IMG/VR virus record: IMGVR_UViG_3300023178_000043
Coordinates: 1 to 64,000 of that record
DNA: 64,000 bases
Source: a virus
Strand: one strand, 5' to 3'
In this document: in pieces, positions 1-64,000 of the stretch
Position numbering within the stretch: the stretch's first letter is position 1
How the letters are laid out: each line of letters begins with the position of its first letter
Notes under the pieces: model-generated
What the model was told of the DNA's origin: nothing
Database searches by the model: none
The model's input: only the letters and a program-made list of their open reading frames with translations
Translations under genes and position numbers: made by a program

Positions 1-9
1 GGGGCTAAA

Positions 10-27
10 TGTAACAGGAATGTAACA
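10..27 (-). promoter_or_regulatory. paired TGTTACA boxes of a promoter just outside the window
   Basis: On the minus strand two TGTTACA boxes lie 11 bp apart (21-27 and 10-16). The same 26 bases occur at 2767-2792, where they sit directly upstream of a complete promoter. The fixed 9-nt gap to the -35 box uses up positions 1-9, so the -35 should begin at the first base left of the window. Confidence 0.6.
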
Positions 28-80
28 CCTGCTAAGCTATTGGGCCACAGTGGCTTAGCAAGCAGCGTCCGGGACCCCCA

Positions 81-121
81 TACCAAAAAGAAACCCCCTC
101 CGGCATAGTCACCGAAGGGGG
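81..121 (-). terminator. rho-independent terminator
   Basis: A 10-bp hairpin (94-103 with 112-121, one G-U pair) is followed on the minus strand by a T-rich tract (81-93). It would end leftward transcripts from the small genes to its right, and separates them from the promoter at the left edge. Confidence 0.75.
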
Positions 122-172
122 AACGGATAGTCCCGTTTTTCTCCTTTTCGGGATTTCTACAAAGGGCCATCC

Positions 173-268
173 TCACGGCTGGCATTGCGGGCACATGAGG
201 CAGCAGCCGACTCTTACGGCAGGCAGTCCCGTTACGCCTGTTTTCTGACGTTTAACTGGGTCCGTCAT
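173..268 (-). CDS. possible 31-aa Cys-containing peptide
   Basis: An ATG frame of 31 codons ending in a Cys-rich stretch (GCCLMCPQC). It lies between the 68-aa gene on its right and the terminator on its left. No convincing ribosome binding site is seen. The only support is its position and its likeness in kind to other CxxC microproteins in this region. Confidence 0.25.
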   Translation of the reverse strand: MTDPVKRQKTGVTGLPAVRVGCCLMCPQCQP

Positions 269-313
269 GGACCGAATAACGCATTTAAGGTCAGCGTGCA
301 AGACCCTTCCCAC

Positions 314-520
314 TTACGCGGGAAGATCGGGGAGGTCGTCGTAGACCAATCCCAGCTCGGCGTGGAAGTCCTCAAGAGTGGATACCACCACGTTCTGAAC
401 ATCACCAAACCGCTCCCCCAGCCGATAGGCAAGGTCTACAGCGGAATCGTAGTCCGGGCGAGTAATGGTTTCGAGTCGGAATCCGATGGAGGTTTCGATG
501 AGAGCAACAAAGTTCAGCAT
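314..520 (-). CDS. small acidic protein of unknown function (68 aa)
   Basis: Not recognised. A short, acidic, soluble-looking protein. The start is supported by AAGGAAAA about 8 nt upstream. It is the first gene after the promoter at 680-708 and has an unusually long leader of about 150 nt that can fold (see 571-674). The terminator at 81-121 closes the unit. Confidence 0.7.
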   Translation of the reverse strand: MLNFVALIETSIGFRLETITRPDYDSAVDLAYRLGERFGDVQNVVVSTLEDFHAELGLVYDDLPDLPA

Positions 521-570
521 TTTTGTTTTCCTTTTTTGGAGTTAGTAAGTTGACTGCTGAAGGTCGGTCG

Positions 571-674
571 CCTCGTGTATGATTTGAGAGGTCCAAGGTT
601 CCCTCTTGTGATTGAGAGGACTTTCACCATCTGGAGAACTCACCAATCGGTTACTCGTCAATCTCTCAATCACA
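571..674 (-). other. structured 5' leader with two competing pairings
   Basis: The transcript from the promoter at 680-708 should begin near 673, so the segment 663-674 (TGTGATTGAGAG) lies at its 5' end. It pairs perfectly over 12 bp with 607-618, and less perfectly with 577-591 (CTCTCAAATCATACA). The two pairings exclude each other. Inside the large loop a GAG(T)AAC / GTTCTC stem can form. The arrangement looks like a switchable leader. No known riboswitch class was recognised. Confidence 0.4.
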
Positions 675-679
675 CAAGT

Positions 680-724
680 AATCTAACAGCGTGAAGGTCA
701 AAAGTCAAGAGGTCAATTGTAACA
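680..724 (-). promoter_or_regulatory. sigma70-type early promoter with one TGTTACA box
   Basis: The -10 is TAGATT (680-685), the spacer 17 bp and the -35 TTGACT (703-708). One TGTTACA box (718-724) stands 9 nt upstream of the -35, the same spacing as in the sister promoters. The second box is absent here. Confidence 0.75.
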
Positions 725-725
725 A

Positions 726-929
726 TCACGGAAGCACCTGCGTCATGGACTTGAAAGGAATGGCAGGGTAGAGGCCCGACCGATACCGTTCACGTTGGTT
801 CTCGACACGATTGGAGTCGGTGATTTCAACGAGACGGTAAATGTGTCCATACTTCAGACCATGACGGACATTGGTGTCCACGGTGTAGCCGTAGTCGTAT
901 GCTTTGGGAGCAGTGGTCCATACTTTCAT
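726..929 (-). CDS. small basic protein of unknown function (67 aa)
   Basis: The start is placed at the ATG at 927-929, preceded by GAAGGAAAG; upstream codons in the same frame have no ribosome site. Tyr-rich N-terminal half (KAYDYGY) and basic C-terminus. No family recognised. It follows the 35-aa membrane peptide by 1 nt and is probably in the same transcript from 1131-1159. Confidence 0.65.
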   Translation of the reverse strand: MKVWTTAPKAYDYGYTVDTNVRHGLKYGHIYRLVEITDSNRVENQRERYRSGLYPAIPFKSMTQVLP

Positions 930-930
930 T

Positions 931-1038
931 TTACTTTCCTTCGTAGATGTGTTCAAGGATGAGAAGAACAACAGAGAACGAGACGAGGAACGTGACACCC
1001 CAGATAGCGAAGTCCACGTTGAGGGCACCGCCGGTCAT
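931..1038 (-). CDS. 35-aa single-span membrane peptide
   Basis: Residues 8-29 are strongly hydrophobic (FAIWGVTFLVSFSVVLLIL), followed by a short charged tail. The ATG overlaps the TGA of the 19-aa frame upstream as ATGA, so translation is probably coupled and no separate ribosome site is needed. Function unknown; small phage membrane peptides often act on the host envelope, but nothing here says which way. Confidence 0.5.
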   Translation of the reverse strand: MTGGALNVDFAIWGVTFLVSFSVVLLILEHIYEGK

Positions 1039-1094
1039 CGTGAACCCCGGCACCGACGGCAGTGGCAGGTCTTGGTTTCGGTCTGGTCGGTCAT
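1035..1094 (-). CDS. 19-aa Cys-rich peptide (CHCRRC)
   Basis: First frame after the promoter at 1131-1159. AAGGAAACAAG stands just before its ATG, the same leader type as in the neighbouring transcripts. It contains CHCRRC, which could bind a metal or simply be a leader peptide. Its stop overlaps the start of the 35-aa membrane peptide, so its translation could control that gene. Confidence 0.4.
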   Translation of the reverse strand: MTDQTETKTCHCRRCRGSR

Positions 1095-1130
1095 CTTGTT
1101 TCCTTGGGTGGTCATTTCTGATTACCCTGT

Positions 1131-1159
1131 AAGATACATCCACAAGGGTGAAAAGTCAA
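1131..1159 (-). promoter_or_regulatory. sigma70-type early promoter
   Basis: TATCTT (1131-1136), 17 bp, TTGACT (1154-1159). It lacks a TGTTACA box at the usual 9-nt spacing; one TGTTACA lies further upstream near 1191-1197, next to the hairpin CAACG/CGTTG. It drives the peptides at 1094-931 and the gene at 929. Confidence 0.75.
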
Positions 1160-1276
1160 GGGGTCAGCACCCGAAAGCACCCGAAGAAAATGTAACAACG
1201 TGTAAGTCGTTGGGAGACAACAGCTTAGCGAGCAGCGTCCCGGTACCCACCTTGTAAGTGAGTGACCCCCATAGAT

Positions 1277-1468
1277 TTATGAAGATTCTTCGCGATACTC
1301 TAGACCACCCACCACCTTCAGACGTTCCAACCGTGCCCTGTTCCGCACGATGGTTCGCTCCTTGTCGTTGGTGGTCTTGTGTCTGGTGCTCTTCAGCTTC
1401 TCGTAGCGAGACAGGGGTTCATCCGACAGGTATCCGTCGAGGTATTGCTTGGTGTAGTTCATCCCCAT
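1277..1468 (-). CDS. small basic helical protein (63 aa)
   Basis: Not recognised. Lys/Arg-rich and predicted helical (residues 20-52), as in small nucleic-acid-binding or adaptor proteins. The start (ATG GGG ATG) overlaps the end of the zinc-ribbon gene upstream and uses its GAGGGGG as ribosome site. A stretch of about 120 nt (1160-1276) without a gene follows it. Confidence 0.6.
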   Translation of the reverse strand: MGMNYTKQYLDGYLSDEPLSRYEKLKSTRHKTTNDKERTIVRNRARLERLKVVGGLEYREESS

Positions 1469-1683
1469 ACCCCCTCGTAGGTTTCCATGATGTCGTGGTC
1501 ATCCGTATCATCGAATGCTGTGCTACCGATTGGGTAGGCGTTGTCGAAACAATACTCGCAGAGGATTTGACCCGTGGTAATGACCTCACCCTCTACGTAG
1601 AGGGAGCCCGTGGTATCCATCCAAACTTCATGTTGATTGAGGGGAAGACCACACCCTGAGCACTCTTTATGAGCAGCAGACAT
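1459..1683 (-). CDS. zinc-ribbon microprotein (74 aa)
   Basis: Two CxxC knuckles, CSGC (8-11) and CEYC (42-45), are spaced as in a zinc ribbon; the rest is acidic (FDDTDDHD). Likely a small metal-binding adaptor or inhibitor of host machinery; no family assigned. It overlaps both neighbours by 10-17 nt, a sign of a compact coupled operon. Confidence 0.65.
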   Translation of the reverse strand: MSAAHKECSGCGLPLNQHEVWMDTTGSLYVEGEVITTGQILCEYCFDNAYPIGSTAFDDTDDHDIMETYEGVWG

Positions 1684-1906
1684 AATCGGATTCCTTTACA
1701 GGTCGAGGGGTATACCGCGGTGAATGGTCAATGAGACTATCCAGCTGTTCCAAGACATCTCCCATTGTGACCTCTACATAGAGACGGTCGTCGGACAATG
1801 GGATGATGGGTTCACCCCACCCATCGCGGAGATTGAGGACGAAGTCATCCAGTTCTTCCAGCTGTTTACGGATGAGGTGAAGGGAGTGTCGTGTCACGTT
1901 GTCCAC
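1667..1906 (-). CDS. small helical protein of unknown function (79 aa)
   Basis: The GTG start at 1906 follows the GAGGAGGAG coding run of the gene upstream, which also serves as ribosome site. Helical and acidic with several aromatics; ends in DYVCCS. No domain recognised. Confidence 0.6.
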   Translation of the reverse strand: MDNVTRHSLHLIRKQLEELDDFVLNLRDGWGEPIIPLSDDRLYVEVTMGDVLEQLDSLIDHSPRYTPRPVKESDYVCCS

Positions 1907-2080
1907 TTACTCCTCCTCCTCGTTGTAGGAATCGTTCTCGACAAACTGCTGAGTCTCCTCGTCCCAGACCTTACCCTCAGTCCGAGCAAGAAACTCACGG
2001 CGACGGATTGCCTTGTCTTCCCTTTTCTGGGTCCAGACAGGGATGATGTCGGATACTGATGTCTTACGAATGGTGACCAT
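1907..2080 (-). CDS. small charged protein (57 aa)
   Basis: Starts at the ATG at 2078-2080 after CAAGGAAAGAAA, the first gene behind the promoter at 2118-2146. The N-terminal half is basic (RRREFLART) and the C-terminus is EEEE. The overlapping longer frame 1894-2133 has no ribosome site and is judged a shadow. Function unknown. Confidence 0.6.
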   Translation of the reverse strand: MVTIRKTSVSDIIPVWTQKREDKAIRRREFLARTEGKVWDEETQQFVENDSYNEEEE

Positions 2081-2117
2081 TTTCTTTCCTTGTGTTGGTC
2101 GTTTTTGAATGTCCTAT

Positions 2118-2173
2118 AAGATACAAAGGACAAGAGAGAAATTCAAGGGGTCAAGTGTAACTAAACTGTAACC
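2118..2173 (-). promoter_or_regulatory. sigma70-type early promoter with two upstream boxes
   Basis: TATCTT (2118-2123), 17 bp, TTGAAT (2141-2146), then 9 nt, AGTTACA (2156-2162) and, 11 bp further, GGTTACA (2167-2173). Both boxes fall within the 3' end of the next gene (2161-2322). Confidence 0.8.
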
Positions 2174-2322
2174 TTTCGGTCACATGAGGTGCACTTGAGA
2201 GTACGGTCAGGCCACCGATTCCAAACCTTCCAGTAGGTGAAGGTGTTACAGGACCGACAGTATGAGGATACATTCTCCGAAGGTGGTTGCTCGACCTCAA
2301 ACCTCCAAGACTCATGTCTCAT
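2161..2322 (-). CDS. zinc-ribbon microprotein (53 aa)
   Basis: Short frame with CRSC (22-25) and CTSC (44-47), a two-knuckle zinc ribbon rich in Trp. The ATG overlaps the TGA of the upstream gene as ATGA. Its last codons carry the upstream boxes of the next promoter. Probably an RNA- or protein-binding microprotein; no family recognised. Confidence 0.6.
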   Translation of the reverse strand: MRHESWRFEVEQPPSENVSSYCRSCNTFTYWKVWNRWPDRTLKCTSCDRKVTV

Positions 2323-2528
2323 CGGTTCACCCCCAGCTCGTCGTGGATGAGGTTGGTGATGTCGTCCGCGAGTTGTCTCATCGTGGAACGGTAGTCACGA
2401 CGGTCACACCAATCAATGAAGTTCAACGAGTGGTCGGAGTCCTCATCGGAAGCGGTGAGGAGATGAGTCCAAAGGTCGTTGGCCATGTTTCTCATCTCAT
2501 GGAGTGCGTTCAGTCTTTCCTTGGTCAT
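2319..2528 (-). CDS. small helical protein of unknown function (69 aa)
   Basis: A good GGAGG site lies upstream of the ATG. Helical, mixed charge, with one Trp-Cys (DWCDRR). No recognised domain. Follows the 55-aa gene closely and is coupled to the zinc-ribbon gene by ATGA. Confidence 0.65.
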   Translation of the reverse strand: MTKERLNALHEMRNMANDLWTHLLTASDEDSDHSLNFIDWCDRRDYRSTMRQLADDITNLIHDELGVNR

Positions 2529-2531
2529 GGT

Positions 2532-2699
2532 TCAACCTCCAAACTGGACTTCGGTGATTACGTACTCATCGTACCCGTCGGCGTCATCGAGCATTGCGAT
2601 GTAAGCCTCAGCCAGTTCACGGGTCGAGAAGACACGGGAATCTTCGTCGATGTGGAATCCAACGTAGGCTTCGTGGTACTGAACGACGAACATGGTCAT
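2532..2699 (-). CDS. small acidic protein of unknown function (55 aa)
   Basis: First gene after the promoter at 2738-2766. The start is put at ATG 2699 (or 2693) because AAGGAC lies 9 nt upstream; the in-frame ATG at 2732 falls at about +1 of the transcript within a leader conserved among these promoters. Reads like a small alpha/beta protein (MFVVQYHEAYVGF); no family. Confidence 0.6.
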   Translation of the reverse strand: MTMFVVQYHEAYVGFHIDEDSRVFSTRELAEAYIAMLDDADGYDEYVITEVQFGG

Positions 2700-2737
2700 G
2701 GTGTTGTCCTTGTTGGGTTGGTCATTTTTCATGATGG

Positions 2738-2793
2738 ATCATATAAAAATTCTACCCCATCCTCAAGGGGCTAAATGTAACAGGAATGTAACG
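2738..2793 (-). promoter_or_regulatory. sigma70-type early promoter with paired TGTTACA boxes
   Basis: TATGAT (2738-2743), 17 bp, TTGAGG (2761-2766), 9 nt, TGTTACA (2776-2782), 4 nt, CGTTACA (2787-2793). The 26 bases at 2767-2792 are identical to positions 1-26 of the window. Confidence 0.8.
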
Positions 2794-2872
2794 GAGTGTA
2801 AGTCGTTGAGTGGTAACCATTTACAAGGTCGGGACCGGGGGGTTCTGGTGTAACCCATTGAACCCGTTGAAG

Positions 2873-3376
2873 TTAGAGAAACACAGGATGGTGGTTTTTG
2901 ATTTTCTTCTCAACCATCCCCACATGAATCACATGGTCCTTGTTGAGTAGGGTGTCGAGGTCGATGTTCGTAGCGTAGTAGTTCCCCACGTTCCCAGCCT
3001 TCCAATCACTTTCAAGGAGGGGAACCTGAATCGCGAAGAATTCCAGCCGTTTCGTGACCACGTTCTCCGTCCATGTGACCATGAGGTAATCTCCATCACG
3101 TTTCGAGAACGCTCCACCCCTCCATGAACGAGAGTGGTAGCTGGTCTTGATTTCTACGGGGTTGTCGTCCACGTAGATGTCCGCTTCATGGTCACCGTTC
3201 CCACGACGACACCGAACACCCAGCTCCTCGCAGAAGGTCGTTTCTAGGATGTTGGAAATTAGCTCGGACTTCAGCTTGCGAGAGAGGTCAGTCTGGTCAC
3301 CCATGATTTCCGACATCCGCTCCCACTTGTCCGCGACTCGCGAGAGGGTCTGGTCCACATCACCAAGGTATTGCAT
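2873..3376 (-). CDS. PD-(D/E)XK-type endonuclease-like protein (167 aa)
   Basis: The start is the ATG at 3376 after GGAG, overlapping the upstream TAA as TAATG. Around residues 64-77 the sequence EADIYVDDNPVEIK gives D66, E75 and K77, the spacing of the PD-(D/E)XK fold found in restriction endonucleases and some phage nucleases. Size fits a small restriction-like enzyme. No methyltransferase lies next to it, so a role in host DNA breakdown or in attacking other phages is more likely than classical restriction. The motif is seen; fold and target are inferred. Confidence 0.5.
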   Translation of the reverse strand: MQYLGDVDQTLSRVADKWERMSEIMGDQTDLSRKLKSELISNILETTFCEELGVRCRRGNGDHEADIYVDDNPVEIKTSYHSRSWRGGAFSKRDGDYLMVTWTENVVTKRLEFFAIQVPLLESDWKAGNVGNYYATNIDLDTLLNKDHVIHVGMVEKKIKNHHPVFL

Positions 3377-3588
3377 TATGCGTACTCCAACGTGTAGGTT
3401 TTTGGATTGTAGACAGGAATGTCGAGGTCCTGACCCCACAGTCCAAGGTCGTTCTTGAGGTAGGTCAACTCACGATATGTCGAGAAGTAGCGAAGGTACT
3501 CACGGGAATCGTCGGACATCTTCCAGAAGGGGTCATACCTGCGGCGGAGTGTGTGGAACCGTTCGAGGTCGTGGTCAATCTCGTTCAT
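3376..3588 (-). CDS. small protein of unknown function (70 aa)
   Basis: Start chosen at ATG 3588, inside a longer frame that begins at 3621 near the transcription start. Rich in Tyr, Arg and Leu (REYLRYFSTYRELTYL), probably all-helical. It precedes and overlaps the nuclease-like gene by one base, so they form one unit from the promoter at 3628-3656. Confidence 0.6.
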   Translation of the reverse strand: MNEIDHDLERFHTLRRRYDPFWKMSDDSREYLRYFSTYRELTYLKNDLGLWGQDLDIPVYNPKTYTLEYA

Positions 3589-3627
3589 TTCTGTCTCGTT
3601 GGTGAGGAGGTCATTTTTCATACGAGT

Positions 3628-3683
3628 AATATACAGAGTTCGAGGTCAGAAATCAAGACCGTTTCTGTAACAGGATTGTAACA
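3628..3683 (-). promoter_or_regulatory. sigma70-type early promoter with paired TGTTACA boxes
   Basis: TATATT (3628-3633), 17 bp, TTGATT (3651-3656), 9 nt, TGTTACA (3666-3672), 4 nt, TGTTACA (3677-3683). Lies within the 3' end of the upstream gene (3653-3862). Confidence 0.85.
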
Positions 3684-3862
3684 TCCTCACAGATTTCTTG
3701 AGGGGTTCCCTCTGGTCGGTCGGTCAACGCCTGAAGGACCACGGGGTAGACGAGTCCAAAGGTGAACCCACGACCCAACCCGAAGCGGAGCATGGTCATC
3801 ACCTTTTCAAAGCGACGGTCAGACGAAGGTCGGTAGGAGATTCTGGGGAGAGAGTAGGTCAT
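3653..3862 (-). CDS. small protein of unknown function (69 aa)
   Basis: ATG at 3862 after GGAAGGGGAAG. The basic N-terminal half is followed by a moderately hydrophobic stretch (FGLGRGFTFGLVYPVVLQAL) that could be a membrane segment. The 3' end carries the boxes, -35 element and last codons of the next promoter region. Not recognised. Confidence 0.55.
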   Translation of the reverse strand: MTYSLPRISYRPSSDRRFEKVMTMLRFGLGRGFTFGLVYPVVLQALTDRPEGTPQEICEDVTILLQKRS

Positions 3863-3864
3863 GG

Positions 3865-3972
3865 TTACTTCCCCTTCCCGATGCCTAGGCTTCCGTTCGT
3901 TCCGTTCGCGAAGGCGATGATGAGTCCGTAGTTCAGGAGAATGAATCCGACGAGAATCAGAACCTTGGTCAT
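3865..3972 (-). CDS. 35-aa single-span membrane peptide
   Basis: ATG at 3970-3972 after GGAGG. Residues 4-22 are hydrophobic (VLILVGFILLNYGLIIAFA), then a Gly/Lys tail. Second membrane peptide of this type in the early region. Its coding tail (GGGAAGGGGAAG) forms the ribosome site of the next gene. Function unknown. Confidence 0.5.
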   Translation of the reverse strand: MTKVLILVGFILLNYGLIIAFANGTNGSLGIGKGK

Positions 3973-3975
3973 GGT

Positions 3976-4215
3976 TCAACCTCCACCGAACTGGTAAGCG
4001 ATGACCCGAGCATCTCCTGAAACCTGACCCTGTAGGGTCCACGTTCCGTCGATGTCGTCGTCCTCATCGAACACATGGTAGGTTCCACCCTGAGCGTTCT
4101 GCTTGGTGTGAGCGAGGATAACGTCACGGATGGAGTCAACGTCAGGAGCGACGACGACCATCATCCCGTAGGAGTAGTCTTGGAGCACATCGTTGGAGGT
4201 GTAGAGGTTCATCAT
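3976..4215 (-). CDS. small acidic protein of unknown function (79 aa)
   Basis: ATG ATG at 4215; the frame extends to 4251, but that upstream ATG lies at about +1 of the transcript. Acidic centre (DEDDDIDG) and aromatic-rich; ends in FGGG, like the 55-aa gene at 2532 (VQFGG), and both lie directly behind a TATGAT promoter with the same flanking bases. The two may be distant paralogues. Confidence 0.6.
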   Translation of the reverse strand: MMNLYTSNDVLQDYSYGMMVVVAPDVDSIRDVILAHTKQNAQGGTYHVFDEDDDIDGTWTLQGQVSGDARVIAYQFGGG

Positions 4216-4256
4216 CTCTGTTTCCGTGTTGAGGTGTGTTTCATTCTTCATGATGG

Positions 4257-4285
4257 ATCATACAATGGACCAACCCCAAGGTCAA
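4257..4285 (-). promoter_or_regulatory. sigma70-type early promoter
   Basis: TATGAT (4257-4262), 17 bp, TTGACC (4280-4285). No TGTTACA boxes at the usual spacing. The bases after the -10 (CCATCATGAA) match those behind the promoter at 2738. Confidence 0.7.
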
Positions 4286-4472
4286 GGGGCTGGGTGAAAT
4301 TTATCCCCTTGTCCCCCAACGACTTAGCAATTTGTTGGAACGAGAGGGTCGAAAATCGGTCAGTTCGGCAGACTTATTTGTAAATGGTCGAGGGGGTGGG
4401 TCCGTTTGGGTCGGGCCTCGTTGACGCACATTTCGGGGACGCAATTTTTACCTATAGAAAAGTTACTTTAGT
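4286..4472. other. intergenic stretch without a gene
   Basis: About 190 bp. It contains CAACGACTTA at 4318, which recurs in inverted orientation near 1200 and 2805, and otherwise only G-rich unassigned sequence. It marks the change from GC-rich small genes to AT-richer larger genes. Confidence 0.5.
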
Positions 4473-4490
4473 AAATTGCCCGGGCAATTT
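4473..4490 (-). terminator. perfect 18-bp palindrome at a gene end
   Basis: AAATTGCCCGGGCAATTT begins at the stop codon of the 186-aa gene. It can fold into an 8-bp stem and is flanked by A/T runs. Its place fits a terminator, possibly two-way, but the U-tract is weak and a protein binding site is possible. Confidence 0.5.
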
Positions 4491-5050
4491 TATTCCTCTA
4501 TAAGATGGTCCATTTCAAATTCTGTTAGTAGAGAAGGAATGGTATGTTTCAGAGGAAACTCATCTTTCCAAATAGGATCATATCTACCAGATCGGTGACT
4601 CCAACCAAATGAATCATAACGATTTAAAGTCAATTGAACAAATTTAGGTCGGCCATTTTTAGTTGTATACTTAATAGAATTGTTCTGTTCGCTTGTAATA
4701 TCCACGGTATTACAAACTTTACTAATAAACTCTTCAACAAAATTATCAAAACTCTTTAGAATTTCAGGTTGTAGTTCCACAATAGCGTGAGCCATGACAC
4801 GGGGATTGATATAATGGTCCGCTGTCGGCTTCTTACCAAATTCCACACGATTACGTTCAGCATCTACTGAAATAAAATGTGTTGATTGTTGTCTTGTTAT
4901 ACGACGAATTGCTTGATAAACGCTATTTAGAATAACAGATTTAGCCTGCGGACTCGCGTGTTTCCAGTTATTCTGTTCATTCTTGAGGAGATTAAACGCA
5001 ATTTCAGTCGCTTTATGATTCGTGTAATAGTTCCACATTGTATTAGACAT
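4490..5050 (-). CDS. protein of unknown function (186 aa)
   Basis: ATG at 5050 after GAAAGG. Mostly alpha-helical with a basic middle (AIRRITRQQS) and several Trp/Tyr; no family recognised. AT-rich codon use, unlike the genes to its left. Lies 40 nt behind the ParB-like gene and is probably transcribed with it. Confidence 0.6.
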   Translation of the reverse strand: MSNTMWNYYTNHKATEIAFNLLKNEQNNWKHASPQAKSVILNSVYQAIRRITRQQSTHFISVDAERNRVEFGKKPTADHYINPRVMAHAIVELQPEILKSFDNFVEEFISKVCNTVDITSEQNNSIKYTTKNGRPKFVQLTLNRYDSFGWSHRSGRYDPIWKDEFPLKHTIPSLLTEFEMDHLIEE

Positions 5051-5090
5051 TGGTACCTTTCTTTTTTCTAGACGCAGCCCTAACCGTTAG

Positions 5091-6449
5091 TCACCAGCTG
5101 AGGCCCCTAGTCGTTAGTTCTTTCTTTCCATTGATAAAAGACGCATTCAGAGCCTTTTTAGTTAGAAGTGCGACAGGGGTGCCGTTGACATCTACTTTAT
5201 CCATACATTCTTCGGGATTATTGACATCTTCACAGGAAATCTTTTGAGCAAGATAAAAAATGTTATTATCAATAAAATCGGTAATATTAGAATCGTTACG
5301 AGTTAGATTGTTATCATCAATGTTAACAAGTCCAATATCTACCAACCAATTGGCTTGTACAAGTATCCAATCAATCCACTTCCTGAACATTCTGGGAATC
5401 CTAATACGGTTCATGTCAAGATAATTTTCGGTCTTATAACCTGTACCACCATAAATCCCAACAACAAGGTTAACAAATGTTTTATTTGTCTCATAGTAGC
5501 GTTCTGCCGCGTCGCTCATGTCTCGACCAAAATTATCTGCGGAAGCATCAGCAAACGGTTGAATCCGAACTACATATTCTTCAAGTTCTTGTTCGGAACG
5601 TGTGGGTCCGTATTTTCTGTATACAGTTGAATCAATAGACTTAAGACCTGTTTTAACGATACGAATTCCCTTACGACTCTTAACATTGTTAGTAACTGTT
5701 TTCTTAATTTCTTCTGTTCTGTCATTATCGGTTAGTCCAAGATTATCAACTGTCTTTTCCGTGGCCTTTTCAATAATCTCTTCTACTGTACTGTCCACAT
5801 CAACAGTGTTTGTCTTAGTCATGTGTTCAACTTCACGTTGAACCTCGCGTTCCATGACAACTGTAAGACTTTCATCATCAATCATGGCACGCGGTTCGGG
5901 ACGAACACGATGATTTTCTTCTGTTTGAAGCTTTTCAATAATCGCTTCTCTATCCCAATAACGACCATCCGAATCCGTCATTTCATTAATTTCAATAACT
6001 TGAACAAGGATGGCCGGATAATTCGTAGCACGAGCGGCAAAGGAACGGTGGTGTCCATAGATCAACTTATATCTAGACTTTTCGGCTACCCACTCCACGC
6101 CAGGCATCCAATGACGACGGGGTTCGTAATCGCCGTTTTGGTACATAGCTTGAAACTCTTTCTTTACCTTATCTTTGATTCCACCTACACGGGTAGGGTT
6201 GTCGTCTGGATTCATTTCAATTTCGTCGGCAGGAGTCCATATAAACCCCTTAGTAACCACACACCCTTTGGGGATAATATTACGGCGTTCAAGCCATTGA
6301 ATCATGTTGTCGTAAGATCTCCAATATATTGGGTTAGAAAGTTCCTCCCAATCGTATGGCATAATACGCGCTTTTGGGTGATTCTTAATCACATCATGAT
6401 ATTGTTGATAGATCTCTGGACGATTGGACAGTTCAAATTGTGGTCCCAT
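5091..6449 (-). CDS. ParB-like domain protein (452 aa)
   Basis: Residues about 60-145 look like a ParB N-terminal/sulfiredoxin-type domain, with YGHHRSFAARA (131-141) matching the G-x-H-R-x-x-A nucleotide-binding motif. The rest is helical and charged, without the usual HTH that I can identify. In phages such proteins act in DNA binding, nicking or as NTP-dependent clamps. The promoter at 6494-6522 stands directly upstream. Domain call moderate, function unknown. Confidence 0.5.
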   Translation of the reverse strand: MGPQFELSNRPEIYQQYHDVIKNHPKARIMPYDWEELSNPIYWRSYDNMIQWLERRNIIPKGCVVTKGFIWTPADEIEMNPDDNPTRVGGIKDKVKKEFQAMYQNGDYEPRRHWMPGVEWVAEKSRYKLIYGHHRSFAARATNYPAILVQVIEINEMTDSDGRYWDREAIIEKLQTEENHRVRPEPRAMIDDESLTVVMEREVQREVEHMTKTNTVDVDSTVEEIIEKATEKTVDNLGLTDNDRTEEIKKTVTNNVKSRKGIRIVKTGLKSIDSTVYRKYGPTRSEQELEEYVVRIQPFADASADNFGRDMSDAAERYYETNKTFVNLVVGIYGGTGYKTENYLDMNRIRIPRMFRKWIDWILVQANWLVDIGLVNIDDNNLTRNDSNITDFIDNNIFYLAQKISCEDVNNPEECMDKVDVNGTPVALLTKKALNASFINGKKELTTRGLSW

Positions 6450-6493
6450 AGTTTTTTTCCTTACGGTTTATAGTTTAAATTTTATATATTAAT

Positions 6494-6550
6494 AATATAA
6501 TGTATTTTAGCCCAAAAATCAATACTTCAATTGTAACAACAATTGTAACA
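6494..6550 (-). promoter_or_regulatory. sigma70-type early promoter with paired TGTTACA boxes
   Basis: TATATT (6494-6499), 17 bp, TTGATT (6517-6522), 9 nt, TGTTACA (6532-6538) and a second TGTTACA (6544-6550), here 12 rather than 11 bp away. Confidence 0.85.
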
Positions 6551-6562
6551 CTTTAATGAATT

Positions 6563-6646
6563 CTAATCTTGTAAATCGTCCCACATTAAATAAAAAATAT
6601 ACACTAAAGTCGTTAACACTAAAGCACCAACTGTACTTATAGGCAT
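6563..6646 (-). CDS. 27-aa single-span membrane peptide
   Basis: Short frame whose ATG lies inside the last codons of the lipoprotein gene (10-nt overlap). Residues 5-21 are hydrophobic (TVGALVLTTLVYIFYLM), with an acidic tail (WDDLQD). Paired overlap with a lipoprotein recalls spanin or holin-accessory arrangements, but the length is very small. Function unknown. Confidence 0.45.
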   Translation of the reverse strand: MPISTVGALVLTTLVYIFYLMWDDLQD

Positions 6647-6822
6647 TGATAGAAACTCACTGTTGTTGTGTCTATAGAAATTATACTGTCGTTTACAAAT
6701 GTGGTGTCAATTTGAGTACACGTAGGTAATGGTTCTACGACGGTTTCGGTGTTACAACTTACAATAACTAATAATAAAATAAAAACCATTTTAACTAAAG
6801 TTTTGTAAACAAATCCGTCCAT
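6637..6822 (-). CDS. small lipoprotein (61 aa)
   Basis: Hydrophobic leader ending in VIVSC (lipobox-like Cys 23), then a short Thr/Pro-rich domain. Predicted to be lipid-anchored in the envelope. The start overlaps the preceding stop as TAATG. Short size and position beside a membrane peptide would fit an outer-membrane spanin subunit; this is inference. Confidence 0.55.
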   Translation of the reverse strand: MDGFVYKTLVKMVFILLLVIVSCNTETVVEPLPTCTQIDTTFVNDSIISIDTTTVSFYQCL

Positions 6823-6902
6823 TAGAATGCCTCGCTAAGAAATAATACAAAAAGTAACATTAATAATAAAAATAAAAAAACGAGGGAAAGAACAACAGAC
6901 AT
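6822..6902 (-). CDS. 26-aa hydrophobic peptide
   Basis: Almost entirely hydrophobic (LVFLFLLLMLLFVLFL), tightly coupled on both sides by TAATG overlaps. Too short for a known holin but could assemble in the inner membrane. Support comes from the coupling and composition only. Confidence 0.4.
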   Translation of the reverse strand: MSVVLSLVFLFLLLMLLFVLFLSEAF

Positions 6903-7285
6903 TAACGAATAGTATCACGCGCCGGCGGTCTTACTCTCCTCTGTTCACGTTGTGTTTCGGGTCTTAGTCTATCTCTGTTCACTGGTGGTCTAGGCACCGC
7001 TCTACGTGGTGGTCTGGGGTTTTCCTTTGGTTCCATACGTTGTCTACGATTTGGAACGACCACGGGTCCAAGGTACCTTGGATAGCTGTAGATGATACGG
7101 GTATCGTATCTGTCATAGAAGTCTAGGTAACGATACGTTGGTCTTGGTGTGTATCGTGGTGTGTAATACGTTTTGTATGTATTACGCAACTGAGGGCGTG
7201 AATCCTCCATCTCGTATAGGTGAAAAGTACACGCTTGTAAGAATACAATACTTAATCCTACTAATACTAAGAACATCTTTTTCAT
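6902..7285 (-). CDS. Arg/Pro-rich lipoprotein (127 aa)
   Basis: Starts at ATG 7285 after AGGAGA (a TTG 18 nt upstream would remove the ribosome site). Signal peptide MKKMFLVLVG with lipobox LQAC, Cys at residue 19. The mature part is Tyr-rich and then strongly basic and Pro-rich (PRPPRRAVPRPP), likely extended. Proline-rich lipoproteins of this kind occur as o-spanins and as surface proteins. A late-type motif TATTTATA lies 28 nt upstream, so it may be expressed late although the cluster as a whole is read leftward. Confidence 0.6.
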   Translation of the reverse strand: MKKMFLVLVGLSIVFLQACTFHLYEMEDSRPQLRNTYKTYYTPRYTPRPTYRYLDFYDRYDTRIIYSYPRYLGPVVVPNRRQRMEPKENPRPPRRAVPRPPVNRDRLRPETQREQRRVRPPARDTIR

Positions 7286-7312
7286 AATTATTCTCCTATA
7301 CAAGTTACATTA

Positions 7313-7320
7313 TATAAATA
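7313..7320 (-). promoter_or_regulatory. late-promoter-like motif TATTTATA
   Basis: TATTTATA read in the direction of the lipoprotein gene at 7285, overlapping nothing but the last base before the next gene's stop. It matches the TA(C/T)TTATA motif found before late genes on the plus strand. Confidence 0.5.
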
Positions 7321-7917
7321 TCACATAAGTTTAATACCCACATTTACTCCGAAAAACCATAGGGAGTCTGACAATCCTTGGTTGTCACCCTTGGAATATC
7401 GTTCAAGAAACGGACCAAACTTCATTGGACCATCACCAATACTAATGCCGAATTGATTTCTCCAATCGTCAATAGTTAAATCATCCTGAACTTCCCAACG
7501 TGGTTGAATGATTCCCCACAATGCAAGTTCATCGGTGACACGTTGGTCGTATTCTAACATCCAACGGAAACGCCAGTAGTCATCTTCAATATTGAAGTTT
7601 CTATGTTCCATTCTGGTGTTAAGACCAAATGGTCCAGATTCCCAAAGGGGTAATGTAAACTTCCAACGTTTTTCAACGATATCTTCATCCAATCCGTTGT
7701 CGTCAACTGAGTAACGATACCCTACTTCTAGATTACTAAACTTATAACCCAACTCAGCGTGAATATAATCACGAATGTTACTATCTAAATCTCTTTGTCT
7801 AAGAGATAGATAAAATTGGTCAGCAGAAACCTCGTAATTAGTTTCTGCAAATGACCATTCTTCTTGTGCTGAAAGTTGGAGTGGAAGTAGTGCTAATAAT
7901 AGTAAAATCTTTTTCAC
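7321..7917 (-). CDS. outer-membrane beta-barrel-like protein (198 aa)
   Basis: Signal peptide of about 17 residues (MKKILLLLALLPLQLSA). The mature protein alternates aromatic and polar residues (FYLSLRQRDLD, WRFRWMLEYDQR, ALWGIIQPRWEV) and ends in GVNVGIKLM, as expected for a small 8-10-strand barrel, although it lacks the usual terminal Phe. A phage-encoded barrel could mask receptors or block superinfection; this is inferred from location only. Confidence 0.5.
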   Translation of the reverse strand: MKKILLLLALLPLQLSAQEEWSFAETNYEVSADQFYLSLRQRDLDSNIRDYIHAELGYKFSNLEVGYRYSVDDNGLDEDIVEKRWKFTLPLWESGPFGLNTRMEHRNFNIEDDYWRFRWMLEYDQRVTDELALWGIIQPRWEVQDDLTIDDWRNQFGISIGDGPMKFGPFLERYSKGDNQGLSDSLWFFGVNVGIKLM

Positions 7918-7919
7918 AG

Positions 7920-8387
7920 TTAATCCTGTTGGTCAAGTAAAAGGTTACAATTTGCAAATTCTGCTCCGTGACCGACAACTCCTAGTGCATGGAGACTTTC
8001 GTGAGCGTTCACCCAATGGACCCTTCGGTATGGATAGGCAATCCAGATAGCTTTATTTCCTCTATCATACCAACCAGCCAAATCTAAGTAGTTTCTACCT
8101 TCTGAAAAACGTATCTCACGGTCAGCATAAATAAACCATTTGATATCTTCGTAATCTACACCAGTATTGATACCCGAACAAGTTTTTGCATATTCAAACG
8201 CATCTCGTCTTACTTGTTCAATAACTGCCATTTGTGTGGAGTCATCAATTGTATCTTGGGTTAGTTGAACATAATCAATGGATGGACGGCTTAGGATATA
8301 CCACACCAAGAAAAGCAATACGAATAGTATTCCACTGAGAGTAATTATTGTTTCTTTGTCTAAGAATTCTCTAATATCTTTTGTCAT
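7920..8387 (-). CDS. membrane-anchored HExxH protein, putative metallopeptidase (155 aa)
   Basis: One membrane span at residues 14-32 (ITLSGILFVLLFLVWYIL), then a C-terminal domain with HESLH (129-133) and a possible third zinc ligand His140 in HESLHALGVVGH. Two Cys (70, 147) could form a disulfide, so the domain probably faces the periplasm. The motif is like that of zincins but one residue longer than the classic metzincin spacing. Placed between the barrel gene and a tRNA; a role in the envelope is likely. Confidence 0.5.
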   Translation of the reverse strand: MTKDIREFLDKETIITLSGILFVLLFLVWYILSRPSIDYVQLTQDTIDDSTQMAVIEQVRRDAFEYAKTCSGINTGVDYEDIKWFIYADREIRFSEGRNYLDLAGWYDRGNKAIWIAYPYRRVHWVNAHESLHALGVVGHGAEFANCNLLLDQQD

Positions 8388-8405
8388 TTTTTCTCCTTGT
8401 TAAAA

Positions 8406-8490
8406 CGGAAAGGGTGGGATTCGAACCCACGAGCACTTACGTGCGACAGATTAGCAGTCTGCTCCTTTAGGCCAGCTCAGGCACCTTTCC
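8406..8490 (-). tRNA. tRNA-Ser (GCT)
   Basis: Acceptor GGAAAGG/CCTTTCC, long variable arm, loop CTGCTAA. CCA is not encoded. The 5' 14 bases overlap the end of the HNH gene. Confidence 0.95.
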
Positions 8491-8974
8491 CTATTTCTTT
8501 AATTGATAAATTATCTACTATTTCAAACTTTACCAATCCTCTATGATATTCTGCATGATGGTTTGGACATAACGCAAAAGTATTTTCTGTAGAATATTTT
8601 CCACCATTTTTACCTTCAATAAATCTATGAACATCGTGAGTTTTTTCATAGTTACAAGAAGTTACCATACATTTTCCATCCCAACCAAGTTCTTTAAATT
8701 CTTGTAAAATTCCGGCGCTTTTATTACGGTGAGTTTTTCTTTGTGTAGTATCTCTGACTCTGCGTTTGAAGCAATTTTGTGAACAGTAAACTTGAGTGGA
8801 CTTTATTCCGTTAAATGATGTTTTACAAGTTGGACAAGTCTTTTTAGATTTGTTTAATTTCCATGATGAAAAACAATCTTTATTACAAAAATTATTTTTA
8901 GTTTCTTGTAATTGTTTGGGTCTTTTGTAGAACGGCGTGTTACACCAATCACATTTAGTATTTGCTTTTCTCAT
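8477..8974 (-). CDS. HNH endonuclease with two N-terminal zinc ribbons (165 aa)
   Basis: Two CxxC...CxxxC ribbons (about residues 8-33 and 47-68) precede a C-terminal HNH core with a DVHR motif, CPNHHAEYH and flanking Cys. Typical of free-standing homing-type HNH enzymes of T4-like phages. The 3' end runs into tRNA-Ser, leaving the last residues encoded by the acceptor and D-arm. A TACTTATA motif precedes it. Confidence 0.75.
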   Translation of the reverse strand: MRKANTKCDWCNTPFYKRPKQLQETKNNFCNKDCFSSWKLNKSKKTCPTCKTSFNGIKSTQVYCSQNCFKRRVRDTTQRKTHRNKSAGILQEFKELGWDGKCMVTSCNYEKTHDVHRFIEGKNGGKYSTENTFALCPNHHAEYHRGLVKFEIVDNLSIKEIGKGA

Positions 8975-9000
8975 ATATAAATCCTCATAAGAGTACTATA

Positions 9001-9008
9001 TATAAGTA
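9001..9008 (-). promoter_or_regulatory. late-promoter-like motif TACTTATA
   Basis: TACTTATA in gene direction, 26 nt before the HNH start, followed by TATAGTACTC. Matches the plus-strand late motif. Confidence 0.5.
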
Positions 9009-9027
9009 TCATGTACCTTACCTTTCC

Positions 9028-9411
9028 CTATTTCTTTAACCACGAATGTTCTGGTGTTAATTTAAACGAACCCATATATCCTTTCCATCCTGTATTTTCG
9101 TAGGAAAGTAATGAAAGAAAATAGGTTCCATTTTTTCGTTCGTATAAATAATAAGTTTGACCAATCTTGGGTTTAAAATTGATTTCGGCTTCGTATACTG
9201 CTTTATTCCAGTAATACTCTTTGACCAATGCTTCCCAATCGTCTTTGAGTCGGTCATACTTTTCTTTGAAGTAATGACCAAAAGTTGGTTCAACGGTCTT
9301 TATCCACCCCTTAATGTCCTCAGGCGTAATGCTAGCGGGACTATTAGGGGTTCTACCGTATGAGAGACTGTTGTCTCTCTTACCGTCTTCTATGGGTTCT
9401 GGTAACGACAT
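9028..9411 (-). CDS. DUF2452-like phage protein (127 aa)
   Basis: The pattern of an N-terminal KRD...YG..., a helical centre and a C-terminal strand region (IGQTYYLYERKNGTYFLSLL, then GSFKLTPEHSWLKK) resembles the DUF2452 proteins common in T4-like cyanophages, from memory. Function unknown. No strong ribosome site before the ATG. Confidence 0.55.
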   Translation of the reverse strand: MSLPEPIEDGKRDNSLSYGRTPNSPASITPEDIKGWIKTVEPTFGHYFKEKYDRLKDDWEALVKEYYWNKAVYEAEINFKPKIGQTYYLYERKNGTYFLSLLSYENTGWKGYMGSFKLTPEHSWLKK

Positions 9412-9432
9412 TAAAAATACACCATATTGGTA

Positions 9433-9702
9433 TTAAAGTAAACCAGCTTCACGAAGGTCCCACTTGTTTAATTTATGTTGAATGTTTAATCCCATATTTT
9501 TTATCTTTCCAGTTTTTTTACATACTTTAGAATGTTGAAACCATTCATCTGGTTCACATCGCGATGAATCAGTATGCATTCTATTCACAGTCCAATATTT
9601 CGGGCCCTCTGTAATTTTATAATACGATAGTGGAAAACCAAATCGTAACATCCCAATGTATTGGTGAAGATAATCTTCCATGTTAATTCTTATACCATTC
9701 AT
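9433..9702 (-). CDS. protein of unknown function (89 aa)
   Basis: Strong GGAGG before the ATG. Basic, with scattered Cys (SSRCEPDEWF, KVCKKTG). No domain recognised. Sits between the DUF2452-like gene and the Arg/Ala tRNAs. Confidence 0.6.
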   Translation of the reverse strand: MNGIRINMEDYLHQYIGMLRFGFPLSYYKITEGPKYWTVNRMHTDSSRCEPDEWFQHSKVCKKTGKIKNMGLNIQHKLNKWDLREAGLL

Positions 9703-9721
9703 TATTCCTCCATATAACTTA

Positions 9722-9794
9722 TACCCCCGGTTGGATTCGAACCAACGACTCCCGGCTTAGAAGGCCGGTGCTCTATCCACTGAGCTACGGAGGC
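9722..9794 (-). tRNA. tRNA-Arg (TCT)
   Basis: Acceptor GCCTCCG/CGGGGGT, loop CTTCTAA, reads AGA, a codon common in this phage. No CCA encoded. Confidence 0.95.
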
Positions 9795-9799
9795 ATTTA

Positions 9800-9872
<73 letters not shown>

Positions 9873-9909
9873 ATGTAACTTATTAAGATAACATTATTCG
9901 TACAGTCTG

Positions 9910-10137
9910 TCAAGTATTATTGTGTGGACATCTTGGGTCATCACTATATCCAGCAATTCCTAACCAAATTGTATCCCCATAAATCCATTGACCGGGGTTA
10001 TTTGGGTCACGAACGCTATCAGTAGTAAATAATCTTATGACACACACAATACTTTCTGTGTAAATCGGACCAGTAATGGCCTGACAACTAGAAAGTATAG
10101 CAGTAGAAAATAATACTGCTATAAAAAACTTTTTCAT
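9910..10137 (-). CDS. small lipoprotein (75 aa)
   Basis: Leader MKKFFIAVLFSTAILSSC with Cys at residue 18 as lipobox. The short mature part has two further Cys that could pair. Directly behind the next lipoprotein gene (1 nt), so co-translated. Function unknown; envelope location inferred. Confidence 0.65.
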   Translation of the reverse strand: MKKFFIAVLFSTAILSSCQAITGPIYTESIVCVIRLFTTDSVRDPNNPGQWIYGDTIWLGIAGYSDDPRCPHNNT

Positions 10138-10138
10138 T

Positions 10139-10519
10139 TTACTGTACTACAGTTACTAAAACCGAATCCACTGTGTTATACGTACCTGTAGCCTTTATGT
10201 ACGAAGTTCCTGCTACCCCATTTGAACTAATAAATCCGTCTAAAGTAATTTTAACGGTATTGGGGCTTGTTGAACTCCAAACTACAAGTGGATTACTTAG
10301 GTATGTTAACATTGTACCATTTGCGTTAAACGCAAAGCATTGTCCCGTGGTTAATTCTGCTAAAGACAATGTAGCTACCGTACAAGCAACATCTGCAACC
10401 TGTGTGGTGTTAACCAATTGGTCCGCAAAGGTTTCAAGTTCTGTCACCCCTGTGAAGTCAAAAGATTGTGTACAACCACCTATTAACATAACACCTATTA
10501 CTAATAGTAACTTTCGCAT
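10139..10519 (-). CDS. lipoprotein with Ig-like (BIG2-type) domain (126 aa)
   Basis: Leader MRKLLLVIGVMLIGGC, lipobox Cys at 16. The C-terminal 70 residues show the pattern of bacterial Ig-like group 2 domains (VVWSSTSPNTVKITLDGFIS, then GTSYIKATGTYNTV). Such domains mediate surface contacts. Start after GGAG. Probably exposed at the host surface or periplasm during infection; purpose inferred. Confidence 0.65.
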   Translation of the reverse strand: MRKLLLVIGVMLIGGCTQSFDFTGVTELETFADQLVNTTQVADVACTVATLSLAELTTGQCFAFNANGTMLTYLSNPLVVWSSTSPNTVKITLDGFISSNGVAGTSYIKATGTYNTVDSVLVTVVQ

Positions 10520-10531
10520 AACGTGCTCCAG

Positions 10532-11233
10532 TTAATGTGTTTTGTTATATAACTCCATGTATTCGTTTAACAATGCGTCAACCACTGAATTTCTATGATT
10601 TGTTTGCAAAGTATGTGAATCCATATCTTTGACCTTTTTAGAAACCGACAAGATAAATTTAAATCCAGAATCTTGTTTTTGTTTAAGGTCAACCTGCTGG
10701 TTGTCACCACATATAACCATTTTACTACGAATACCCAATCTGGACACAATCATTTCTGTTTGTTCGTGTGTGCAGTTTTGTGCTTCGTCAACAATTATAA
10801 AACTATCCAAGAAAGTACGACCACGCATAAATGCAACAGGAACGATTTCTACATACCCATTGGACAAAACATCGTCAATCTTATCTTTTTTATATAGTTG
10901 GTAAAAATTAGAATAGATGGGTTGCATCCAAGGTTCCATCTTTTCTCGTAAGTCGCCGGGGAGAAATCCTATTTCTTCTTTTGATACGGTTGGTCGTGTA
11001 ATAATAATTTGCTTGACTTCTTTTCTAAACAACATATCAAGAGCCACTTGACACGCTAACAAAGTCTTACCAGACCCGGCTTTTCCGTTAAGAACAGTGA
11101 TAGCATTATCAAGTATCTTTTGTTTTGCTACTTTCTGTTCGTCGTTTAATTGTATTTGAAACTTTATTGGTCCTTTCGGTTTTCTAGGTGTTTTTGTTTC
11201 ACCATTACCGTTACCATTCTTTTTTCTAGGCAT
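10532..11233 (-). CDS. phoH: PhoH-like ATPase (233 aa)
   Basis: Walker A GKAGSGKT (50-57), Walker B FIIVDEAQ (145-152) and the TRPTV and TNHR segments of the PhoH/RNA helicase-like family are all present. Length matches phage PhoH proteins. Basic, low-complexity N-terminus (residues 1-22). PhoH is frequent in marine phages; its role in infection is not settled. A TACTTATA motif precedes it, just downstream of tRNA-Val. Confidence 0.9.
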   Translation of the reverse strand: MPRKKNGNGNGETKTPRKPKGPIKFQIQLNDEQKVAKQKILDNAITVLNGKAGSGKTLLACQVALDMLFRKEVKQIIITRPTVSKEEIGFLPGDLREKMEPWMQPIYSNFYQLYKKDKIDDVLSNGYVEIVPVAFMRGRTFLDSFIIVDEAQNCTHEQTEMIVSRLGIRSKMVICGDNQQVDLKQKQDSGFKFILSVSKKVKDMDSHTLQTNHRNSVVDALLNEYMELYNKTH

Positions 11234-11260
11234 AACATATAATCTCTTAAATGTAACACC

Positions 11261-11268
11261 TATAAGTA
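11261..11268 (-). promoter_or_regulatory. late-promoter-like motif TACTTATA
   Basis: 27 nt before the phoH start, right after the 3' end of tRNA-Val; it would give phoH transcripts independent of the tRNA promoter. Confidence 0.5.
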
Positions 11269-11269
11269 G

Positions 11270-11343
11270 TGGGAAGTGAGGGATTCGAACCCCCGGCCCT
11301 CTGGATGTAAACCAGATGCTCTAACCAACTGAGCTAACTTCCC
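11270..11343 (-). tRNA. tRNA-Val (TAC)
   Basis: Acceptor GGGAAGT/ACTTCCC, loop TTTACAT, discriminator A; no CCA encoded. Confidence 0.95.
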
Positions 11344-11345
11344 AT

Positions 11346-11397
11346 GTAGGGAACAGGTATCTGCGTAAACCCGCAGTCCACTACTTTCCCCCACTAC
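11346..11397 (-). ncRNA. possible structured RNA between tRNA-Val and tRNA-Ile
   Basis: GTAG(TGG)GGGAA (11386-11397) pairs with TTCCCTAC (11346-11353), enclosing the hairpin CTGCG-GGTTTA-CGCAG (11361-11376). The whole 11344-11490 gap, about 145 bp, has no gene; it also holds the palindrome GAGTCATGACTC. Could be a small RNA or only a spacer with processing signals. Confidence 0.35.
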
Positions 11398-11490
11398 TTT
11401 GTTGTTCTGTTCTAGTCAGTTGCAGAATACGAGTCATGACTCCCGCGTCATTATCTGTTATCTGACATCAAATCAACGTTTCGTGTTTAA

Positions 11491-11564
11491 TCGTCCCTCA
11501 AGGATTTGAACCTTGGACCTCTCGCTTATCAGGCGAACGCTCTCACCATCTGAGCTAAGGGACG
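11491..11564 (-). tRNA. tRNA-Ile (GAT)
   Basis: Acceptor CGTCCCT/AGGGACG, loop CTGATAA, T-loop TTCAAAT, discriminator A. First base C is uncommon for tRNA-Ile. Confidence 0.9.
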
Positions 11565-11615
11565 GTATCAATACTTTGGAGGCATTCGTGCTACCATTAC
11601 ACAATGGACCCAAAG

Positions 11616-11689
11616 GGTGAACGACGGGGATCGAACCCGCGACAACCGGAACCACAATCCGGTGCTCTACCAACTGAGCTACGATCACC
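11616..11689 (-). tRNA. tRNA-His (GTG)
   Basis: Loop TTGTGGT. The extra G at -1 faces discriminator C, the tRNA-His identity element. One T-T mismatch in the acceptor stem (GTGATCG/CGTTCAC). Confidence 0.93.
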
Positions 11690-11692
11690 ATA

Positions 11693-11764
11693 CGGTCCCA
11701 CGGGGAATCGAACCCCGCCCTCGGCCGTGACAGGGCCGTGTTCTAGCCGATAAACTATGGGACC
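11693..11764 (-). tRNA. tRNA-Asp (GTC)
   Basis: Acceptor GGTCCCA/TGGGACC, loop CTGTCAC, discriminator G as expected for Asp. Confidence 0.94.
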
Positions 11765-11766
11765 AA

Positions 11767-11839
11767 CTCCGCCTGCAGGACTCGAACCTGCGACCCGCTG
11801 ATTAACAGTCAGCTGCTCTACCAACTGAGCTAAGGCGGA
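11767..11839 (-). tRNA. tRNA-Asn (GTT)
   Basis: Acceptor TCCGCCT/AGGCGGA, loop CTGTTAA, discriminator G. It directly abuts the stop codon of the thioesterase gene. Confidence 0.95.
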
Positions 11840-12199
11840 TTATTTTACCATACCATGTTTGGTTGGTTTTCCTTCTTCATCTAAACATACAAAAACAATC
11901 TCATCAATGTGTGCTATGATTTGTTTTGTTCTTTCGTTTCTGACCTCAACATCTACGGTCACTGATGTCTTTCCTAATTGTTTTAGTTGTACCCCAATCT
12001 CAACCATATCTCCTTGACGAGCCGGTGCAATAAAATCTACTTCTGACATTTTCTTGGTGACCAAACGATAATGTTTAATTTCAGACATTATATACATTGC
12101 TGCAGCTTCGTCAACCCAAGACAAAGCGGTGCCACCAAATAATGTGTTAGCGGCATTTAAGTCGCCAGGCATTACAATTTTTCTGGTTAAGAATCTCAT
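11840..12199 (-). CDS. acyl-CoA thioesterase, hotdog fold, YciA-like (119 aa)
   Basis: The segment GDLNAANTLFGG...WVDEAAAM (12-35) is the signature of the hotdog acyl-CoA thioesterases of the YciA/BFIT type, with Asp30 in the place of the catalytic acid. Length fits a single hotdog domain. Expected to hydrolyse acyl-CoAs in the cytoplasm. Rare in phages; sits in the tRNA array and overlaps the upstream membrane peptide by ATGA, so it is not a stray host fragment. Confidence 0.75.
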   Translation of the reverse strand: MRFLTRKIVMPGDLNAANTLFGGTALSWVDEAAAMYIMSEIKHYRLVTKKMSEVDFIAPARQGDMVEIGVQLKQLGKTSVTVDVEVRNERTKQIIAHIDEIVFVCLDEEGKPTKHGMVK

Positions 12200-12366
12200 A
12201 ACTCGTTTATTTCGCCGGGTTTTTTAAGTTTGTGTTTGTGGTGTAATCTTTTTAAGAATTGTTCTTCTAATCTTTGTATTCTTTCTTGTTCCTTTTTACG
12301 TTGTTTTCTGTCTATTACAATAATGACAAATAAACCAATAACCATTATAAAAAGAAATAAAGTCAT
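12196..12366 (-). CDS. 56-aa single-span membrane protein with basic coiled tail
   Basis: Residues 2-20 form a membrane span (LFLFIMVIGLFVIIVI), then a charged helix (QRKKEQERIQRLEEQFLKRL). The stop overlaps the thioesterase ATG (ATGA). It could tether the thioesterase near the membrane or act alone; not recognised. Confidence 0.6.
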   Translation of the reverse strand: MTLFLFIMVIGLFVIIVIDRKQRKKEQERIQRLEEQFLKRLHHKHKLKKPGEINEL

Positions 12367-12389
12367 CGTTATTCTCAGTTAATTGTTAG

Positions 12390-12461
12390 AGCACAGGGTC
12401 GGATTCGAACCGACGAATAAAGGATTTGCAGTCCTTTGCCTTACCACTTGGCTACCCGTGC
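12390..12461 (-). tRNA. tRNA-Cys (GCA)
   Basis: Acceptor GCACGGG/CCTGTGC, loop CTGCAAA, discriminator T, the Cys identity base. Confidence 0.95.
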
Positions 12462-12465
12462 GTTA

Positions 12466-12547
12466 CGGAGAGCCTGGGATTCGAACCCAGAAGTCCAATG
12501 GACGCTGGTTTTCAAGACCAGTGCAATAGCCGTTCTGCCAACTCTCC
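12466..12547 (-). tRNA. tRNA-Ser (TGA)
   Basis: Long variable arm, acceptor GGAGAGT/GCTCTCC, loop CTTGAAA, discriminator G. Confidence 0.95.
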
Positions 12548-12550
12548 ATA

Positions 12551-12632
12551 TGCCCATAGAGGGAGTCGAACCCCCACTTCCGAAGAAACCAGATCCTAAG
12601 TCTGACGCGTCTACCATTTCCGCCATATGGGC
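12551..12632 (-). tRNA. tRNA-Leu (TAG)
   Basis: Long variable arm, acceptor GCCCATA/TATGGGC, loop CTTAGGA, discriminator A. Its 5' base abuts the stop codon of the Mom-like gene. Confidence 0.95.
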
Positions 12633-13436
12633 CTAGTTGTAACTAAAAAACTTTTCCGCCAATTTGTTATTTCCGTGTTTTTGATAATTGTAATTAAACA
12701 CATCCATATTAAATTGTGGTTGTGTAATAAAATTGTATTTTCCTTTATCTACTCGTTCTTCAAATACTAAGTCTTTATCTTTTGGATATGGGTTAGACTT
12801 GTATTCATCATACTTAAATATGATTTTTCTTGACTTTTTGTCAAGTGGGTAAATATATCTAAACATCAACCCACGTATTCTACTGATACCTTTGTGTTCG
12901 CAGAAATCATGTTCTAACCAAAATATTTTTTCTTTATTAGAAAATATAGCGTTCTCCTTACACAATTGTTTTGAACTTCTAGGATGTATTTTCTCTCCAG
13001 TTTGTTTATCCATATAAACATTGGTCTTAAAATGACCAAGGTATATAAAGTTTGACGCTTGATAGACGTACCCACATTTACCCATAATTCCATCTGCCAT
13101 TGTATAAATAAATTTCACAGACGGAAGATTTTTCTTTGACCAAGAGATTAGTTCTTTCATGGCTAACGAACCAAAATTATCTCCATTTTTTTCAGGCAAA
13201 AAACACATTTTACCAATTTCAAAATAATCTTTTGTTGTAATTTCAGGATGTTTATAGAATATCTTTTTAATAGTAGCTTTTGGCTGCGTTCCCCATCCAA
13301 GAGTTACAACTCCAACTAATCTTTCTTCTTCAAAGAATCCCAAATAATATTTGGTCAATCTTGGTAAAATTTTACTATAATGATAACTGTGAATAAAATC
13401 CACCGCTGTAGTTTTTGAAATTTGTTTAATAAACAT
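12633..13436 (-). CDS. Mom-like / GNAT-fold protein (267 aa)
   Basis: N-terminal HSYHYSKILPRLTKYYLGFF, the strand GVVTLGWGTQP and the later EIGKMCFL and GSLAMKEL segments resemble Mu Mom-type proteins, which are GNAT-fold enzymes that modify adenines in phage DNA to resist restriction. Length is near the 240-aa Mom. The C-terminal third is Lys-rich and not recognised. If the call is right, this is an anti-restriction gene; no partner Com-like gene is visible. Alternative: another GNAT acetyltransferase. Confidence 0.5.
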   Translation of the reverse strand: MFIKQISKTTAVDFIHSYHYSKILPRLTKYYLGFFEEERLVGVVTLGWGTQPKATIKKIFYKHPEITTKDYFEIGKMCFLPEKNGDNFGSLAMKELISWSKKNLPSVKFIYTMADGIMGKCGYVYQASNFIYLGHFKTNVYMDKQTGEKIHPRSSKQLCKENAIFSNKEKIFWLEHDFCEHKGISRIRGLMFRYIYPLDKKSRKIIFKYDEYKSNPYPKDKDLVFEERVDKGKYNFITQPQFNMDVFNYNYQKHGNNKLAEKFFSYN

Positions 13437-13438
13437 GG

Positions 13439-13846
13439 TTAGAATATATTTTTTCTAATTTCTACACCTATAACTATTGAGGGTAAGAATTCTGTTTTGC
13501 TTTCATACAACAAGTCGGGTGTTATATAAAAATCTGTGGTCTTAGACACAACGGCAGGTGCAACAAAGAATACACGATTGACATATCTGACCCAAGGTAG
13601 AACAGGATTGCTTTCATAGTTACCAACCAATCCTGCTTCAAGTCTTTGGTTTTCTGTAATCTTGTATTGCACACCACCATACGGTGAAATTCTGTAATCG
13701 CTGTTGTAGTAAACACCAGCAATCCAATTTGTTGATTCATACATTTCACATTCGGCACTAACGTGTGGGTGATAATAATTTAACTTATCCACCTCACCAA
13801 ATGTAAGATGCATTGTAGCCGCAAATGCTAAAAATAAATTACACAT
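13439..13846 (-). CDS. small secreted barrel-like protein (135 aa)
   Basis: A short hydrophobic leader (CNLFLAFAATMHLTF) precedes alternating polar and aromatic strands (NWIAGVYYNSDYRISPYGGVQYKI) ending in VEIRKNIF, with a terminal Phe as in outer-membrane barrels. Likely a small envelope barrel. It ends 2 nt before the Mom-like gene begins. Confidence 0.5.
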   Translation of the reverse strand: MCNLFLAFAATMHLTFGEVDKLNYYHPHVSAECEMYESTNWIAGVYYNSDYRISPYGGVQYKITENQRLEAGLVGNYESNPVLPWVRYVNRVFFVAPAVVSKTTDFYITPDLLYESKTEFLPSIVIGVEIRKNIF

Positions 13847-13860
13847 AATTTCTCCTGTTA

Positions 13861-13944
13861 TGCTTCGAGCGAGACTCGAACTCGCAAGCCCTATCGGGCG
13901 TCAGATTTTAAGTCTGATGTGTATACCTATTCCACCACCGAAGC
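13861..13944 (-). tRNA. tRNA-Leu (TAA)
   Basis: Long variable arm, acceptor GCTTCGG/TCGAAGC, loop CTTAAAA, discriminator A. Confidence 0.95.
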
Positions 13945-13949
13945 CTAAG

Positions 13950-14024
13950 TCTGGGTGGTAGGATTTGAACCTACGACTTCTGCCTCCCAAAGGCAGCGCT
14001 CTGACCGTGCTGAGCTACACCCAG
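13950..14024 (-). tRNA. tRNA-Pro (TGG)
   Basis: Acceptor CTGGGTG/CACCCAG, loop TTTGGGA, discriminator A. Confidence 0.95.
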
Positions 14025-14030
14025 ATAAAA

Positions 14031-14150
14031 TGTGTCACCCCCATCAAAGGTGCTGGTCCTCCCCGTAGGTACTCCGCTCGAGCCGTTTCACTACGCTTCA
14101 CAGAACAGAGGTTTGTGTGAGCGTCCTCCCTCTCCTCCGGTGATGACACA
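14031..14150 (-). ncRNA. structured RNA A in the tRNA array
   Basis: About 120 nt closed by TGTGTCA/TGACACA and a few further pairs (14139-14150 with 14031-14042, one A-G mismatch). Inside are a 9-bp arm ACGCTCACA / TGTG(A)AGCGT, a CCT-ACGGGG-AGG hairpin and GCTCGAGC. GC-rich compared with its surroundings and without an open frame. U-G pairs favour the minus strand, as for the flanking tRNAs. It is not a tRNA and matches no RNA family I recognise. Confidence 0.6.
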
Positions 14151-14161
14151 TATTTTACTAA

Positions 14162-14258
14162 TGAGACATAACACCGAAACATATCTAAGAAATCACGACT
14201 AATCTAGATATGGACAAACCTGTCGTGTCAGGTAAGAACCGGAATTACATATGTCTCA
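14162..14258 (-). ncRNA. structured RNA B in the tRNA array
   Basis: 97 nt closed by TGAGACATA/TATGTCTCA (9 bp, exact). Inside: hairpin CCTG-ACACGA-CAGG, an 8-bp arm CATATCTA/TAGATATG, and CCG/CGG holding both together as a three-way junction. The 3' end of its closing stem is 11 nt from the start of RNA A; tRNA-Thr lies 1 base on the other side. No coding frame. Confidence 0.6.
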
Positions 14259-14259
14259 G

Positions 14260-14332
14260 AGCCCCCGGTCAGAGTCGAACTGACGACCGCTCGCTTACAA
14301 GGCGAGTGCTCTGGCCACTGAGCTACGGAGGC
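14260..14332 (-). tRNA. tRNA-Thr (TGT)
   Basis: Acceptor GCCTCCG/CGGGGGC, loop CTTGTAA, discriminator T. Confidence 0.95.
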
Positions 14333-14345
14333 AATAATATTTTTG

Positions 14346-14540
14346 TTAGTATGGGGTATGTGGTCCATTGTGAATTGGACTATAATAATCTTTTTTTGTT
14401 CGTGACTTTAAACCATCCTTGTTAAGTTCGTTAATTAACATATTAGCTAATTCAACTGATTGTTTTGCAGCACTTCTACCTTCCATATCATTCTTAACTA
14501 GTTCAATAAACAATCTTGTTGCTACTTCATCACGATTCAT
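14346..14540 (-). CDS. small helical protein (64 aa)
   Basis: ATG at 14540 after AAAGGAG. The same frame extends upstream into tRNA-Gln and is not used. Predicted two-helix protein with a basic C-terminus. Not recognised. Confidence 0.6.
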   Translation of the reverse strand: MNRDEVATRLFIELVKNDMEGRSAAKQSVELANMLINELNKDGLKSRTKKDYYSPIHNGPHTPY

Positions 14541-14557
14541 AACCACTCCTTTGTTAG

Positions 14558-14630
14558 TTGCCCCGCTAGGGCTCGAACCTAGACTCTCATGATCCAAAGT
14601 CACGCGTGTTGCCAGTTACACCACGGGGCA
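14558..14630 (-). tRNA. tRNA-Gln (TTG)
   Basis: Acceptor TGCCCCG/CGGGGCA, loop CTTTGGA, discriminator A. U1-A72 is typical of tRNA-Gln. Confidence 0.94.
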
Positions 14631-14656
14631 ATCGCTTTTTACTACGTTCACATCAG

Positions 14657-14730
14657 TACGCCCTCAGGGAATTGAACCCCGGACCTTTCGGATATAAGCC
14701 GAATGCTCTAACCGACTGAGCTAAGGGCGC
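14657..14730 (-). tRNA. tRNA-Ile (TAT)
   Basis: Acceptor GCGCCCT/AGGGCGT, anticodon stem TTCGG/CCGAA with loop CTTATAT, so the anticodon is TAT, reading AUA directly. Bacteria normally read AUA with a lysidine-modified CAT anticodon. Confidence 0.9.
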
Positions 14731-14737
14731 ATATAAG

Positions 14738-14884
14738 TTATTTGTCTTCCATAGATTTAAGTTTATCTTCTAATTCAACTAATCGTTTGAGTGCTCCAGC
14801 TTTTGTCCACCCATCGTTGTGGTTTGAATTAGCTTCAATTCTTAATCTTTTAATTTCTTCTTTAAGTTCATCAATATCTTTCAC
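14738..14884 (-). CDS. small coiled-coil protein, GTG start (48 aa)
   Basis: A strong AGGAGG precedes GTG. Heptad-like charged helix (ELKEEIKRLRIEA, LKRLVELEDKLKSM). Lies between tRNA-Ile and tRNA-Gly. Not recognised. Confidence 0.55.
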   Translation of the reverse strand: MKDIDELKEEIKRLRIEANSNHNDGWTKAGALKRLVELEDKLKSMEDK

Positions 14885-14902
14885 AATGACCTCCTATGTA
14901 AG

Positions 14903-14974
<72 letters not shown>

Positions 14975-14978
14975 AAAA

Positions 14979-15066
14979 TGGTTATGGATTTTCTTACTGA
15001 CATATTCAGCGAGCCGATCCTAAACACGCTGCCTTGGACGCGGGTAATTAATTCCTTCCATAACCA
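14979..15066 (-). ncRNA. structured RNA C in the tRNA array
   Basis: 88 nt closed by TGGTTATGGA/TCCATAACCA (10 bp, exact), with an inner stem CAGCG/CGCTG. It fills the space between tRNA-Gly and tRNA-Glu exactly and has no T-loop or anticodon arm, so it is not a degenerate tRNA by eye. No coding frame. Confidence 0.55.
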
Positions 15067-15070
15067 CAAG

Positions 15071-15143
15071 TACCCCCACGGAGAATCGAACTCCGGTCTT
15101 CAGGATGAAAGCCTGATATCCTCGGCCACTAGACGATGGGGGC
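15071..15143 (-). tRNA. tRNA-Glu (TTC)
   Basis: Acceptor GCCCCCA/TGGGGGT, loop CTTTCAT, discriminator A. Confidence 0.95.
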
Positions 15144-15152
15144 GTATAACCA

Positions 15153-15371
15153 TTATTGTAGAGAAATTTCTTCCATTGCGGGTGGAGCCATCAAACCAGC
15201 TTCACCCATCGCTCTGATAATCTGAACGATTCCATCAAACAAAGTCATATACGCTGATGGTCTTATCAAGAGAAGAAGCGTCAGAATGGAAAAAATAAAC
15301 ATTATTGTAGCCCAAACATTTAAGATAATAACCTTATTACCAACGGTAACGCTTGGACGTTCATCTGACAT
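15153..15371 (-). CDS. 72-aa single-span membrane protein
   Basis: GAGGAG before the ATG. Residues 18-38 form a membrane span (WATIMFIFSILTLLLLI). The C-terminal half is an amphipathic helix followed by Pro and Met. First protein gene in the tRNA transcript. Function unknown. Confidence 0.65.
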   Translation of the reverse strand: MSDERPSVTVGNKVIILNVWATIMFIFSILTLLLLIRPSAYMTLFDGIVQIIRAMGEAGLMAPPAMEEISLQ

Positions 15372-15417
15372 AGTGCTCCTCAGACAAAGGTTAACCTATG
15401 TAACTGTCAAATAACTA

Positions 15418-15490
15418 TGGGCCCTCTGGGACTCGAACCCAGAACCTATTGGTTAAAAGCCAAGTGCTCTACCAGTTGAGCTAAAGGCCC
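15418..15490 (-). tRNA. tRNA-Lys (TTT)
   Basis: Acceptor GGGCCTT/AGGGCCC, loop CTTTTAA, discriminator A. One mismatch in the anticodon stem (C27/T43). First tRNA after the promoter at 15513-15541. Confidence 0.94.
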
Positions 15491-15512
15491 GTCTTTTTCA
15501 ATTCATACCTAT

Positions 15513-15557
15513 AATCTAACAACAAACTCACTGAAAGTCAAGATGTGAATTGTAACA
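15513..15557 (-). promoter_or_regulatory. promoter of the tRNA array
   Basis: TAGATT (15513-15518), 17 bp, TTGACT (15536-15541), 9 nt, TGTTACA (15551-15557). The second box is degenerate (CGTCACA, 15563-15569). Transcripts would start about 15 nt before tRNA-Lys. Confidence 0.85.
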
Positions 15558-15561
15558 AATG

Positions 15562-15579
15562 TTGTGACGCCACTCACAA
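15562..15579 (-). terminator. possible terminator behind the tmRNA
   Basis: TTGTGA-loop-TCACAA hairpin followed by CATTTGTT on the minus strand. It lies between the tmRNA and the next promoter; the U-tract is weak. The stretch 15580-15685 holds other short stems (GCCC/GGGC, CCGGTC/GACCGG) and no gene. Confidence 0.35.
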
Positions 15580-15685
15580 TAAACCCTAAAGTATCTTACT
15601 ACTCCTGTTCCGGTCGCCCTGTATGGGCACATCCCATAACCGAAAGCGATATGGACTAATGAGGCGTTTTACTGGGCATTTGTTA

Positions 15686-16015
15686 TGGAGATGGCGGGAG
15701 TCGAACCCGCGTCCGAACTTAACTACCTAAATTACTATCAACGCTGTAGGACAGTTAGGGGTACCAAGGTGTCCAACCTCACGGCCTTGTCTCGTCTATG
15801 CCGGTCACGGAATACATTCTTTGGTGTATACATCCGCACTTAGCTCTATTCCTAAGAGTCACCCGATTACATTTACTTCCCGTGTTTATCTTATCGGTAT
15901 CAGATAGTGGGAAGGGCTTAAGCAGCCATTAGTAAAGGTTCGTCAGTTACTTTTAAAGTATCAAACTAGCGTGTCAATCCAGTATCATTAAACCCGTCGA
16001 AACCAGTGCATCCCC
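15686..16015 (-). ncRNA. ssrA: tmRNA, tag VTDEPLLMAA
   Basis: Both tRNA-like ends are clear: GGGGATG at the 5' end pairs with CATCTCC at the 3' end, GGTTTCGACGGG follows the 5' stem, and the T-arm GCGGGTTCGACTCCCGC precedes the 3' end. CCA is not encoded. The tag frame lies at 15918-15950 and reads VTDEPLLMAA then TAA, similar in plan to the E. coli tag ANDENYALAA, with an AA end for protease recognition. 330 nt is a normal one-piece tmRNA length. It has its own promoter at 16037-16065. Phage tmRNAs are known but uncommon. Confidence 0.93.
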
Positions 16016-16036
16016 GTATTTTCAATCAACTCTATA

Positions 16037-16092
16037 ATTATAACCACATTTATATAAATAATCAAGATGTCAAGTGTAACAGAACTGTAACA
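16037..16092 (-). promoter_or_regulatory. tmRNA promoter with paired TGTTACA boxes
   Basis: TATAAT (16037-16042), 17 bp, TTGATT (16060-16065), 9 nt, TGTTACA (16075-16081), 4 nt, TGTTACA (16086-16092). The best match to the shared promoter plan; the start point would be about 15 nt before the mature 5' end. Confidence 0.9.
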
Positions 16093-16094
16093 GG

Positions 16095-17180
16095 TTATTC
16101 TACACAGATTAATTGGTCACGATTCTGTCCGACACCAACCATTGACACCAAGCAACCTGTCTCATTGGAGATATAAGACACATAATCTTTTAATTCTTGT
16201 GGAAGGTCGTTCCAAGTCTTTTCATCGCCTGTGAGTTTCCAAGGTGAAAATTTAACCCATCCACTATCTTTGATATAAATTTGTTGTAGACAAGACAACA
16301 CATCCAACTTGGTAATTGCTAGATTTGTAATACCATTGACTTCACAAGCGTATCGTAGTTGGTCCATATCCAACCAACCCATTCTACGAGGACGACCAGT
16401 AGTTGCACCATACTCACCACCGGCTTCTCGTAACATTTCGGTCAGGTCATCATCTTTAAACTCAGTTGGAAATGGTCCCTCTCCAATTCTGGTTGTGTAT
16501 GCTTTGACCACACCAATCACAGCACTATCACCAAACATATGTAATGGTAGTCCGGTTCCTTGGGGAGCATAATTTGCAGTGCATGGTGATGATGTTACGT
16601 ATGGATAGGTTCCGAAATCAATATCAAGCATTGCCGCTTGTGCTCCTTCCATAAGTATCTTGTCACCATTTCTCTCTACATTTCGTAGAAGTTTACGAGT
16701 ATCGGTTATGAATGGTGCCAGTTTACCATAAGCAACATCATTGACAATTGACCCCAACTTGATTCCTTGTCGGTCATACTTGTCTCTGTATGCTGGACCA
16801 ATACCTTTACCTGTAGAACCCCACTTCGTTTTGTTTGCTTCGTCCTGAATTAGATGTTGGCGAGTAACTACGGTTGCATCCTTGGAAATAAAAAGTCGGT
16901 CAGTAAAATCAACACCCATATCTTCTAAGGCTTCAATTTCCTTAATTAGTTCTTCAGGGTTGACCACACACCCGTGTGTAATTACAGACTTACAATCCTC
17001 ACGAATAACGCCTGTGGGGAGTGAATGAGTAACATACTTTTTGTCACCCACACATACGGTATGACCAGCATTACTACCACCTTGGTAGCGCACAACCCAA
17101 TCGTATTCTTCACTCATATAGTCGGTAATTTTGCCTTTGCCTTCGTCGCCCCATTGGAGTCCTACAACAATATCAATCAT
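16095..17180 (-). CDS. purA: adenylosuccinate synthetase, short phage form (361 aa)
   Basis: Carries the family motifs in order: GLQWGDEGKGKITD (7-20, catalytic Asp12), GSNAGHT (35-41, catalytic His40), GSTGKGIGPAY (121-131), GTYPYVTSS (190-198), TGRPRRMGWLD (261-271) and TKLDVL (290-295) for the guanine base. It joins IMP and aspartate using GTP in AMP synthesis. About 70 residues shorter than bacterial PurA and closer in size to archaeal PurA and the phage PurZ of diaminopurine (Z) genomes; PurZ enzymes I know of have Ser in place of the catalytic Asp, so the Asp here argues for PurA. Overlaps the small gene upstream by 8 nt. Confidence 0.85.
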   Translation of the reverse strand: MIDIVVGLQWGDEGKGKITDYMSEEYDWVVRYQGGSNAGHTVCVGDKKYVTHSLPTGVIREDCKSVITHGCVVNPEELIKEIEALEDMGVDFTDRLFISKDATVVTRQHLIQDEANKTKWGSTGKGIGPAYRDKYDRQGIKLGSIVNDVAYGKLAPFITDTRKLLRNVERNGDKILMEGAQAAMLDIDFGTYPYVTSSPCTANYAPQGTGLPLHMFGDSAVIGVVKAYTTRIGEGPFPTEFKDDDLTEMLREAGGEYGATTGRPRRMGWLDMDQLRYACEVNGITNLAITKLDVLSCLQQIYIKDSGWVKFSPWKLTGDEKTWNDLPQELKDYVSYISNETGCLVSMVGVGQNRDQLICVE

Positions 17181-17397
17181 AAACTAAATCTGCCTCCGTT
17201 TCAATAACTACTCTAGCACCACAACTCAATAATGGTTTGTCATTTCCACCGTAAATTACTTTGCTTGGACCAAGGATTTCAACAGAATGACAGTATGTAT
17301 TTTTCCTGCCTTCTTTTACGGTTATGACAGGTTCGTTGGTACTATGCTTTCTATTATGTCTTATCTTATGTTGATTGACATGAATATACTTTTTCAT
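17173..17397 (-). CDS. small conserved-looking phage protein (74 aa)
   Basis: Begins MKKYIHVNQHKIRHNRK, then a compact beta-rich domain with two Cys (YCHSVEI, LLSCGARVVIETE). It resembles small hypothetical proteins of T4-like cyanophages that I recall, with no known function. First gene behind the promoter at 17425-17453 and coupled to purA. Confidence 0.65.
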   Translation of the reverse strand: MKKYIHVNQHKIRHNRKHSTNEPVITVKEGRKNTYCHSVEILGPSKVIYGGNDKPLLSCGARVVIETEADLVYD

Positions 17398-17424
17398 ATA
17401 ACCTCATCGTAAAAATGTTACCTA

Positions 17425-17453
17425 AATATATGTGGTCAAATTAAATTTGTCAA
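17425..17453 (-). promoter_or_regulatory. sigma70-type promoter for purA operon
   Basis: TATATT (17425-17430), 17 bp, TTGACA (17448-17453, consensus). No TGTTACA boxes. It points left and touches the rightward late motif at 17454-17461. Confidence 0.75.
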
Positions 17454-17461
17454 TACTTATA
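17454..17461 (+). promoter_or_regulatory. late-promoter-like motif TACTTATA
   Basis: Followed after 16 nt by the start of the 40-aa gene, with AGGAGG between. First of the rightward motifs. Confidence 0.55.
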
Positions 17462-17477
17462 TAAAACAGGAGGTTAC

Positions 17478-17600
17478 ATGGCTAAAAAAGAAAGACTGAT
17501 TGGCTTTAAGAAAACTGTAAAAGTTGGTAGAGCAAAAAAGCGTTTCGGACCAAAAGAAAGTAAACCCAAAAAGTATAGAGGTCAAGGAAAAAGTCGTTAG
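17478..17600 (+). CDS. 40-aa very basic protein
   Basis: AGGAGG precedes the ATG. About half the residues are Lys or Arg (RAKKRFGPKESKPKKY). Likely nucleic-acid or virion-core associated; not recognised. Confidence 0.6.
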   Translation: MAKKERLIGFKKTVKVGRAKKRFGPKESKPKKYRGQGKSR

Positions 17601-17676
17601 GCCCTTGACAAACTAAAAAAACAACATTATATTTTCCCTGTGCCCGGGAGAAAGTATATATACTAGGTATTATAGT

Positions 17677-18672
17677 ATGAAAGATAAATTAGATGGTGGT
17701 TTGGGTGATGGAATGAGTTTATCTGATATTGCAGATAAGCATAATGTTCCACATCAACAAATCAAAACAGAATTTAAAAAAGGAATCAAGGTAGAGATGG
17801 AACACACAAGTGACCCTTCTGTTGCCGCCGAGATTGCTTTAGACCATTTAGTAGAAGACCCTGAATATTATAGTAAACTGGGTGACATAGAAAATAAAGA
17901 AGTAGATGAAAATCTACGCAAGTGGTTTAAAGAAAAGTGGGTAAGATTTGGTCCCGATGGAAAAATCAAAGGTCCGTGTGCTAGAGGTAGTAGTAAAGAA
18001 GGAAAACCAAAATGCCTTCCTCAGTCCAAAGCACATTCTCTAGGTAAAAAAGGTAGAGCATCTGCCGCTCGTAGAAAGCGTAGAGAAGACCCCAATCCAA
18101 ATCGTCGTGGTAAAGCTAAAAATGTAAATACAAAAAAGGAGGCACTTGACATGAACGAAGAATTTACCGATATTCCATTCACTGAATGTCCACATTGTCG
18201 TGGAAACATCGTTCACGAAAGTCAACTAAACGAAAAACAAGACGCTTGTTATCACAAGGTTAAAAGTCGTTACAAAGTTTGGCCTAGTGCATATGCCTCT
18301 GGAGCCTTAGTTAAGTGCCGTAAAGTTGGTGCTAAAAACTGGGGTAATAGTAAAAAAGAAAGCTACGATGTATTCTGTGAAGAAACTGGTGTAGGTTACA
18401 CACTTGAGTTTGATATGAGTGGTGACCTTAATGAAGCAGAATACCAAGGTAGAAAAGTTTCTCTTGGGAAGCCTACCCGCGGTGATGTTAAAAAGTTTAA
18501 GGTGTATGTAAAGAACGATAAAGGAAATGTCGTCAAAGTTAATTTTGGTGACCCAAATATGAGAATCAAAAAATCAAATCCGGCTCGTAGAAAGAGTTTC
18601 AGAGCAAGACACAACTGCTCTTCTCCGGGCCCACGTTGGAAAGCAAGATACTGGAGCTGTCGTAAATGGTAA
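17677..18672 (+). CDS. multidomain basic protein, DUF5661/DUF5872-like (331 aa)
   Basis: Residues about 20-70 (KGIKVEMEHTSD...ALDHLVEDPEYYSKL) resemble DUF5661. Residues 85-150 contain WVRFGPDGKIKGPCARGSS and a basic KKGRASAARRKRRED stretch like DUF5872. A CPHC pair follows near 172, then CYHKVKSRYKVWPSAYASG, and a basic C-terminus with RKSFRARHNC and ARYWSCRKW. The C-terminal pattern occurs in phage head-associated proteins, from memory. Probably a DNA- or capsid-associated structural protein; domain names from memory, function inferred. Confidence 0.5.
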   Translation: MKDKLDGGLGDGMSLSDIADKHNVPHQQIKTEFKKGIKVEMEHTSDPSVAAEIALDHLVEDPEYYSKLGDIENKEVDENLRKWFKEKWVRFGPDGKIKGPCARGSSKEGKPKCLPQSKAHSLGKKGRASAARRKRREDPNPNRRGKAKNVNTKKEALDMNEEFTDIPFTECPHCRGNIVHESQLNEKQDACYHKVKSRYKVWPSAYASGALVKCRKVGAKNWGNSKKESYDVFCEETGVGYTLEFDMSGDLNEAEYQGRKVSLGKPTRGDVKKFKVYVKNDKGNVVKVNFGDPNMRIKKSNPARRKSFRARHNCSSPGPRWKARYWSCRKW

Positions 18673-18681
18673 GGAGATAAA

Positions 18682-18804
18682 ATGAAAAAACTTTGGTTGT
18701 TGACAATGGTAACAATAATCAGTGTAACAGGAATGTTTGTTACAAAGCAAAAAGAATTACCTAAACCCGAAATAGACGATGACGAACCAATACTATTCAT
18801 TTGA
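18682..18804 (+). CDS. 40-aa membrane-anchored peptide
   Basis: AAGGAGA before the ATG. Leader-like hydrophobic segment (LWLLTMVTIISVTGMFV), then an acidic tail. Its 3' end overlaps the next gene by 26 nt. Confidence 0.5.
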   Translation: MKKLWLLTMVTIISVTGMFVTKQKELPKPEIDDDEPILFI

Positions 18805-19072
18805 GGATTTTAACGAATCTGCTAGAAAGTTTTTATTTTCCATAATGTCGTATTATAACGGGTCAACCGAAGAAAAAATTAAAAGAGCGTCAGAGTTCTT
18901 GGATGATTTGATTTTTAAAACACAAAATGGTCTAGATAATCCGTTTGATAACACAGACCGAACCTACTATAAATTAGCAAACTACTCTCGTAAGATATTA
19001 ATTCCAGAGTTGCTAGAAACTATGGAATCTGTAGACGAATCTGACCCGTTTGATATTCATGAGTGGAATTGA
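18779..19072 (+). CDS. acidic helical protein (97 aa)
   Basis: Not recognised. Mostly helical, acidic C-terminus (ESVDESDPFDIHEWN). Starts inside the tail of the membrane peptide and ends just before a TACTTATA motif. Confidence 0.6.
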   Translation: MTNQYYSFEDFNESARKFLFSIMSYYNGSTEEKIKRASEFLDDLIFKTQNGLDNPFDNTDRTYYKLANYSRKILIPELLETMESVDESDPFDIHEWN

Positions 19073-19075
19073 TAC

Positions 19076-19083
19076 TACTTATA
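19076..19083 (+). promoter_or_regulatory. late-promoter-like motif TACTTATA
   Basis: 25 nt before the 57-aa gene, followed by GAAAACATT and AAGGAAGG. Confidence 0.55.
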
Positions 19084-19108
19084 GAAAACATTAATAAGGA
19101 AGGATTTT

Positions 19109-19282
19109 ATGTCCGGTGAGTTAGAAAAATTTATAGTTCCTATATTTGTTGTGGCTTATGGAGAAGACGAGTCCGACGCCGTTACGTATGTTGAACAAGC
19201 AATTGATACAACTGAGTTGGTCCGTGAGGATGGTATCTTTAGTATAGAGATATTAGAAGACGAGGTTGAACCATACGTTTAA
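19109..19282 (+). CDS. small acidic protein (57 aa)
   Basis: AAGGAAGG site. Reads as a compact alpha/beta fold (KFIVPIFVVAYGEDESDAV...FSIEILEDEVEPYV). No family recognised. Confidence 0.6.
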   Translation: MSGELEKFIVPIFVVAYGEDESDAVTYVEQAIDTTELVREDGIFSIEILEDEVEPYV

Positions 19283-19294
19283 TGGAGTTTCGCT

Positions 19295-19471
19295 GTGTCA
19301 AAATTAAAACAAGTATTACTTAAACCCACCAATACACTTCCATTTATGTTTGGGTTGTTTATTGGTATGACTCTTGTAAGTCCAGATATCTTACACAACT
19401 CAGTAATCACCGCCGTATCCGGCTCTACATTCCATGTTATAAAAGCAATATCGTTATCTATATACGGTTAA
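19295..19471 (+). CDS. 58-aa membrane protein, GTG start
   Basis: ATGGAG site, GTG start. Residues 14-34 and 42-58 are hydrophobic (TLPFMFGLFIGMTLV and VITAVSGSTFHVIKAIS), possibly two spans. Could be a holin by size and topology, but no direct evidence. Confidence 0.5.
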   Translation: MSKLKQVLLKPTNTLPFMFGLFIGMTLVSPDILHNSVITAVSGSTFHVIKAISLSIYG

Positions 19472-19517
19472 ATGGTTATAAGAAAGGTAGTTTAAACTTC
19501 TTTAACCAAAAGGAAAC

Positions 19518-19874
19518 ATGGAACTCTTACCAGAACTTTTAAACGAAAAAGGAATGGTTGCTGTAATGTTTACAGTTATTGCGGCTATAACTTCGGTTCT
19601 CACTGAAAAGAAAGAGAAAAAGAATCGTCGTTCATCTGACCGTCAAAGTTCTCAATTAATAGAAAAAGCATTTCTACAAATGGAAAAAAATGTAGAAGAA
19701 CTCAGAAAACAAAACGAAGAAATGCGCGAAGATTTTAAATCTGTTTATAACGAACTAGAAGAGTATAGACAGAAATATCACAAACAAATAGAAATCAATA
19801 ATACCCAGAGCGCTCAACTAACCAAGTTAAATCTTGAGTTGTTCTATAGAAACGAAAGACTTGACAATCCTTAA
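19518..19874 (+). CDS. membrane-anchored coiled-coil protein (118 aa)
   Basis: N-terminal span at residues 11-29 (KGMVAVMFTVIAAITSVL), then about 80 residues of charged coiled coil. This is the layout of inner-membrane spanins (i-spanins) but also of other phage membrane proteins; no overlapping o-spanin lipoprotein follows. Confidence 0.6.
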   Translation: MELLPELLNEKGMVAVMFTVIAAITSVLTEKKEKKNRRSSDRQSSQLIEKAFLQMEKNVEELRKQNEEMREDFKSVYNELEEYRQKYHKQIEINNTQSAQLTKLNLELFYRNERLDNP

Positions 19875-19916
19875 CAAAGTTATTATATTAGTAGGTAACT
19901 TTAACAAGAGAGGATT

Positions 19917-20351
19917 ATGACTATTGCCTTGACGGTTGTTTGCACTATAGCAATTATGATGTTGTTTATTACATTCTTTGCTGTAATTGGTCTACACCAC
20001 AACAGTCAAATGTTAATGCATAGAATAACAGAACTACACGCTATGAATCGTGAACAGATGGCTCATTATACAAATCTTTCTAAGTATGTATTAGATTTGT
20101 CTGTGGTTCTAGAAAATATGGCTGACTCCACACAAGAGCTAACTCAAGCTCTTTTTGAGAATTCATTTAAAATGGTTCGTGGTGGTGGTCGTATTTTCGG
20201 CGGATTTTCTCCAGAAGAAATTGCAGAAAAAATTAACAAAGAACATGATACACCGCTTACAGAAAGTGACCTAGACGACCTCAGAGATTTGTTTATGGGT
20301 ATTGACCCCGATGAGGAAGACCAAGAAGACGATGGCGAAGAGGCATTCTAA
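19917..20351 (+). CDS. membrane protein with acidic tail (144 aa)
   Basis: Span at residues 2-27 (IALTVVCTIAIMMLFITFFAVIGL), helical middle and a strongly acidic C-terminus (DPDEEDQEDDGEEAF). Not recognised. Same layout as the gene before it. Confidence 0.6.
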   Translation: MTIALTVVCTIAIMMLFITFFAVIGLHHNSQMLMHRITELHAMNREQMAHYTNLSKYVLDLSVVLENMADSTQELTQALFENSFKMVRGGGRIFGGFSPEEIAEKINKEHDTPLTESDLDDLRDLFMGIDPDEEDQEDDGEEAF

Positions 20352-20748
20352 CAGATACAAATGTTGGTATGACAAGACCTTTACCAAAGAACAAATGAAG
20401 GAATACTTTGGTGATGGTTGGGGAGACTTACTAGATAAAGCATTTTATATGATATCATTACTCCCCGATGTAGAAATATGTAGCGCTAGAAGATGTTATG
20501 GAATGTTACATATGTATGCTCGTTGTGAAGACGAGTTAGTATTATCGGCGGCAGAAGGAATACTTTGGAAAGTAGAACGAATGTCTGCTATGGTATGTGA
20601 AGGATGTGGAAAGCAAGGTAGACGCAGAACAGAATTAAAAGAAACACATAATTTCTGTAATGATTGTTACCTAATTTATTTAAACAAAGTTGACGACCCA
20701 ATGACATTATTTTTGCCGGGTCGGGAAGGATTATTTAAGGAGGATTAG
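20335..20748 (+). CDS. zinc-ribbon protein (137 aa)
   Basis: The start at ATG 20335 lies within the acidic tail of the previous gene; an in-frame ATG 33 nt further up is less likely. C-terminal CEGCGKQG...CNDC ribbon. Helical N-terminal part with KCWYDKTFTKEQMKEYF. Function unknown. Confidence 0.6.
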   Translation, partial: AKRHSNRYKCWYDKTFTKEQMKEYFGDGWGDLLDKAFYMISLLPDVEICSARRCYGMLHMYARCEDELVLSAAEGILWKVERMSAMVCEGCGKQGRRRTELKETHNFCNDCYLIYLNKVDDPMTLFLPGREGLFKED

Positions 20749-20750
20749 TT

Positions 20751-21056
20751 ATGTTTTGGACAGACGAAGATATTCAACCAGCAGTAGATTTAGCAGCTAA
20801 ACTGTTTGGTCAAAACAACCTTTATGAACAAGACAATAGAAATGCACATAGAAATGTTTCTATTATGACTAGAGAGTTTGGCAAGATTTGGTTTGGTGAT
20901 ATGGAACTAAACGAAGAAACCAAAGAAAATATGGAAAAGTTATCGGTCACAATAAATCAAAAAGTTTATTTTACCAAGGGGTTTGATACATTTAATGCTT
21001 TGTATACGACCACCAGTAAACTACGAGAAGTTACTCCAGAAGAAGTCACATACTGA
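20751..21056 (+). CDS. protein of unknown function (101 aa)
   Basis: AAGGAGG site. Acidic, helical; no domain recognised. Follows the zinc-ribbon gene by 2 nt. Confidence 0.65.
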   Translation: MFWTDEDIQPAVDLAAKLFGQNNLYEQDNRNAHRNVSIMTREFGKIWFGDMELNEETKENMEKLSVTINQKVYFTKGFDTFNALYTTTSKLREVTPEEVTY

Positions 21057-21064
21057 TACTTATA
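21057..21064 (+). promoter_or_regulatory. late-promoter-like motif TACTTATA
   Basis: Begins right at the stop of the previous gene, 44 nt before the 96-aa gene. Confidence 0.5.
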
Positions 21065-21108
21065 GTTACAATCTAATCGTTATGATGACTTATCATAGGA
21101 GATTGCAA

Positions 21109-21399
21109 ATGATTAAGTTCATCAAAAATCTATTCAGGTCATATAAAAAAGCATCACACGTAGATGATATACTTAGAGAGTCTACTGCGATTGAGTTCTT
21201 GATAGAAGAATCTTACACAATGCAAGATTTTATATATTGTAAGAAAAAGATTAGACAATTTGAGAATCGTTGGGACAAAGAGGAAGAATCGTTTGGTTCT
21301 GCTCTTGCTAAAAAATTAAATAAGCAATACAACACTCGTCTAATCAGACAAAAATATCAAATTCAGTTATATGCGAAAAAAACGAGGAAGGAAGTATAA
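21109..21399 (+). CDS. basic helical protein (96 aa)
   Basis: The start is set at ATG 21109 after AGGAGA; the longer frame back to 20983 overlaps the previous gene without a ribosome site. Lys/Arg-rich C-terminus. Not recognised. Overlaps the next gene by 29 nt. Confidence 0.6.
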   Translation: MIKFIKNLFRSYKKASHVDDILRESTAIEFLIEESYTMQDFIYCKKKIRQFENRWDKEEESFGSALAKKLNKQYNTRLIRQKYQIQLYAKKTRKEV

Positions 21400-21757
21400 G
21401 GTTCACACCAAAGAAGAAATTTGGTGTTCTATGTGTAAGGTTGCAAGTGTAATGAGCAACTCTGATGTAGAAGAATTGATATGTGGTGATTGTTTTGGAA
21501 GAATGATTTATTGGGAGGAATGTCAGTTAGAAAAAGAAAGAGTCCATTACGCTAAAGGTTGGAACCTAAAAAAGAAGTATAAAGCACCAGACGGGAAGGT
21601 TTTTAGTTTCGGAGAGGAAATAACTGGAGAAGAAGATGCTGGAAATACCAAACAACCTAGTAAGAAAACTAAATCTGTTTCAGGACGCAGAACCAAAAAT
21701 AGTAAATCAGTATTATCTAAGAAAGATAAGACAAGCGGTAAGAAAAAAAGAAAATAG
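21371..21757 (+). CDS. zinc-ribbon protein with Lys/Ser tail (128 aa)
   Basis: CSMC (19-22) and CGDC (38-41) form a zinc ribbon; the last 40 residues are a Lys/Ser/Thr-rich basic tail of the kind that binds nucleic acid. The region coding the tail also codes the start of the next gene in another frame (122-nt overlap). Confidence 0.6.
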   Translation: MRKKRGRKYKVHTKEEIWCSMCKVASVMSNSDVEELICGDCFGRMIYWEECQLEKERVHYAKGWNLKKKYKAPDGKVFSFGEEITGEEDAGNTKQPSKKTKSVSGRRTKNSKSVLSKKDKTSGKKKRK

Positions 21758-21944
21758 AGCTAGATTCTACCGTATCAAAGGAACCCCAATTGTTGGTGGG
21801 GTTGAATCAAAAGAGTTTATTGAAACTCTGGAAGAACTACAAGAACGATTTATAGAAGCAGAACTATATGAATTAGCACAAGAATGTGACAACCTAATCA
21901 AAGAAATTCATATCAATAAATTAATTACAGAAACTCAGAAATGA
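21636..21944 (+). CDS. helical protein starting inside the previous gene (102 aa)
   Basis: No ATG, GTG or TTG occurs in this frame between 21636 and the end of the previous gene, so a real start must be at or before the ATG at 21636. Two-helix C-terminal half (EFIETLEELQERFIEAELYELAQ). Stop overlaps the HNH start (ATGA). Not recognised. Confidence 0.55.
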   Translation: MLEIPNNLVRKLNLFQDAEPKIVNQYYLRKIRQAVRKKENRARFYRIKGTPIVGGVESKEFIETLEELQERFIEAELYELAQECDNLIKEIHINKLITETQK

Positions 21945-22480
21945 ATAATGCAAGTTGTGTAGTTTTAAACTCAACATTTGAACCATTATCAATAATACCC
22001 ACCCGGCGGGCATTGATACTATGTTTACAAAATAAAGCTACGGTTCTACAAAGTTATGACCAAAAAGTAAGGTCACCTTCGGTTGAGATTAAACTCCCGT
22101 CCACTATCGCTCTCAAAAAATATATCAAAGTAAGAAAGATGCACACAAAGAGAGCAATCCTAAATAAAAGAAATATTTTTATTAGAGATGACCATCAATG
22201 TCAATATTGTGGTCGGGGTGCTAATGAACTTAAATCAAAAGAAGAATTAACCCGTGACCATATTATACCAAAGAAACGGGGTGGTCCAAATAGTTGGGAA
22301 AATATAGTAACCAGTTGTTCTACTTGTAATCATAACAAGGCGGACTTGACATTAGAACAGATTGGTTATACATTAAAGAGTAAACCATACGCACCAAGTA
22401 TGTTTGAAATCTTTGCTAAGACAAAGATGAAGCATTTTAATCTAGATACATTATACGATGAGGTTTTATGTTCTTCTTAG
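21941..22480 (+). CDS. HNH endonuclease (179 aa)
   Basis: CQYC (87-90), DHIIPKKRGG (106-115) and CSTCNHNKAD (126-135) form a complete HNH zinc-finger nuclease core. The N-terminal half (VVLNSTFEPLSIIPTRRALI) is the conserved extension of HNH proteins common in phages and bacteria. Free-standing; may act in mobility or DNA processing. Confidence 0.85.
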   Translation: MNNASCVVLNSTFEPLSIIPTRRALILCLQNKATVLQSYDQKVRSPSVEIKLPSTIALKKYIKVRKMHTKRAILNKRNIFIRDDHQCQYCGRGANELKSKEELTRDHIIPKKRGGPNSWENIVTSCSTCNHNKADLTLEQIGYTLKSKPYAPSMFEIFAKTKMKHFNLDTLYDEVLCSS

Positions 22481-23100
22481 ACGAAAACGTTACAACAGAA
22501 AATTATGACAAGTTTATGGGACTTATTGAAACAGATGATAGGTCCGAAAATCTAAAAAAGATGTATGAAGAGTTTGGAAACGAACTCTCACTCGCTCCAG
22601 CTAGTGCTGTTCAGTGGTATCATAACGCATTTCCCGGCGGTTATCTTGACCACATCTTACGGGTTCACGATATGTCCATTCAGGTCGCGAAACTTTATAA
22701 GGACAATGGTGGAACATTAGAGTTTACACCACAGGAGTTGAGGTTTGCTACATTACACCACGACCTTGGTAAGTTAGGTTCCCCCGGTCAACCATATTAC
22801 CTTGACCAAGATAGTGATTGGCACAGAAAGAACCAAGGTAAGAATTATAAGTATAACGGAAATGACCAGTATATGAATGTTACTGACCGAGCACTTTTTA
22901 CATTACAACATTATGATGTAAAGGTGACCCAAAACGAATGGTTGGGTATCCAATTATCTGATGGTATGTATGAGGAGGCTAATAGAGGTTATCTAATGAA
23001 TAGTATGCACCCATATCCATTTAAGACAAATCTACCACACATTGTCCATACCGCGGATTATCTTGCAACACAGATTGAAAAAGCAAATAGTAAATTTTAA
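22468..23100 (+). CDS. HD-domain phosphohydrolase (210 aa)
   Basis: H62 (DHILRVHD), the HHDLGKLG motif (97-104) and a late HTADYLA give the H...HD...D metal-binding set of HD hydrolases. Enzymes of this type act on nucleotides or cyclic nucleotides; similar HD proteins occur in T4-like cyanophages. Substrate not evident. Overlaps the HNH gene by 13 nt. Confidence 0.75.
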   Translation: MFFLDENVTTENYDKFMGLIETDDRSENLKKMYEEFGNELSLAPASAVQWYHNAFPGGYLDHILRVHDMSIQVAKLYKDNGGTLEFTPQELRFATLHHDLGKLGSPGQPYYLDQDSDWHRKNQGKNYKYNGNDQYMNVTDRALFTLQHYDVKVTQNEWLGIQLSDGMYEEANRGYLMNSMHPYPFKTNLPHIVHTADYLATQIEKANSKF

Positions 23101-23110
23101 TCATAGATGA

Positions 23111-23118
23111 TATTTATA
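23111..23118 (+). promoter_or_regulatory. late-promoter-like motif TATTTATA
   Basis: 69 nt before hsp20. A stem GTGTC/GACAC (23122-23143) lies in the leader. Confidence 0.55.
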
Positions 23119-23186
23119 AATGTGTCGCCTAATAAGGGACACAAGATGCGTAAAATCGGTCTAACAATTTAACAAGGAGAAAAACT

Positions 23187-23663
23187 ATGACTACGCTATC
23201 TGTATTCCGTCCTCGCAATAATCGCGAGTTTAATTCACTGCTCAAGGAGCGTGACCACTTTATCCGTTCCTTTGATACTATCTTTGACGATATGTTTAAG
23301 TCCCATTTCGGTGATATGGGCGTTTCCGCTGGTAAGGGAGCTTACCCCAAGGTCAACATTGTAAATCGTGATGACAAGGTTGAGATTGTCGCAGAACTCG
23401 CAGGGTTCACTAAAGACGACATTGAATTAGAGATTGACGAGGATGTCCTCACAATCTCTGGCAAGTCGCCTCAACAAGATAAGGAAGAGGTTACTTACTA
23501 CTTAAGGGAACTCAAGAGAAGTTCCTTCAGGCGTTCATTTAAGGTCGTAGACCAGTATGAGATGGATAAGGTGAGCGCTAAATTTGACAATGGCCTTCTT
23601 ACAATCACTCTACCAAAGGTAAAGGAAGAGGTCAAAGTCGCAAAAAAGGTTACGATAAAATAA
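23187..23663 (+). CDS. hsp20: Hsp20 small heat shock protein (158 aa)
   Basis: Alpha-crystallin domain at residues 54-145, with VEIVAELAGFTKDDIEL and the NGLLTITLPK motif (135-144). Holdase chaperone; Hsp20 is a core gene of T4-like cyanophages and relatives. Good AAGGAG site. Followed by a strong terminator, so it is a single-gene unit. Confidence 0.92.
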   Translation: MTTLSVFRPRNNREFNSLLKERDHFIRSFDTIFDDMFKSHFGDMGVSAGKGAYPKVNIVNRDDKVEIVAELAGFTKDDIELEIDEDVLTISGKSPQQDKEEVTYYLRELKRSSFRRSFKVVDQYEMDKVSAKFDNGLLTITLPKVKEEVKVAKKVTIK

Positions 23664-23682
23664 CTTAAAGAAAACGAAAGCC

Positions 23683-23696
23683 GAAAGGAGGTGATC
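23683..23696 (+). promoter_or_regulatory. 14-nt complement of the 16S rRNA 3' tail without a start codon
   Basis: GAAAGGAGGTGATC is perfectly complementary to the usual 16S 3' end GATCACCTCCTTTC. No ATG, GTG or TTG frame of any length follows before the terminator hairpin. Confidence 0.5.
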
Positions 23697-23712
23697 TTAA
23701 CGGTTCTGTTTA

Positions 23713-23743
23713 GTGGGGTACCTTCGGGTGCCCCACTTTTTTT
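23713..23743 (+). terminator. strong rho-independent terminator after hsp20
   Basis: 10-bp stem GTGGGGTACC/GGTGCCCCAC with a TTCG tetraloop, followed by seven T. The clearest terminator in the window. Confidence 0.95.
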
Positions 23744-23757
23744 ATTTTATAATTTGA

Positions 23758-23765
23758 TATTTATA
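23758..23765 (+). promoter_or_regulatory. late-promoter-like motif TATTTATA
   Basis: 18 nt before the Cys-cluster gene and directly after the hsp20 terminator, so transcription must restart here. Confidence 0.6.
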
Positions 23766-23783
23766 TTAGAAAGGAAACGGTAA

Positions 23784-24287
23784 ATGAAGCGTGAATGTGG
23801 TGATTGTACAGTTTGTTGTGATATTCTAACAATAGAAGAAGAAAATTTTTATAAAGAAGGACGAACAAAATGTAATTTTTTAGTAAATAATAAATGTAAT
23901 ATATACGAAGATAAACCAAAATGTTGTAGTGAATTTTTTTGTTCTTGGTTAACTGGAATTGGTGGTGGAGAACAACAACCAAATAAAAATAAAATTTTGA
24001 CGTTTGCTGCAGAATTTAATAATGGACTTTGGGTAGTTGTAATTGAAACAGAACCAGACGCACTTCTGACTTCTGGTAGAGAAATGGCTATAGAACTTGC
24101 AAAATTATATTCTGTTCCTTTAGTAGTAGAATTGTATAATAATAAAAATAAAACTGGTGATTGGACAGTTATAAAAGAATCATTGTTTAGTAGAACTAGT
24201 AAAATGCGTGGAAGTTTTATACAGTGGTTAGATGAAGAAAATACTGTAGGAGTATATGAATTGATAAATTCAAATGAGGATTTTTAA
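23784..24287 (+). CDS. YkgJ-type cysteine-cluster protein (167 aa)
   Basis: Nine Cys in the first 55 residues with CGDCTVCC, CNFL, CNIY and KCCSEFFCSW, the CxxCxxCC pattern of the YkgJ family (zinc or iron binding). The rest is a small alpha/beta domain. Role unknown. Stop overlaps the next start (TAATG). Confidence 0.7.
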   Translation: MKRECGDCTVCCDILTIEEENFYKEGRTKCNFLVNNKCNIYEDKPKCCSEFFCSWLTGIGGGEQQPNKNKILTFAAEFNNGLWVVVIETEPDALLTSGREMAIELAKLYSVPLVVELYNNKNKTGDWTVIKESLFSRTSKMRGSFIQWLDEENTVGVYELINSNEDF

Positions 24288-25972
24288 TGGCAATAGTTAA
24301 TGTAGCCGCATACAATACCAGAGTTGACCCCGCCGAGTCTGTTACTGATTGGAATCCTTTTTCGGGTGGTGGTTCTCCTACATTAGAAACTGATATTGTT
24401 TATCAAGGTACAAACTCTGTATCAAACAAAGTTGGTACTAGTAGACAGGGTGTAGAATATGACGGTCCTACGAATTACGACATAACAGACAAAGCAGTTG
24501 GTTTAGCTTGGATAGCAAAATATAATGTTTCAAATCCAAAAGCTCTTTTATCAAGAACTACACCTTCTGTGACAGTTTTGATTGGAAGTGCAAACAATCA
24601 ATATAACGAATATTATATAGATGGGGTTCTTACATACCCAGCTTCAGGTGGTTGGAGGTTAATTGCGATTGACCCAGACCTCTATACAAGAGATGCGGGA
24701 ACTGGAACTGTTGATTATACACAGATAAGTTATTTTGGATTAGTTGGTGATTTTGCTGGTTCATCCAAAACTGATAACTTAGCACTAGATGCAATTGATT
24801 TAGGAAATGGTCTTAATTTAACTGGTGGGGACGGTGGAGATACTGATGGAACCTTCCAAGATTTTATTAATTATGATGAGGGAAATACTGACAACCGATT
24901 TGGGTATGTAAGTTCAAAAGAAGGAATTTTGTATGTTAATGGTTCATTAACTGTTGGAGAAGAAACAGGTTCCGCGGAAACTGCAGTAGCTACAGAATTT
25001 GGAGACGACGGGTCGGTTGTGGTTTGGAACAATGGTTATTTTGCTACCAATTGGGCTAATTTAAAATTAAATATAGCAAATTCATCAACTTTAATTGATT
25101 TAGAAAATACAACATTTATCGGTCGTGGAGAACTTAATAATACTTTTGATGGTAGAATAACATCAACACAAGATACTAGACCAAGTTTAATAATAACTGG
25201 TTCACTTGGACAAGTAACATCTAGTGGGTGTGTTTATCAAAATTTTAATAGTTCAAGTCTTAATGAAAAAGTTAGATTTAATGGAGGTTCCCTAGAGACT
25301 GCGTATATGATTCAAAGTGGTTCTCATGTTGACGCAGTAAAAATAACCACAACCAGTACATCCAGTTTTGCAACTCTACAAGATTTTACAGGAACACAAA
25401 CTGGAACTTCTGGATTATATAATTGTACTTTTGTTCAAGGTAATGATGGCCACGCGATGGTCATTTCTGGAAGTTCTTTTGATTTTTATGGATTAAAATT
25501 TCAAGGATATGGAAACACTACAAGTGATAGTGCTTCAGTATACGTTAGTGCTTCTACGGGAACAGTTACAATTAATCTTTTTAATGATGGTGACACCCCA
25601 ACATATAAATCTGACGGAGCCACAGTAAATATTGTTCAGTCAGTACAACTTAAAATATCCAACGCGGTTTCTGGTTCAGAAGTTCAATTGGTTTCTTCTA
25701 GTGGTGCTGATTTAGATACTGTAGCAGGAACAAATTTTCAAATAGATGAAACTACTGGTAGATTGCCTACTCAAGCATCATCTAACAATTTTGCAACTTA
25801 CAATTACAATTATCCCGGCTATGACCAAGAAATTTATGTTATCGTTCATTCTCTTGGTTATGAGTATCAATTAATCGAAGCAACATTAAGTACTGTTGGT
25901 CAAACTATAAGAACATCACAAGTAGAAGATAGAAACTACGATGAAGGACAAACTCCATTTGACCCAATTTGA
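24287..25972 (+). CDS. virion protein, beta-rich, Gly/Ser-rich (561 aa)
   Basis: No enzyme motif. Long Thr/Ser/Gly/Asn-rich beta pattern, with a middle part (residues 210-480) that reads like a right-handed beta-helix of the pectate-lyase type (repeated short strands with SGS turns). Start of the long structural cluster; likely a fibre, collar or decoration protein. Confidence 0.55.
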   Translation: MAIVNVAAYNTRVDPAESVTDWNPFSGGGSPTLETDIVYQGTNSVSNKVGTSRQGVEYDGPTNYDITDKAVGLAWIAKYNVSNPKALLSRTTPSVTVLIGSANNQYNEYYIDGVLTYPASGGWRLIAIDPDLYTRDAGTGTVDYTQISYFGLVGDFAGSSKTDNLALDAIDLGNGLNLTGGDGGDTDGTFQDFINYDEGNTDNRFGYVSSKEGILYVNGSLTVGEETGSAETAVATEFGDDGSVVVWNNGYFATNWANLKLNIANSSTLIDLENTTFIGRGELNNTFDGRITSTQDTRPSLIITGSLGQVTSSGCVYQNFNSSSLNEKVRFNGGSLETAYMIQSGSHVDAVKITTTSTSSFATLQDFTGTQTGTSGLYNCTFVQGNDGHAMVISGSSFDFYGLKFQGYGNTTSDSASVYVSASTGTVTINLFNDGDTPTYKSDGATVNIVQSVQLKISNAVSGSEVQLVSSSGADLDTVAGTNFQIDETTGRLPTQASSNNFATYNYNYPGYDQEIYVIVHSLGYEYQLIEATLSTVGQTIRTSQVEDRNYDEGQTPFDPI

Positions 25973-25998
25973 TGACTAATTAATCTAATCTAACACAC

Positions 25999-26006
25999 TA
26001 TTTATT
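25999..26006 (+). promoter_or_regulatory. weak late-promoter-like motif TATTTATT
   Basis: One base off the motif, 29 nt before the 186-aa gene. Confidence 0.3.
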
Positions 26007-26034
26007 ATGGAGTAACTTTATTTGGTGACCAATT

Positions 26035-26595
26035 ATGAAAGATTTTTTTGTATATACCGATAAACCAACCGACTTTGATTTTAAAGTTGAAGTAGAAGGA
26101 GCATCACTAAGTGAAGCAAAAGCTAGACTAATTTTGTCTGGCGAGAAAGCCAACTACATTGTTGAAGGTAAGGTAGATAAAGATGGTTCTGCTAAAATTG
26201 AAATTCCAAAACTAAAAGGTCTTGTAGAGGATAGTTCAGTTGGAACAATGGATTTAGAAGTCATCGTGGAGGATGCCTACTTTAGTCCTTGGTCTGGAAC
26301 ATATAGAGTGACCGCTTCTAAGAAAGTCACGGTCAATGAAATCGCACAACAAAAACAACCATCTAAACCAGCAATATCGGTCACCGTTAAAGAAAACAAA
26401 TCTCCTTACCAAAAGAAGATTGACCAAATCGCAGAAGATTTGAGAAACAGAAGTATTACTTCCAGAAACATACTTTCTACACAAAATAAGAAATATTTAT
26501 ATTCATTAATGGAAGTAACATTCAATAAATCGTTACAAGACCTTGACAACAACGTTATAATTTCAGATATTATAAATACAATAGCAGAGGGATAA
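26035..26595 (+). CDS. probable virion protein (186 aa)
   Basis: N-terminal half is beta-rich, like an Ig-type or scaffold domain (FKVEVEGASLSEAKARLILSG); C-terminal half is helical (YQKKIDQIAEDLRNR, YLYSLMEVTFNKSLQ). Follows the same pattern as small core or scaffold proteins, but no family is recognised. Two nt from the next start codon region. Confidence 0.5.
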   Translation: MKDFFVYTDKPTDFDFKVEVEGASLSEAKARLILSGEKANYIVEGKVDKDGSAKIEIPKLKGLVEDSSVGTMDLEVIVEDAYFSPWSGTYRVTASKKVTVNEIAQQKQPSKPAISVTVKENKSPYQKKIDQIAEDLRNRSITSRNILSTQNKKYLYSLMEVTFNKSLQDLDNNVIISDIINTIAEG

Positions 26596-26598
26596 GCA

Positions 26599-28284
26599 AT
26601 GCCAAAAATCGTAGACCCAGATAATCTAACCACCGATGTTTCCGTTGTATGGGGAACGGGTTCAGCGGCAACAAGAACAATAACCGTTCAAACTAGTGCT
26701 GATAATGCATCCAGTTTGGTTGCACCACTAGAATCTGGTTCGGATTCTGGTGTAACGTTACAATGTCTTTATTCCTTTGCTAAGGAAGAGTGGAAAAATG
26801 GTCCACAGGCCGATAATCTCATTAAAATTCCATTTCCATTTGTTGCTATCACGAAAAACCAGTTTGACTTGGTTAACTTTTGGGATTTTACCGACGATGA
26901 TTCTCGTTATTTAATTAGAGATGCTGGTTGGTCAGTTCAATCTGGTTCCATTACGATTCAGGAATGGGTAGGAATCAGAACACTTGGTACTATTACATTA
27001 GATTCAACAACAACCCCACCTGACCCATCACTTTCTGACCAAGTATATTTTGTTCAGAGTGGTTCTGCTAATGCCGGCGGCTCTGGTGAAGCTGTAAATA
27101 ACATAGTTCAAAACTTTAAGATGAGTGGTTCGGTCAACCAAGCAATTCTCCATTATTCTGCTTCTAATGACGGAAATACAATTGACCGTAATTTCCGTGG
27201 AAATACTACATTGTATCTTCGTGAGTATAAAAAGATTTACGATGACGCTAACATTCAAACAGACCTTGGTGTTACTACACAGGAATACACACTTTATTCG
27301 GTTCCTCTTACAACAACTACCGACATTAAAGTTAATACAACATCTGAAGCCGATGCAGGAACAAACGGTCCTTGGAATCACGTTGATATTTTCTTCCTGA
27401 GTGGTTCTGGGTATATTGCTTCTGGTTCCGATGGAAGTCCAACATACGCTGGTTTGGTTGTAAGTGGTTCTGATGGAAATTGGTATATTGATAATACTGG
27501 AGCACAAACTGGGACTCCTCCGGGAAATGGTTGGGTTCCTTATGTCTTAACTACCCCACAAGGATTTCAAATTAGTGGTTCTCAACAAATTACGGGTTCT
27601 ATTTATTCACCATTCAATGTTATTATCACAAATGGAACTAGTTCATTTGAAAAAACTGGTTCTTTAGAAGATGTATACACATCAGTTCAGTATCAATTGA
27701 GACTGTCAACTGACATTGACAAAGGCAACCATTTTTCAGAAGATTTTATCGGTAAAAAGACAAGAACTCTGTTATCATTCGTTGGTGATACTTTGATTAC
27801 ATCAGATGGTGTATTTGTGTATGCTCAAAAAGATGCCGATACAAACAGAATTGATTTCTATGATGTCAGTGGTTCATTAGCAAGATATCCATTCGTCTCA
27901 ACGGGTATTATCAGTTGGAACGATAACTTAAGTTCGGATGTCAGTGGTTCATACTTCATGTTCTTTACTAACTTAGGAAACGAAGGCGGGGATGCAACAG
28001 GTTCATTTGGCTTACCAGCGGCTCTGTTGGTCAATGACGCTTCAGATCCACCAGTTCCAATTACAGGTTCCACTAGTGGTTCTACTCAAAGATCTTACAC
28101 ATTTGATTACACCAACAATGTGCAAGGTGGTAGAACTTCACAAACAGATGCTGACGTAACTGTGGTTGCTATTGGGTTTGGCACTGCACAATATGTAACA
28201 ACAACCGCTACGATTCTAGAAACAAAAACAAACAACATCTCACTGGTTGCCGCACTTGAACGTAACTACGAGAACCCAGCTTAA
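26599..28284 (+). CDS. virion protein, beta-rich (561 aa)
   Basis: Not recognised. Abundant SGS and GSxxSGS turns shared with the other structural proteins here, aromatic-rich N-terminal domain (WKNGPQADNLIKIPFPFVAI). Probably a tail or neck component. Same length as the protein at 24287 but without clear likeness in sequence. Confidence 0.55.
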   Translation: MPKIVDPDNLTTDVSVVWGTGSAATRTITVQTSADNASSLVAPLESGSDSGVTLQCLYSFAKEEWKNGPQADNLIKIPFPFVAITKNQFDLVNFWDFTDDDSRYLIRDAGWSVQSGSITIQEWVGIRTLGTITLDSTTTPPDPSLSDQVYFVQSGSANAGGSGEAVNNIVQNFKMSGSVNQAILHYSASNDGNTIDRNFRGNTTLYLREYKKIYDDANIQTDLGVTTQEYTLYSVPLTTTTDIKVNTTSEADAGTNGPWNHVDIFFLSGSGYIASGSDGSPTYAGLVVSGSDGNWYIDNTGAQTGTPPGNGWVPYVLTTPQGFQISGSQQITGSIYSPFNVIITNGTSSFEKTGSLEDVYTSVQYQLRLSTDIDKGNHFSEDFIGKKTRTLLSFVGDTLITSDGVFVYAQKDADTNRIDFYDVSGSLARYPFVSTGIISWNDNLSSDVSGSYFMFFTNLGNEGGDATGSFGLPAALLVNDASDPPVPITGSTSGSTQRSYTFDYTNNVQGGRTSQTDADVTVVAIGFGTAQYVTTTATILETKTNNISLVAALERNYENPA

Positions 28285-28322
28285 TAATTGGTTACAACTT
28301 ATATGACAAATAGGATTTAAAT

Positions 28323-30770
28323 ATGGCAGGTGAACGCAGATATACCAGAATACCTCCAGAGAGCACAGGTGACCGCATATACATGGTTCATACGGCTAGA
28401 ATTCCGTATGACGGTAAAGATGCAAATTATAACTGGCAAATTGGTGAATTTTATACAACAGAAGATAGTAACTCAAATACCATAACAATACACATTCATG
28501 GTGTGTGGGAAGAAACTACAACTAGTGGTTATTTAGAAGTCCATTACGACAAAAATACAAAGAATTTAACCGAAAGACAACCTGCCAACGATAAGCCTAT
28601 TAGAGATAGTGATGGAACACAAAGAGCACTTGTTAATGGAACTCCTGAAGACATCTATGTTAATACAAATCACATTATGGGATATGACAATCCAGAATAT
28701 GGTTTGGATATTGACCGATTTGGTTCCGCAAACGTAAGATTTGCCGAAGGTCCACCAGAAATTAGTGCTTTTGGTAAACTAAGAACAACTGAACCAAAAC
28801 TACTAGCACAATACGACTTTTCTAAAAGTGAACGAAATGACCAATTTGTAAATTCACAAGAAGGAAAGGGTTCAAAATCTTGGGAAGCTGACGTTGGTGC
28901 TATTAGATTAAGAGTATCCGGTGACCCCGATACAAATGACCGTGTTACAAATACGAGTAATTTGTTTCATCCGGCTATACCAAATTCTGGTATTTTTTAT
29001 TCGTTTGCCGCAAGAAAAGCCGGAGTTGATGTTGGTGTGGTTAGAAACTTTGGTCCATTTGACGCAACAGATGGATTCTTTTTTCAGACATTTGGTGAAG
29101 ATGGTAGTGGAAATACAAAATTACGAATTGTGCATAGATATACCTTAGAGGGAAATGCTACAGTCAACCACGTAATAGAACAGGCAGATTGGAATAGAGA
29201 TACACTTCTTGGAACAGGTGGTGGTACTAATCCATCTGGTATGTTATTAGATTTAACAAAAATTAATAACTATTGGGTAGATTATCAATTTGTTGGTGGT
29301 GGTCGTACTCGTTGGGGTGTGTTCTATAAAGGTGAACGAGTAATTTGTCACGAAATGAACCACGCAAATGCAACAGATGGGTTGGCACTATCCACTCACA
29401 ATCCGTTAGGAAACCCAAATAGACCACTTTGTTGGGCAATTGCAAATAGAGCAGGAGCAGGAACTCCAGATGGAACCAACTCTGACTTATTTGCATATGG
29501 TGGTGCCGTTTACCTTGAAAGTGATGCTGACCCACTAGAAGAAGCTAGTCCAAAAAGGTATAGTAATACCAGCACACTTCTTCTGTCTGGAAGTACTAGT
29601 ACTGACTATTACCGAGCGGGAACAAGTACGACATATGCTTTTACATTGAGTCCCACTCAATATTTACCAGAAGCGGAAGCCGCTATAGCTAACGGATTTA
29701 CATTATCTAGTGGTCAAAGAGAAAACCATTCAATGTATAAACCGGAACTTTTACAAGTATCTGCGTATAAAGATGGTGATGATACAATAGATGCAAAAAT
29801 TGAAGTTAGAGTATTTTCAAAGTGTGTTCTCCGTGGAGAAAACTGGAACGATGTTAGTTTTACTACAGTACAAGTTGATACTGATGCGGGAGACATAGGC
29901 CACTTAGCACACGGACCAGAGTTAGCAAGATTTATAATAGATGGTCAAGGTGAATTCAATTTTGATAACATTTTTACAACCAATCAAAATGGTTCTATTT
30001 CAAATAACGCCGACCAATCATTTGCTAGAAATAGTCAACCACTATCTTCATTTTCACAATCAGCTGACCCCGAAGGCACAGGAGTAGAACGTGTTGTGGT
30101 CAAAGTAAAAGACCATCCACTCTATGGTTCTGATATTCATTTCTTTAATGACAAAAATCAAGTTACTTTACGTGACCCAACAAACGCCAGTGACCCAACA
30201 ATTCTTGCAGGCTTCAGTAGTACAGGTTCTCTAAAAAGAACAGAAGGTGATTGGTACTACTTGTCCTTTATTGACAGAGACGAAGCGTGGTTATACACAA
30301 GTACAACTGACATTGACAACGATAGAACTCCTAGACAATTAACGGTTAGTGGTGTAACCGGAACCATAACAGAGGGAGATGAAATCTATGTTGTTCCAGA
30401 AATGACCGCTTCTATTTTACAGAGTGGTTCAAGTGTACTTAGAGTTGAAGGTAGGTCTACTGCATCACTTGATATTGGTATTGTTTCAGCTGCCTTTACT
30501 AGTTCTACTGGTGCTACGGGAACTGTTGATTCTATTACAACTGGTTCAGCAACAAGTTATCCACTAGATTACAAAACTTCACTATTGGCTCTATCACAAG
30601 CTGACGCAGGATTTACCTTATCTAGTGGTGTTGGACTTGCAGACCAAAACGCATTATATGGTCCTCCTCCACCAAGAGCAGCTTGGACATTTATGGCTAG
30701 AAACTTAACTGCCAAATCATACGATGTAGCCACTCGTTGGAATATGACTTGGAAAGAGCGTATACAGTGA
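28323..30770 (+). CDS. large virion protein with lectin-like domain (815 aa)
   Basis: Conserved-looking N-terminus (RYTRIPPESTGDRIYMVHTARI) and a jelly-roll region at about residues 165-400, including NNYWVDYQFVGGGRTRWGVF, which suggests a carbohydrate-binding or capping module. The C-terminal half is Ser/Thr-rich. Reads through without frameshift. Its TGA nearly touches the next ATG. Likely tail- or neck-attached. Confidence 0.6.
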   Translation: MAGERRYTRIPPESTGDRIYMVHTARIPYDGKDANYNWQIGEFYTTEDSNSNTITIHIHGVWEETTTSGYLEVHYDKNTKNLTERQPANDKPIRDSDGTQRALVNGTPEDIYVNTNHIMGYDNPEYGLDIDRFGSANVRFAEGPPEISAFGKLRTTEPKLLAQYDFSKSERNDQFVNSQEGKGSKSWEADVGAIRLRVSGDPDTNDRVTNTSNLFHPAIPNSGIFYSFAARKAGVDVGVVRNFGPFDATDGFFFQTFGEDGSGNTKLRIVHRYTLEGNATVNHVIEQADWNRDTLLGTGGGTNPSGMLLDLTKINNYWVDYQFVGGGRTRWGVFYKGERVICHEMNHANATDGLALSTHNPLGNPNRPLCWAIANRAGAGTPDGTNSDLFAYGGAVYLESDADPLEEASPKRYSNTSTLLLSGSTSTDYYRAGTSTTYAFTLSPTQYLPEAEAAIANGFTLSSGQRENHSMYKPELLQVSAYKDGDDTIDAKIEVRVFSKCVLRGENWNDVSFTTVQVDTDAGDIGHLAHGPELARFIIDGQGEFNFDNIFTTNQNGSISNNADQSFARNSQPLSSFSQSADPEGTGVERVVVKVKDHPLYGSDIHFFNDKNQVTLRDPTNASDPTILAGFSSTGSLKRTEGDWYYLSFIDRDEAWLYTSTTDIDNDRTPRQLTVSGVTGTITEGDEIYVVPEMTASILQSGSSVLRVEGRSTASLDIGIVSAAFTSSTGATGTVDSITTGSATSYPLDYKTSLLALSQADAGFTLSSGVGLADQNALYGPPPPRAAWTFMARNLTAKSYDVATRWNMTWKERIQ

Positions 30771-30771
30771 T

Positions 30772-31467
30772 ATGTCGATGCTCCCAATGTTTTATAACCA
30801 GTGGGGATACTGGGGACTATTCAACAAGGTCACATTTGACGGACCAAATAAATTAATTTACATTGTTGATGAAATTACAGAAATTGATGTAAAACGTGAC
30901 ATTTATAGTGCTTGGAAAGAATGGGTATTGGTTGATGGTCATATTAATTCAAAATTCCAACCAGCCATCCGCGGAACAGGCGGCGACCCCCTTGGTGGTG
31001 GAACATTTCTAGACGGATATTTCTTTTTAATCAATGGTTGGAAACTGGTTCCCCCCAAAGATAATCTTACCACCGATATTAATATTACGGGCAACCTTTA
31101 TGATGAAGCAGGCGGTAATATCTTTGCTTCTCCTGACCCAGACGTAAGACTTATTCGTTCTACTGTTTCTAGTCGTGCTACAAGAACTATTACCGAAGTT
31201 ACCGCCTCTATTTCGTATCCAGAGGGAACAATTGTTACTGCATCACTTGCACCGGGAACAGTTGTTACTGCTTCACTAGACCCAAATACCGTAGTAACTG
31301 CGTCCCTAACGACCGCACAAGAAACTATGTTACTAGAGGTCTATCGTCTCCTTGGTCTGGACCCAACAAGACCATTGGTTGTCTCACCAACATCCAGAAC
31401 CGCTGGTTCAGAAATTTCTCAATCCATCGCTGTCGCTGGTTCGGAGTATACAGCACAGAGGCTCTAG
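30772..31467 (+). CDS. virion-associated protein (231 aa)
   Basis: The N-terminal half (KVTFDGPNKLIYIVDEITEIDVKRDIYSAWKEW...YFFLINGWKLVPP) resembles a small protein family found in tail clusters of many marine phages, from memory. C-terminus has three imperfect repeats of GTVVTASL. Function unknown. Confidence 0.55.
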   Translation: MSMLPMFYNQWGYWGLFNKVTFDGPNKLIYIVDEITEIDVKRDIYSAWKEWVLVDGHINSKFQPAIRGTGGDPLGGGTFLDGYFFLINGWKLVPPKDNLTTDINITGNLYDEAGGNIFASPDPDVRLIRSTVSSRATRTITEVTASISYPEGTIVTASLAPGTVVTASLDPNTVVTASLTTAQETMLLEVYRLLGLDPTRPLVVSPTSRTAGSEISQSIAVAGSEYTAQRL

Positions 31468-31470
31468 TAG

Positions 31471-31830
31471 ATGGCTACCATTACTTATGTAGTAGACCCA
31501 CTTAACATCTTGACGATGGGGTTAATCAGTGGCGACCCACTCAATTTAATTACTGATGGATTCGTCACTGCAATTATTGAAGAAGAAATAGTCGAGGTAG
31601 AAGAAGGTATTGGTTCTGGTGCAGTTGACCCACTTGAACCTTGGAATCCGTGGTCAACACAAAAGAAAAAGAAAAAGAAAATTACTGCTAGAGTATTTAT
31701 AGATGGTAAAGAATACGAAGAATCGGTAATTGTAGATGACTTGACAGTAAATGTCAAAGACGTTAAATTAGAACTTAGTAAACAACTTAATGAGATAAAA
31801 ATCAATATTATCTTACCGGAGGAAAAATGA
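31471..31830 (+). CDS. protein of unknown function (119 aa)
   Basis: Starts with a short hydrophobic N-terminus, has a run of six Lys near residue 68, then a beta/helix domain. Stop overlaps the next ATG. Not recognised. Confidence 0.5.
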   Translation: MATITYVVDPLNILTMGLISGDPLNLITDGFVTAIIEEEIVEVEEGIGSGAVDPLEPWNPWSTQKKKKKKITARVFIDGKEYEESVIVDDLTVNVKDVKLELSKQLNEIKINIILPEEK

Positions 31831-32060
31831 CAGACATACAAACCAGAAATGGAATCAAGAAAGGTGATGAAGTAATCTTCACTGGCCCGTCAAAAATACA
31901 CACACAACATGGGTCATTTGCTCAAGGCATTTTAAAGAAAGGAAAAGCGTATATGGTTGAATTTGTTTTTCCCGGCGACGACTATGAACAAATTGAATTA
32001 CTCGGAGAACCAGAACATCTTTTCATTCATGACCAGTTCCTTAAAATCGGACCAAGGTGA
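31827..32060 (+). CDS. small SH3-like protein (77 aa)
   Basis: Compact beta-rich protein (GIKKGDEVIFTGPSKI...MVEFVFPGDDYEQIELLGE) whose strand pattern suggests an SH3-like barrel. GGAGG before the ATG. No function assigned. Confidence 0.5.
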   Translation: MTDIQTRNGIKKGDEVIFTGPSKIHTQHGSFAQGILKKGKAYMVEFVFPGDDYEQIELLGEPEHLFIHDQFLKIGPR

Positions 32061-32395
32061 TGTGGAACAATACTAGAGTGAAAATTACTCCAATAGAGGA
32101 GATGGAAGGATTACAATTTGCAACTCATTATTTTGGTGATTACAACGAAATTTTTATTTCTCCATCAATAATAGAAGAACTAAAAACAGGTCAACGTAGA
32201 GATTTAAAATATGTTATGTTGTCTTGGGAACGACCCGGCAGAGACATTCACGAAGATATGAAAACTTTAGTTAATCAATTTAAGTCAATGCCTAGTGGAC
32301 CTATCAATTTTGATGTAAACGAAAAAATACAAGAATACAACAAACAATTAACAGGAAAGCCGCGAATAATCGTTTCCCCACTTTTTATGGAGTAA
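32057..32395 (+). CDS. protein of unknown function (112 aa)
   Basis: Overlaps the gene before. Mixed alpha/beta; no domain recognised. ATG ATG start; either may be used. Confidence 0.55.
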   Translation: MMWNNTRVKITPIEEMEGLQFATHYFGDYNEIFISPSIIEELKTGQRRDLKYVMLSWERPGRDIHEDMKTLVNQFKSMPSGPINFDVNEKIQEYNKQLTGKPRIIVSPLFME

Positions 32396-32398
32396 AAC

Positions 32399-33454
32399 GT
32401 GTTTAAATATTTAGTATTACTAGCATCAATGGTTATTGCTACTGTTGCTGCTTTCTTTTCCATTTCTGGATTAGGAAGTCTATTTGCGGGAGCGTTCATT
32501 CCCGTCGTGGTTATGGCTTCAAGTCTAGAAGCAGGTAAATTAGTTACCGCTTCGTTTCTAACCAGACATTGGAAAGACTTAACGGTTCTGTTAAGGTTTT
32601 ACTATATAGTAGCTACAGGTGTGTTAATTTTAATCACATCAGCGGGTATCTACGGGTTTCTTACTGCGGCCTACCAAACAACCGCAGACCAACTTAGTAT
32701 CGTGACTCAACAAGCAAATGTGTTAGAGTTGAGAAAAGAACGATACCAAGAACAACTTGATTTATATAGTGGTGAAAGAGAAAGAATTAGTCAAACAATC
32801 CTACAATTAACAGAGGGTTTGACCAACAACCAAATTCAGTATGTTGACCAAGAAACAGGACAACTGGTCACCAGCACATCAAGTGCAACACGAAATGCTA
32901 TCCAAGAACAACTCAATATTGCTACCACAGAAAGAGACGAAATATCGGACAGAATTGAGGAGGCAACCGATAGTATTACATCACTAGACATACAACGAAT
33001 TGACCTAGAAGCAAACAACGAAGTGGCTGCTGAAATCGGTCCACTCCGTTATATGTCCAATCTTACAGGTTGGTCAATGGACAAGGTGGTCAACATATTT
33101 GCACTCTTAATTGTCTTTGTTTTTGACCCATTAGCAGTATCATTGGTCATTGGATACAACCGACTTGCTATGTTACCAAAGGTGGTCAAAGATGAAAAGA
33201 AATACGAAATCTATAAGGAAGTAGAAGAAAAAGAATCTACTAAAGAAGAAACTATAGAAATTCTTGTAGATGATGCAGAAGATTATATTCCAGAAGAAAC
33301 TGTAACAGAAGAGGAAGAACTTACCGTAAATGTAACAATACCTACCGATGACCTTGACAAAGAGGGTGCAGAGGTGTTAGATTTAGAGAGTAAGCCAGAA
33401 GTAGACTTTCAACCTCCTGTAAAAAACAGATGGGGAATGCGTAGAAATCCATAA
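32399..33454 (+). CDS. four-span membrane protein with long periplasmic or cytoplasmic coiled coil (351 aa)
   Basis: GTG start after TATGGAG. Spans at about 5-23, 27-45, 66-92 and 226-250; between the last two lies a 130-residue coiled coil (QANVLELRKERYQEQLDLYSG). Long acidic C-terminal tail. Similar membrane/coiled-coil proteins occur in T4-like marine phages, without known function. Sits among late genes; could act in lysis timing or membrane remodelling. Confidence 0.6.
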   Translation: MFKYLVLLASMVIATVAAFFSISGLGSLFAGAFIPVVVMASSLEAGKLVTASFLTRHWKDLTVLLRFYYIVATGVLILITSAGIYGFLTAAYQTTADQLSIVTQQANVLELRKERYQEQLDLYSGERERISQTILQLTEGLTNNQIQYVDQETGQLVTSTSSATRNAIQEQLNIATTERDEISDRIEEATDSITSLDIQRIDLEANNEVAAEIGPLRYMSNLTGWSMDKVVNIFALLIVFVFDPLAVSLVIGYNRLAMLPKVVKDEKKYEIYKEVEEKESTKEETIEILVDDAEDYIPEETVTEEEELTVNVTIPTDDLDKEGAEVLDLESKPEVDFQPPVKNRWGMRRNP

Positions 33455-33455
33455 T

Positions 33456-34352
33456 ATGACTAATCTAGGTTACTGTTGTATCAATTTGACTCTTGCTGAC
33501 GAAGGTATTCGCACCTCTCGTAGTATGATTCAACGTACATTCAAAGCTAAAGGCATCAAGTATGCCTCTGAATTGGCTCTTGAAAATGTGCGCGATTTAC
33601 ATAAAATTATTGCATGGAATATCCAGAATGGAGTACGACTATATCGTATTACTTCTGACCTATTCCCGTAGGAAAGCGAATACCAGATAGAAGACCTGCC
33701 AGACAACGACAAGATAATTAATAAATTACGAGAGATAGGGCAGTTGATTAAACTATCTGGTATTCGTGTATCCTTTCACCCTAGTCATTTTGTCAAGTTG
33801 GGTTCCGAGCGTGAGTCGGTCATTCAAAACGGTATTGAGAATGTTGACCACCATGCCAAAATCTTTGACCTCATGGAACTACCCAAGACTCATGAGTACC
33901 CCATTAACATCCATATCGGGTCCAAGGGGTCCAGTAAGGAACAAACTATCAAACGTTTCCTCAACAGCATTGACCGACTCTCCGACTCTGCTCGGTCACG
34001 CCTCGTAGTTGAGAACGACGACAAAGCCTCTCTATATTCGGTCAAACAACTATGTGATATCCTAGACGATACACCCGTTACATTTGACTATTTCCACCAT
34101 ACTTTTCATACTGATGATGTATCTGAGGAAGATGCATTTTTCATGGCGTATGAGACTTGGGGTGACCATACACCCCTATTCCATTATTCAGATAGTAGAC
34201 AGCGGTACGAGGATAGCAAGTCCAAAAATACCGCTCACGCTGACTATCTTTACAATCCTATCAACACATATGATATGCCTGTTGATATTGACTTGGAAGC
34301 AAAGTCCAAGGAGCTTGCACTATTCAAATACTGGAATGACTTCAGCACTTGA
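33456..34352 (+). CDS. uvsE: UV damage endonuclease UvdE, interrupted by an in-frame TAG
   Basis: Two pieces, 33456-33671 (71 aa) and 33672-34352, lie in the same frame and join into a 298-codon UvdE of normal length. Part one has LGYCCINLTL and ITSDLFP; part two has the SEYQIEDLP, SFHP, NIHIG, VENDD and FDYFHHTFH segments that carry the metal-binding residues. The only break is TAG at 33669-33671, exactly where the family reads FPW, so one G-to-A change (TGG to TAG) explains it. UvdE nicks next to UV photoproducts. Unless TAG is read through or suppressed, the gene is inactive; a restart at 33744 would lack the N-terminal part of the barrel. Confidence 0.85.
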
Positions 34353-34367
34353 CAAGGAGAGGTGGTC

Positions 34368-34985
34368 ATGATAAGTTACTTAATAACAACACATAATGAA
34401 GGTCAATGTATCTATACATTGTTAAATCAGATTACATCTTTTATGTCTGATGATGATGAAATTGTTATTGTAGATGATAACTCTGATGACAGAGAAACAT
34501 TGGCTATCATAGAAGAATTTGAGATGAAACACAATGTTTATGTGTTTAAGCATGACCTAAATAAAGACTTTGCTAGTCACAAAAATTTTGGTAAAGAACA
34601 ATGTAGTAAAGAATGGATTTTTCAGATTGACGCAGATGAAACCGTGTCAGACTTCTTGTTACAAAACATTCACACACTACTAGAATACAACGAAGAAATA
34701 GAACTTTTAGCAGTACCAAGGGTCAATATCGTAAATGGATTGACTCAGGAAGATGTACAAAAATGGCGTTGGAGAGTCAATGAAATGGGCTGGGTAATGT
34801 GGCCTGACTTCCAAACCAGAATCTTCCAAAATAAACCAGATATTAGATGGAAAAACAAGGTGCATGAGGTGATTACTGGTCACAAATCATTCACTACGTT
34901 ACCAGAAGAAAAAGAGTGGGCTCTCTATCATATCAAAGATATTGACAGACAGAGAGCACAAAATGCATTGTACGAGACGATTTAA
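34368..34985 (+). CDS. family 2 glycosyltransferase (205 aa)
   Basis: GT-A fold motifs: ISYLITTHNE at the N-terminus, IVIVDDNSDD (about 32-41) and QIDADE (near 82) for nucleotide-sugar and metal binding. ATG at 34368 after AAGGAG; the GTG 6 nt upstream is less likely. May glycosylate virion proteins, host surface or modified DNA; target unknown. Confidence 0.8.
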   Translation: MISYLITTHNEGQCIYTLLNQITSFMSDDDEIVIVDDNSDDRETLAIIEEFEMKHNVYVFKHDLNKDFASHKNFGKEQCSKEWIFQIDADETVSDFLLQNIHTLLEYNEEIELLAVPRVNIVNGLTQEDVQKWRWRVNEMGWVMWPDFQTRIFQNKPDIRWKNKVHEVITGHKSFTTLPEEKEWALYHIKDIDRQRAQNALYETI

Positions 34986-35013
34986 GTACATATGTATATT
35001 AATAGGTTATAAT

Positions 35014-35035
35014 AAAACAGCACCACTCCTGTTTT
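35014..35035 (+). terminator. possible terminator
   Basis: AAAACAG-8 nt-CTGTTTT hairpin followed by AATTGTTT, between the glycosyltransferase and the transglycosylase genes. Weak stem. Confidence 0.35.
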
Positions 35036-35062
35036 AATTGTTTCACTTAACAAGGAGTTCTA

Positions 35063-35617
35063 ATGAAGATTAGGCTTATGTTAAGCTTTTTAGCAGTAGG
35101 TAGTTTAAGTAGTTTTGTACCAGAAAAAATTGAAGAAAATATTCCTGTCGTAGAGATAGAAGAAATAGTAGTAAGTGAACCGCCAAAGGTTCATCAGCTA
35201 GACGAACTGATTGAAGCAATCGGTCAGTTAGAAAGCAACAATCGTTATGATGTGGTAAATCGTCATGGGTTTATGGGTAAGTATCAATTCAGTCCAAGAA
35301 CAGTAGCATACCTTGGATATGATGTTACAAGAGAACAATTCCTTAATAACCCAGAGTTACAGGATAGTGTAATGGTTTCTTATCTAAGAAGCAATTACTC
35401 AAGTTTACAACATCATATCATGGTGTATGGGTACACGGTACATAACGGGGTATACATTACACCATCGTCAATCCTCGCTGGTGCTCACTTTGCTGGTGCT
35501 AGAGGAATGAAAAGGTTTTTAGAAAACAATGTTGGAACAACAGATTCCAATGGTATGACAATTACAAGATATATGGAAAAATTTACAGATTACGAATTAA
35601 ATCTAGAGGATCTATAA
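35063..35617 (+). CDS. exported lytic transglycosylase-like protein (184 aa)
   Basis: Signal peptide-like start (MKIRLMLSFLAVGSLSSF), spacer, then an SLT-type domain: IGQLESNNRYD with catalytic Glu57, GFMGKYQFSP (69-78), and the C-terminal AGAHFAGARGMKRFL. Cleaves peptidoglycan in the periplasm. With a signal it fits a secreted endolysin or a tail-associated wall-piercing enzyme; it sits near the spike gene, which lacks its own lysozyme domain. AAGGAG site. Confidence 0.75.
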   Translation: MKIRLMLSFLAVGSLSSFVPEKIEENIPVVEIEEIVVSEPPKVHQLDELIEAIGQLESNNRYDVVNRHGFMGKYQFSPRTVAYLGYDVTREQFLNNPELQDSVMVSYLRSNYSSLQHHIMVYGYTVHNGVYITPSSILAGAHFAGARGMKRFLENNVGTTDSNGMTITRYMEKFTDYELNLEDL

Positions 35618-35618
35618 T

Positions 35619-35918
35619 ATGGTAGTGGTGCTGGTTATATCTATTCTTGCAAATATTGCATTGATATATTCGTCGTTAATAACTCTTAGAAAGTTAGAAC
35701 AATTTGAAGATATTACAGAAGAGTATGAATCTCGTATATTATGGTTTTATGAAACTGCAAGTGATATTTTAGCAACCGCCCGTAAACTCGACAAAAGGGA
35801 GATGTTTGAAAAAGATGATGAAGTAGGACAACTATTTGAACAACTAATTGACGCCACAGGCGAACTAAGGAAGCTAATTTATGTCACCGAAGAAGAGACG
35901 GAGGAAAGCGAAGGGTAG
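35619..35918 (+). CDS. small membrane-anchored coiled-coil protein (99 aa)
   Basis: One N-terminal span (VVVLVISILANIALIYSSL), then a charged helix. A similar small gene precedes gp55 in T4-like cyanophages as far as I recall. Overlaps the sigma factor gene by 38 nt. Confidence 0.6.
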   Translation: MVVVLVISILANIALIYSSLITLRKLEQFEDITEEYESRILWFYETASDILATARKLDKREMFEKDDEVGQLFEQLIDATGELRKLIYVTEEETEESEG

Positions 35919-36612
35919 AGTTTATTGGACACAAGAAACACAAGACGCTATCATTCGGTACAATACAGAACCAGACGAATTATTTAGAGAAAAAATATTT
36001 AGGGACCACATATACGAGCCACTAGACAAGATGGCCGAAAATATAATTAACCGCTTTAAATTTCCTTATATGGATGGTTCATTTGAGGATATCAAAAGTG
36101 AAGTTATTTCTTACCTAATTTTAAAGCTCCCAAATTTCACTGAAGACAAAGGCAAGTCCTTCAGTTACTTTTCGGTTGTAGCTAAAAACTACCTCATACT
36201 CCAGAATAACAAACGATACAAAGAAGAGAAACGCACGGTTTATTTATCCGACAAAACCGATGAAAGTTATTCTGTTCAAGATACTCTGGTCGTAGACCCC
36301 AACGATTCATATCACGAACCAGAACGAGTTGAGTTTATAAAATTATTCATAAAATATTGGGACGGCAACTTACACCAAATTTTTCCAAAAGACAAAGATT
36401 TGGAGATTGGTTATGCAATATTGCTACTTTTAAGTAAGTCCGGTCACATCAACAATTTCAACAAAAAAGCAATCTACTTAATGATACGAGACATTACAGA
36501 TTGTAAAACCAGTGATATTACAAAAATCGTAAAAGAACTAAAGGTTATACTTGACAGACAATATAAATACTTTCAAAAGACCGGCAGAATATCCGAATAC
36601 TTTGACAAGTAA
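35881..36612 (+). CDS. gp55: late-transcription sigma factor, gp55-like (243 aa)
   Basis: Basic N-terminus, a sigma region 2-like core (GSFEDIKSEVISYLILKLPNFTEDKGKS with aromatic FSYFSVVAKNYLI), then a helical C-terminal part, the layout of gp55 in T4 and cyanophages. It would direct host RNA polymerase to late promoters; the TA(C/T)TTATA motif before many genes here is the natural candidate site. Longer than T4 gp55 (185 aa). Confidence 0.75.
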   Translation: MSPKKRRRKAKGRVYWTQETQDAIIRYNTEPDELFREKIFRDHIYEPLDKMAENIINRFKFPYMDGSFEDIKSEVISYLILKLPNFTEDKGKSFSYFSVVAKNYLILQNNKRYKEEKRTVYLSDKTDESYSVQDTLVVDPNDSYHEPERVEFIKLFIKYWDGNLHQIFPKDKDLEIGYAILLLLSKSGHINNFNKKAIYLMIRDITDCKTSDITKIVKELKVILDRQYKYFQKTGRISEYFDK

Positions 36613-36613
36613 A

Positions 36614-36621
36614 TATTTATA
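36614..36621 (+). promoter_or_regulatory. late-promoter-like motif TATTTATA
   Basis: 17 nt before the 126-aa gene, right after the gp55 stop. Confidence 0.6.
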
Positions 36622-36638
36622 GTAAATGGAGATTTACT

Positions 36639-37019
36639 ATGGAACAGCCAATATTTGACGACAAAACTTTATCTGGTGTTTTCAAAGACATTTACGAAAA
36701 TACAGAAAGTAAAAGACAACAAATAAACACATACATAACAAAGCTAGTTCAGCTAATCAGAACCCCAGAAGACGCAACTGTTCTCGGACCCATCATAAAA
36801 GATTTTATGGAGGTCAATGTTAAGAACGACGAACACATTGTTCGTGTCGCACAGATTGCTCAAAGAGCTATGTCCATTGGTGCCAAAGCGTCATCCACTT
36901 CTGACCTACTAACGGAAGAAGAAAAGAACCAACTTCTCAGTAACATCAGTTTTGAGATTGATGAGTTGCAAGAAGAGGCAAAACAGGTTGAGGAAGAACT
37001 GCAAAACCTGAGAAGTTAG
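36639..37019 (+). CDS. helical coiled-coil protein (126 aa)
   Basis: Entirely helical, with an acidic coiled coil at the C-terminus (EIDELQEEAKQVEEELQNL). Directly upstream of the spike gene (1 nt apart) and thus probably a baseplate assembly or tail factor; not recognised. Confidence 0.55.
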   Translation: MEQPIFDDKTLSGVFKDIYENTESKRQQINTYITKLVQLIRTPEDATVLGPIIKDFMEVNVKNDEHIVRVAQIAQRAMSIGAKASSTSDLLTEEEKNQLLSNISFEIDELQEEAKQVEEELQNLRS

Positions 37020-37020
37020 T

Positions 37021-38286
37021 ATGGTTAAAAATCTATTTTTTGATAGTGAAATAAGAGGTCGTTCTACACCCTTTGGCCCAACCCCACAACCAGTTGTAGT
37101 TCAAGATATAATTGTAAATGAAGAACACCCAGAATATTCTGGTGATGGTTTTAATATTGGAACTGTGTTTTTCAAATACACCGGAATGGGCGGACACCAC
37201 ACCACTAGAGAAAGCCTATTCAGTGCTCGTCCAATGGATATTAGTATGCAAGAGTATCCATTGGTCGGTGAAACTGTGTTGGTTCAAAAAATAGAAAATG
37301 TTCATTATTATACAAAAAAGATAAATGTAAATAAAACATTGCAATATAATGCTTTGCCAAATTCAATAGAACGTTTTAGGGGAGCTAAATCACAACAAAA
37401 TAGAACTATACAGAGTGAACAAGCTAAAAATGATATATTACAACAAACGGATGGTAGTATACCAGAAGAACCACTTTTTAATTCAAGTTACACCCCAAGA
37501 GAAAATGTAAACAGTTTAAAATATTTTGATGGAGATGTAATTTTACAAAATCGTTTTGGGGCTACAATACGTCTTGGTTCTTCGCAAATGCAAGATTCAT
37601 TTAATCAAAACTGTCAAATAACTACAAATGATAATGGACAAGAAATTTGTGTACTGGGACCAACAAATAGTGGTAAAACTGATGCTATTTTAGTCATGAG
37701 AGTTGGTCAAAAACAAAATTCAAACACAACAACTGACACCTCATACGCACTTACAGTAGAAGATATAAACTTAGATTCTTCTTGTTTTGTTATGTCAGAA
37801 AAACAAGATATAAATTTTTATTTTTCTTCTAATTTTTTTACATTAGAAGAATTGGAAATAACAGATTATAAACAAACCATAGATGATGGAACGGGAAATA
37901 ATAAAACTGTACTGTCTGAAAATCAAGCAATTTTGAATAGTGGTAGAATTGTTTTAAATTCAAAAGACAATGATGTAATACTTTCATCAGAACGAGATAG
38001 TATTTTTGGTAGCAATAGAAATGTAATTGCTGACGCCGGCAATAATATTTATTTAAATCCGGCTGTTGGTAAAATATTTTTAGGGACCATATCGGGTGAT
38101 AACTCAGTAGCAAAATATGAAGAGTTAAAGGTGGTTTTAGAAGATATATTGAATATGATACGTACATTATCAACTACTCCCGCATCACCGGGAGCGCCAC
38201 TATCACCTCCAGTTGCTGCCAAAGTATCTAGTACGTTATTAAAAATATTTGACATAGAAAGCAACCTAGTTAAAATAAGAGACTGA
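37021..38286 (+). CDS. gp5: baseplate central spike, gp5-like (421 aa)
   Basis: N-terminal OB-like domain (residues 40-110: FNIGTVFFKYTG...PLVGETVLVQKIENVHYY) and a C-terminal beta-helix with short repeats (ILNSGRIVLNSKDNDVILSS, NVIADAGNNIYLNP) as in T4 gp5 and VgrG spikes. The lysozyme domain of T4 gp5 is absent. Forms the membrane-piercing needle under the tail tube. Confidence 0.75.
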   Translation: MVKNLFFDSEIRGRSTPFGPTPQPVVVQDIIVNEEHPEYSGDGFNIGTVFFKYTGMGGHHTTRESLFSARPMDISMQEYPLVGETVLVQKIENVHYYTKKINVNKTLQYNALPNSIERFRGAKSQQNRTIQSEQAKNDILQQTDGSIPEEPLFNSSYTPRENVNSLKYFDGDVILQNRFGATIRLGSSQMQDSFNQNCQITTNDNGQEICVLGPTNSGKTDAILVMRVGQKQNSNTTTDTSYALTVEDINLDSSCFVMSEKQDINFYFSSNFFTLEELEITDYKQTIDDGTGNNKTVLSENQAILNSGRIVLNSKDNDVILSSERDSIFGSNRNVIADAGNNIYLNPAVGKIFLGTISGDNSVAKYEELKVVLEDILNMIRTLSTTPASPGAPLSPPVAAKVSSTLLKIFDIESNLVKIRD

Positions 38287-38288
38287 AC

Positions 38289-38296
38289 TATTTATA
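38289..38296 (+). promoter_or_regulatory. late-promoter-like motif TATTTATA
   Basis: 20 nt before the 135-aa gene; AGGAG follows. Confidence 0.6.
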
Positions 38297-38316
38297 AAGG
38301 AACATAGGAGTACATT

Positions 38317-38724
38317 ATGACTAGTAAAGAATTATCCAAATTAATCAGAGAGTTTGTTAGAAAAGAAATTGAACACCAAAAGGCAGAGATTATCAAAGAA
38401 GTCAAAGCCGAAATGTTTGATTTAATGATGGCTTCTAATAGACCACAACCACAACTACAAACCGAATCTGTTCAAGTAGGTACTGGTGGAACAGGAACAC
38501 CAACCGCAACCGACATGACAAGAGAATCACTTAGAGAAATGTTTACATCTAAGTTAGGCATGGACATGGACTCGTTTAATTTTAATACGCAAAATGTCCA
38601 AGTCGGTCAACCACCAACACTACCACAATCATTTAATGGTGGTCCAATTACAGAAAAACACCAAGAAGTATTTGATGTAATGAATAAAGATTACGGTGCG
38701 TTGATGAAAAAAATGGGAATCTAA
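38317..38724 (+). CDS. baseplate-region protein (135 aa)
   Basis: N-terminal charged helix (IREFVRKEIEHQKAEIIKEV), a Gly/Thr/Pro-rich linker, and a C-terminal helical end. Lies between the spike and gp25. Not recognised; hinge-like layout suggests an assembly adaptor. Confidence 0.5.
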   Translation: MTSKELSKLIREFVRKEIEHQKAEIIKEVKAEMFDLMMASNRPQPQLQTESVQVGTGGTGTPTATDMTRESLREMFTSKLGMDMDSFNFNTQNVQVGQPPTLPQSFNGGPITEKHQEVFDVMNKDYGALMKKMGI

Positions 38725-38727
38725 TAA

Positions 38728-39102
38728 ATGGCTAGGGGATTCACATTACCACTTGAACGAGGAACAGGAGGATACTTTCAAACATCCGAAACTGTATTAG
38801 AACAGGTCAAGAGTAATTTTATTAATTTAATTTTAACAATCCCCGGCGAAAGATTCAACAATCCAGAGTTTGGTTGTGATATTCATAGATTGGTTTTTGA
38901 TTTTAACAATGATGATTTTTCTATGGAAGCTAAACGTGTTGTCAGAGAGGCGGTAGAAAGGTGGATGCCATATTTGGAATTAGAAGAATTTGTTTTTCAA
39001 CCAACAGATGACGATAAAAATAATTATAGAGCTAGTATGTATGTAAAATATAGGTTATCTGAAAATCCTAACTTCAGTGATGAAGTATTGATACAATTTT
39101 GA
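38728..39102 (+). CDS. gp25: baseplate wedge subunit gp25 (124 aa)
   Basis: Typical gp25/GpW-family size and pattern: VLEQVKSNFINLILTIPGER, then FGCDIHRLVFD and REAVERWMPYLELEEF. gp25 initiates sheath assembly on the baseplate. Next to gp6 as in T4-like phages. Confidence 0.88.
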   Translation: MARGFTLPLERGTGGYFQTSETVLEQVKSNFINLILTIPGERFNNPEFGCDIHRLVFDFNNDDFSMEAKRVVREAVERWMPYLELEEFVFQPTDDDKNNYRASMYVKYRLSENPNFSDEVLIQF

Positions 39103-39111
39103 GGATATTAA

Positions 39112-41067
39112 ATGGCAATCAATAGAACTTCAACTGTTAAGTCGTCTAATTTAGTAGATAAAAAACAGGTAAAATATTTAAACAAGGATTATTCTGAGTT
39201 TAAGAAAAATTTGGTTGATTTTGCTAAGTTTTACTTTCCAGATACCTATCAAGATTTTAGTGATGCTTCTCCGGGGTCTATCTTTATTGATATGACTTCT
39301 TATATTGGAGATGTCCTTTCTTACTATACAGACTATTCCTTTAGAGAAAGTTTATTAGCATATGCACAAGAACGAGAAAATATTATTGCAATTGCTCAGG
39401 GATTGGGATTTAAACCAAGATTGACATCACCATCCACTTGTAAGGTTGAACTGTCTGTTCTTGTTCCGGCCGATGCCGATGGAAATTTAGATACTAAATT
39501 TTTACCTCGTATTGACGCTGGGTCTACATTTGGAGCTACAACACAATTTGATGCCGGAACATTTTTGACTCAAGATATATGTGACTTTGCTGATAGTACT
39601 AATTTAGATTCTAGACCATTTTCGGTAGATAATACAACAAATTTAACTACCACATATATTCTTACAAAGAAATGTACAGTTGTTTCTGCCACCGAAAAAA
39701 CTTTGGAATACACTGTCTCCAATCCTACAAAATTTCTAAATATAGAAATATCAGATTCAAATGTAGTTGAAATAGTATCTGTGATAGATGATGAGGGTAA
39801 TGTTTGGTATGAGGTAGATAATTTGTCGCAAGATTATAGATTTGAAGACACTATAACTAGTGTGCTAAATTCTAGGACAGCACCCCTTTATACTATAAAA
39901 AGAGTTAAAACAAATCGTAGGTTTATTACCAGATTGAATAGAGATAACAAAATAGAATTAATATTTGGGTCAGGAACGGGTGATTTAGACGATGTATATG
40001 AAAACCCAGACTATAAATCTGTATATGACCAACAGTATCTACAAAATATGACCAATGTTTCACTTGATACTCTTAATTTTACAAATAGTAATTCATTTGG
40101 ATTAGCTCCAGCAAACACAACGTTAACCATTAGATATAGAATTTCTAATGGACTTCGTTCTAACGTTCCATCTGGAACAATTACCAAAGTTAATAATATT
40201 AATGTTCTAAATGAAACCAGAACTCTCAGTCCTGCAGACCTCTCCACGTTTAATACAATGGTTTCTAGTATTACAGTAATTAATCAAGAACCTGCAACTG
40301 GCGGCCTTGGTAGTCCAACAACAGAACAATTAAGACAAGCTGCTATTGGGTTTGTAAATGCACAAGGAAGGGTCGTAACAAGTCAAGATTATGAAAAACG
40401 TATATTGTCAATGCCTTCTAAGTATGGAGCGGTGGCTAAAGTATTTGCTATAAAAGATGCCGGCATCAGTGATATAGAAAAGTATCAAGATAATGAAGGT
40501 GAAGATGGTGGTATAGATAACGATGTTATATATGTAGATGACAGTCCTGTAAATAATAATGTAAATTTATATATGTTGGGTTATGATAGTGATAGAAGAT
40601 TAACTAGTTTGAATAGTGATGTAAAAATAAATGTAAAAAGATTTTTACAAGGTTATAGAATGATGACCGATAGAATTAATATTCTAGATGCATTTAGAGT
40701 TTCCATTGGAGTAAATTACACTATTGTGGTTTATAAAGGGTATAATTCATATGAAGTTTTAGCAAGATGTTCTGATGCTATAGCTCAATATTTTAATATT
40801 GATAATTGGAATATTAACCAACCAATTATAATAGATGATTTGGTAGCAATTTTAGCCTGTGATGTTGAAGGTGTTCAGTCAATAGCAAATATTGATATTG
40901 TAAACAAATACCAACAACGTGATGGCAACGATTATGCTCCATATCAATACAATGTTTTAGTAAATGGTGGAAATAGAAGTAACAACATCATATACCCATC
41001 CGCAGACCCGTGTATATTTGAGTTACGTTACCCACAAAACGATATCGTAGGGACGGCACTACAATGA
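39112..41067 (+). CDS. gp6: baseplate wedge subunit gp6 (651 aa)
   Basis: N-terminal YLNKDYSEFKKNLVDFAKFY and SPGSIFIDMTSYIGDVLSYY, then GLGFKPR, are hallmarks of T4-like gp6/J-type baseplate proteins. Length matches T4 gp6 (660 aa). gp6 forms the inner ring of the baseplate with gp7 and gp53. Confidence 0.9.
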   Translation: MAINRTSTVKSSNLVDKKQVKYLNKDYSEFKKNLVDFAKFYFPDTYQDFSDASPGSIFIDMTSYIGDVLSYYTDYSFRESLLAYAQERENIIAIAQGLGFKPRLTSPSTCKVELSVLVPADADGNLDTKFLPRIDAGSTFGATTQFDAGTFLTQDICDFADSTNLDSRPFSVDNTTNLTTTYILTKKCTVVSATEKTLEYTVSNPTKFLNIEISDSNVVEIVSVIDDEGNVWYEVDNLSQDYRFEDTITSVLNSRTAPLYTIKRVKTNRRFITRLNRDNKIELIFGSGTGDLDDVYENPDYKSVYDQQYLQNMTNVSLDTLNFTNSNSFGLAPANTTLTIRYRISNGLRSNVPSGTITKVNNINVLNETRTLSPADLSTFNTMVSSITVINQEPATGGLGSPTTEQLRQAAIGFVNAQGRVVTSQDYEKRILSMPSKYGAVAKVFAIKDAGISDIEKYQDNEGEDGGIDNDVIYVDDSPVNNNVNLYMLGYDSDRRLTSLNSDVKINVKRFLQGYRMMTDRINILDAFRVSIGVNYTIVVYKGYNSYEVLARCSDAIAQYFNIDNWNINQPIIIDDLVAILACDVEGVQSIANIDIVNKYQQRDGNDYAPYQYNVLVNGGNRSNNIIYPSADPCIFELRYPQNDIVGTALQ

Positions 41068-42083
41068 GTAGAGTATATTTAGAACCAACCAAGGACGCTA
41101 CTATCTATGAAGTATTCAATACCTTAAATACGGGATACGATGAGATACTAGAAGTCGGTAAGTTAAGAAATGACAGACAATACACTAATGGCGCTGTCCG
41201 TTCGTTAATACAATTTGATTTGACCGACTTACAGGGAGCGCCTACAACATCTGTGGTCTTTCTTAACTTGACCGTTGCACACTCAGAAAAACTTCGTCAA
41301 GATGAGTTAGTGTATATCTGTCAAGTATCAAGTTCTTGGAACGAGGGTTCTGGATATACAATGCAAACACCATTCGTTTCTGATGATGGTGTGACTTGGA
41401 GAACAAAAACAAGTGGGTCATACTGGAACGCTAGTGGAAGTGACTACCTAACCGACATCGTGGTCAGTCAATCCGTAACCGATTTAACCAATGATGAACT
41501 AAGAATAAATGTAACAGATTTGATTGCTCCAATGATTTCTGGGTCATCACTGACCGACAACTATGGACTAATTTTATTCTTTACGGGTAGTTCGGAGGAA
41601 GATGACAACAACGAAGGCAACATTAGATTCTTCTCAAGACAAACACACACAGTACACGAACCACGACTAGAACTTGCTTGGTTAAACCAAACATTTACAA
41701 CTGGTTCGTTGTCACAACTATCAAATTTTGACATTGAGTTAGCACCAAAGAACTTAAAGTCAGAATACACAAAAGGTGACAAATCAAAACTATACTTTAC
41801 AGTAAGAGACAAGTATCCTGCTAAAACATACACAAATACTTCCAGATTCAGTAACAAATATTATCTACCATCTGGTTCACAATTTAGTATTGTTGACGCT
41901 GGGTCAGGAACAACGGTTGTTCCATTTGACCAATACTCGCACGTTGATTGTGATACTGTTGCGTCATATGTCTTAGTTGATACAACACCATTATACAAGA
42001 ACAGACATTACGACTTAAAGTTAAAGGTTACTTTAGGTAGTGAAACAATGATAACAAAACCATTTAGGTTTAAAGTTGTATGA
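41064..42083 (+). CDS. tail protein with DNRLRE-like domain (339 aa)
   Basis: Begins with LEPTKDATIYE...LEVGK and RSLIQFDL..., then LNLTVAHSEKL and VSSSWNEGSGY, the DNRLRE pattern found in phage tail and bacterial surface proteins. The C-terminal half reads as two further beta domains. Overlaps gp6 by ATGA. Confidence 0.6.
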   Translation: MSRVYLEPTKDATIYEVFNTLNTGYDEILEVGKLRNDRQYTNGAVRSLIQFDLTDLQGAPTTSVVFLNLTVAHSEKLRQDELVYICQVSSSWNEGSGYTMQTPFVSDDGVTWRTKTSGSYWNASGSDYLTDIVVSQSVTDLTNDELRINVTDLIAPMISGSSLTDNYGLILFFTGSSEEDDNNEGNIRFFSRQTHTVHEPRLELAWLNQTFTTGSLSQLSNFDIELAPKNLKSEYTKGDKSKLYFTVRDKYPAKTYTNTSRFSNKYYLPSGSQFSIVDAGSGTTVVPFDQYSHVDCDTVASYVLVDTTPLYKNRHYDLKLKVTLGSETMITKPFRFKVV

Positions 42084-42319
42084 GTAATTTAAATGGAAGA
42101 ACATTTGTTGCTAGAGTCACTAGTAATTTAGAACCAATATCTACAGAATCAACCTTACCAGAATTGGCTGTATATCCAAGTGAGGTAAAAAGAATTGTAG
42201 TTAAAAGGGTAAAACAAAATTATCTTGAACCACAATTGATAAAATTAAGAACTAATACATTTGAAATAATTCAAAGAAATTTTAATGAAATCTATAATAC
42301 AGAATTTGAGGAATTTTAA
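42080..42319 (+). CDS. small baseplate-region protein (79 aa)
   Basis: Start and stop overlap both neighbours, so it is translated as part of the baseplate operon. Basic middle (VKRIVVKRVKQNYLEPQL). Not recognised. Confidence 0.6.
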   Translation: MSNLNGRTFVARVTSNLEPISTESTLPELAVYPSEVKRIVVKRVKQNYLEPQLIKLRTNTFEIIQRNFNEIYNTEFEEF

Positions 42320-43251
42320 TGCTTACTTCTGCAAATTATAAACAAAATATTGGTGACCCAAGAATACAAATAGGAGAAAAAATCCAACGTGTACTCACGG
42401 ACCCCCAGTATATAATTTCTAGAGATGAATCTAATTTTTATTTTGGAGTAGATAGACCTAGAGAATTTATTGAAATGCATTTTTATGTGCCCAATACAGA
42501 AACTCTTGTGTACTCTGCAGCAATACCGTTTAATTCAGGTATATCAGAGGGAAGTGGGTCGTTTATAAAATTAACAGATGTAGACGAAACAGATAAGATG
42601 TTAAATTTTGAATTATTTTTGTGGAATCAAGACGGACAATTACCAATTAATATACAAGATAACTACCTTAGTGAATTACAGTCTGGATTTTATGATGTTG
42701 TTATAAACTTTTTTGCAGATGAAGTTGGAACATATGAAGATATTAATTGGAGAATAAAATCTGTATCTCCATCAAGAACAGAAATTGTGCTTCACGCCGC
42801 TCCAGAAACAGATGGGTCAGGAGTTGTAAATTTTGACGATAAAATTACTAGAGACTATGAACAGTTTACTACTAGTTCTATATATTTTAATGATTTTCGT
42901 GAAATTTTATTAGAAAATATAAATCCACAAGATGACGATACTTTAGATTCGATGTATCACGATGTAGAAGACAAACTAACACAGACTCAAACAGATTTTA
43001 TAGAGAACAGTTATAGTTATAATGATTTTGAAAATGATGTCATACATATATTAAAAACTGTAGCGTATGATATAAGTGATTGGATGGCTACAGAAAAAAG
43101 TTCAAATCTCTCCGGCGGCGCCAGATACAGAATACAACAAGATAGATTTGAAAAACAATTGGATGAAATATTAGATTCGGTTGTGGGTGATCATGAAGTA
43201 AAGCTAAGGTTGAACGCATCAGGTCAAATTCCATTTATAATTAACGAGTGA
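42319..43251 (+). CDS. baseplate or tail protein (310 aa)
   Basis: Beta-rich N-terminal half (FYFGVDRPREFIEMHFYVPN), helical C-terminal half with a coiled segment. Position after gp6 suggests a wedge or tail-fibre attachment component, but no family is recognised. Confidence 0.55.
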   Translation: MLTSANYKQNIGDPRIQIGEKIQRVLTDPQYIISRDESNFYFGVDRPREFIEMHFYVPNTETLVYSAAIPFNSGISEGSGSFIKLTDVDETDKMLNFELFLWNQDGQLPINIQDNYLSELQSGFYDVVINFFADEVGTYEDINWRIKSVSPSRTEIVLHAAPETDGSGVVNFDDKITRDYEQFTTSSIYFNDFREILLENINPQDDDTLDSMYHDVEDKLTQTQTDFIENSYSYNDFENDVIHILKTVAYDISDWMATEKSSNLSGGARYRIQQDRFEKQLDEILDSVVGDHEVKLRLNASGQIPFIINE

Positions 43252-43255
43252 AAAA

Positions 43256-45097
43256 ATGCCAGTAAAATTTTATGCAACAGTTAATAATAACGACAAGATA
43301 ACTACCTTACTAACTGAGCCTACTAAGTTTTCGAGAACGTATACTAACGGTCATCTTCCAACTGAAGACGGTGATGAAGACGTAATTCAACGATATCGTA
43401 TTGAATTGGACAATGAACCTGACATAAAAATAAAATTTCCTGCTAAAACTAACGAAACCGGAGATGGCACACTATTCGAAATATTTTTTGAATCTCAAAA
43501 TCAAGATGGCGATTGGGAAGAAATAAATAATACAGAAATAGATTACCGTGATTTTAGTAATGACAGATATAATTTCAGAATTCGTATAAACAAAAATGTA
43601 TTACAATCTTTAGATGGAACTGTACAATCAAATAAGTTTTTAAGAAATTTTATACTAAACGGTTTATCAACTGGTCAATATGGATTTAGATTAAAAAATA
43701 GTGTATTGTCTTTTGAAAATATGTCTGTATCTAGAGTTACTTTAGAGGTGAATCTTTTAAAAGATGGTGAAGTAGTAGATTTTCCAGAAAAATCTAATAA
43801 TTTATTTGGAGTACGAAAAAACCCTCTTGATGTTGGTGTATTTAGAACCCAACCTTTAGTAAAAGGATTTATTGATGACAACAGACCAAATACCTTTTTT
43901 ATTGAATTTGAAAGAACTGGGTTTGGAAGTGATGTTGATGATGAATATGAAATATATTTTAAAAGTAGTCTTAATGGATTAGAGACTGATACTTCGTTGC
44001 CATTTAAATTAATTAGTGGGCAGTTTGTTGAGGAAAGACAAGAATATATGACCAGAATGACAGTCAATGGTCAACAAACATTTTCAGAAGATATAAATGT
44101 ATTAGAAAATGGACAGATAGATATACCAGAGGTTGGAGTATTGGTATATAAATTCGACCCCTCCTCAGGCGACACCTTTGGTGCCAGTTTACGAGAAGAT
44201 GAAATTTATGCATTCTATATAAATGCTTCGGGAGTTAATGTTAATATAGATGGTTTAACAATAGGTGGTCTAAAGCCTGACCCACAGAGTACAACCGGAA
44301 CAAAAACGTTTGGTCCGTTCTCACCAAACATACCAGTAGAAATACGCGGGGAGATGGGTGTTGGTAACACCGGAAGATTAACATTGACTCATTATGCATA
44401 TTTGAGTGATGAACTGGGAGAGCAATTGTTTGATGATTACGGAAACCCAGTATCTTCACAATTAGACACACAACAGACCGTGTTTAACTTACAAAAACAA
44501 ACACCAACTGACCCACCACCAACTGACCCACCATTCAATCCAAGTCAACTATTTACATTAAATACAGCACAACCTCCTCGTGTGGTTGACATTATTGCTA
44601 CCAGACCCATTCCTTTTTATCTTAATGATGATGGTCAACCTTTAGAAGCGGGAGAGTCTATACCTTTGGCCTTAAGAGTTAGAGAGGTATTGTTTGATGG
44701 TCCAGCTTCGGGCAGTATTAGTTTTGTTCTTGAGTTTGATGTAGATAACCCAACTGAAGGTGATTCAAAAGATACATATTTACAATACAGACAAGTTAAT
44801 GGTTCCGACCAACCAAGTTGGTATACGATACCAAATGATGTTACTTCAATATATGAAGATGGAATAGACAATCCCAGTTCTCCTATTTTGTTAACCACAG
44901 AAAGAGTAAGTACAGGTGCAAATTTGGTTCGAATCGGTCTAACTCCATACACTACAACTTTACAAGATGTTTATGAATTTAGGTCAATATCAGTAACCAA
45001 CCCAGATATAAAAACATTAGGTGATGATAGAATTACATTAATTGATTTGTCTCCAAGCGGTGACATCGACGAAACGTATATTAACCGAGCCTTTTAA
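43256..45097 (+). CDS. tail/baseplate protein with Ig-like modules (613 aa)
   Basis: Several beta-sandwich-like segments separated by Pro/Thr-rich linkers (TPTDPPPTDPPFNPSQ near residue 420). No enzyme motif. Probably an extended baseplate-attached protein. Confidence 0.55.
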   Translation: MPVKFYATVNNNDKITTLLTEPTKFSRTYTNGHLPTEDGDEDVIQRYRIELDNEPDIKIKFPAKTNETGDGTLFEIFFESQNQDGDWEEINNTEIDYRDFSNDRYNFRIRINKNVLQSLDGTVQSNKFLRNFILNGLSTGQYGFRLKNSVLSFENMSVSRVTLEVNLLKDGEVVDFPEKSNNLFGVRKNPLDVGVFRTQPLVKGFIDDNRPNTFFIEFERTGFGSDVDDEYEIYFKSSLNGLETDTSLPFKLISGQFVEERQEYMTRMTVNGQQTFSEDINVLENGQIDIPEVGVLVYKFDPSSGDTFGASLREDEIYAFYINASGVNVNIDGLTIGGLKPDPQSTTGTKTFGPFSPNIPVEIRGEMGVGNTGRLTLTHYAYLSDELGEQLFDDYGNPVSSQLDTQQTVFNLQKQTPTDPPPTDPPFNPSQLFTLNTAQPPRVVDIIATRPIPFYLNDDGQPLEAGESIPLALRVREVLFDGPASGSISFVLEFDVDNPTEGDSKDTYLQYRQVNGSDQPSWYTIPNDVTSIYEDGIDNPSSPILLTTERVSTGANLVRIGLTPYTTTLQDVYEFRSISVTNPDIKTLGDDRITLIDLSPSGDIDETYINRAF

Positions 45098-45112
45098 CCC
45101 AGAGTTTACATA

Positions 45113-48100
45113 ATGCCACAACATCGTGACGAACAAAATGAAAATGGCGGCGATTTAGAAAGCGGCAGAAGAACTGGTACCGGAAATACTGGCACTGGAA
45201 ATACTAGCGGCGGAAATACTAGCGGCGGAAATACTAGCGGCGGTGGTGGTCCTATAAGCACAACAATAAATGGTCAATCGGGAACCCTTGTATCTTTTGA
45301 TTTTGAAATTACAGTAGAAGAACACGTAACTGTTCCTCTTAAGAGTATTTTAAAAGAATTAATTCTCACCAAATTCAGACCGGAATTCGATGACTATTAC
45401 GATGATATGCGTGTTGCCAAAACATTACTCAATCTTCGTAATGATAGACAGGTTCCAATTTTAAATTGGAAATCTGTAGGTGAGGTTGAATATGATGAAG
45501 ATGGAACAATTACAGGATATCCAGAAATTGCATTAAAATTATTAGAACCATTAGATACAACAGAGTATCCTATAGATACAAGTGCATTTATTTCTAGAGA
45601 AATGTTAAGTAGTGTATATGAAAAATTACACTTTTTGACTATTGAAGAATTACTGGTTCCACAATTAAGACCCGCTCAAAATGTTTCTATTGGCAATTTG
45701 TCTAGGGTAACCGCTACCTTAGAAGAACTCATTCCAAATATTGCTGGTGGTGAAGGAACCTTGCAAGGAATAAGCGAATATAGAAATTATGTGACAAATA
45801 ATATATTAGAAAGTTTGTATAATAATAACTCAGGATTTGATATAAATGTAGACTATTCTAATTTTGAAAATTTTGTTACATTTGGGTCGGCACAAAAACG
45901 TTTGGATGTATTTAAAGCTAAATTAGAACAAATAGAGAATTATGTTTTAGACGCTCCAATATACATTGAAAATCTTAATATTTCTGCATCCGCTGCCGAT
46001 ACTGGAAGCTATGAAACAGTTTTTGGAACTCTTTCAATTGATTCGGTTGGTAGTGCTAGTTTAGAATTAACTGGTTCTTCTAATCTTTATGATGTTCTTT
46101 ACAATGGCAATACTGTAGATGAAACGGCCATTAACAGTTCAATTAATACATCTATTAAGATACAAGAGTTGATGCGTAGTTTTGATGGATATGAAAAAGA
46201 ATTGTGGTTTAGAACAGGACTAGAATATACTGCATCAAATGGTGAATACTATAATACAACACAATATCAAACAGATGACTACACCTATCCAAAAATATTA
46301 GGAATTCCATTAGCAACTACACATGATTCCTCATCTGCTTGGTACACATCAATGAGTGTGATTGCTACTGATTATGATAATGACAATCAAAATATACTAA
46401 GTAAAAATGTTCCAACGTATATTCAAGAAGATGAGTTCTCTGGTGATTTTGTAACCTTTACAGAAATGATTGGTCACCAGTTTGATAATGTAAAAACATA
46501 TATTACAAACTTAGAAAATATATCTTCTAGATACCCCAAGGTTGACGAAGAAATTTCTGGTGATATGGCTAAGAAGGTTCTTGAGTCATTTGGAATTAGC
46601 GCTCCAAGTATTGCCAGTGTAGAAAAGCTGATAAATTATGTAACGGGTAATAATACAAATGACCCATACAAAGATATCGCTAATGAATATTATAAGAGAT
46701 ATTTACACGCACTACCATTCCTACTAAGAACTAAGGGAACAAAACAATCCGTTCATTCGTTGTTAAACGTATTTGGAATCAATCCAGATTTAATTACAAT
46801 AAAAGAAAATATATCAGGCAGATACACAAGTTTAGAACCAAAGAAAGTAACTACAACTGAACAAGATTTTGTTTTAAATGTTCCAAGTGGTTCATATCTA
46901 GTTGTTCCATTTAGCTCAAGTTTGAGAGAACCACAAACAATACAATCTACTTTTGCTTTAATAGACGACAGAACACAACCTGTATTTAGATTTGATAATG
47001 ATTACACAATTCAAGCAACATATCATCCAGACGGTTCTACAAATACCTACTATGCCAACACAGGTAGGATTGACCTTATGTCTGCATCGGTTGCATTGGT
47101 CACCAGTAGTTATTTTGATTTGTTTGACGCAAACTATGTCTCACTGCAATTAAAATATGATAGTGCTGGTGCTATACTTGACATTAGAAAAATAGAAAAC
47201 GAGGACACAACCTTCACACAATCATTACAAGAAACTCAAATGAGTATGAGTGCTGATTGGTCGGGGTTAGAAGAACTGTATATCGGTATTCCCGCCGCTT
47301 CTGCTAGTGGTGCTGAATACACAAGTGCTTCTCTTGACGAGTTTAGAATGTGGGGAGACACAATAACAGAAGCTAAGTTTATTGAGTTTGCAGAAAACCC
47401 CGGTATGTATGCCGGTAATACTTATACATCTTCTCTAGAAGACTTATATGTTAGACTATCATTTAACTTACCAACGGATGTTAATACAACTGGTTCCATT
47501 CCAAATACAAGTCCTTATGTAAGTAAATCAGTTGCGTTAGATTTGACCAATATAACAGCCGGAGAGTTCCCAGTGGGAACTTCACCATTATATAATACAT
47601 CAAGAATAATCAGATCTGTAACACAAAATTCTTATTTTGCATCAGATACTACAGATATGATTAGAATTGCACCCGATCCCCCAGCAACAATGTCATTAAG
47701 TAGCACAGACACAACGGTTGGTGTGTATGAAAAATTCCTGACTAGTAGTGTAGCTACAAACGAATTGGATATTTCTATATCACCTGTGGACGCAGTTGAC
47801 AGAGAAATTATTCGTTCGTTTGGTAATATACAACTTGGTCAATATTTGGGTGACCCAAGAGATACAAATAGAGAAAGTTATTCTGGATTAGATGCATTAG
47901 AAACTGTATTTATTAGAGAATTAGCACCAACCATAAATCACAATGGTTTTGTTAGATTCTTTGATAAGTTCTTAAATAATTTCTATGAGTCAATAGAACA
48001 ATTCTTGCCTGCTAGGTCAAAGTTGAGAAAAGGAATTGTTATTAGACCAAATATCTTGAATAGAACAAAGGTCAACAACAAAGAAAACATTAAGTTTAGT

Positions 48101-49210
48101 GGTGAAACGTCCAGAAGGTCATTAGATTTTGAACGTGATGCAGTATATTCATTTGATGTAAATCTAAATGCACTCTCAGGGAAACCAGCAGAAGAATTAT
48201 TGTCTACAGAAATATATACAACATTTGGTAATAACGACTCTTCAATAACTTTAAATGATTGGTCCTCTACCATTGTTACAACTGATTATTCATCACTAAC
48301 TGCTCAATATGACTTTTTAGAAAGTCAAATAAATGTTTTTGGTCAAAACGCGTTTATTTCTTCTGAAACATTAGGAAATACCAGTTCATTCGGTGCACTA
48401 GAGGGAATAATATTTAATAGGTCAACTGAAAATCTATCTGCAGAAATTGAATCTAGTTTAATTGGATACGGACCAAAATGTGATTTGTGGAGTATTCCAA
48501 ATGGCAGATTTTCTGGACTAACTGCCGCTAATTCATATTTTACAAATGGCGCAGGTTTGTATTATGTTAATACTAATAGAACTGTTCCAAACTATACACA
48601 AGGTTCTATGACATTTGTTCAACAGGGTGGTGGTCCTAGAGATAGAGGAACTTGGACTAGTGGTGAAACATATATTAGGGGAGACATTGTTACTTATGAA
48701 GGAACAGAATATGCCTTCTACAAACAAACCGCAACAGAAACATTGTATTCTCCGGTCGAAGAACAAAATCTTTGGAGAGTCGTTCCACAAATACGACAAG
48801 TTTATCAAAAAGCTGTCAGGGCTATTTTAGTAACGGGTTCTTATCAAGAACCAGGCAAAACAAAATATCTTGGATTAAAACCGGGAGATACCAATTGGGG
48901 AGCCGACCCAGAATTTGTCACGGGTAGTTCTATCGAATATTATAAAGTTAGTGTGTTGACAGACTTAACAACTCCTTATGGAGTTGTCCCAATTGGATAT
49001 AGAAATGAGTTCCCCGGTCATATACATTTTGAATTATGTAGGGACAAAACCTTTGGTGGTCTTAGAAGAACATATTTAGGAACAACAAATACTGTTAGTA
49101 CAGCTATTCCCGGTCCATATGGATCTAATACTTTTCCATATGAAATATTTGAGAGTGAAACAAATACACTAACAGTCGGAACACCACAACCTTGTGCTGA
49201 CTGTGATTAA
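45113..49210 (+). CDS. giant baseplate protein with LamG-like domain (1365 aa)
   Basis: After a Gly/Asn/Thr-rich N-terminal linker with repeats GNTSG, the protein starts with ITVEEHVTVPLKSILKELIL and continues as a long wedge-like protein. Residues about 595-785 form a LamG/concanavalin-like domain (VPFSSSLREPQTI ... SLDEFRMWGDTITEAKF ... LYVRLSFN). Near the end a carbohydrate-binding-like motif WTSGETYIRGDIVTYEGTEYAFY. By size and place after gp6 it may fill the gp7 role, but this is only inferred. Confidence 0.6.
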   Translation: MPQHRDEQNENGGDLESGRRTGTGNTGTGNTSGGNTSGGNTSGGGGPISTTINGQSGTLVSFDFEITVEEHVTVPLKSILKELILTKFRPEFDDYYDDMRVAKTLLNLRNDRQVPILNWKSVGEVEYDEDGTITGYPEIALKLLEPLDTTEYPIDTSAFISREMLSSVYEKLHFLTIEELLVPQLRPAQNVSIGNLSRVTATLEELIPNIAGGEGTLQGISEYRNYVTNNILESLYNNNSGFDINVDYSNFENFVTFGSAQKRLDVFKAKLEQIENYVLDAPIYIENLNISASAADTGSYETVFGTLSIDSVGSASLELTGSSNLYDVLYNGNTVDETAINSSINTSIKIQELMRSFDGYEKELWFRTGLEYTASNGEYYNTTQYQTDDYTYPKILGIPLATTHDSSSAWYTSMSVIATDYDNDNQNILSKNVPTYIQEDEFSGDFVTFTEMIGHQFDNVKTYITNLENISSRYPKVDEEISGDMAKKVLESFGISAPSIASVEKLINYVTGNNTNDPYKDIANEYYKRYLHALPFLLRTKGTKQSVHSLLNVFGINPDLITIKENISGRYTSLEPKKVTTTEQDFVLNVPSGSYLVVPFSSSLREPQTIQSTFALIDDRTQPVFRFDNDYTIQATYHPDGSTNTYYANTGRIDLMSASVALVTSSYFDLFDANYVSLQLKYDSAGAILDIRKIENEDTTFTQSLQETQMSMSADWSGLEELYIGIPAASASGAEYTSASLDEFRMWGDTITEAKFIEFAENPGMYAGNTYTSSLEDLYVRLSFNLPTDVNTTGSIPNTSPYVSKSVALDLTNITAGEFPVGTSPLYNTSRIIRSVTQNSYFASDTTDMIRIAPDPPATMSLSSTDTTVGVYEKFLTSSVATNELDISISPVDAVDREIIRSFGNIQLGQYLGDPRDTNRESYSGLDALETVFIRELAPTINHNGFVRFFDKFLNNFYESIEQFLPARSKLRKGIVIRPNILNRTKVNNKENIKFSGETSRRSLDFERDAVYSFDVNLNALSGKPAEELLSTEIYTTFGNNDSSITLNDWSSTIVTTDYSSLTAQYDFLESQINVFGQNAFISSETLGNTSSFGALEGIIFNRSTENLSAEIESSLIGYGPKCDLWSIPNGRFSGLTAANSYFTNGAGLYYVNTNRTVPNYTQGSMTFVQQGGGPRDRGTWTSGETYIRGDIVTYEGTEYAFYKQTATETLYSPVEEQNLWRVVPQIRQVYQKAVRAILVTGSYQEPGKTKYLGLKPGDTNWGADPEFVTGSSIEYYKVSVLTDLTTPYGVVPIGYRNEFPGHIHFELCRDKTFGGLRRTYLGTTNTVSTAIPGPYGSNTFPYEIFESETNTLTVGTPQPCADCD
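45182..45241 (+). repeat. four 15-bp tandem repeats inside the giant baseplate gene
   Basis: Unit GGAAATACTAGCGGC: three exact copies (45197-45241) and one diverged copy (45182-45196). Codes GNTSG repeats; copy number may vary between isolates by slippage. Confidence 0.85.
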
Positions 49211-49225
49211 AGTAGTAATACATAA

Positions 49226-49233
49226 TACTTATA
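49226..49233 (+). promoter_or_regulatory. late-promoter-like motif TACTTATA
   Basis: Lies in the 48-nt gap after the giant gene, 25 nt before the next ATG; followed by TTAGAAC. Confidence 0.6.
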
Positions 49234-49258
49234 TTAGAACAACTTAGGAGATTTGAGT

Positions 49259-50017
49259 ATGGCATATTTAGATAATACCGTAATTACAGTTGACGCCGTT
49301 CTTACAAAACTAGGAAGAGAACGCTTAAGTCAAGGCCAATTTACAATTACCAAATGGGCGGTTTCTGACGATGAAATTGATTATAGTTTATACAATACTG
49401 CTCACCCATTGGGAACAGACTACTATTCAAATATTATTGAGAGTATGCCAGTTCTAGAAGCCATTCCAGATGAATCACAAGCACTTCGTTATAAATTAAG
49501 GTCTGGTACTACCAAAGACGTTACCTTACCGAAAATTTCTATTCAGGGTCAGGATCCTGACACCGGAAACTATACGATATCATCATTAAAATCGTTTGCA
49601 ACAACCGCCGCTCGAGCCGAAGCCGAGTTGGCGGATTATGTTAGCGCTGAAATTCGTCCATCAACAGCCAACCTTGACGGCTCAGAAGATTATGTAATTA
49701 CACTATTTAATGAAAACATTGCGACTTTGGTTGGTCTAGGTGGGGAGCCACTTGGGGTCGTAGCTTTTCCAACGTCCGTTGCAACACTGGAGTCTGTAGA
49801 TACTTCAGTGGACGTAACTACGACCACATCAGGCCCTACTCCTGTTAGCACACTAAGAAACTACTCAACTACTCAGGTTAAAACACTAACGGCTGGTGCA
49901 GGTTTTGCAATAGAAGCAAAACTCGGTGTTAATAGCCAAACAACTACAAAAGTTAGAATAACTGGAGTTGAAACTGGTGTTACAAAAACCTTAACCATAA
50001 CAATTAATCCAGCTTAA
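49259..50017 (+). CDS. virion protein (252 aa)
   Basis: ATG at 49259 after TTAGGAG; a TTG 6 nt upstream is less likely. N-terminus VITVDAVLTKLGRERLSQGQFTITK and TDYYSNIIESMPVLEA form a conserved-looking domain seen in structural clusters of large aquatic phages, from memory. C-terminal Ig-like part. Confidence 0.55.
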   Translation: MAYLDNTVITVDAVLTKLGRERLSQGQFTITKWAVSDDEIDYSLYNTAHPLGTDYYSNIIESMPVLEAIPDESQALRYKLRSGTTKDVTLPKISIQGQDPDTGNYTISSLKSFATTAARAEAELADYVSAEIRPSTANLDGSEDYVITLFNENIATLVGLGGEPLGVVAFPTSVATLESVDTSVDVTTTTSGPTPVSTLRNYSTTQVKTLTAGAGFAIEAKLGVNSQTTTKVRITGVETGVTKTLTITINPA

Positions 50018-50033
50018 TAAGAGGTAAATAAAT

Positions 50034-51200
50034 ATGCCACATGGAGATTCAATTTTTCACCCATTTAATGATGCTTCGGGTGATACCAACGATATAATAA
50101 CCAGAGATGTAGAAGTAACAACGGGAATGTGGTCTGGAAATACAGGGTCACTGTCTAGTTTTTTTACATCAACAACACAATTGGGAAAAGCTGCCGCGAA
50201 CTATTTTTTAGATGTATATGACAAAAATCCAGCATCTGACTCAACCGCAGAAGTTCAATATTCAATAGCATATGGTCACGCTTACGGTTCTGGTTCACCA
50301 ACATTAGCTCAAAGTGATACATCTACTAGATCTACACAAGCTGTTTATTATCAATTTAAAAGTTTGTTATTAGATGATCCCGAAACCGCTTTATTCCAAT
50401 TCAGTGGTTCAACCACTTCTGAAGACATTTATGCTATATCAATTGCTAGAGCTAGATATAGAAATATGGTTGACCCCGGTAATTTTGTTTTAACTCTATC
50501 TGGTTCTAATGGTAAATTTACGTTTATTGATGATAGTAACGCGACACTAGGAAATACATTAGAATCCGCTAGAAGTGGTAATACATTCAACATTGTTTCT
50601 GGTTCAATTTCTTCTGCTGGATCAACTATATACAGTACTACTGCTTCAAATGGTGAGTCATATGGAACATTATATCCACTCAAAGGAATTATGATTCTTA
50701 ACCCAAGTGCTATTAGTGATACCGTTGGTTTTACTGATAGAGTAACAGGTGGGCCGGGAGATGTAACCGCTGGACAAGAAAATACAGGGTCAGCTACAGC
50801 ATTTACTACCATTGCTGATACAATTGCTCCATTAGAACCATTTACGGGTTCATTAGTGGGTACTAGTGGTGTTTACTCAGACCAATTTAACTGGCACGGA
50901 TTACATCGTGCTATAGTTCTCGGTGCAGACTTCCAAGCAAGGTCAGCCGAAATAATTTCTTCACAACATTTCTTTATTAGGTTAAGAAATACTGACGCAA
51001 CGATTTCTAATAATCCAACGTGGATTAGTGAAAATGATACAGTTCAAATTGAAGAATTTGAATATGATCCAAAAACTTATATAACTACCGTTGGTTTATA
51101 CAATACACAAAATGAATTATTGGCCGTATCTAAATTAAGTCGTCCATTAGAAAAATCACTGACAAAAGAAGCATTGATTCGTGTAAGGTTGGATTATTAG
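50034..51200 (+). CDS. tail/neck protein (388 aa)
   Basis: Beta-rich with SGS turns and a C-terminal module TTVGLYNTQNELLAVSKLSR that reappears in the next gene. Probably a paralogue pair of subunits sharing one docking module. Function unknown. Confidence 0.55.
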   Translation: MPHGDSIFHPFNDASGDTNDIITRDVEVTTGMWSGNTGSLSSFFTSTTQLGKAAANYFLDVYDKNPASDSTAEVQYSIAYGHAYGSGSPTLAQSDTSTRSTQAVYYQFKSLLLDDPETALFQFSGSTTSEDIYAISIARARYRNMVDPGNFVLTLSGSNGKFTFIDDSNATLGNTLESARSGNTFNIVSGSISSAGSTIYSTTASNGESYGTLYPLKGIMILNPSAISDTVGFTDRVTGGPGDVTAGQENTGSATAFTTIADTIAPLEPFTGSLVGTSGVYSDQFNWHGLHRAIVLGADFQARSAEIISSQHFFIRLRNTDATISNNPTWISENDTVQIEEFEYDPKTYITTVGLYNTQNELLAVSKLSRPLEKSLTKEALIRVRLDY

Positions 51201-51211
51201 AGGAGTTTTAA

Positions 51212-52024
51212 ATGACGGTCTTCAAGAAAATTGGCGGAGGCCACACTAAAGAACAAATATCAGTTAATACCCCTTTTACATTTGAATGGACTTCTGGTTC
51301 TAGTTTAATTGATGGGTTTAATATCAATTTAGCTATTGATCCAACTACTGTATATTCAAGTTATCCAACGTCAACTAATGATTTAGGACCACAAACCAAT
51401 AGTGGTTCTTATGCATATCCTCTGTTTTATTCTGTTAAGAATTTATTTTTTGAAGTAGACATTTATGATTTCTATCCTTCTCAATCAATGTTTGTTTGGA
51501 ACGTTGGTTCATTGTATTTTGGTGAAAGGATAGAAGAAGGTAGTTTTAGAATTGATATAAATGGTGATAGTGATTATATTCAAGATGATACTCAAGGTAA
51601 TCTAAAACTAAATGGTTCTGGTGCTACAATTGGTAGAATATTTTATGAAAATGGACTAGCTTGTGTTCAACGAGATAGTGGTACTGTTGGCAATTTTATC
51701 TCTGGGTCTGGTATGGGAATACAAAATGGTGGTGTGGTTACAACCACTTTTAACTCCACCCTGACTATTTATGAACATACAGTAGTTTGTAAAATAGAAC
51801 CAAGTGAATATAATTCAACATACAATCCAACCGCGTATGAAATTATTTCTGGTTCCACTCAAACATATAATGATTACATATATAGTGGGTCAGCTAATCC
51901 TTATATTACATCCATTGGATTATATAATGACCAAAATGAGTTACTTGCAACAGCCAAATTATCTGGTCCTTTAACAAGAACAAAATATACTGACCAAACT
52001 TTTATAATTAAGTTTGATGAATAG
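51212..52024 (+). CDS. tail/neck protein, paralogue of the gene before (270 aa)
   Basis: Shares the C-terminal module (TSIGLYNDQNELLATAKLSG) with the 388-aa protein; the N-terminal part differs. GAGG site; 11-nt gap. Confidence 0.55.
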   Translation: MTVFKKIGGGHTKEQISVNTPFTFEWTSGSSLIDGFNINLAIDPTTVYSSYPTSTNDLGPQTNSGSYAYPLFYSVKNLFFEVDIYDFYPSQSMFVWNVGSLYFGERIEEGSFRIDINGDSDYIQDDTQGNLKLNGSGATIGRIFYENGLACVQRDSGTVGNFISGSGMGIQNGGVVTTTFNSTLTIYEHTVVCKIEPSEYNSTYNPTAYEIISGSTQTYNDYIYSGSANPYITSIGLYNDQNELLATAKLSGPLTRTKYTDQTFIIKFDE

Positions 52025-52036
52025 TGGAGAAATAAA

Positions 52037-52354
52037 ATGTCAGATCTTTTAAATTTGTATGAAACTTCAACTGCCGACGGAGTTGATAAAGCAAGACTAC
52101 AGGCCGAAGGTGATGCTTCTGTTGCGGTTAATCACTTTGATGTTAATAAAACATATTCAAGAGGATTTATTCCAAATCTCTTAGACAAAAAAGAGAGTGG
52201 TGAAGCTGCTACGGAGTTTAATGATGGTGTAATGAGAGGTCAATACGTTGTAGAATTAGAAAAAGTTGATTCTAGATACACAGAATACAACAGAGAAAAT
52301 AAATACGTAGATAGAAATCCTAATTTGCCAGGCGTAGTCAACAAGTCAAAATAA
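52037..52354 (+). CDS. small structural-cluster protein (105 aa)
   Basis: Hydrophilic, Asp/Asn/Lys-rich, with FIPNLLDKKESGEAATEF. No domain recognised. Last gene of the structural block before the DNA-metabolism genes. Confidence 0.55.
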   Translation: MSDLLNLYETSTADGVDKARLQAEGDASVAVNHFDVNKTYSRGFIPNLLDKKESGEAATEFNDGVMRGQYVVELEKVDSRYTEYNRENKYVDRNPNLPGVVNKSK

Positions 52355-52368
52355 ATAAGTGAGGTTAT

Positions 52369-52716
52369 ATGAGGCCAAGTAGCGCAAAAGCCAAAGGTCG
52401 CCGGTTACAAAACCAAATACGCGAATTAATACTAGAAAATTTTCCACAATTACATCCAGACGATGTAAAGACTGCAATTATGGGCGAGTCGGGAGAGGAC
52501 ATTAAACTTTCCCCGGCCGCCCGTAATTTATTTCCATATTCGGTGGAAGCTAAGAATGTAGAAAAGCTCAACATCTGGTCAGCATTAGACCAAGCTGCCG
52601 AAAATTCTAGGGAAGATTCCAATCCCCTCTTGTTTTTCAAACGAAATCGTTCTAAATTATATGTAGCATTTGAAGCAGAACATTTGTTTGAGTTACTTGA
52701 CAAATGTGGTGAATGA
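52369..52716 (+). CDS. PD-(D/E)XK-type phage nuclease (115 aa)
   Basis: KGRRLQNQIRELIL at the N-terminus, then GESGEDIKLS and FPYSVEAKNVEKLN give the E...D...ExK active-site pattern of small PD-(D/E)XK nucleases found in many phages. Size agrees. Possibly a resolvase- or RecB-like enzyme working with the recombination genes behind it. Confidence 0.65.
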   Translation: MRPSSAKAKGRRLQNQIRELILENFPQLHPDDVKTAIMGESGEDIKLSPAARNLFPYSVEAKNVEKLNIWSALDQAAENSREDSNPLLFFKRNRSKLYVAFEAEHLFELLDKCGE

Positions 52717-52731
52717 TACTATATTCCATAT

Positions 52732-53652
52732 ATGGATAATATACTTTTTTCTTTAGAAGACATACTTGGAACATCAAGAAAGACCTCCAGTGATGAACGT
52801 CTGTTCCATTGTCCTTTTTGCTATCACCACAAACCAAAACTTTCCATTAACTTCGGTAAACGTTCGGGGTATTGGAAGTGCTGGGTTTGTGACGAGAGCG
52901 GAAAGAAAATCTCCTCATTGCTCTACAAGTTGGGGTATTCCAAAAAAGAAATCAAGTCTATCCTAGGCGACCTAGAATCGTCCTATAACCCCAAAGAAAA
53001 CCCAGAGGAATACAAGGTCAAGATAACCCTGCCAAGGGAGTATAAACCCCTCTGGAGGGTCACGGAAAAGACATACGAGTATATGAACGCCATCCGGTTC
53101 CTCAAGTCTAGAGGCGTCACCACAGACGATATCTACCGATACCAGATTGGGTATTGTGACGACGGAAAATACAAGAATCGCATCATTATTCCATCGTTTG
53201 ACAGGAATATGCAACTTAATTATTTTGTATCCAGAACATATTACGACGAGGGTATGAAATACAAGAACCCACCAGCGTCCAGAAACAATATTATCTTTGA
53301 AAATCTAATCAATTGGAGAATGCCTGTTGTTCTGGTAGAAGGAATGTTTGATGCAATCGCAGTTCGTAGAAATTGTGTTCCGTTGTTAGGAAAAGTTATG
53401 TCAGATAAGTTGAGACAGAGGTTGGTTGAACACAAACCACCAATGGTTTATGTAATGTTAGACCACGATGCACGGTCAGAAGCGTTATGGATTGAGAAAT
53501 ACTTGAAATCTGTTAATGTAAATGTTAAATTAGTAGTTCCAACCGGAAAAGACCCAAGTGATATGGGATTTGAAGAGTCTTGGGTCAACATTCAGAACGC
53601 AGTGAACAGCAGTTTCACTGATTTGGTCGGAACGAAATTAAAAATGGTATAA
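52732..53652 (+). CDS. gp61: DNA primase, gp61/DnaG-type (306 aa)
   Basis: N-terminal zinc ribbon CPFC (27-30) and CWVC (50-53), then a TOPRIM domain with VEGMFDA (202-208) and LDHDA (243-247). Makes RNA primers for lagging-strand synthesis. Overall length is close to that of T4 gp61. Followed by the recombination nuclease with a 3-nt gap. Confidence 0.85.
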   Translation: MDNILFSLEDILGTSRKTSSDERLFHCPFCYHHKPKLSINFGKRSGYWKCWVCDESGKKISSLLYKLGYSKKEIKSILGDLESSYNPKENPEEYKVKITLPREYKPLWRVTEKTYEYMNAIRFLKSRGVTTDDIYRYQIGYCDDGKYKNRIIIPSFDRNMQLNYFVSRTYYDEGMKYKNPPASRNNIIFENLINWRMPVVLVEGMFDAIAVRRNCVPLLGKVMSDKLRQRLVEHKPPMVYVMLDHDARSEALWIEKYLKSVNVNVKLVVPTGKDPSDMGFEESWVNIQNAVNSSFTDLVGTKLKMV

Positions 53653-53655
53653 TTT

Positions 53656-56600
53656 ATGAAAAAACTATTCGTAGGATTTGATAAGCTAGAAAAAGTAGTT
53701 CATATGGCCGACATTCACATCCGTTTGTTCCAACGACACGGAGAATATAGAGACGCCTTTGATAAACTTTACAAAGAACTAAAGAAACTTGACCTGACCA
53801 ATAGTGCAATCGTTGTTGCTGGTGATATCTTACACGCCAAGTTGGATATGTCACCAGAAATGATTGACCTAGCTTCAGATTTTCTAAAAAAGTTAGCACA
53901 AATCGCACCAACCATTATCTTTGATGGTAACCACGACTTAAATTTGTCAAATCCTCACCGAATGAATAGTCTTTACCCTATCGTAAAGAATATTGACCAC
54001 TCAAACTTGTTCTATCTAACAGAAAGTGGTATCTACGAGATGGCTGACACACAATTCGCACTCTTTTCGGTCATTGGTGACCCCGAAGATTGGCCGGATG
54101 TGTCAACTATGACAGGAAAAACCAACATTGGTCTATATCACGGACCAGTTTATGGTGCAAAGACCGATACAAACTACACAATCAGCTCAAGGCACGTTGA
54201 GGTAAGTCGTTTTGACGGACTAGACATTGTAATGTTGGGTGACATTCACAAACACCAAGTATTGCAAACAAGAAACAAGACTTCGGGCAAACCTGTTGTG
54301 GTTTATGCCAGTTCTCTTATCCAACAAAACCACGGCGAAACATTAGATGGTCACGGGTATGTTATATGGGATATTCCAAAGAGAAAGTTTGAGTTTGTGC
54401 AATTACAGAACGATACTGGTTATGTAACCTTTGATATTGACCAACAAGACCTAAATAAGTTCTCAGTTCCCGATAATTTACCGAAAAACCTTCGTCTTAG
54501 AATATTTTCTTCGGTTGAGAACACAAAATTGAAGAAAATCATCTCGGTCATCAAGAAAAAATACAAAATTGTTGATGTTTCGGTCAATCCAAGCAGAAAT
54601 AATAGCCAAACTGGTCAACGAGGACCACTTTCTATTGATATTGGTGACCTGAGTGACATAAATGTCCAAAATCAGTTCATTAGTGAGTGGATTGAGACAA
54701 ATCATCCAATCGCATCACCAGAATTGATTGAGCAATGTCGGTCAATCAACAGAAAGATGAATGGTCTTATATCAAACATAGACCAATCCAGAAATATTCA
54801 TTGGAAACCACTCACATTCAGTTTCTCTAACTTATTTTCGTATGGTGAAGATAACTTTGTAGACTTTACTAATATGAAAGGAACATACGGAATATTTGCA
54901 CCAAACGCTAGTGGTAAGAGTTCATCTATGGAAGCACTCATCTATGCACTCTTTGACAAGACACCAAGAGCGTATCGTGGTGACCACATTATGAATATCC
55001 GCAAGAAAACCTTTGAATGTGAGTTAAAGTTTGAGGTCAACGGAACAATCTATGTAATTAACCGAAAAGGTAAGAAAAACAAGAAAGGTGCCGTAAGAGT
55101 TGATGTAAAATTCTGGAAAGAGAACGATGATGGAACACAAACCATACTAAATGGTGAAGATAGGTTCTCAACCAACGCAAATATCCGTGGAATCGTTGGA
55201 ACTTACGAAGATTTTATTCTGACCACACTATCTGGTCAAACAGGCAACTCATTGTTCATTGATAAGTCAAATAGTGAACGAAAAGTCCTACTCAATCAGT
55301 TTATGGGACTGATTGTGTTTGAGTTGCTAGAACGAGTAGCAAACGAAGAAAGTAAGCAGTTACAAGGAGTATTAAAAAAGTTTAGTCGTGAAGACTTCAC
55401 AGACCAACTGGTTCAACTACAAAATGACATTGAAGAACTAAATCTACAATTACTAGAGGTTCAAAGTAACATTGATGCCGCTGGATTAAGTGCCGACCAA
55501 CATTCTGTAGAAATTGAACAACTAAATACACAAAAACTACCTGTTCCCAGTAATGTTCCCAGTAAAGAAGTCCTAGTTAGCAACCAAGCATCATTAGTCA
55601 AGAAAATTGATGTGTTAACAGCAAACTTGGTCATACTTGAACAAGAAGAAAAAGATATTGATGCTCAATTTACTTCTGTAAAAGAAAAACTAAATGATGT
55701 CAATTTGACAGAATTAGAACGAAATTACAAAAAATATCAAGAACTTGAACGAAATTTATCAAAACTTGAACAAACTTACACACTTGCTTCAACAAATATT
55801 GATAGTAAACACCAAACAATTGAACAACTATCAACATTTAACTACAATCCAGATTGTGAAGTGTGTGTTGAGAACAACAAGTCTAAGTTAGAGAGAATTG
55901 CAGAGATTACCAATCAGATTAATGAACTAACTGACAAGTCAAGTGAACTAGCAGAACAGATAACAATCATTAAACTTGAGATGGATACACTCAAGCCTGA
56001 CCACGATAAGTTTATTTCTGCTAAAAATCTGGTTGACATTTACCAAAAATTACACGTAGACCTCCAAGGTTCCAGAAATAACATAGACAAGTCCAAGAAT
56101 CAACTTGATACTCTGAATACAGACTTGAGTAATGTTGAAGTTCAGTTTGAAGAGTTGGACAAGTATGCTTCTGCGTTGGTCACAAACAGACAAGTTGATG
56201 AAAAGATACTGGTCCACAAAGAAGAATTACAAAAAATAAAATCAACACTGAGTAGTTTGAATGATAACAAGATGGATTTGCACTCGTCGGTCAAAGTAAA
56301 AGAGTCAAGTCGGTCAAACATTATGGAACAACTCAACGAGATTGCACAAATTGAGAAAGAGTTTGAAGCATACCGATATTATATGGACGCAGTTGGTAAA
56401 GATGGCATCCCATATCAACTTATCTCCAAAACCATTCCAGTAATTGAAGGTGAGATTAACAACATTCTGTCTCAGATTGTTCCGTTCTCTATCGCTCTTG
56501 ATGTTGATGGTAAGAATTTTGGTGGTCGTATCGTGTATGACCACGAACGTTCGTGGCCTCTTGAGAATAGTTCTGGAATGGAAAGATTCATTAGTAGTCT

Positions 56601-56847
56601 AGCAATCCGTGTTGCACTTTTGAAGGCTTCAAATCTACCCAAGTCAAACTTCCTTATCATTGATGAGGGTATGGGTAGTCTTGATAGTGAATACCTCCAC
56701 GGTATGCAATTAATGTTTGACTTATTGAAAGCTCAGTTTGATTATGTCGTGGTCATCAGCCACCTAGATAACATCCGCGACATGGTTGACAACATCATTG
56801 AAATCAAAAAGGTCAACGGTTACAGTCATATAAATACGACGAATTGA
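53656..56847 (+). CDS. gp47-gp46: fused gp47-gp46 (SbcD-SbcC / Mre11-Rad50) protein (1063 aa)
   Basis: Residues 1-270 are the Mre11/SbcD phosphoesterase: MADIHIR (17-23), AGDILHAK (55-62), GNHD (91-94), LYHGPV (160-165) and GDIHKH (195-200). Residues 380-1063 are Rad50/SbcC: Walker A FAPNASGKS (414-422), long coiled coils, zinc hook CEVC (734-737), ABC signature region near NSSGMERFISSL and Walker B FLIIDEGMGSLD. In T4 these are two genes. Frame and linker are continuous, with no stop or restart between the two halves. Expected to resect DNA ends for recombination-dependent replication. Confidence 0.9.
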   Translation: MKKLFVGFDKLEKVVHMADIHIRLFQRHGEYRDAFDKLYKELKKLDLTNSAIVVAGDILHAKLDMSPEMIDLASDFLKKLAQIAPTIIFDGNHDLNLSNPHRMNSLYPIVKNIDHSNLFYLTESGIYEMADTQFALFSVIGDPEDWPDVSTMTGKTNIGLYHGPVYGAKTDTNYTISSRHVEVSRFDGLDIVMLGDIHKHQVLQTRNKTSGKPVVVYASSLIQQNHGETLDGHGYVIWDIPKRKFEFVQLQNDTGYVTFDIDQQDLNKFSVPDNLPKNLRLRIFSSVENTKLKKIISVIKKKYKIVDVSVNPSRNNSQTGQRGPLSIDIGDLSDINVQNQFISEWIETNHPIASPELIEQCRSINRKMNGLISNIDQSRNIHWKPLTFSFSNLFSYGEDNFVDFTNMKGTYGIFAPNASGKSSSMEALIYALFDKTPRAYRGDHIMNIRKKTFECELKFEVNGTIYVINRKGKKNKKGAVRVDVKFWKENDDGTQTILNGEDRFSTNANIRGIVGTYEDFILTTLSGQTGNSLFIDKSNSERKVLLNQFMGLIVFELLERVANEESKQLQGVLKKFSREDFTDQLVQLQNDIEELNLQLLEVQSNIDAAGLSADQHSVEIEQLNTQKLPVPSNVPSKEVLVSNQASLVKKIDVLTANLVILEQEEKDIDAQFTSVKEKLNDVNLTELERNYKKYQELERNLSKLEQTYTLASTNIDSKHQTIEQLSTFNYNPDCEVCVENNKSKLERIAEITNQINELTDKSSELAEQITIIKLEMDTLKPDHDKFISAKNLVDIYQKLHVDLQGSRNNIDKSKNQLDTLNTDLSNVEVQFEELDKYASALVTNRQVDEKILVHKEELQKIKSTLSSLNDNKMDLHSSVKVKESSRSNIMEQLNEIAQIEKEFEAYRYYMDAVGKDGIPYQLISKTIPVIEGEINNILSQIVPFSIALDVDGKNFGGRIVYDHERSWPLENSSGMERFISSLAIRVALLKASNLPKSNFLIIDEGMGSLDSEYLHGMQLMFDLLKAQFDYVVVISHLDNIRDMVDNIIEIKKVNGYSHINTTN

Positions 56848-56850
56848 GAA

Positions 56851-56858
56851 TACTTATA
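56851..56858 (+). promoter_or_regulatory. late-promoter-like motif TACTTATA
   Basis: 34 nt before the giant gene at 56893, in the gap after gp47-gp46; gives that virion gene its own late start. Confidence 0.6.
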
Positions 56859-56892
56859 ATAGTAATCTGAATTCAGACAAATTAGGGTATGT

Positions 56893-59800
56893 ATGGCTAG
56901 AACTCCAAGAACCCCCCAGAAACTTAATTTATTAAGTTATACGGGTGTTATAGAAGACACACAACAGAAATATTTTGGCGTATCTGGATTAAATACAAAT
57001 CTTCACGCCGGTAAAAATGGATTTTTACTTCGTGGAAGTTCGTTTTTACAACAAGGTTCTACAATCCAAGTGGAAGTATTAGATAGATACGGTAAATCTA
57101 TATTTTCTAATGTTATTGGTAATTATTCCGAAGGTGATGCTCGCCTTGTATCTATAGAAATTACACAAAAAACAACAAAGGGTGCTGGTCAAATTGTTCT
57201 AGTAGGTGTTGCTACCGAAGATTTAAATGGCAACTCTATTCAACCCCGTTTCGTTCGTAGAATAATTAATGTTACTATTGACCCGTCAAGAAGAAACACC
57301 AGTAAATTAATTTTACAAAACACCCCCGCTCAAATTTTAGATGGTCTTTCGGTCACAAGAACAGACTTTAATACAACAAGCAGAACCGATGCGTTTGTAA
57401 CCAGCAGTACATACACGGCATCACTAGACTATGACTTTGAGGGTCACAGGTCAGATGGTTATGCTATCACAATGTTGGATAGTAGTGGTAATGCAACACC
57501 ATTTTTTGATGATGTAAGTATAGATGGATACTTTACTGGGTCAATATATAAAAGAGAAATTCGTAATTTATACGATACCGGAGTATTAGTTCCAGATTCA
57601 CAAAGTATTGTTTTAAATTATGTAACTGCTAGTGTATATACACCATTATTTAAAACCTTAAACGAAACATTAGCAATCACCGAAAAGTCAATTAAGTTTG
57701 GTAATGGTGATGATTACTTAAATCCAATACTCCGTTCTGGTTCATATTCCAGAGTTGTAACCTCAGATGACTTGGGTGGTAATCTTGTAAGAAAACTGGA
57801 AGAAGAAATTACATCCAGTGTTATATTTGAGTATCCAACAGAAACATTAACCGTTTCTGCTAATAATTCTTCTATTTTAAACTTTAGAATTCCTTATACA
57901 CAAACACACACTGGTGAAATTGCTAAGGTTAGGATTAGTGCTAAAGAAGCAAATCCAGAGATTACTGCATACCAACTATTAACTGAGTTTAATCCCGGCG
58001 AAAGAAATATTCTAGTCACTGGGTCAAACACAGGAAATATTTCTGTAGGTAGATTCTTGACCGATGACCGACTACAAAACCATTGGCAGTCAGGTCTGGT
58101 CAACATTACCGATTACGAAAACAGTCAATCTGCCAATCCAATAACTCTGGTCACCTCTTCTACTGAAATACTAGAAGGATTTTACGCTGACCACACAGAA
58201 AGTGCTGTTCCATATTACGTTGGAACACAAGAGTTCTATCAATTATACCAAGGTGTTCAGTATACATTAAAGTATGATGCCGTATACAACCCAACCTATG
58301 TCTCAAGTAGTACAACATATTCTACAACAGACACAGGTTCGGTCAAGGCATACCTAACACGAATTGGTAGTGACGCTGCCTCAATAGCAAGTTCATCCGT
58401 GATTATCGCTCAGGGGCCCGTAGAAAATACATACGGATTATTAGTAGATGAAGTTAACACAAAGAACAATGACAAGGGATTATACGAGAGAAGAGTTAAT
58501 TTTGAAGTTGGACGAGATGGTGTTGCTTATCTTCGTTTCATAGTTGATAGTGGTTTCTGGAACTTTAGTAACTTTGTAATTACACCCGCGGTTGAGTATG
58601 GGTACAACCCAGATGAAATCGTGGTGTATGCAGAAGATACAATATTAACTGGAACAACATATATCTTTAAGATAGAATTTATTGGTTGGGCCGGTGATAT
58701 TTCCGATGAATTTATTAGTGACCCGATAGAACTTCCACCAAAAGGTGGTGGGTCATCAATAAGATTAATTTCTGACCGACAAGTATTTTCATTTGGTTCA
58801 GATGGTACCCCAACTCCAGCTCAACAAACCGCCTCTGTTGATGTTGTATTAACTAATATAACAAGTACTCCACAATTTACATTAGTTGATGACGATAACG
58901 TTCCCGTACAAACACAATTTTATTCTGCTAGTAATGGTAATCTAAATATTGAGTTGTACCATACAGCATTTGGTGAACAAACAGCTTCATTAAATCCAGA
59001 CCCAACTAGTTCTATATTATTGAAAGTTAGTGCTAGTGCCGGTGGGGATATTATTTTTGATAAACTGTTATTTAATAGAGTAAAAGATGCCGTAGATGGA
59101 ACACCGGGAGAACAGGGACCGTCTGGTTCGGCCGGAACGGACGCAAAAACTGTTAAGTTAACTCTTTCTGACTATTCAATTGTATATAGTGCTGGTGCAA
59201 CTAACCCAAATCCGGCTTCCATCACCGCTTCGGCTCAACAACAAAATCTAGTAGCTCCAGTAACATATAGTTTCTTTAGAACTGGAAGTTTTGCGACATC
59301 GGCATCGTTCGCCGTCGTCCCCACAACTCCGGTCACATATTCATTTGTCGCACCACCAGTTGATGATTACGATTCACAATTAATCAGAGTAGAAGTTACT
59401 GAATCTGCAGCTGGAATTGCTTTTGATACTGACGATTTCTTTGGTGTAACGCCAGGAAAAGATGGTTGGACTGTTATATTAATTAACGAAGCACACACAA
59501 TTCCCGCGCAACCAGACGGAACACCAATAGAATTGGGTGGTAGTGGTGCGGACATTGAAGTATTATATGGTGGAACTAATCTATTACCGTGGACGGGTTC
59601 TGCACCACCAGATGGATACTTCTCTGCATCTGTGATTACATCACAGAGTGTCAATCAACCACAAAAAACTGGTTCTATAGGATTTTTGAACTCTACTGCA
59701 TCTTATGTTAGTTTTGGTAACATTGATTTTATGGAACCAAGTTCCAAAACTGGTTCTATAACTTATGAAGTTACTGCCTATACATCATCCTATTCTAGTG

Positions 59801-62800
59801 ATTATAGAAAATTTATTTTAAAACAATCTTTTAGTAAAACAAATGATGGTACAGATGGTTTGGATGGGGGAAGTAGATATTATATTGAACCCCAAAACGG
59901 TAGGTCATTTAAAACCGATGGCAATGGAGTTACGGTTCCTACTGAACTAATCTTTATAACTAAATTGTCTGAAGCAGATACCGTCACACCCATCGACTCG
60001 GGTTCAACCTTTGGGTTATTTTTTAGTAGTTCAGGAGCACCTGTTCCGGGAGCAAGCGGTTCTGCTAACTATTCTGCTAGTGCTGCTGACATTACTGGTC
60101 ACGATGTATTACAATTTAAATCTGGGTCAACAGTATTAGATACAATTGACATTACAGACGTTACGGACGGTCTTGATTCACTAATACCACTACTAGAAGT
60201 TAAAGGTCCAATTGCTTGGCTATCGGGTTCCAGTGGAATAGACCCAGACACACCATCTCAAATAACCGCTTCGTTGTATAAAACTGGAAGTGAAGCTGAA
60301 TATTTGTATGCTAAAGTTGATGGATTTGGTAGAATTGGAGAATCGTTTTCACCAAGTAAATTTGGTTTAACTGGTTCAGTAATTGTATCTTCTTCAAATA
60401 ATGTTTCTGCTTCTTTTACGGACGAATATGTTTCCGCGGGGGGAGACGTATTTAATCTTGGATTCTCATTTTTTGCCACGAGTTCATTGTTTGATTCTAT
60501 TGATGATTATAAACAACTGGCTCAGGAGACTTTTGTTCTTACTTTAGATGGTAAAGATGGAGAAACGGGCGCCTCCGGTTCAAATGCAAGAACGGTTAGA
60601 TTAAACGTTAGTGATTATTCAATAGTTTACAATGAGTTTGGTAAAGACCCATCTCCATCTTCTATTGAGGCAACTGCTAGTGTACAAAATATAGTATCTC
60701 AATCTGCATATTTCGCTTGGTTTACTGGTTCGACTGACGTAGAACTACAAACGGTAGTTGCCGAAGGTATTGGTCAATTTACACAATCTTTTGGTATGCC
60801 AAATGATGTGTTTAATCCTAAATTAATTAGAGTTAAGGTAAGTGAAAGTTTAGATACCGATTATGAAGTAGAAGATAGTGTCAATGTATATGGTGTTGTG
60901 CCTGGAGAAAATGGATTTACTATAATATTAACCAATGATTCTCATGTCATTCCCACCGATTTCAATGGAGAAAATGAAATATATACAGGTGGTGGTACTG
61001 ACATTGAAGTATTATATGGTTCGACCAACCTAATTCCAGACACGGGGTCAGATGGTTTAGTTCACGGAGAATTTAGTGCTTCTGTTATTGACCAAACTAA
61101 TATAACAGTTGGTACTCCGGCCACCACATCATCGCTAGTATACTTCAGGTATCCAGACCCAAGTAATATGACCGCGGATAACGCCAGTATTACCTATGCA
61201 ATTACAGCAAGTATGTCGGGTAGTGAATATTACTTCACTAAAAAACAATCGTTTAGTAAATCTAAAGAGGGACAGACTCTATTTTCTACTAACGCTTCAT
61301 TACTTTATGATGATTTACAAACTACTGGTACAGTTTTCCAACCCGGGCAATACTCTCTTTCAACATCTAATCTAGATGATGGTTCTGGGGTTAATTCTCA
61401 TACTGCTCTTATAAACAATGTTGCTTATATACATTGGGATATCCAAGATGCAAATAGTCCTACGAGAGATAATTCCTCTTTATTAGATACACTTGAAATT
61501 GGGGACCATGTAACCTTCTGGAGTTCCAGTGCTCGTTGGTATCAGTATAAAATAACTTCATTGGAATCGGCTCCACGAAATGATAATCGTTCTGTGGTTG
61601 TTGGTGTAGAATATGTTTCTCGCGATGAAGCTGACGGAACTGATGCTATATCTACCGACGCCGGAACCAATGTATACTTTAGATTTAGTAAAGGATTTCC
61701 AACACCGCCCGCACTCCCACCGATTGTATATCGTTCAGATTCACAGAACTCTTTTGATACAACTCCCGGTACCATAACATCACCTACCATTGCAGACAAT
61801 CAATGGGCATTGTGGGATACGACTCAAACTGAATTTGCATCGTTGGCTACCACATCATCATATTTTCAAGATGTTAATTATATTGGATTTGGGGCTAGTA
61901 ATTCTTCATCTACTACAATATTTGAAAGCCCAACTAATACCAAAGAATATATTACTGGTCACGCTAAAACTGGTAGTTATGTTACCATCTATTATGATGA
62001 CAATAATTTTGGTGTTTACACATATGAATCGCTAGAAGCTTCATCAACTGATGTTGTCATAGGTGTTAGTCATTCCGTAAGTATTGGTCGTCTGGTCAAT
62101 AATGGACCATATGCCGGTGATAACCCAGTTCAAATAAACTTTAGTAGTCCGATAACTGCTTCTGACGGTGTTGCAGGTGCTAGTGGAAGTGACGCAAAAG
62201 TTGTAAAACTAACATTATCCGACTATTCGGTCGTATATGACGAATTTGCTTTTGACCCATCACCGACATCAATAACTGCATCTGCGACCACGCAAAATCT
62301 TGAAGGTGGAAGTTATGAATTTAATTTTTACAGAACTGGTTCGTTATTATCTACTACAGGCCCCGGCTGGTCAGAATCAACAGCTACAGCTTCGTTTGTT
62401 ACCCCAACCCAAGATGACTACACAGCACAGTTAATTGAAGTACACGTTACTGAATCTGGTGATGGTGTCGCTTTTGATACTAATCAATTTTATGGAGTTA
62501 CGCCGGGAACAGACGGGTTTAGTGTAATTTTATCAAATGAATCACACGTATTTTCCGCAGAAAATAACGGAGATGTTATTTCATACACAGGTGGTGGTAC
62601 TGACATTGAGTTGTTGTATGGAGCAACTAATTTATCTCCAGATGTTACTAGTGATGGTCTTACCCACGGTGAATTCAGTGCTTCTGTAATCACATCTTCT
62701 TCAATAGACGTAGGAACATTTACTGCAGTATCACCCTATATTAGAGTTGGTGACCCAAGTGATATGACAGCAGACAATGCAAGTATTACTTATGCTATTA

Positions 62801-64000
62801 CTGCAAGTATGTCAGGTAGTGAATACTATTTCACCAAAAAACAATCATTTAGTAAATCTAAGAAGGGTGATGAAGTACCAGTAATCAATTTTATAGCAGA
62901 CCCATCTACTGATTCAATTACTTCTAATACAGCCAATATCATAACTGGTGAAGTTGCTCCGGTCACCATCACAGGATTTGAAGGAAGTAATCAATTAGCT
63001 TACAACGACCCAACCCCAGGCATTAGTGAATTTGTAATAACCAGAGTATATGGAATTCCATCACAATCCGCTTCACCGTCCGCTATGACGTTTGATAGCA
63101 ATGGTGTGGTTTATGTTGATAAAGATGAGATTGCAATAACTGGTAGTACTAAATTTATTGGAAATGTAGATGTTATATATACTGGTTCTGTTGCCAGTAC
63201 TACTGGTTCGGCAACAGTTAGTTTCACATTAACAAAGGTTGTGGTTGAAAACCCGTGTCCTGCATCTACTGTTAGTGCTGTTCCGCCATCACAACCCGTA
63301 TCACAGAGTGGTGGTGCCGCAGAGTCCCCAGATAATTTTAGTATCACGGTTGTTCAGAGTGGTCAAAATTTTACATATGATGCAAGTCTTTCTACTAACC
63401 AAACATTTAAATATGATACGTTAACACAAACAAACACTGGTGGGCCCACCCTAGATAATGGTGATGGAACAATAACACCGGGCACTCCTTCTAATTTAAA
63501 TCCATCTAACGTATACGTTGGGGTCATTTATAAAGATAGTTGTGGAAGTACAAGTGAAACAATTCCTGTAACACACTCAATAACTTCGGTTATTTCTGGT
63601 GATGTTGGTCCCGGTCTGTCTGTTCGTGGAGAATGGACAGGTAGTGCAAATTATCTCTACCAATCTGCGGGAGAAAATACTAAAGTAACTGACTTAGTAT
63701 TGTGGTGGAGTCCTGCGTATTCCGCCGCGTCAGGTTCAGTCCCAGGCGACCCCACAACATTTGATGGGTATCCGTTAGAAGATTATGCAGACGATTATGA
63801 TGAACATTTTATCGCATATTATGCTGCACTAAAAACCCATACATCTGTTCCACCATCATCTGGTAGTGTATATGATTATGGTCCTCCCCACATTTCTACT
63901 GGAAGTGTAACTGCCGTATCTGGTTCCGGCCCAGAACAAGCGGCTTGGGAATTCCTTGGTTTAGAAGAACGGTTTATTGCCGCTAAACTGGGTGTATTTA
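56893..64000 (+). CDS. giant repeat-containing tail fibre or tail protein, 3' end beyond window
   Basis: Open without a stop for 2369 codons from ATG 56893 to the right edge. The N-terminal 700 residues are beta-rich (SGYxxSV and TGS turns). Three related blocks follow, beginning at residues 737, 1217 and 1757, each with a short collagen-like run (DGTPGEQGPSG, DGETGASGS, DGVAGASGS), then V(K/R)L..SDYS(I/V)VY, a block of the form DGFTVIL..H, and DIEVLYG..NL. Likely a long fibre or tail-tip protein. Enzymatic motifs not seen. Confidence 0.75.
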   Translation, partial: MARTPRTPQKLNLLSYTGVIEDTQQKYFGVSGLNTNLHAGKNGFLLRGSSFLQQGSTIQVEVLDRYGKSIFSNVIGNYSEGDARLVSIEITQKTTKGAGQIVLVGVATEDLNGNSIQPRFVRRIINVTIDPSRRNTSKLILQNTPAQILDGLSVTRTDFNTTSRTDAFVTSSTYTASLDYDFEGHRSDGYAITMLDSSGNATPFFDDVSIDGYFTGSIYKREIRNLYDTGVLVPDSQSIVLNYVTASVYTPLFKTLNETLAITEKSIKFGNGDDYLNPILRSGSYSRVVTSDDLGGNLVRKLEEEITSSVIFEYPTETLTVSANNSSILNFRIPYTQTHTGEIAKVRISAKEANPEITAYQLLTEFNPGERNILVTGSNTGNISVGRFLTDDRLQNHWQSGLVNITDYENSQSANPITLVTSSTEILEGFYADHTESAVPYYVGTQEFYQLYQGVQYTLKYDAVYNPTYVSSSTTYSTTDTGSVKAYLTRIGSDAASIASSSVIIAQGPVENTYGLLVDEVNTKNNDKGLYERRVNFEVGRDGVAYLRFIVDSGFWNFSNFVITPAVEYGYNPDEIVVYAEDTILTGTTYIFKIEFIGWAGDISDEFISDPIELPPKGGGSSIRLISDRQVFSFGSDGTPTPAQQTASVDVVLTNITSTPQFTLVDDDNVPVQTQFYSASNGNLNIELYHTAFGEQTASLNPDPTSSILLKVSASAGGDIIFDKLLFNRVKDAVDGTPGEQGPSGSAGTDAKTVKLTLSDYSIVYSAGATNPNPASITASAQQQNLVAPVTYSFFRTGSFATSASFAVVPTTPVTYSFVAPPVDDYDSQLIRVEVTESAAGIAFDTDDFFGVTPGKDGWTVILINEAHTIPAQPDGTPIELGGSGADIEVLYGGTNLLPWTGSAPPDGYFSASVITSQSVNQPQKTGSIGFLNSTASYVSFGNIDFMEPSSKTGSITYEVTAYTSSYSSDYRKFILKQSFSKTNDGTDGLDGGSRYYIEPQNGRSFKTDGNGVTVPTELIFITKLSEADTVTPIDSGSTFGLFFSSSGAPVPGASGSANYSASAADITGHDVLQFKSGSTVLDTIDITDVTDGLDSLIPLLEVKGPIAWLSGSSGIDPDTPSQITASLYKTGSEAEYLYAKVDGFGRIGESFSPSKFGLTGSVIVSSSNNVSASFTDEYVSAGGDVFNLGFSFFATSSLFDSIDDYKQLAQETFVLTLDGKDGETGASGSNARTVRLNVSDYSIVYNEFGKDPSPSSIEATASVQNIVSQSAYFAWFTGSTDVELQTVVAEGIGQFTQSFGMPNDVFNPKLIRVKVSESLDTDYEVEDSVNVYGVVPGENGFTIILTNDSHVIPTDFNGENEIYTGGGTDIEVLYGSTNLIPDTGSDGLVHGEFSASVIDQTNITVGTPATTSSLVYFRYPDPSNMTADNASITYAITASMSGSEYYFTKKQSFSKSKEGQTLFSTNASLLYDDLQTTGTVFQPGQYSLSTSNLDDGSGVNSHTALINNVAYIHWDIQDANSPTRDNSSLLDTLEIGDHVTFWSSSARWYQYKITSLESAPRNDNRSVVVGVEYVSRDEADGTDAISTDAGTNVYFRFSKGFPTPPALPPIVYRSDSQNSFDTTPGTITSPTIADNQWALWDTTQTEFASLATTSSYFQDVNYIGFGASNSSSTTIFESPTNTKEYITGHAKTGSYVTIYYDDNNFGVYTYESLEASSTDVVIGVSHSVSIGRLVNNGPYAGDNPVQINFSSPITASDGVAGASGSDAKVVKLTLSDYSVVYDEFAFDPSPTSITASATTQNLEGGSYEFNFYRTGSLLSTTGPGWSESTATASFVTPTQDDYTAQLIEVHVTESGDGVAFDTNQFYGVTPGTDGFSVILSNESHVFSAENNGDVISYTGGGTDIELLYGATNLSPDVTSDGLTHGEFSASVITSSSIDVGTFTAVSPYIRVGDPSDMTADNASITYAITASMSGSEYYFTKKQSFSKSKKGDEVPVINFIADPSTDSITSNTANIITGEVAPVTITGFEGSNQLAYNDPTPGISEFVITRVYGIPSQSASPSAMTFDSNGVVYVDKDEIAITGSTKFIGNVDVIYTGSVASTTGSATVSFTLTKVVVENPCPASTVSAVPPSQPVSQSGGAAESPDNFSITVVQSGQNFTYDASLSTNQTFKYDTLTQTNTGGPTLDNGDGTITPGTPSNLNPSNVYVGVIYKDSCGSTSETIPVTHSITSVISGDVGPGLSVRGEWTGSANYLYQSAGENTKVTDLVLWWSPAYSAASGSVPGDPTTFDGYPLEDYADDYDEHFIAYYAALKTHTSVPPSSGSVYDYGPPHISTGSVTAVSGSGPEQAAWEFLGLEERFIAAKLGVF
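59092..62880 (+). repeat. three long in-gene repeats of about 480-540 codons
   Basis: Related blocks begin near 59101, 60541 and 62161. Some parts are nearly identical in DNA: the stretch around 61213-61267 and that around 62810-62864 differ only at scattered silent positions. This points to duplication within the gene. Confidence 0.7.

What the first reader, a model, noticed from the sequence alone, without database searches (positions are those of the whole stretch)
680..16092. Shared early promoter plan with paired TGTTACA boxes one helical turn apart
Promoters at 2118, 2738, 3628, 6494 and 16037 all show TGTTACA-like box, 11-12 bp step, second box, exactly 9 nt, -35, exactly 17 bp, -10; those at 680 and 15513 keep one clear box at the same 9-nt place. 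Fixed phasing on one face of the DNA suggests a dedicated activator or repressor, or a particular way of contacting the polymerase alpha subunit. Promoters at 1131, 4257 and 17425 lack the boxes and could form a second timing class.
Basis: seen in the sequence. Interest (0 to 1): 0.75.

Follow-up and report, generated by a model that had tools for sequence, protein, structure and literature searches.

The report
Tandem regulator boxes at phage promoters
A group of uncultured contractile-tailed phages puts the same pair of GTTACA boxes, one DNA turn apart and a fixed 8-9 bases in front of ordinary bacterial promoters, upstream of its leftward (probably early) genes and its tmRNA/tRNA genes; this looks like a landing site for an OmpR/PhoB-type regulator, so phage gene expression may be coupled to such a sensor-controlled protein.

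Summary
Five leftward promoters carry GTTACA-n5/6-GTTACA-n9-TTGA-17-TAnnnT exactly; 0 expected. No other exact tandem pair lies in the 66.7 kb record except 10-26, whose -35/-10 lie on an overlapping contig (99.99% identical), which in all shows three further such promoters. Two of those use an 8-nt spacer, so "exactly 9" is 8 or 9.

Corrections: 1131 is not boxless; its TGTTACA sits 22 bp (two turns) further upstream. 15513 has a second, diverged box (GTCACA), conserved in a relative. 2118 has a third weak box.

Boxes are invariant at orthologous tmRNA promoters in three phages while the -35/-10 spacer keeps 9 of 17 bases. The architecture recurs in related phages (G004-G009, G012); reversed-sequence controls give 0.

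Sequence and geometry match head-to-tail sites of OmpR/PhoB-family regulators: TGTTACA-N4-TGTTACA fits the VicR consensus TGTWAHA-N4-TGTWAHA (PMC4168254), and position (about -61 to -45) matches the activating RpaB site (PMC9241938). Best reading: an OmpR/PhoB-type activator site, protein more likely host-made. Three related records encode a receiverless PhoB-like protein. The binding protein, direction of regulation, timing and host are unproven. New variant of a known kind.

The parts
2118..2183 (-). Boxed promoter: -10 2118-2123, -35 2141-2146, 9-nt spacer, proximal GTTACA 2156-2161, distal GTTACA 2167-2172, weak third box GTGACC 2178-2183
2738..2792 (-). Boxed promoter: -10 2738-2743, -35 2761-2766, boxes 2776-2781 and 2787-2792
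3628..3682 (-). Boxed promoter: -10 3628-3633, -35 3651-3656, boxes 3666-3671 and 3677-3682
6494..6549 (-). Boxed promoter (12-bp step) before the 452-aa ORF 5091-6449: -10 6494-6499, -35 6517-6522, boxes 6532-6537 and 6544-6549
16037..16091 (-). Boxed promoter of the tmRNA gene: -10 16037-16042, -35 16060-16065, boxes 16075-16080 and 16086-16091; both boxes invariant in G002 and G003
15513..15568 (-). Promoter before tRNA-Lys and the leftward tRNA array: -10 15513-15518, -35 15536-15541, proximal GTTACA 15551-15556, diverged distal GTCACA 15563-15568 (12-bp step) conserved in G003
680..723 (-). Promoter with a single proximal box: -10 680-685, -35 703-708, GTTACA 718-723; a G003 promoter with the same single box (L162 20180) aligns to it
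1131..1197 (-). Promoter with displaced box: -10 1131-1136, -35 1154-1159, TGTTACA 1191-1197 (31 nt = 9+22 before -35)
10..26 (-). Tandem boxes of a further promoter whose -35 and -10 lie left of the window (seen on G001, L010 16424-16478)
4257..4285 (-). Promoter core without a good box (-10 4257-4262, -35 4280-4285)
17425..17453 (-). Boxless promoter core upstream of the small ORF 17173-17397 and purA

Best explanation
The paired boxes are a tandem, head-to-tail operator (unit about GTTACA-wTYcY, 11-bp period) for a winged-helix protein of the OmpR/PhoB family. Two monomers would sit side by side on one face of the DNA from about -61 to -45, directly upstream of a standard sigma-70-type promoter, and recruit RNA polymerase to the phage's leftward (probably early) operons and its tmRNA/tRNA operon. 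Because genes read right after entry need factors already in the cell, the protein is more likely the host's own response regulator (WalR/RpaB/PhoB-like) than a phage product. Shown: the architecture, its non-random geometry, its conservation. Inferred: protein family (from motif and spacing), activation (from position), host origin and early timing (from gene layout).
For: Five exact composite sites in the window, 0 expected; three more on the overlapping contig. At the tmRNA promoter all 12 box bases are identical in three phages while 9 of 17 bases between -35 and -10 are; at the tRNA-Lys promoter even the diverged GTCACA is kept between G000 and G003. Same plan, with 17-bp core spacing and an 11-bp step, in related phages G004-G009 and G012, with reversed-sequence controls at 0; one G007 promoter has three perfect 11-bp-spaced boxes. 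The base before GTTACA is C in 16 of 44 boxes, so the site behaves as a direct repeat rather than the palindrome TGTnACA. TGTTACA-N4-TGTTACA satisfies the VicR consensus TGTWAHA-N4-TGTWAHA (PMC4168254); M. tuberculosis PhoP uses 7-bp repeats with a 4-bp spacer (PMC4832192, abstract); RpaB activates from GTTACA-type repeats at -45 to -60 (PMC9241938); CenR sites of activated operons lie upstream of -35 (PMC9275681). Host PhoB binding to phage promoters has precedent in cyanophage S-PM2d (PMC10976474).
Against: No binding or expression data. The host is unidentified, so no candidate regulator could be tested. The full pattern is rare in bacterial genomes: 32 stretches among 84,980 species genomes, no group standing out, and at most one shorter match per genome in the 16 of those genomes searched whole; Alphaproteobacteria 1 of 190, Neomarinimicrobiota 1 of 149, Cyanobacteriota 7 of 146. 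So no known host regulon with this exact geometry was found, although real host sites are usually degenerate. RpaB's HLR1 has a 10-bp, not 11-bp, period. Single-box promoters (680; two in G003; one in G002) show that a pair is not obligatory.
Confidence: 0.48

Rival explanations
1. The boxes are read by a phage-encoded protein: a receiverless PhoB-like winged-helix protein (or another phage regulator), possibly carried in the virion, that activates or times phage transcription.
For: Three closely related records with the architecture (G008, G009, G012) encode a 253-aa protein with a C-terminal Trans_reg_C domain (E 1.1e-22) and no receiver domain found; its closest solved structure by sequence is the PhoB DNA-binding domain (E 4e-17) and it matches phrog_731. 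Its N-terminal module recurs in an otherwise unrelated 189-aa protein of G005. Repeated copies of the pattern are concentrated in one phage group and the pattern is rare in bacteria.
Against: No such domain in G000-G007 (E up to 10; phrog_731), including the 178-kb G006, although records are fragments. Virion location of the protein is a guess. Immediate-early genes normally need a factor already present.
Confidence: 0.22
2. The boxes are operators of a repressor that shuts these promoters off later in infection, or holds them off under some host state.
For: Motif and conservation alone do not tell the sign; CenR, an OmpR-family regulator, both activates and represses (PMC9275681).
Against: The boxes lie wholly upstream of -35 (about -61 to -45) and never overlap -35, -10 or the start in 22 aligned promoters; in the CenR regulon sites upstream of -35 go with activation.
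Confidence: 0.12
3. The boxes are a special UP element contacted directly by the RNA polymerase alpha subunit; no further protein is needed.
For: Position -61 to -45 overlaps the UP-element region and phasing is helical; bases two and three after each proximal box are only A or T.
Against: G and C in GTTACA are invariant in all 44 boxes, unlike A/T-tract UP elements (own knowledge); spacer and flanks are often GC-rich.
Confidence: 0.08
4. The promoters are duplicated cassettes that share the boxes by descent, without function for the boxes.
For: Some promoters share longer sequence (1-26 and 2767-2792 are identical).
Against: Boxes stay invariant at orthologous promoters whose core spacer changed and in relatives whose baseplate wedge proteins are about 45% identical.
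Confidence: 0.04

Closest known systems
WalR/VicR (YycF) box of Bacillota, TGTWAHA-N4-TGTWAHA
   Same: Both boxes and the 11-bp period satisfy the consensus; direct repeat; phased on one face; VicR also partly tolerates an extra helical turn between repeats (PMC4168254).
   Different: Known in Gram-positive hosts; no evidence that the phage host is one, and the phage's lipoprotein-like and outer-membrane-like leftward products suggest a Gram-negative host (inference from ORF sequences).
RpaB HLR1 element of cyanobacteria, (G/T)TTACA(T/A)(T/A)-N2-repeat
   Same: GTTACA core, direct repeat, activating position around -45 to -60 (PMC9241938).
   Different: HLR1 period is 10 bp; here 11, sometimes 12. 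No psbA in any of 14 boxed records.
PhoB/PhoP Pho boxes, including those in cyanophage promoters
   Same: Tandem repeats with OmpR-family spacing; precedent for a phage using host PhoB (PMC10976474).
   Different: Half-site differs from the PhoB TGTCA core, and E. coli Pho boxes replace the -35 (own knowledge), whereas these phage promoters keep a good -35.
T4 early promoters
   Same: Many sigma-70-type early promoters using host polymerase.
   Different: T4 early promoters have no paired GTTACA operator at fixed distance (own knowledge).

Membership tests
sigma-70-type promoter | -35 TTGACN and -10 TANNNT, 16-18 bp apart | tested here: met
   TTG invariant, 17-bp spacing in all 22 aligned boxed promoters
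OmpR/PhoB-family operator | tandem direct repeats with 10-11 bp period | tested here: met
   11 bp in 19 of 22, 12 bp in 3 of 22; three perfect boxes in one G007 promoter
OmpR/PhoB-family operator | bound by an OmpR/PhoB-family protein | not testable with these tools
   needs EMSA or pull-down
WalR/VicR box | match to TGTWAHA-N4-TGTWAHA | tested here: met
   exact TGTTACA-N4-TGTTACA at 3666-3683 and 16075-16092 (consensus); several other boxes have C or G in the first position, e.g. 2738, 2118 and G006
WalR/VicR box | host encodes a WalR orthologue | not testable with these tools
   host not identified
RpaB HLR1 | repeats separated by 2 nt (10-bp period) | tested here: not met
   period 11 or 12
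PhoB Pho box (E. coli type) | TGTCA half-sites replacing the -35 | tested here: not met
   GTTACA half-sites upstream of an intact -35
UP element | A/T-tract subsites without required G or C | tested here: not met
   G and C invariant in 44 of 44 boxes
Phage-encoded OmpR-type regulator | Trans_reg_C protein in the same phage | tested here: inconclusive
   not found in G000-G007, which are fragments; present in G008, G009, G012

The most novel reading that the evidence does not exclude
A whole lineage of T4-like phages gates its early and tmRNA/tRNA transcription through an OmpR/PhoB-type regulator, with some members carrying their own receiverless PhoB-like protein (perhaps packaged and injected) to replace the host factor and escape that dependence.
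Probability: 0.14. Interest if true: 0.82.

Novelty: new variant of a known kind. Interest (0 to 1): 0.55.

Why it matters
Phage use of a host two-component regulator is known for some genes of cyanophages (PMC10976474). Here a fixed operator-promoter plan stands before many leftward, probably early operons and the tmRNA/tRNA genes of a phage group, so infection itself may depend on such a signalling protein. The predicted protein class, site and geometry make this directly testable, and the motif can be used to find early genes and relatives in metagenomes.

Tried and rejected
Host identification: megablast of the left 25 kb against phages gave only short matches of 60-80 bases, those listed lying on tRNA genes; a virion protein is distantly like cyanophage (Kyanoviridae) proteins, but there is no psbA; the purA matches listed are about 37-39% identical and uninformative. 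Similarities of G006/G007 to rhizobial phages trace to one phage gene. Cultured phages with the same promoter: only short matches at E about 1 or more, judged chance; in Ruegeria phage RpAliso the boxes point against the neighbouring genes. Bacterial genes downstream of genome-scan hits form no common regulon. Published ChvI and CenR motifs do not match GTTACA; the BvrR motif was not printed in the passages read. More distant baseplate relatives: 0 of 50 contigs carry the pattern, but most are short. Collection-wide controls gave 7, 9 and 2 stretches against 18 real ones, so isolated single hits (G010, G011, G013, L155-L159) are not trusted; the argument rests on the related group with repeated sites.

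Full report
CHECK. Reverse-complement alignment of the ten promoters puts every element in register. The composite pattern occurs five times exactly in the window and never in 100 shuffles. Tandem GTTACA pairs with the 11-bp step occur nowhere else in the 66.7-kb record without mismatches, apart from positions 10-26. A second IMG/VR contig (G001) is 99.99% identical over window 1-16449 and runs about 690 bp further left; it supplies the missing core of that promoter and two more boxed promoters. The latter two have 8 nt between box and -35, so the distance is 8 or 9. The promoter at 1131 has an exact box 22 bp further upstream than usual; 15513 has a GTCACA second box; 2118 has a weak third box.

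CONSERVATION. Two relatives (G002, purA 82% identical; G003, 79%) keep the tmRNA promoter boxes without a single change while 9 of 17 bases between -35 and -10 are invariant (counted by eye from the alignment). At the tRNA-Lys promoter G003 keeps both the proximal GTTACA and the diverged distal GTCACA; in G002 the tmRNA 3' end lies directly before the proximal box, which survives, while the distal box is absent. G003 also has two promoters with an 8-nt spacer and two single-box promoters, one of which aligns to window 680.

DISTRIBUTION. A scan of 2.9 million viral contigs finds 18 stretches. Several belong to phages related to the window phage: G002, G003, G004, G005, G006, G007 and G008/G009/G012 share ORFs among themselves, with the baseplate wedge protein at 44-46% identity between G000 and G005 or G008. 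G006 has three and G007 two such promoters; reversed-sequence controls give none. Most of the downstream ORFs are small (about 50-140 aa); in G012 it is a 692-aa ORF with a weak match to a cobalamin-biosynthesis family, next to a CobS-like ORF. Scrambled and re-spaced control scans give 7, 9 and 2 stretches, so isolated single hits elsewhere are not trusted. Fifty contigs of more distant baseplate relatives have none, with the caveat that most are short.

WHAT BINDS. Over 22 boxed promoters GTTACA is invariant except for a T-to-C change in two distal boxes; the step is 11 bp in 19 and 12 bp in 3; C is common before the box, so this is a direct repeat. These 22 were chosen for having boxes, so the tally describes the motif and is not itself a test. 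The pattern is the signature of OmpR/PhoB-family proteins: VicR prefers TGTWAHA-N4-TGTWAHA and is sensitive to helical phasing (PMC4168254); PhoP of M. tuberculosis binds 7-bp repeats with a 4-bp spacer (PMC4832192, abstract); RpaB recognises (G/T)TTACA repeats and activates from about -45 to -60 (PMC9241938). Taking -10 as -12 to -7, the phage boxes lie at about -61 to -45 (-60 to -44 with the 8-nt spacer). The matching position argues for activation, but nothing here measures it.

WHOSE PROTEIN. Bacterial genomes show the full pattern rarely and a shorter one at most once in each of 16 hit genomes, with a weak excess in Cyanobacteriota (7 of 146 genomes; Alphaproteobacteria 1 of 190; Neomarinimicrobiota 1 of 149). 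Three of the Cyanobacteriota-phylum hits lie before similar TPR-like protein genes with the 8-nt spacer, a sign that a bacterial regulator can use this geometry. Among boxed phages, G008, G009 and G012 encode a 253-aa protein ending in a PhoB-like winged helix, without a recognisable receiver domain; no such domain is found in the other related records. A host regulator is therefore preferred, with a phage-encoded one as main rival.

NOVELTY AND LIMITS. Promoter type and operator type are known; their fixed combination before the leftward and stable-RNA operons of a phage group was not found in the literature searched here, which is an open-access subset. The host, the regulator, the sign of regulation and the timing remain unproven.

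Noticed in passing
L196:11216-11974 (-); also G008 and G009: 253-aa phage protein with a C-terminal PhoB-like winged helix and no receiver; its N-terminal module (..GLxYMxFGRWGK..) recurs in an otherwise unrelated 189-aa protein of G005 (L180 7600-8166).
   Followed up: partly
window 2738, 3628, 4257; L162 19583: In several promoters an in-frame ATG (MKND/MKNE...) starts 5-6 bases after the -10, suggesting leaderless starts, whereas sister promoters have a leader with AAGGA-like sites instead.
   Followed up: no
window 15686-16015 (-): Phage tmRNA with a short tag DEPLLMAA (DEPYLMAA in G002 and G003).
   Followed up: no
window 12633-13436 (-): Mom-family protein (PF25680, E 2e-55), a DNA-modification family, in the leftward region.
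   Followed up: no
window 1-4300: The leftmost 4 kb is about 51% GC against about 37% in most of the rest, with many small ORFs.
   Followed up: no
window 1165-1187: A 10-bp tandem repeat (TTCGGGTGCT twice on the minus strand) separates the 1131 promoter from its box, as if a short insertion had moved the box by two turns.
   Followed up: partly
L323, L324, L325: Three genomes of the Cyanobacteriota phylum carry GTTACA-n5-GTTACA-n8-TTG before a similar TPR-like protein gene.
   Followed up: partly
window 61156-61265 and 62752-62861: 110-bp direct repeat at 87% identity within the long open frame from 56893, a probable structural gene.
   Followed up: no

Follow-up and report, generated by a model that had tools for sequence, protein, structure and literature searches.

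Does the 97-nt sequence that directly follows tRNA-Thr(UGU) in a phage tRNA cluster encode an RNA of its own, or is it a spacer that happens to fold? The locus lies in a 64,000-nt stretch of DNA (hereafter, the window), which corresponds to positions 1 to 64,000 of IMG/VR record IMGVR_UViG_3300023178_000043. The complete record is 66.7 kb in length, derives from an uncultured virus, and contains 19 tRNA genes and one tmRNA gene, every one of them on the minus strand. We consider it fairly likely that the sequence, designated element B, is a gene within the phage tRNA operon that encodes a small non-coding RNA, and this RNA would be processed from the tRNA transcript, stable, and active in trans. 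The features of the immediate neighbourhood, in the order of the transcript, are as follows.

14259–14332, minus strand: tRNA-Thr(UGU), directly upstream of B in the transcript (ARAGORN, Rfam)
14162–14258, minus strand: RNA element B, 97 nt, predicted closed three-way junction (MFE, shuffles, in-context pair probabilities)
14250–14258, minus strand: 5' arm of the closing stem P1 of B, TGAGACATA
14174–14242, minus strand: short helix of B, CCGG (14242–14239) with TCGG (14177–14174), between P1 and P2 + P3
14218–14233, minus strand: hairpin P2 of B, ACCTG-ACACGA-CAGGT, element positions 26–41
14180–14212, minus strand: hairpin P3 of B, CATATCTA...TAGATATG, element positions 47–79
14162–14170, minus strand: 3' arm of the closing stem P1 of B, TATGTCTCA
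13949–14024, minus strand: tRNA-Pro(UGG), the next tRNA downstream of B (ARAGORN, Rfam)

The first-pass annotation had described a 97-nt sequence with a perfect 9-bp closing stem at 14162–14258, and the sequence is as described: the P1 arms as given at 14162–14170 (TGAGACATA) and 14250–14258 (TATGTCTCA) are 100% complementary over 9 bp and lie 79 nt apart, and the inner arms CATATCTA and TAGATATG are likewise perfectly complementary. Read as RNA from 5' to 3', B consists of UGAGACAUA (P1), the CCGG/UCGG helix, P2 (ACCUG/CAGGU), P3 (CAUAUCUA/UAGAUAUG), and UAUGUCUCA (P1). The 234 nt between tRNA-Thr(UGU) and tRNA-Pro(UGG) hold two foldable elements, B and then A, which are separated by an A/U-rich linker of 10 nt (A starts at 14151). 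The tight packing claimed earlier holds on the tRNA-Thr side, where the gap is 0–1 nt (claimed, 1 nt) because the end of the tRNA is placed at 14259 by ARAGORN and at 14260 by Rfam, whereas the distance to A is 10 nt and not 11 nt. The 66.7-kb record has B only once.

The first-pass annotation named no strand; the sense strand of B should be the minus strand, given that every RNA gene nearby sits there. Folded on this strand, B has an MFE of −26.2 kcal/mol (z = −2.2), a value equalled in 1 of 200 shuffles; the plus strand has an MFE of −23.9 with a z of −3.4, and folding energy alone therefore does not settle the strand. Pair probabilities were calculated by partition function on the minus strand for the whole Thr-B-A-Pro transcript, in which tRNA-Thr, B, A, and tRNA-Pro are each predicted to form their own domain. 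The probability is 0.97 for pairs 2–6 of P1 and weaker (0.44–0.82) at its outer and inner ends, 0.81–0.86 for P2, 0.89–0.91 for P3 (0.63 for the last pair), and 0.93–0.95 for three of the four pairs of the additional CCG/CGG helix, with 0.49 for its G-U pair. The proposed three-way junction with two inner hairpins is thus supported by the MFE, the shuffle test, and the pair probabilities in context. In 1 of 1000 dinucleotide shuffles of the B spacer, a perfect terminal stem reached 9 bp or more and began no more than 4 nt from the spacer 5' end. That the stem of B starts at the first nucleotide of the spacer and that its fold beats nearly all shuffles speak for an RNA gene; the modest minus-strand z and the better score of the plus strand argue against an RNA gene. 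Two further pairings are not claimed: the kissing interaction CACGA/UCGUG between P2 and P3 has a chance probability of 0.07 (5 bp in the loops) or 0.01 (6 bp, with the closing nucleotides), and an 8-bp complementarity between A and B would arise by chance in about one of six cases.

B fits none of the following known classes. Rfam searches with E values up to 10 returned only the flanking tRNAs and spurious matches on them, and no family fits B. It has neither a cloverleaf nor a T-arm, was missed by ARAGORN and by RF00005 at E = 10, and is not a tmRNA. No intrinsic terminator (GC-rich hairpin and T run) was found on the minus strand in 13800–15800. A riboswitch or leader is not indicated, as A and tRNA-Pro rather than a coding gene come next on the minus strand and no Rfam riboswitch matched. 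CUGAUGA, of the hammerhead ribozyme, is absent from the sequence of B, which had no Rfam match to that ribozyme; B also matches neither the GOLLD nor the ROOL covariance model. For a retron non-coding RNA, no PF00078 reverse transcriptase was found in the 66.7-kb record, which may be a fragment. Short open frames across the region (27–71 aa) overlap tRNAs or elements and show no sign of being genes.

Terminal stems of comparable length recur at other places in the cluster. Three such elements and a promoter-like site on the same strand are listed below.

14030–14151, minus strand: element A, 122 nt, 8-bp terminal stem ATGTGTCA/TGACACAT, 10 nt after B (11/1000 shuffles, fold)
14979–15066, minus strand: element C, 88 nt, perfect 10-bp terminal stem TGGTTATGGA/TCCATAACCA, 3 nt after tRNA-Glu (0/1000 shuffles)
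15553–15685, minus strand: element D, 133 nt, 9-bp terminal stem TAACAAATG/CATTTGTTA, 0 nt after the tmRNA (3/1000 shuffles)
15513–15541, minus strand: promoter-like site TTGACT-17-TAGATT, upstream of tRNA-Lys (consensus match, conservation)

The remaining cluster spacers of at least 60 nt have terminal stems of 4–5 bp, which is the level expected by chance. B may be regarded as an RNA gene because C, D, and A share its architecture and the other tested spacers have only these chance-level stems. In the loci compared, 179 distinct sequences that follow a tRNA or tmRNA gene included 5 with stems of 9–10 bp, namely B, C, D, the D copy of relative L012, and element X (see below). With all tRNAs counted, the enrichment relative to random places is modest; the strong part of the stem evidence is the clean split between spacers inside this cluster. 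A further spacer of 147 nt (11490–11344, minus strand), located between tRNA-Ile(GAU) and tRNA-Val, contains two strong hairpins and no terminal stem, and L012 has 2 nt at this place.

These data also bear on the reading that the fold of B is a chance structure in an unremarkable spacer. B is a single sequence with no covariation and a modest minus-strand z, and striking spacers were picked out of a window that has many, all of which would fit a chance fold. However, the anchored stem is reached in 1 of 1000 shuffles for B and in 0, 3, and 11 of 1000 for C, D, and A, respectively, all four lie in the same cluster, and stems of at least 9 bp occur at only ~0.5% of random phage positions (26 of 5000). 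We regard a chance fold as very unlikely.

The distribution of B in relatives is narrow. B is carried only by this record and by its 99.9% identical sibling, IMG/VR 3300020055_000159. Pattern scans of IMG/VR with the closing stem and with the P2 and P3 loop sequences returned, besides the sibling (L009), only places without tRNAs, and a scan of the same kind for element A returned one place, also without tRNAs. No independent homologue of B was found, and there is thus no covariation or conservation support for B itself. In two relatives, L012 and L093 (PurA identity of 79–80% and 85%, respectively), 2 nt lie between tRNA-Thr and tRNA-Pro in place of B and A; the tRNA order of L012 matches almost throughout and that of L093 matches around the place of B. 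Therefore, B (with A) was either gained here or lost there as a unit. At the place of element C, L012 likewise has 2 nt. Whole-unit presence or absence, which speaks for an RNA gene, is seen for B + A, missing in these two relatives, and for D, missing in one close relative and kept in two; of the two, D is the stronger comparative case. D copies were identified at L012:11509–11646 and, in a shortened form, at L093:11690–11777, with the inside kept in the three phages apart from a variable insert. D is cleanly absent in L011 (L011:11517), where the tmRNA runs directly into the sequence that elsewhere follows D. An origin of B from the tRNA-Met or tRNA-Tyr genes, which are absent here and present in L012, was rejected by position.

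Such a distribution would also be expected if B were a small mobile or decaying insertion, e.g. one with terminal inverted repeats, that landed by accident between two tRNA genes: clusters that otherwise match either have B whole or lack it entirely, and its termini form perfect 9-bp inverted repeats. Against this, it occurs only once in the 66.7-kb record, no target-site duplication is visible at its ends, neither an Rfam intron match nor the PF00078 reverse transcriptase was found in the record, and elements with other, unrelated termini also sit 0–1 nt after a tRNA. An accidental insertion is judged very unlikely.

The clusters of the relatives have several other features. L012 (12434–12764) and L093 (12522–12830) contain element F, a highly structured RNA of 310–330 nt between tRNA-Gln and tRNA-Thr; it is 88% identical between the two, with two double-sided compensatory pair changes, and had no Rfam or GenBank phage match. 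A small ORF occupies this place in the window. Between tRNA-His and tRNA-Ile of the window, 11614–11565 (minus strand) resembles the 5' half of a tRNA with the anticodon CCA (tRNA-Trp remnant), and L012 has tRNA-Tyr there. Genes for a Mom-family protein and adenylosuccinate synthetase are located in or beside the tRNA cluster (12633–13436 and 16095–17180, respectively, both on the minus strand), suggesting modified DNA.

A survey of all tRNA downstream regions identified a possible remote relative of B, element X, in L181. X resembles B in being ~100 nt long (100 nt in L181), in starting 1 nt after tRNA-Thr(UGU), and in having a perfect terminal stem (10 bp in L181). It was also found in L223, L230, and L227, which belong to a phage group separate from that of B, and it is not at the same place in L180 and L041. 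Between L181 and L227, X is 98% identical, as against 85–87% for nearby non-tRNA spacers and mostly 92–100% for the tRNAs, which points to selection on X. That an element of this size and closure, right after tRNA-Thr, is so conserved elsewhere is a further reason to take B as a candidate RNA gene. The tmRNA of the X phage group (L181:14151–14551, L223:5439–5812, and L230:5743–6116) has a very long tag according to ARAGORN, DEMSTMTFDSLMDFIGADYAVAA; that of the window is DEPLLMAA.

B and X both hold GTAATNCCGGTTC and ATTAGNCGT at an equal spacing of 32 nt, and their alignment score was reached by 0–2 of 500 shuffles and by 53 of 30000 random phage stretches. The two may be remotely related (p of about 0.002), which is suggestive but not proof. 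The B covariance model aligns to X weakly, the fold is not clearly shared, and no counterpart of the P2–P3 loop–loop pairing was seen in X. The elements also differ in the lengths on either side of the shared block, and their closing stems are unrelated in sequence. Searches of viral contigs for the motif pair returned only B, X, and contigs that have no tRNAs and seem to encode protein at this place; in the genome collection there were 64 raw matches. Apparent matches in Synechococcus phages B23 and Sf-FS3 lay inside coding genes. It is a possible but rather doubtful extension that B and X have diverged within a single, undescribed family of phage RNAs of ~100 nt whose place is directly behind tRNA-Thr(UGU). 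In such a family, the terminal stem would be kept as a structure while its sequence changed, and two motifs (GUAAUNCCGGUUC and AUUAGNCGU) would be conserved. On the same view, taken more broadly, the set of terminal-stem RNAs that tRNA processing releases would vary among tRNA-rich phages.

Conservation of the insides of D and X is informative on whether B is instead a structured spacer, in which the terminal stem would insulate the flanking tRNAs or position them for processing, and the sequence that it encloses would have no function of its own. In favour of such a spacer, A, B, C, and D share no sequence between their stem arms, whereas the stem behind a tRNA or tmRNA 3' end recurs. Yet three phages retain the interior of D, that of X is as conserved as the tRNAs, and relatives get by with 2 nt between these two tRNAs; moreover, at 9 bp the stem would be a short one for RNase III to cleave. 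A role confined to the stem is therefore considered unlikely, and B is probably one of several small non-coding RNAs that such phages make along with their tRNAs.

If B is an RNA gene, it would be transcribed on the minus strand together with the tRNAs, and the promoter-like site upstream of tRNA-Lys may be where this transcription starts. The site, a match to the consensus, is kept in L011 and L012; such matches are no more numerous than expected by chance, which argues against this reading. The 5' end of B would be made by removal of the tRNA-Thr trailer and its 3' end by a cut in the A/U-rich linker ahead of element A. The suggestion that B could be cut out by the enzymes that process the tRNAs is plausible from its setting, because of the 0–1-nt junction, the A/U-rich linker of 10 nt, and the conservation of a promoter-like site that lies upstream on the minus strand. 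P1 would seal both ends, keep B folded apart from the adjoining tRNAs, and shield it from exonucleases; as a consequence, a compact and stable RNA of ~97 nt with two hairpins would accumulate during infection and might act in trans, e.g. by binding host or phage RNA or protein. We infer these steps, from transcription to any function in trans, from the predicted fold and the gene arrangement. A cluster with at least four candidate RNAs built on one plan, a terminal stem at a tRNA or tmRNA 3' end, provides a simple rule for finding more, and the shared plan offers a way to test whether phages make non-tRNA RNAs via tRNA processing.

Among known systems, GOLLD and ROOL are non-coding RNAs of phages and prophages that are often located near tRNA islands and have no known function (PMC12286853), and GOLLD has been located within a tRNA cluster (PMC6582537). 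Both are highly elaborate, and GOLLD often exceeds 800 nt (PMC12286853), whereas B is 97 nt in length. tRNAs and pseudo-tRNAs share with B the tRNA array and a similar size, but B forms no cloverleaf. Since T4, phage tRNA operons have been known to encode small stable RNAs, with no function assigned to them. In T4 (AF158101), which offers the nearest parallel by layout, rnaD (119 nt) begins 1 nt after tRNA-Arg and rnaC (139 nt) lies 6 nt beyond rnaD. Both carry the annotation of small stable RNAs, and this same layout is a reason to view B as a candidate small stable RNA. Like B, rnaC and rnaD (species 1 and 2 RNA) belong to a phage tRNA operon, share the strand of its tRNAs, and lie a few nucleotides from a tRNA. 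They have no sequence similarity to B and do not match its covariance model; in addition, rnaD lacks a long terminal stem such as the 9-bp stem of B, and the 3' part of rnaC has a tRNA-like T-arm that B does not have. B thus appears to resemble rnaC and rnaD in setting and not in sequence family, the terminal stem being a feature of its own.
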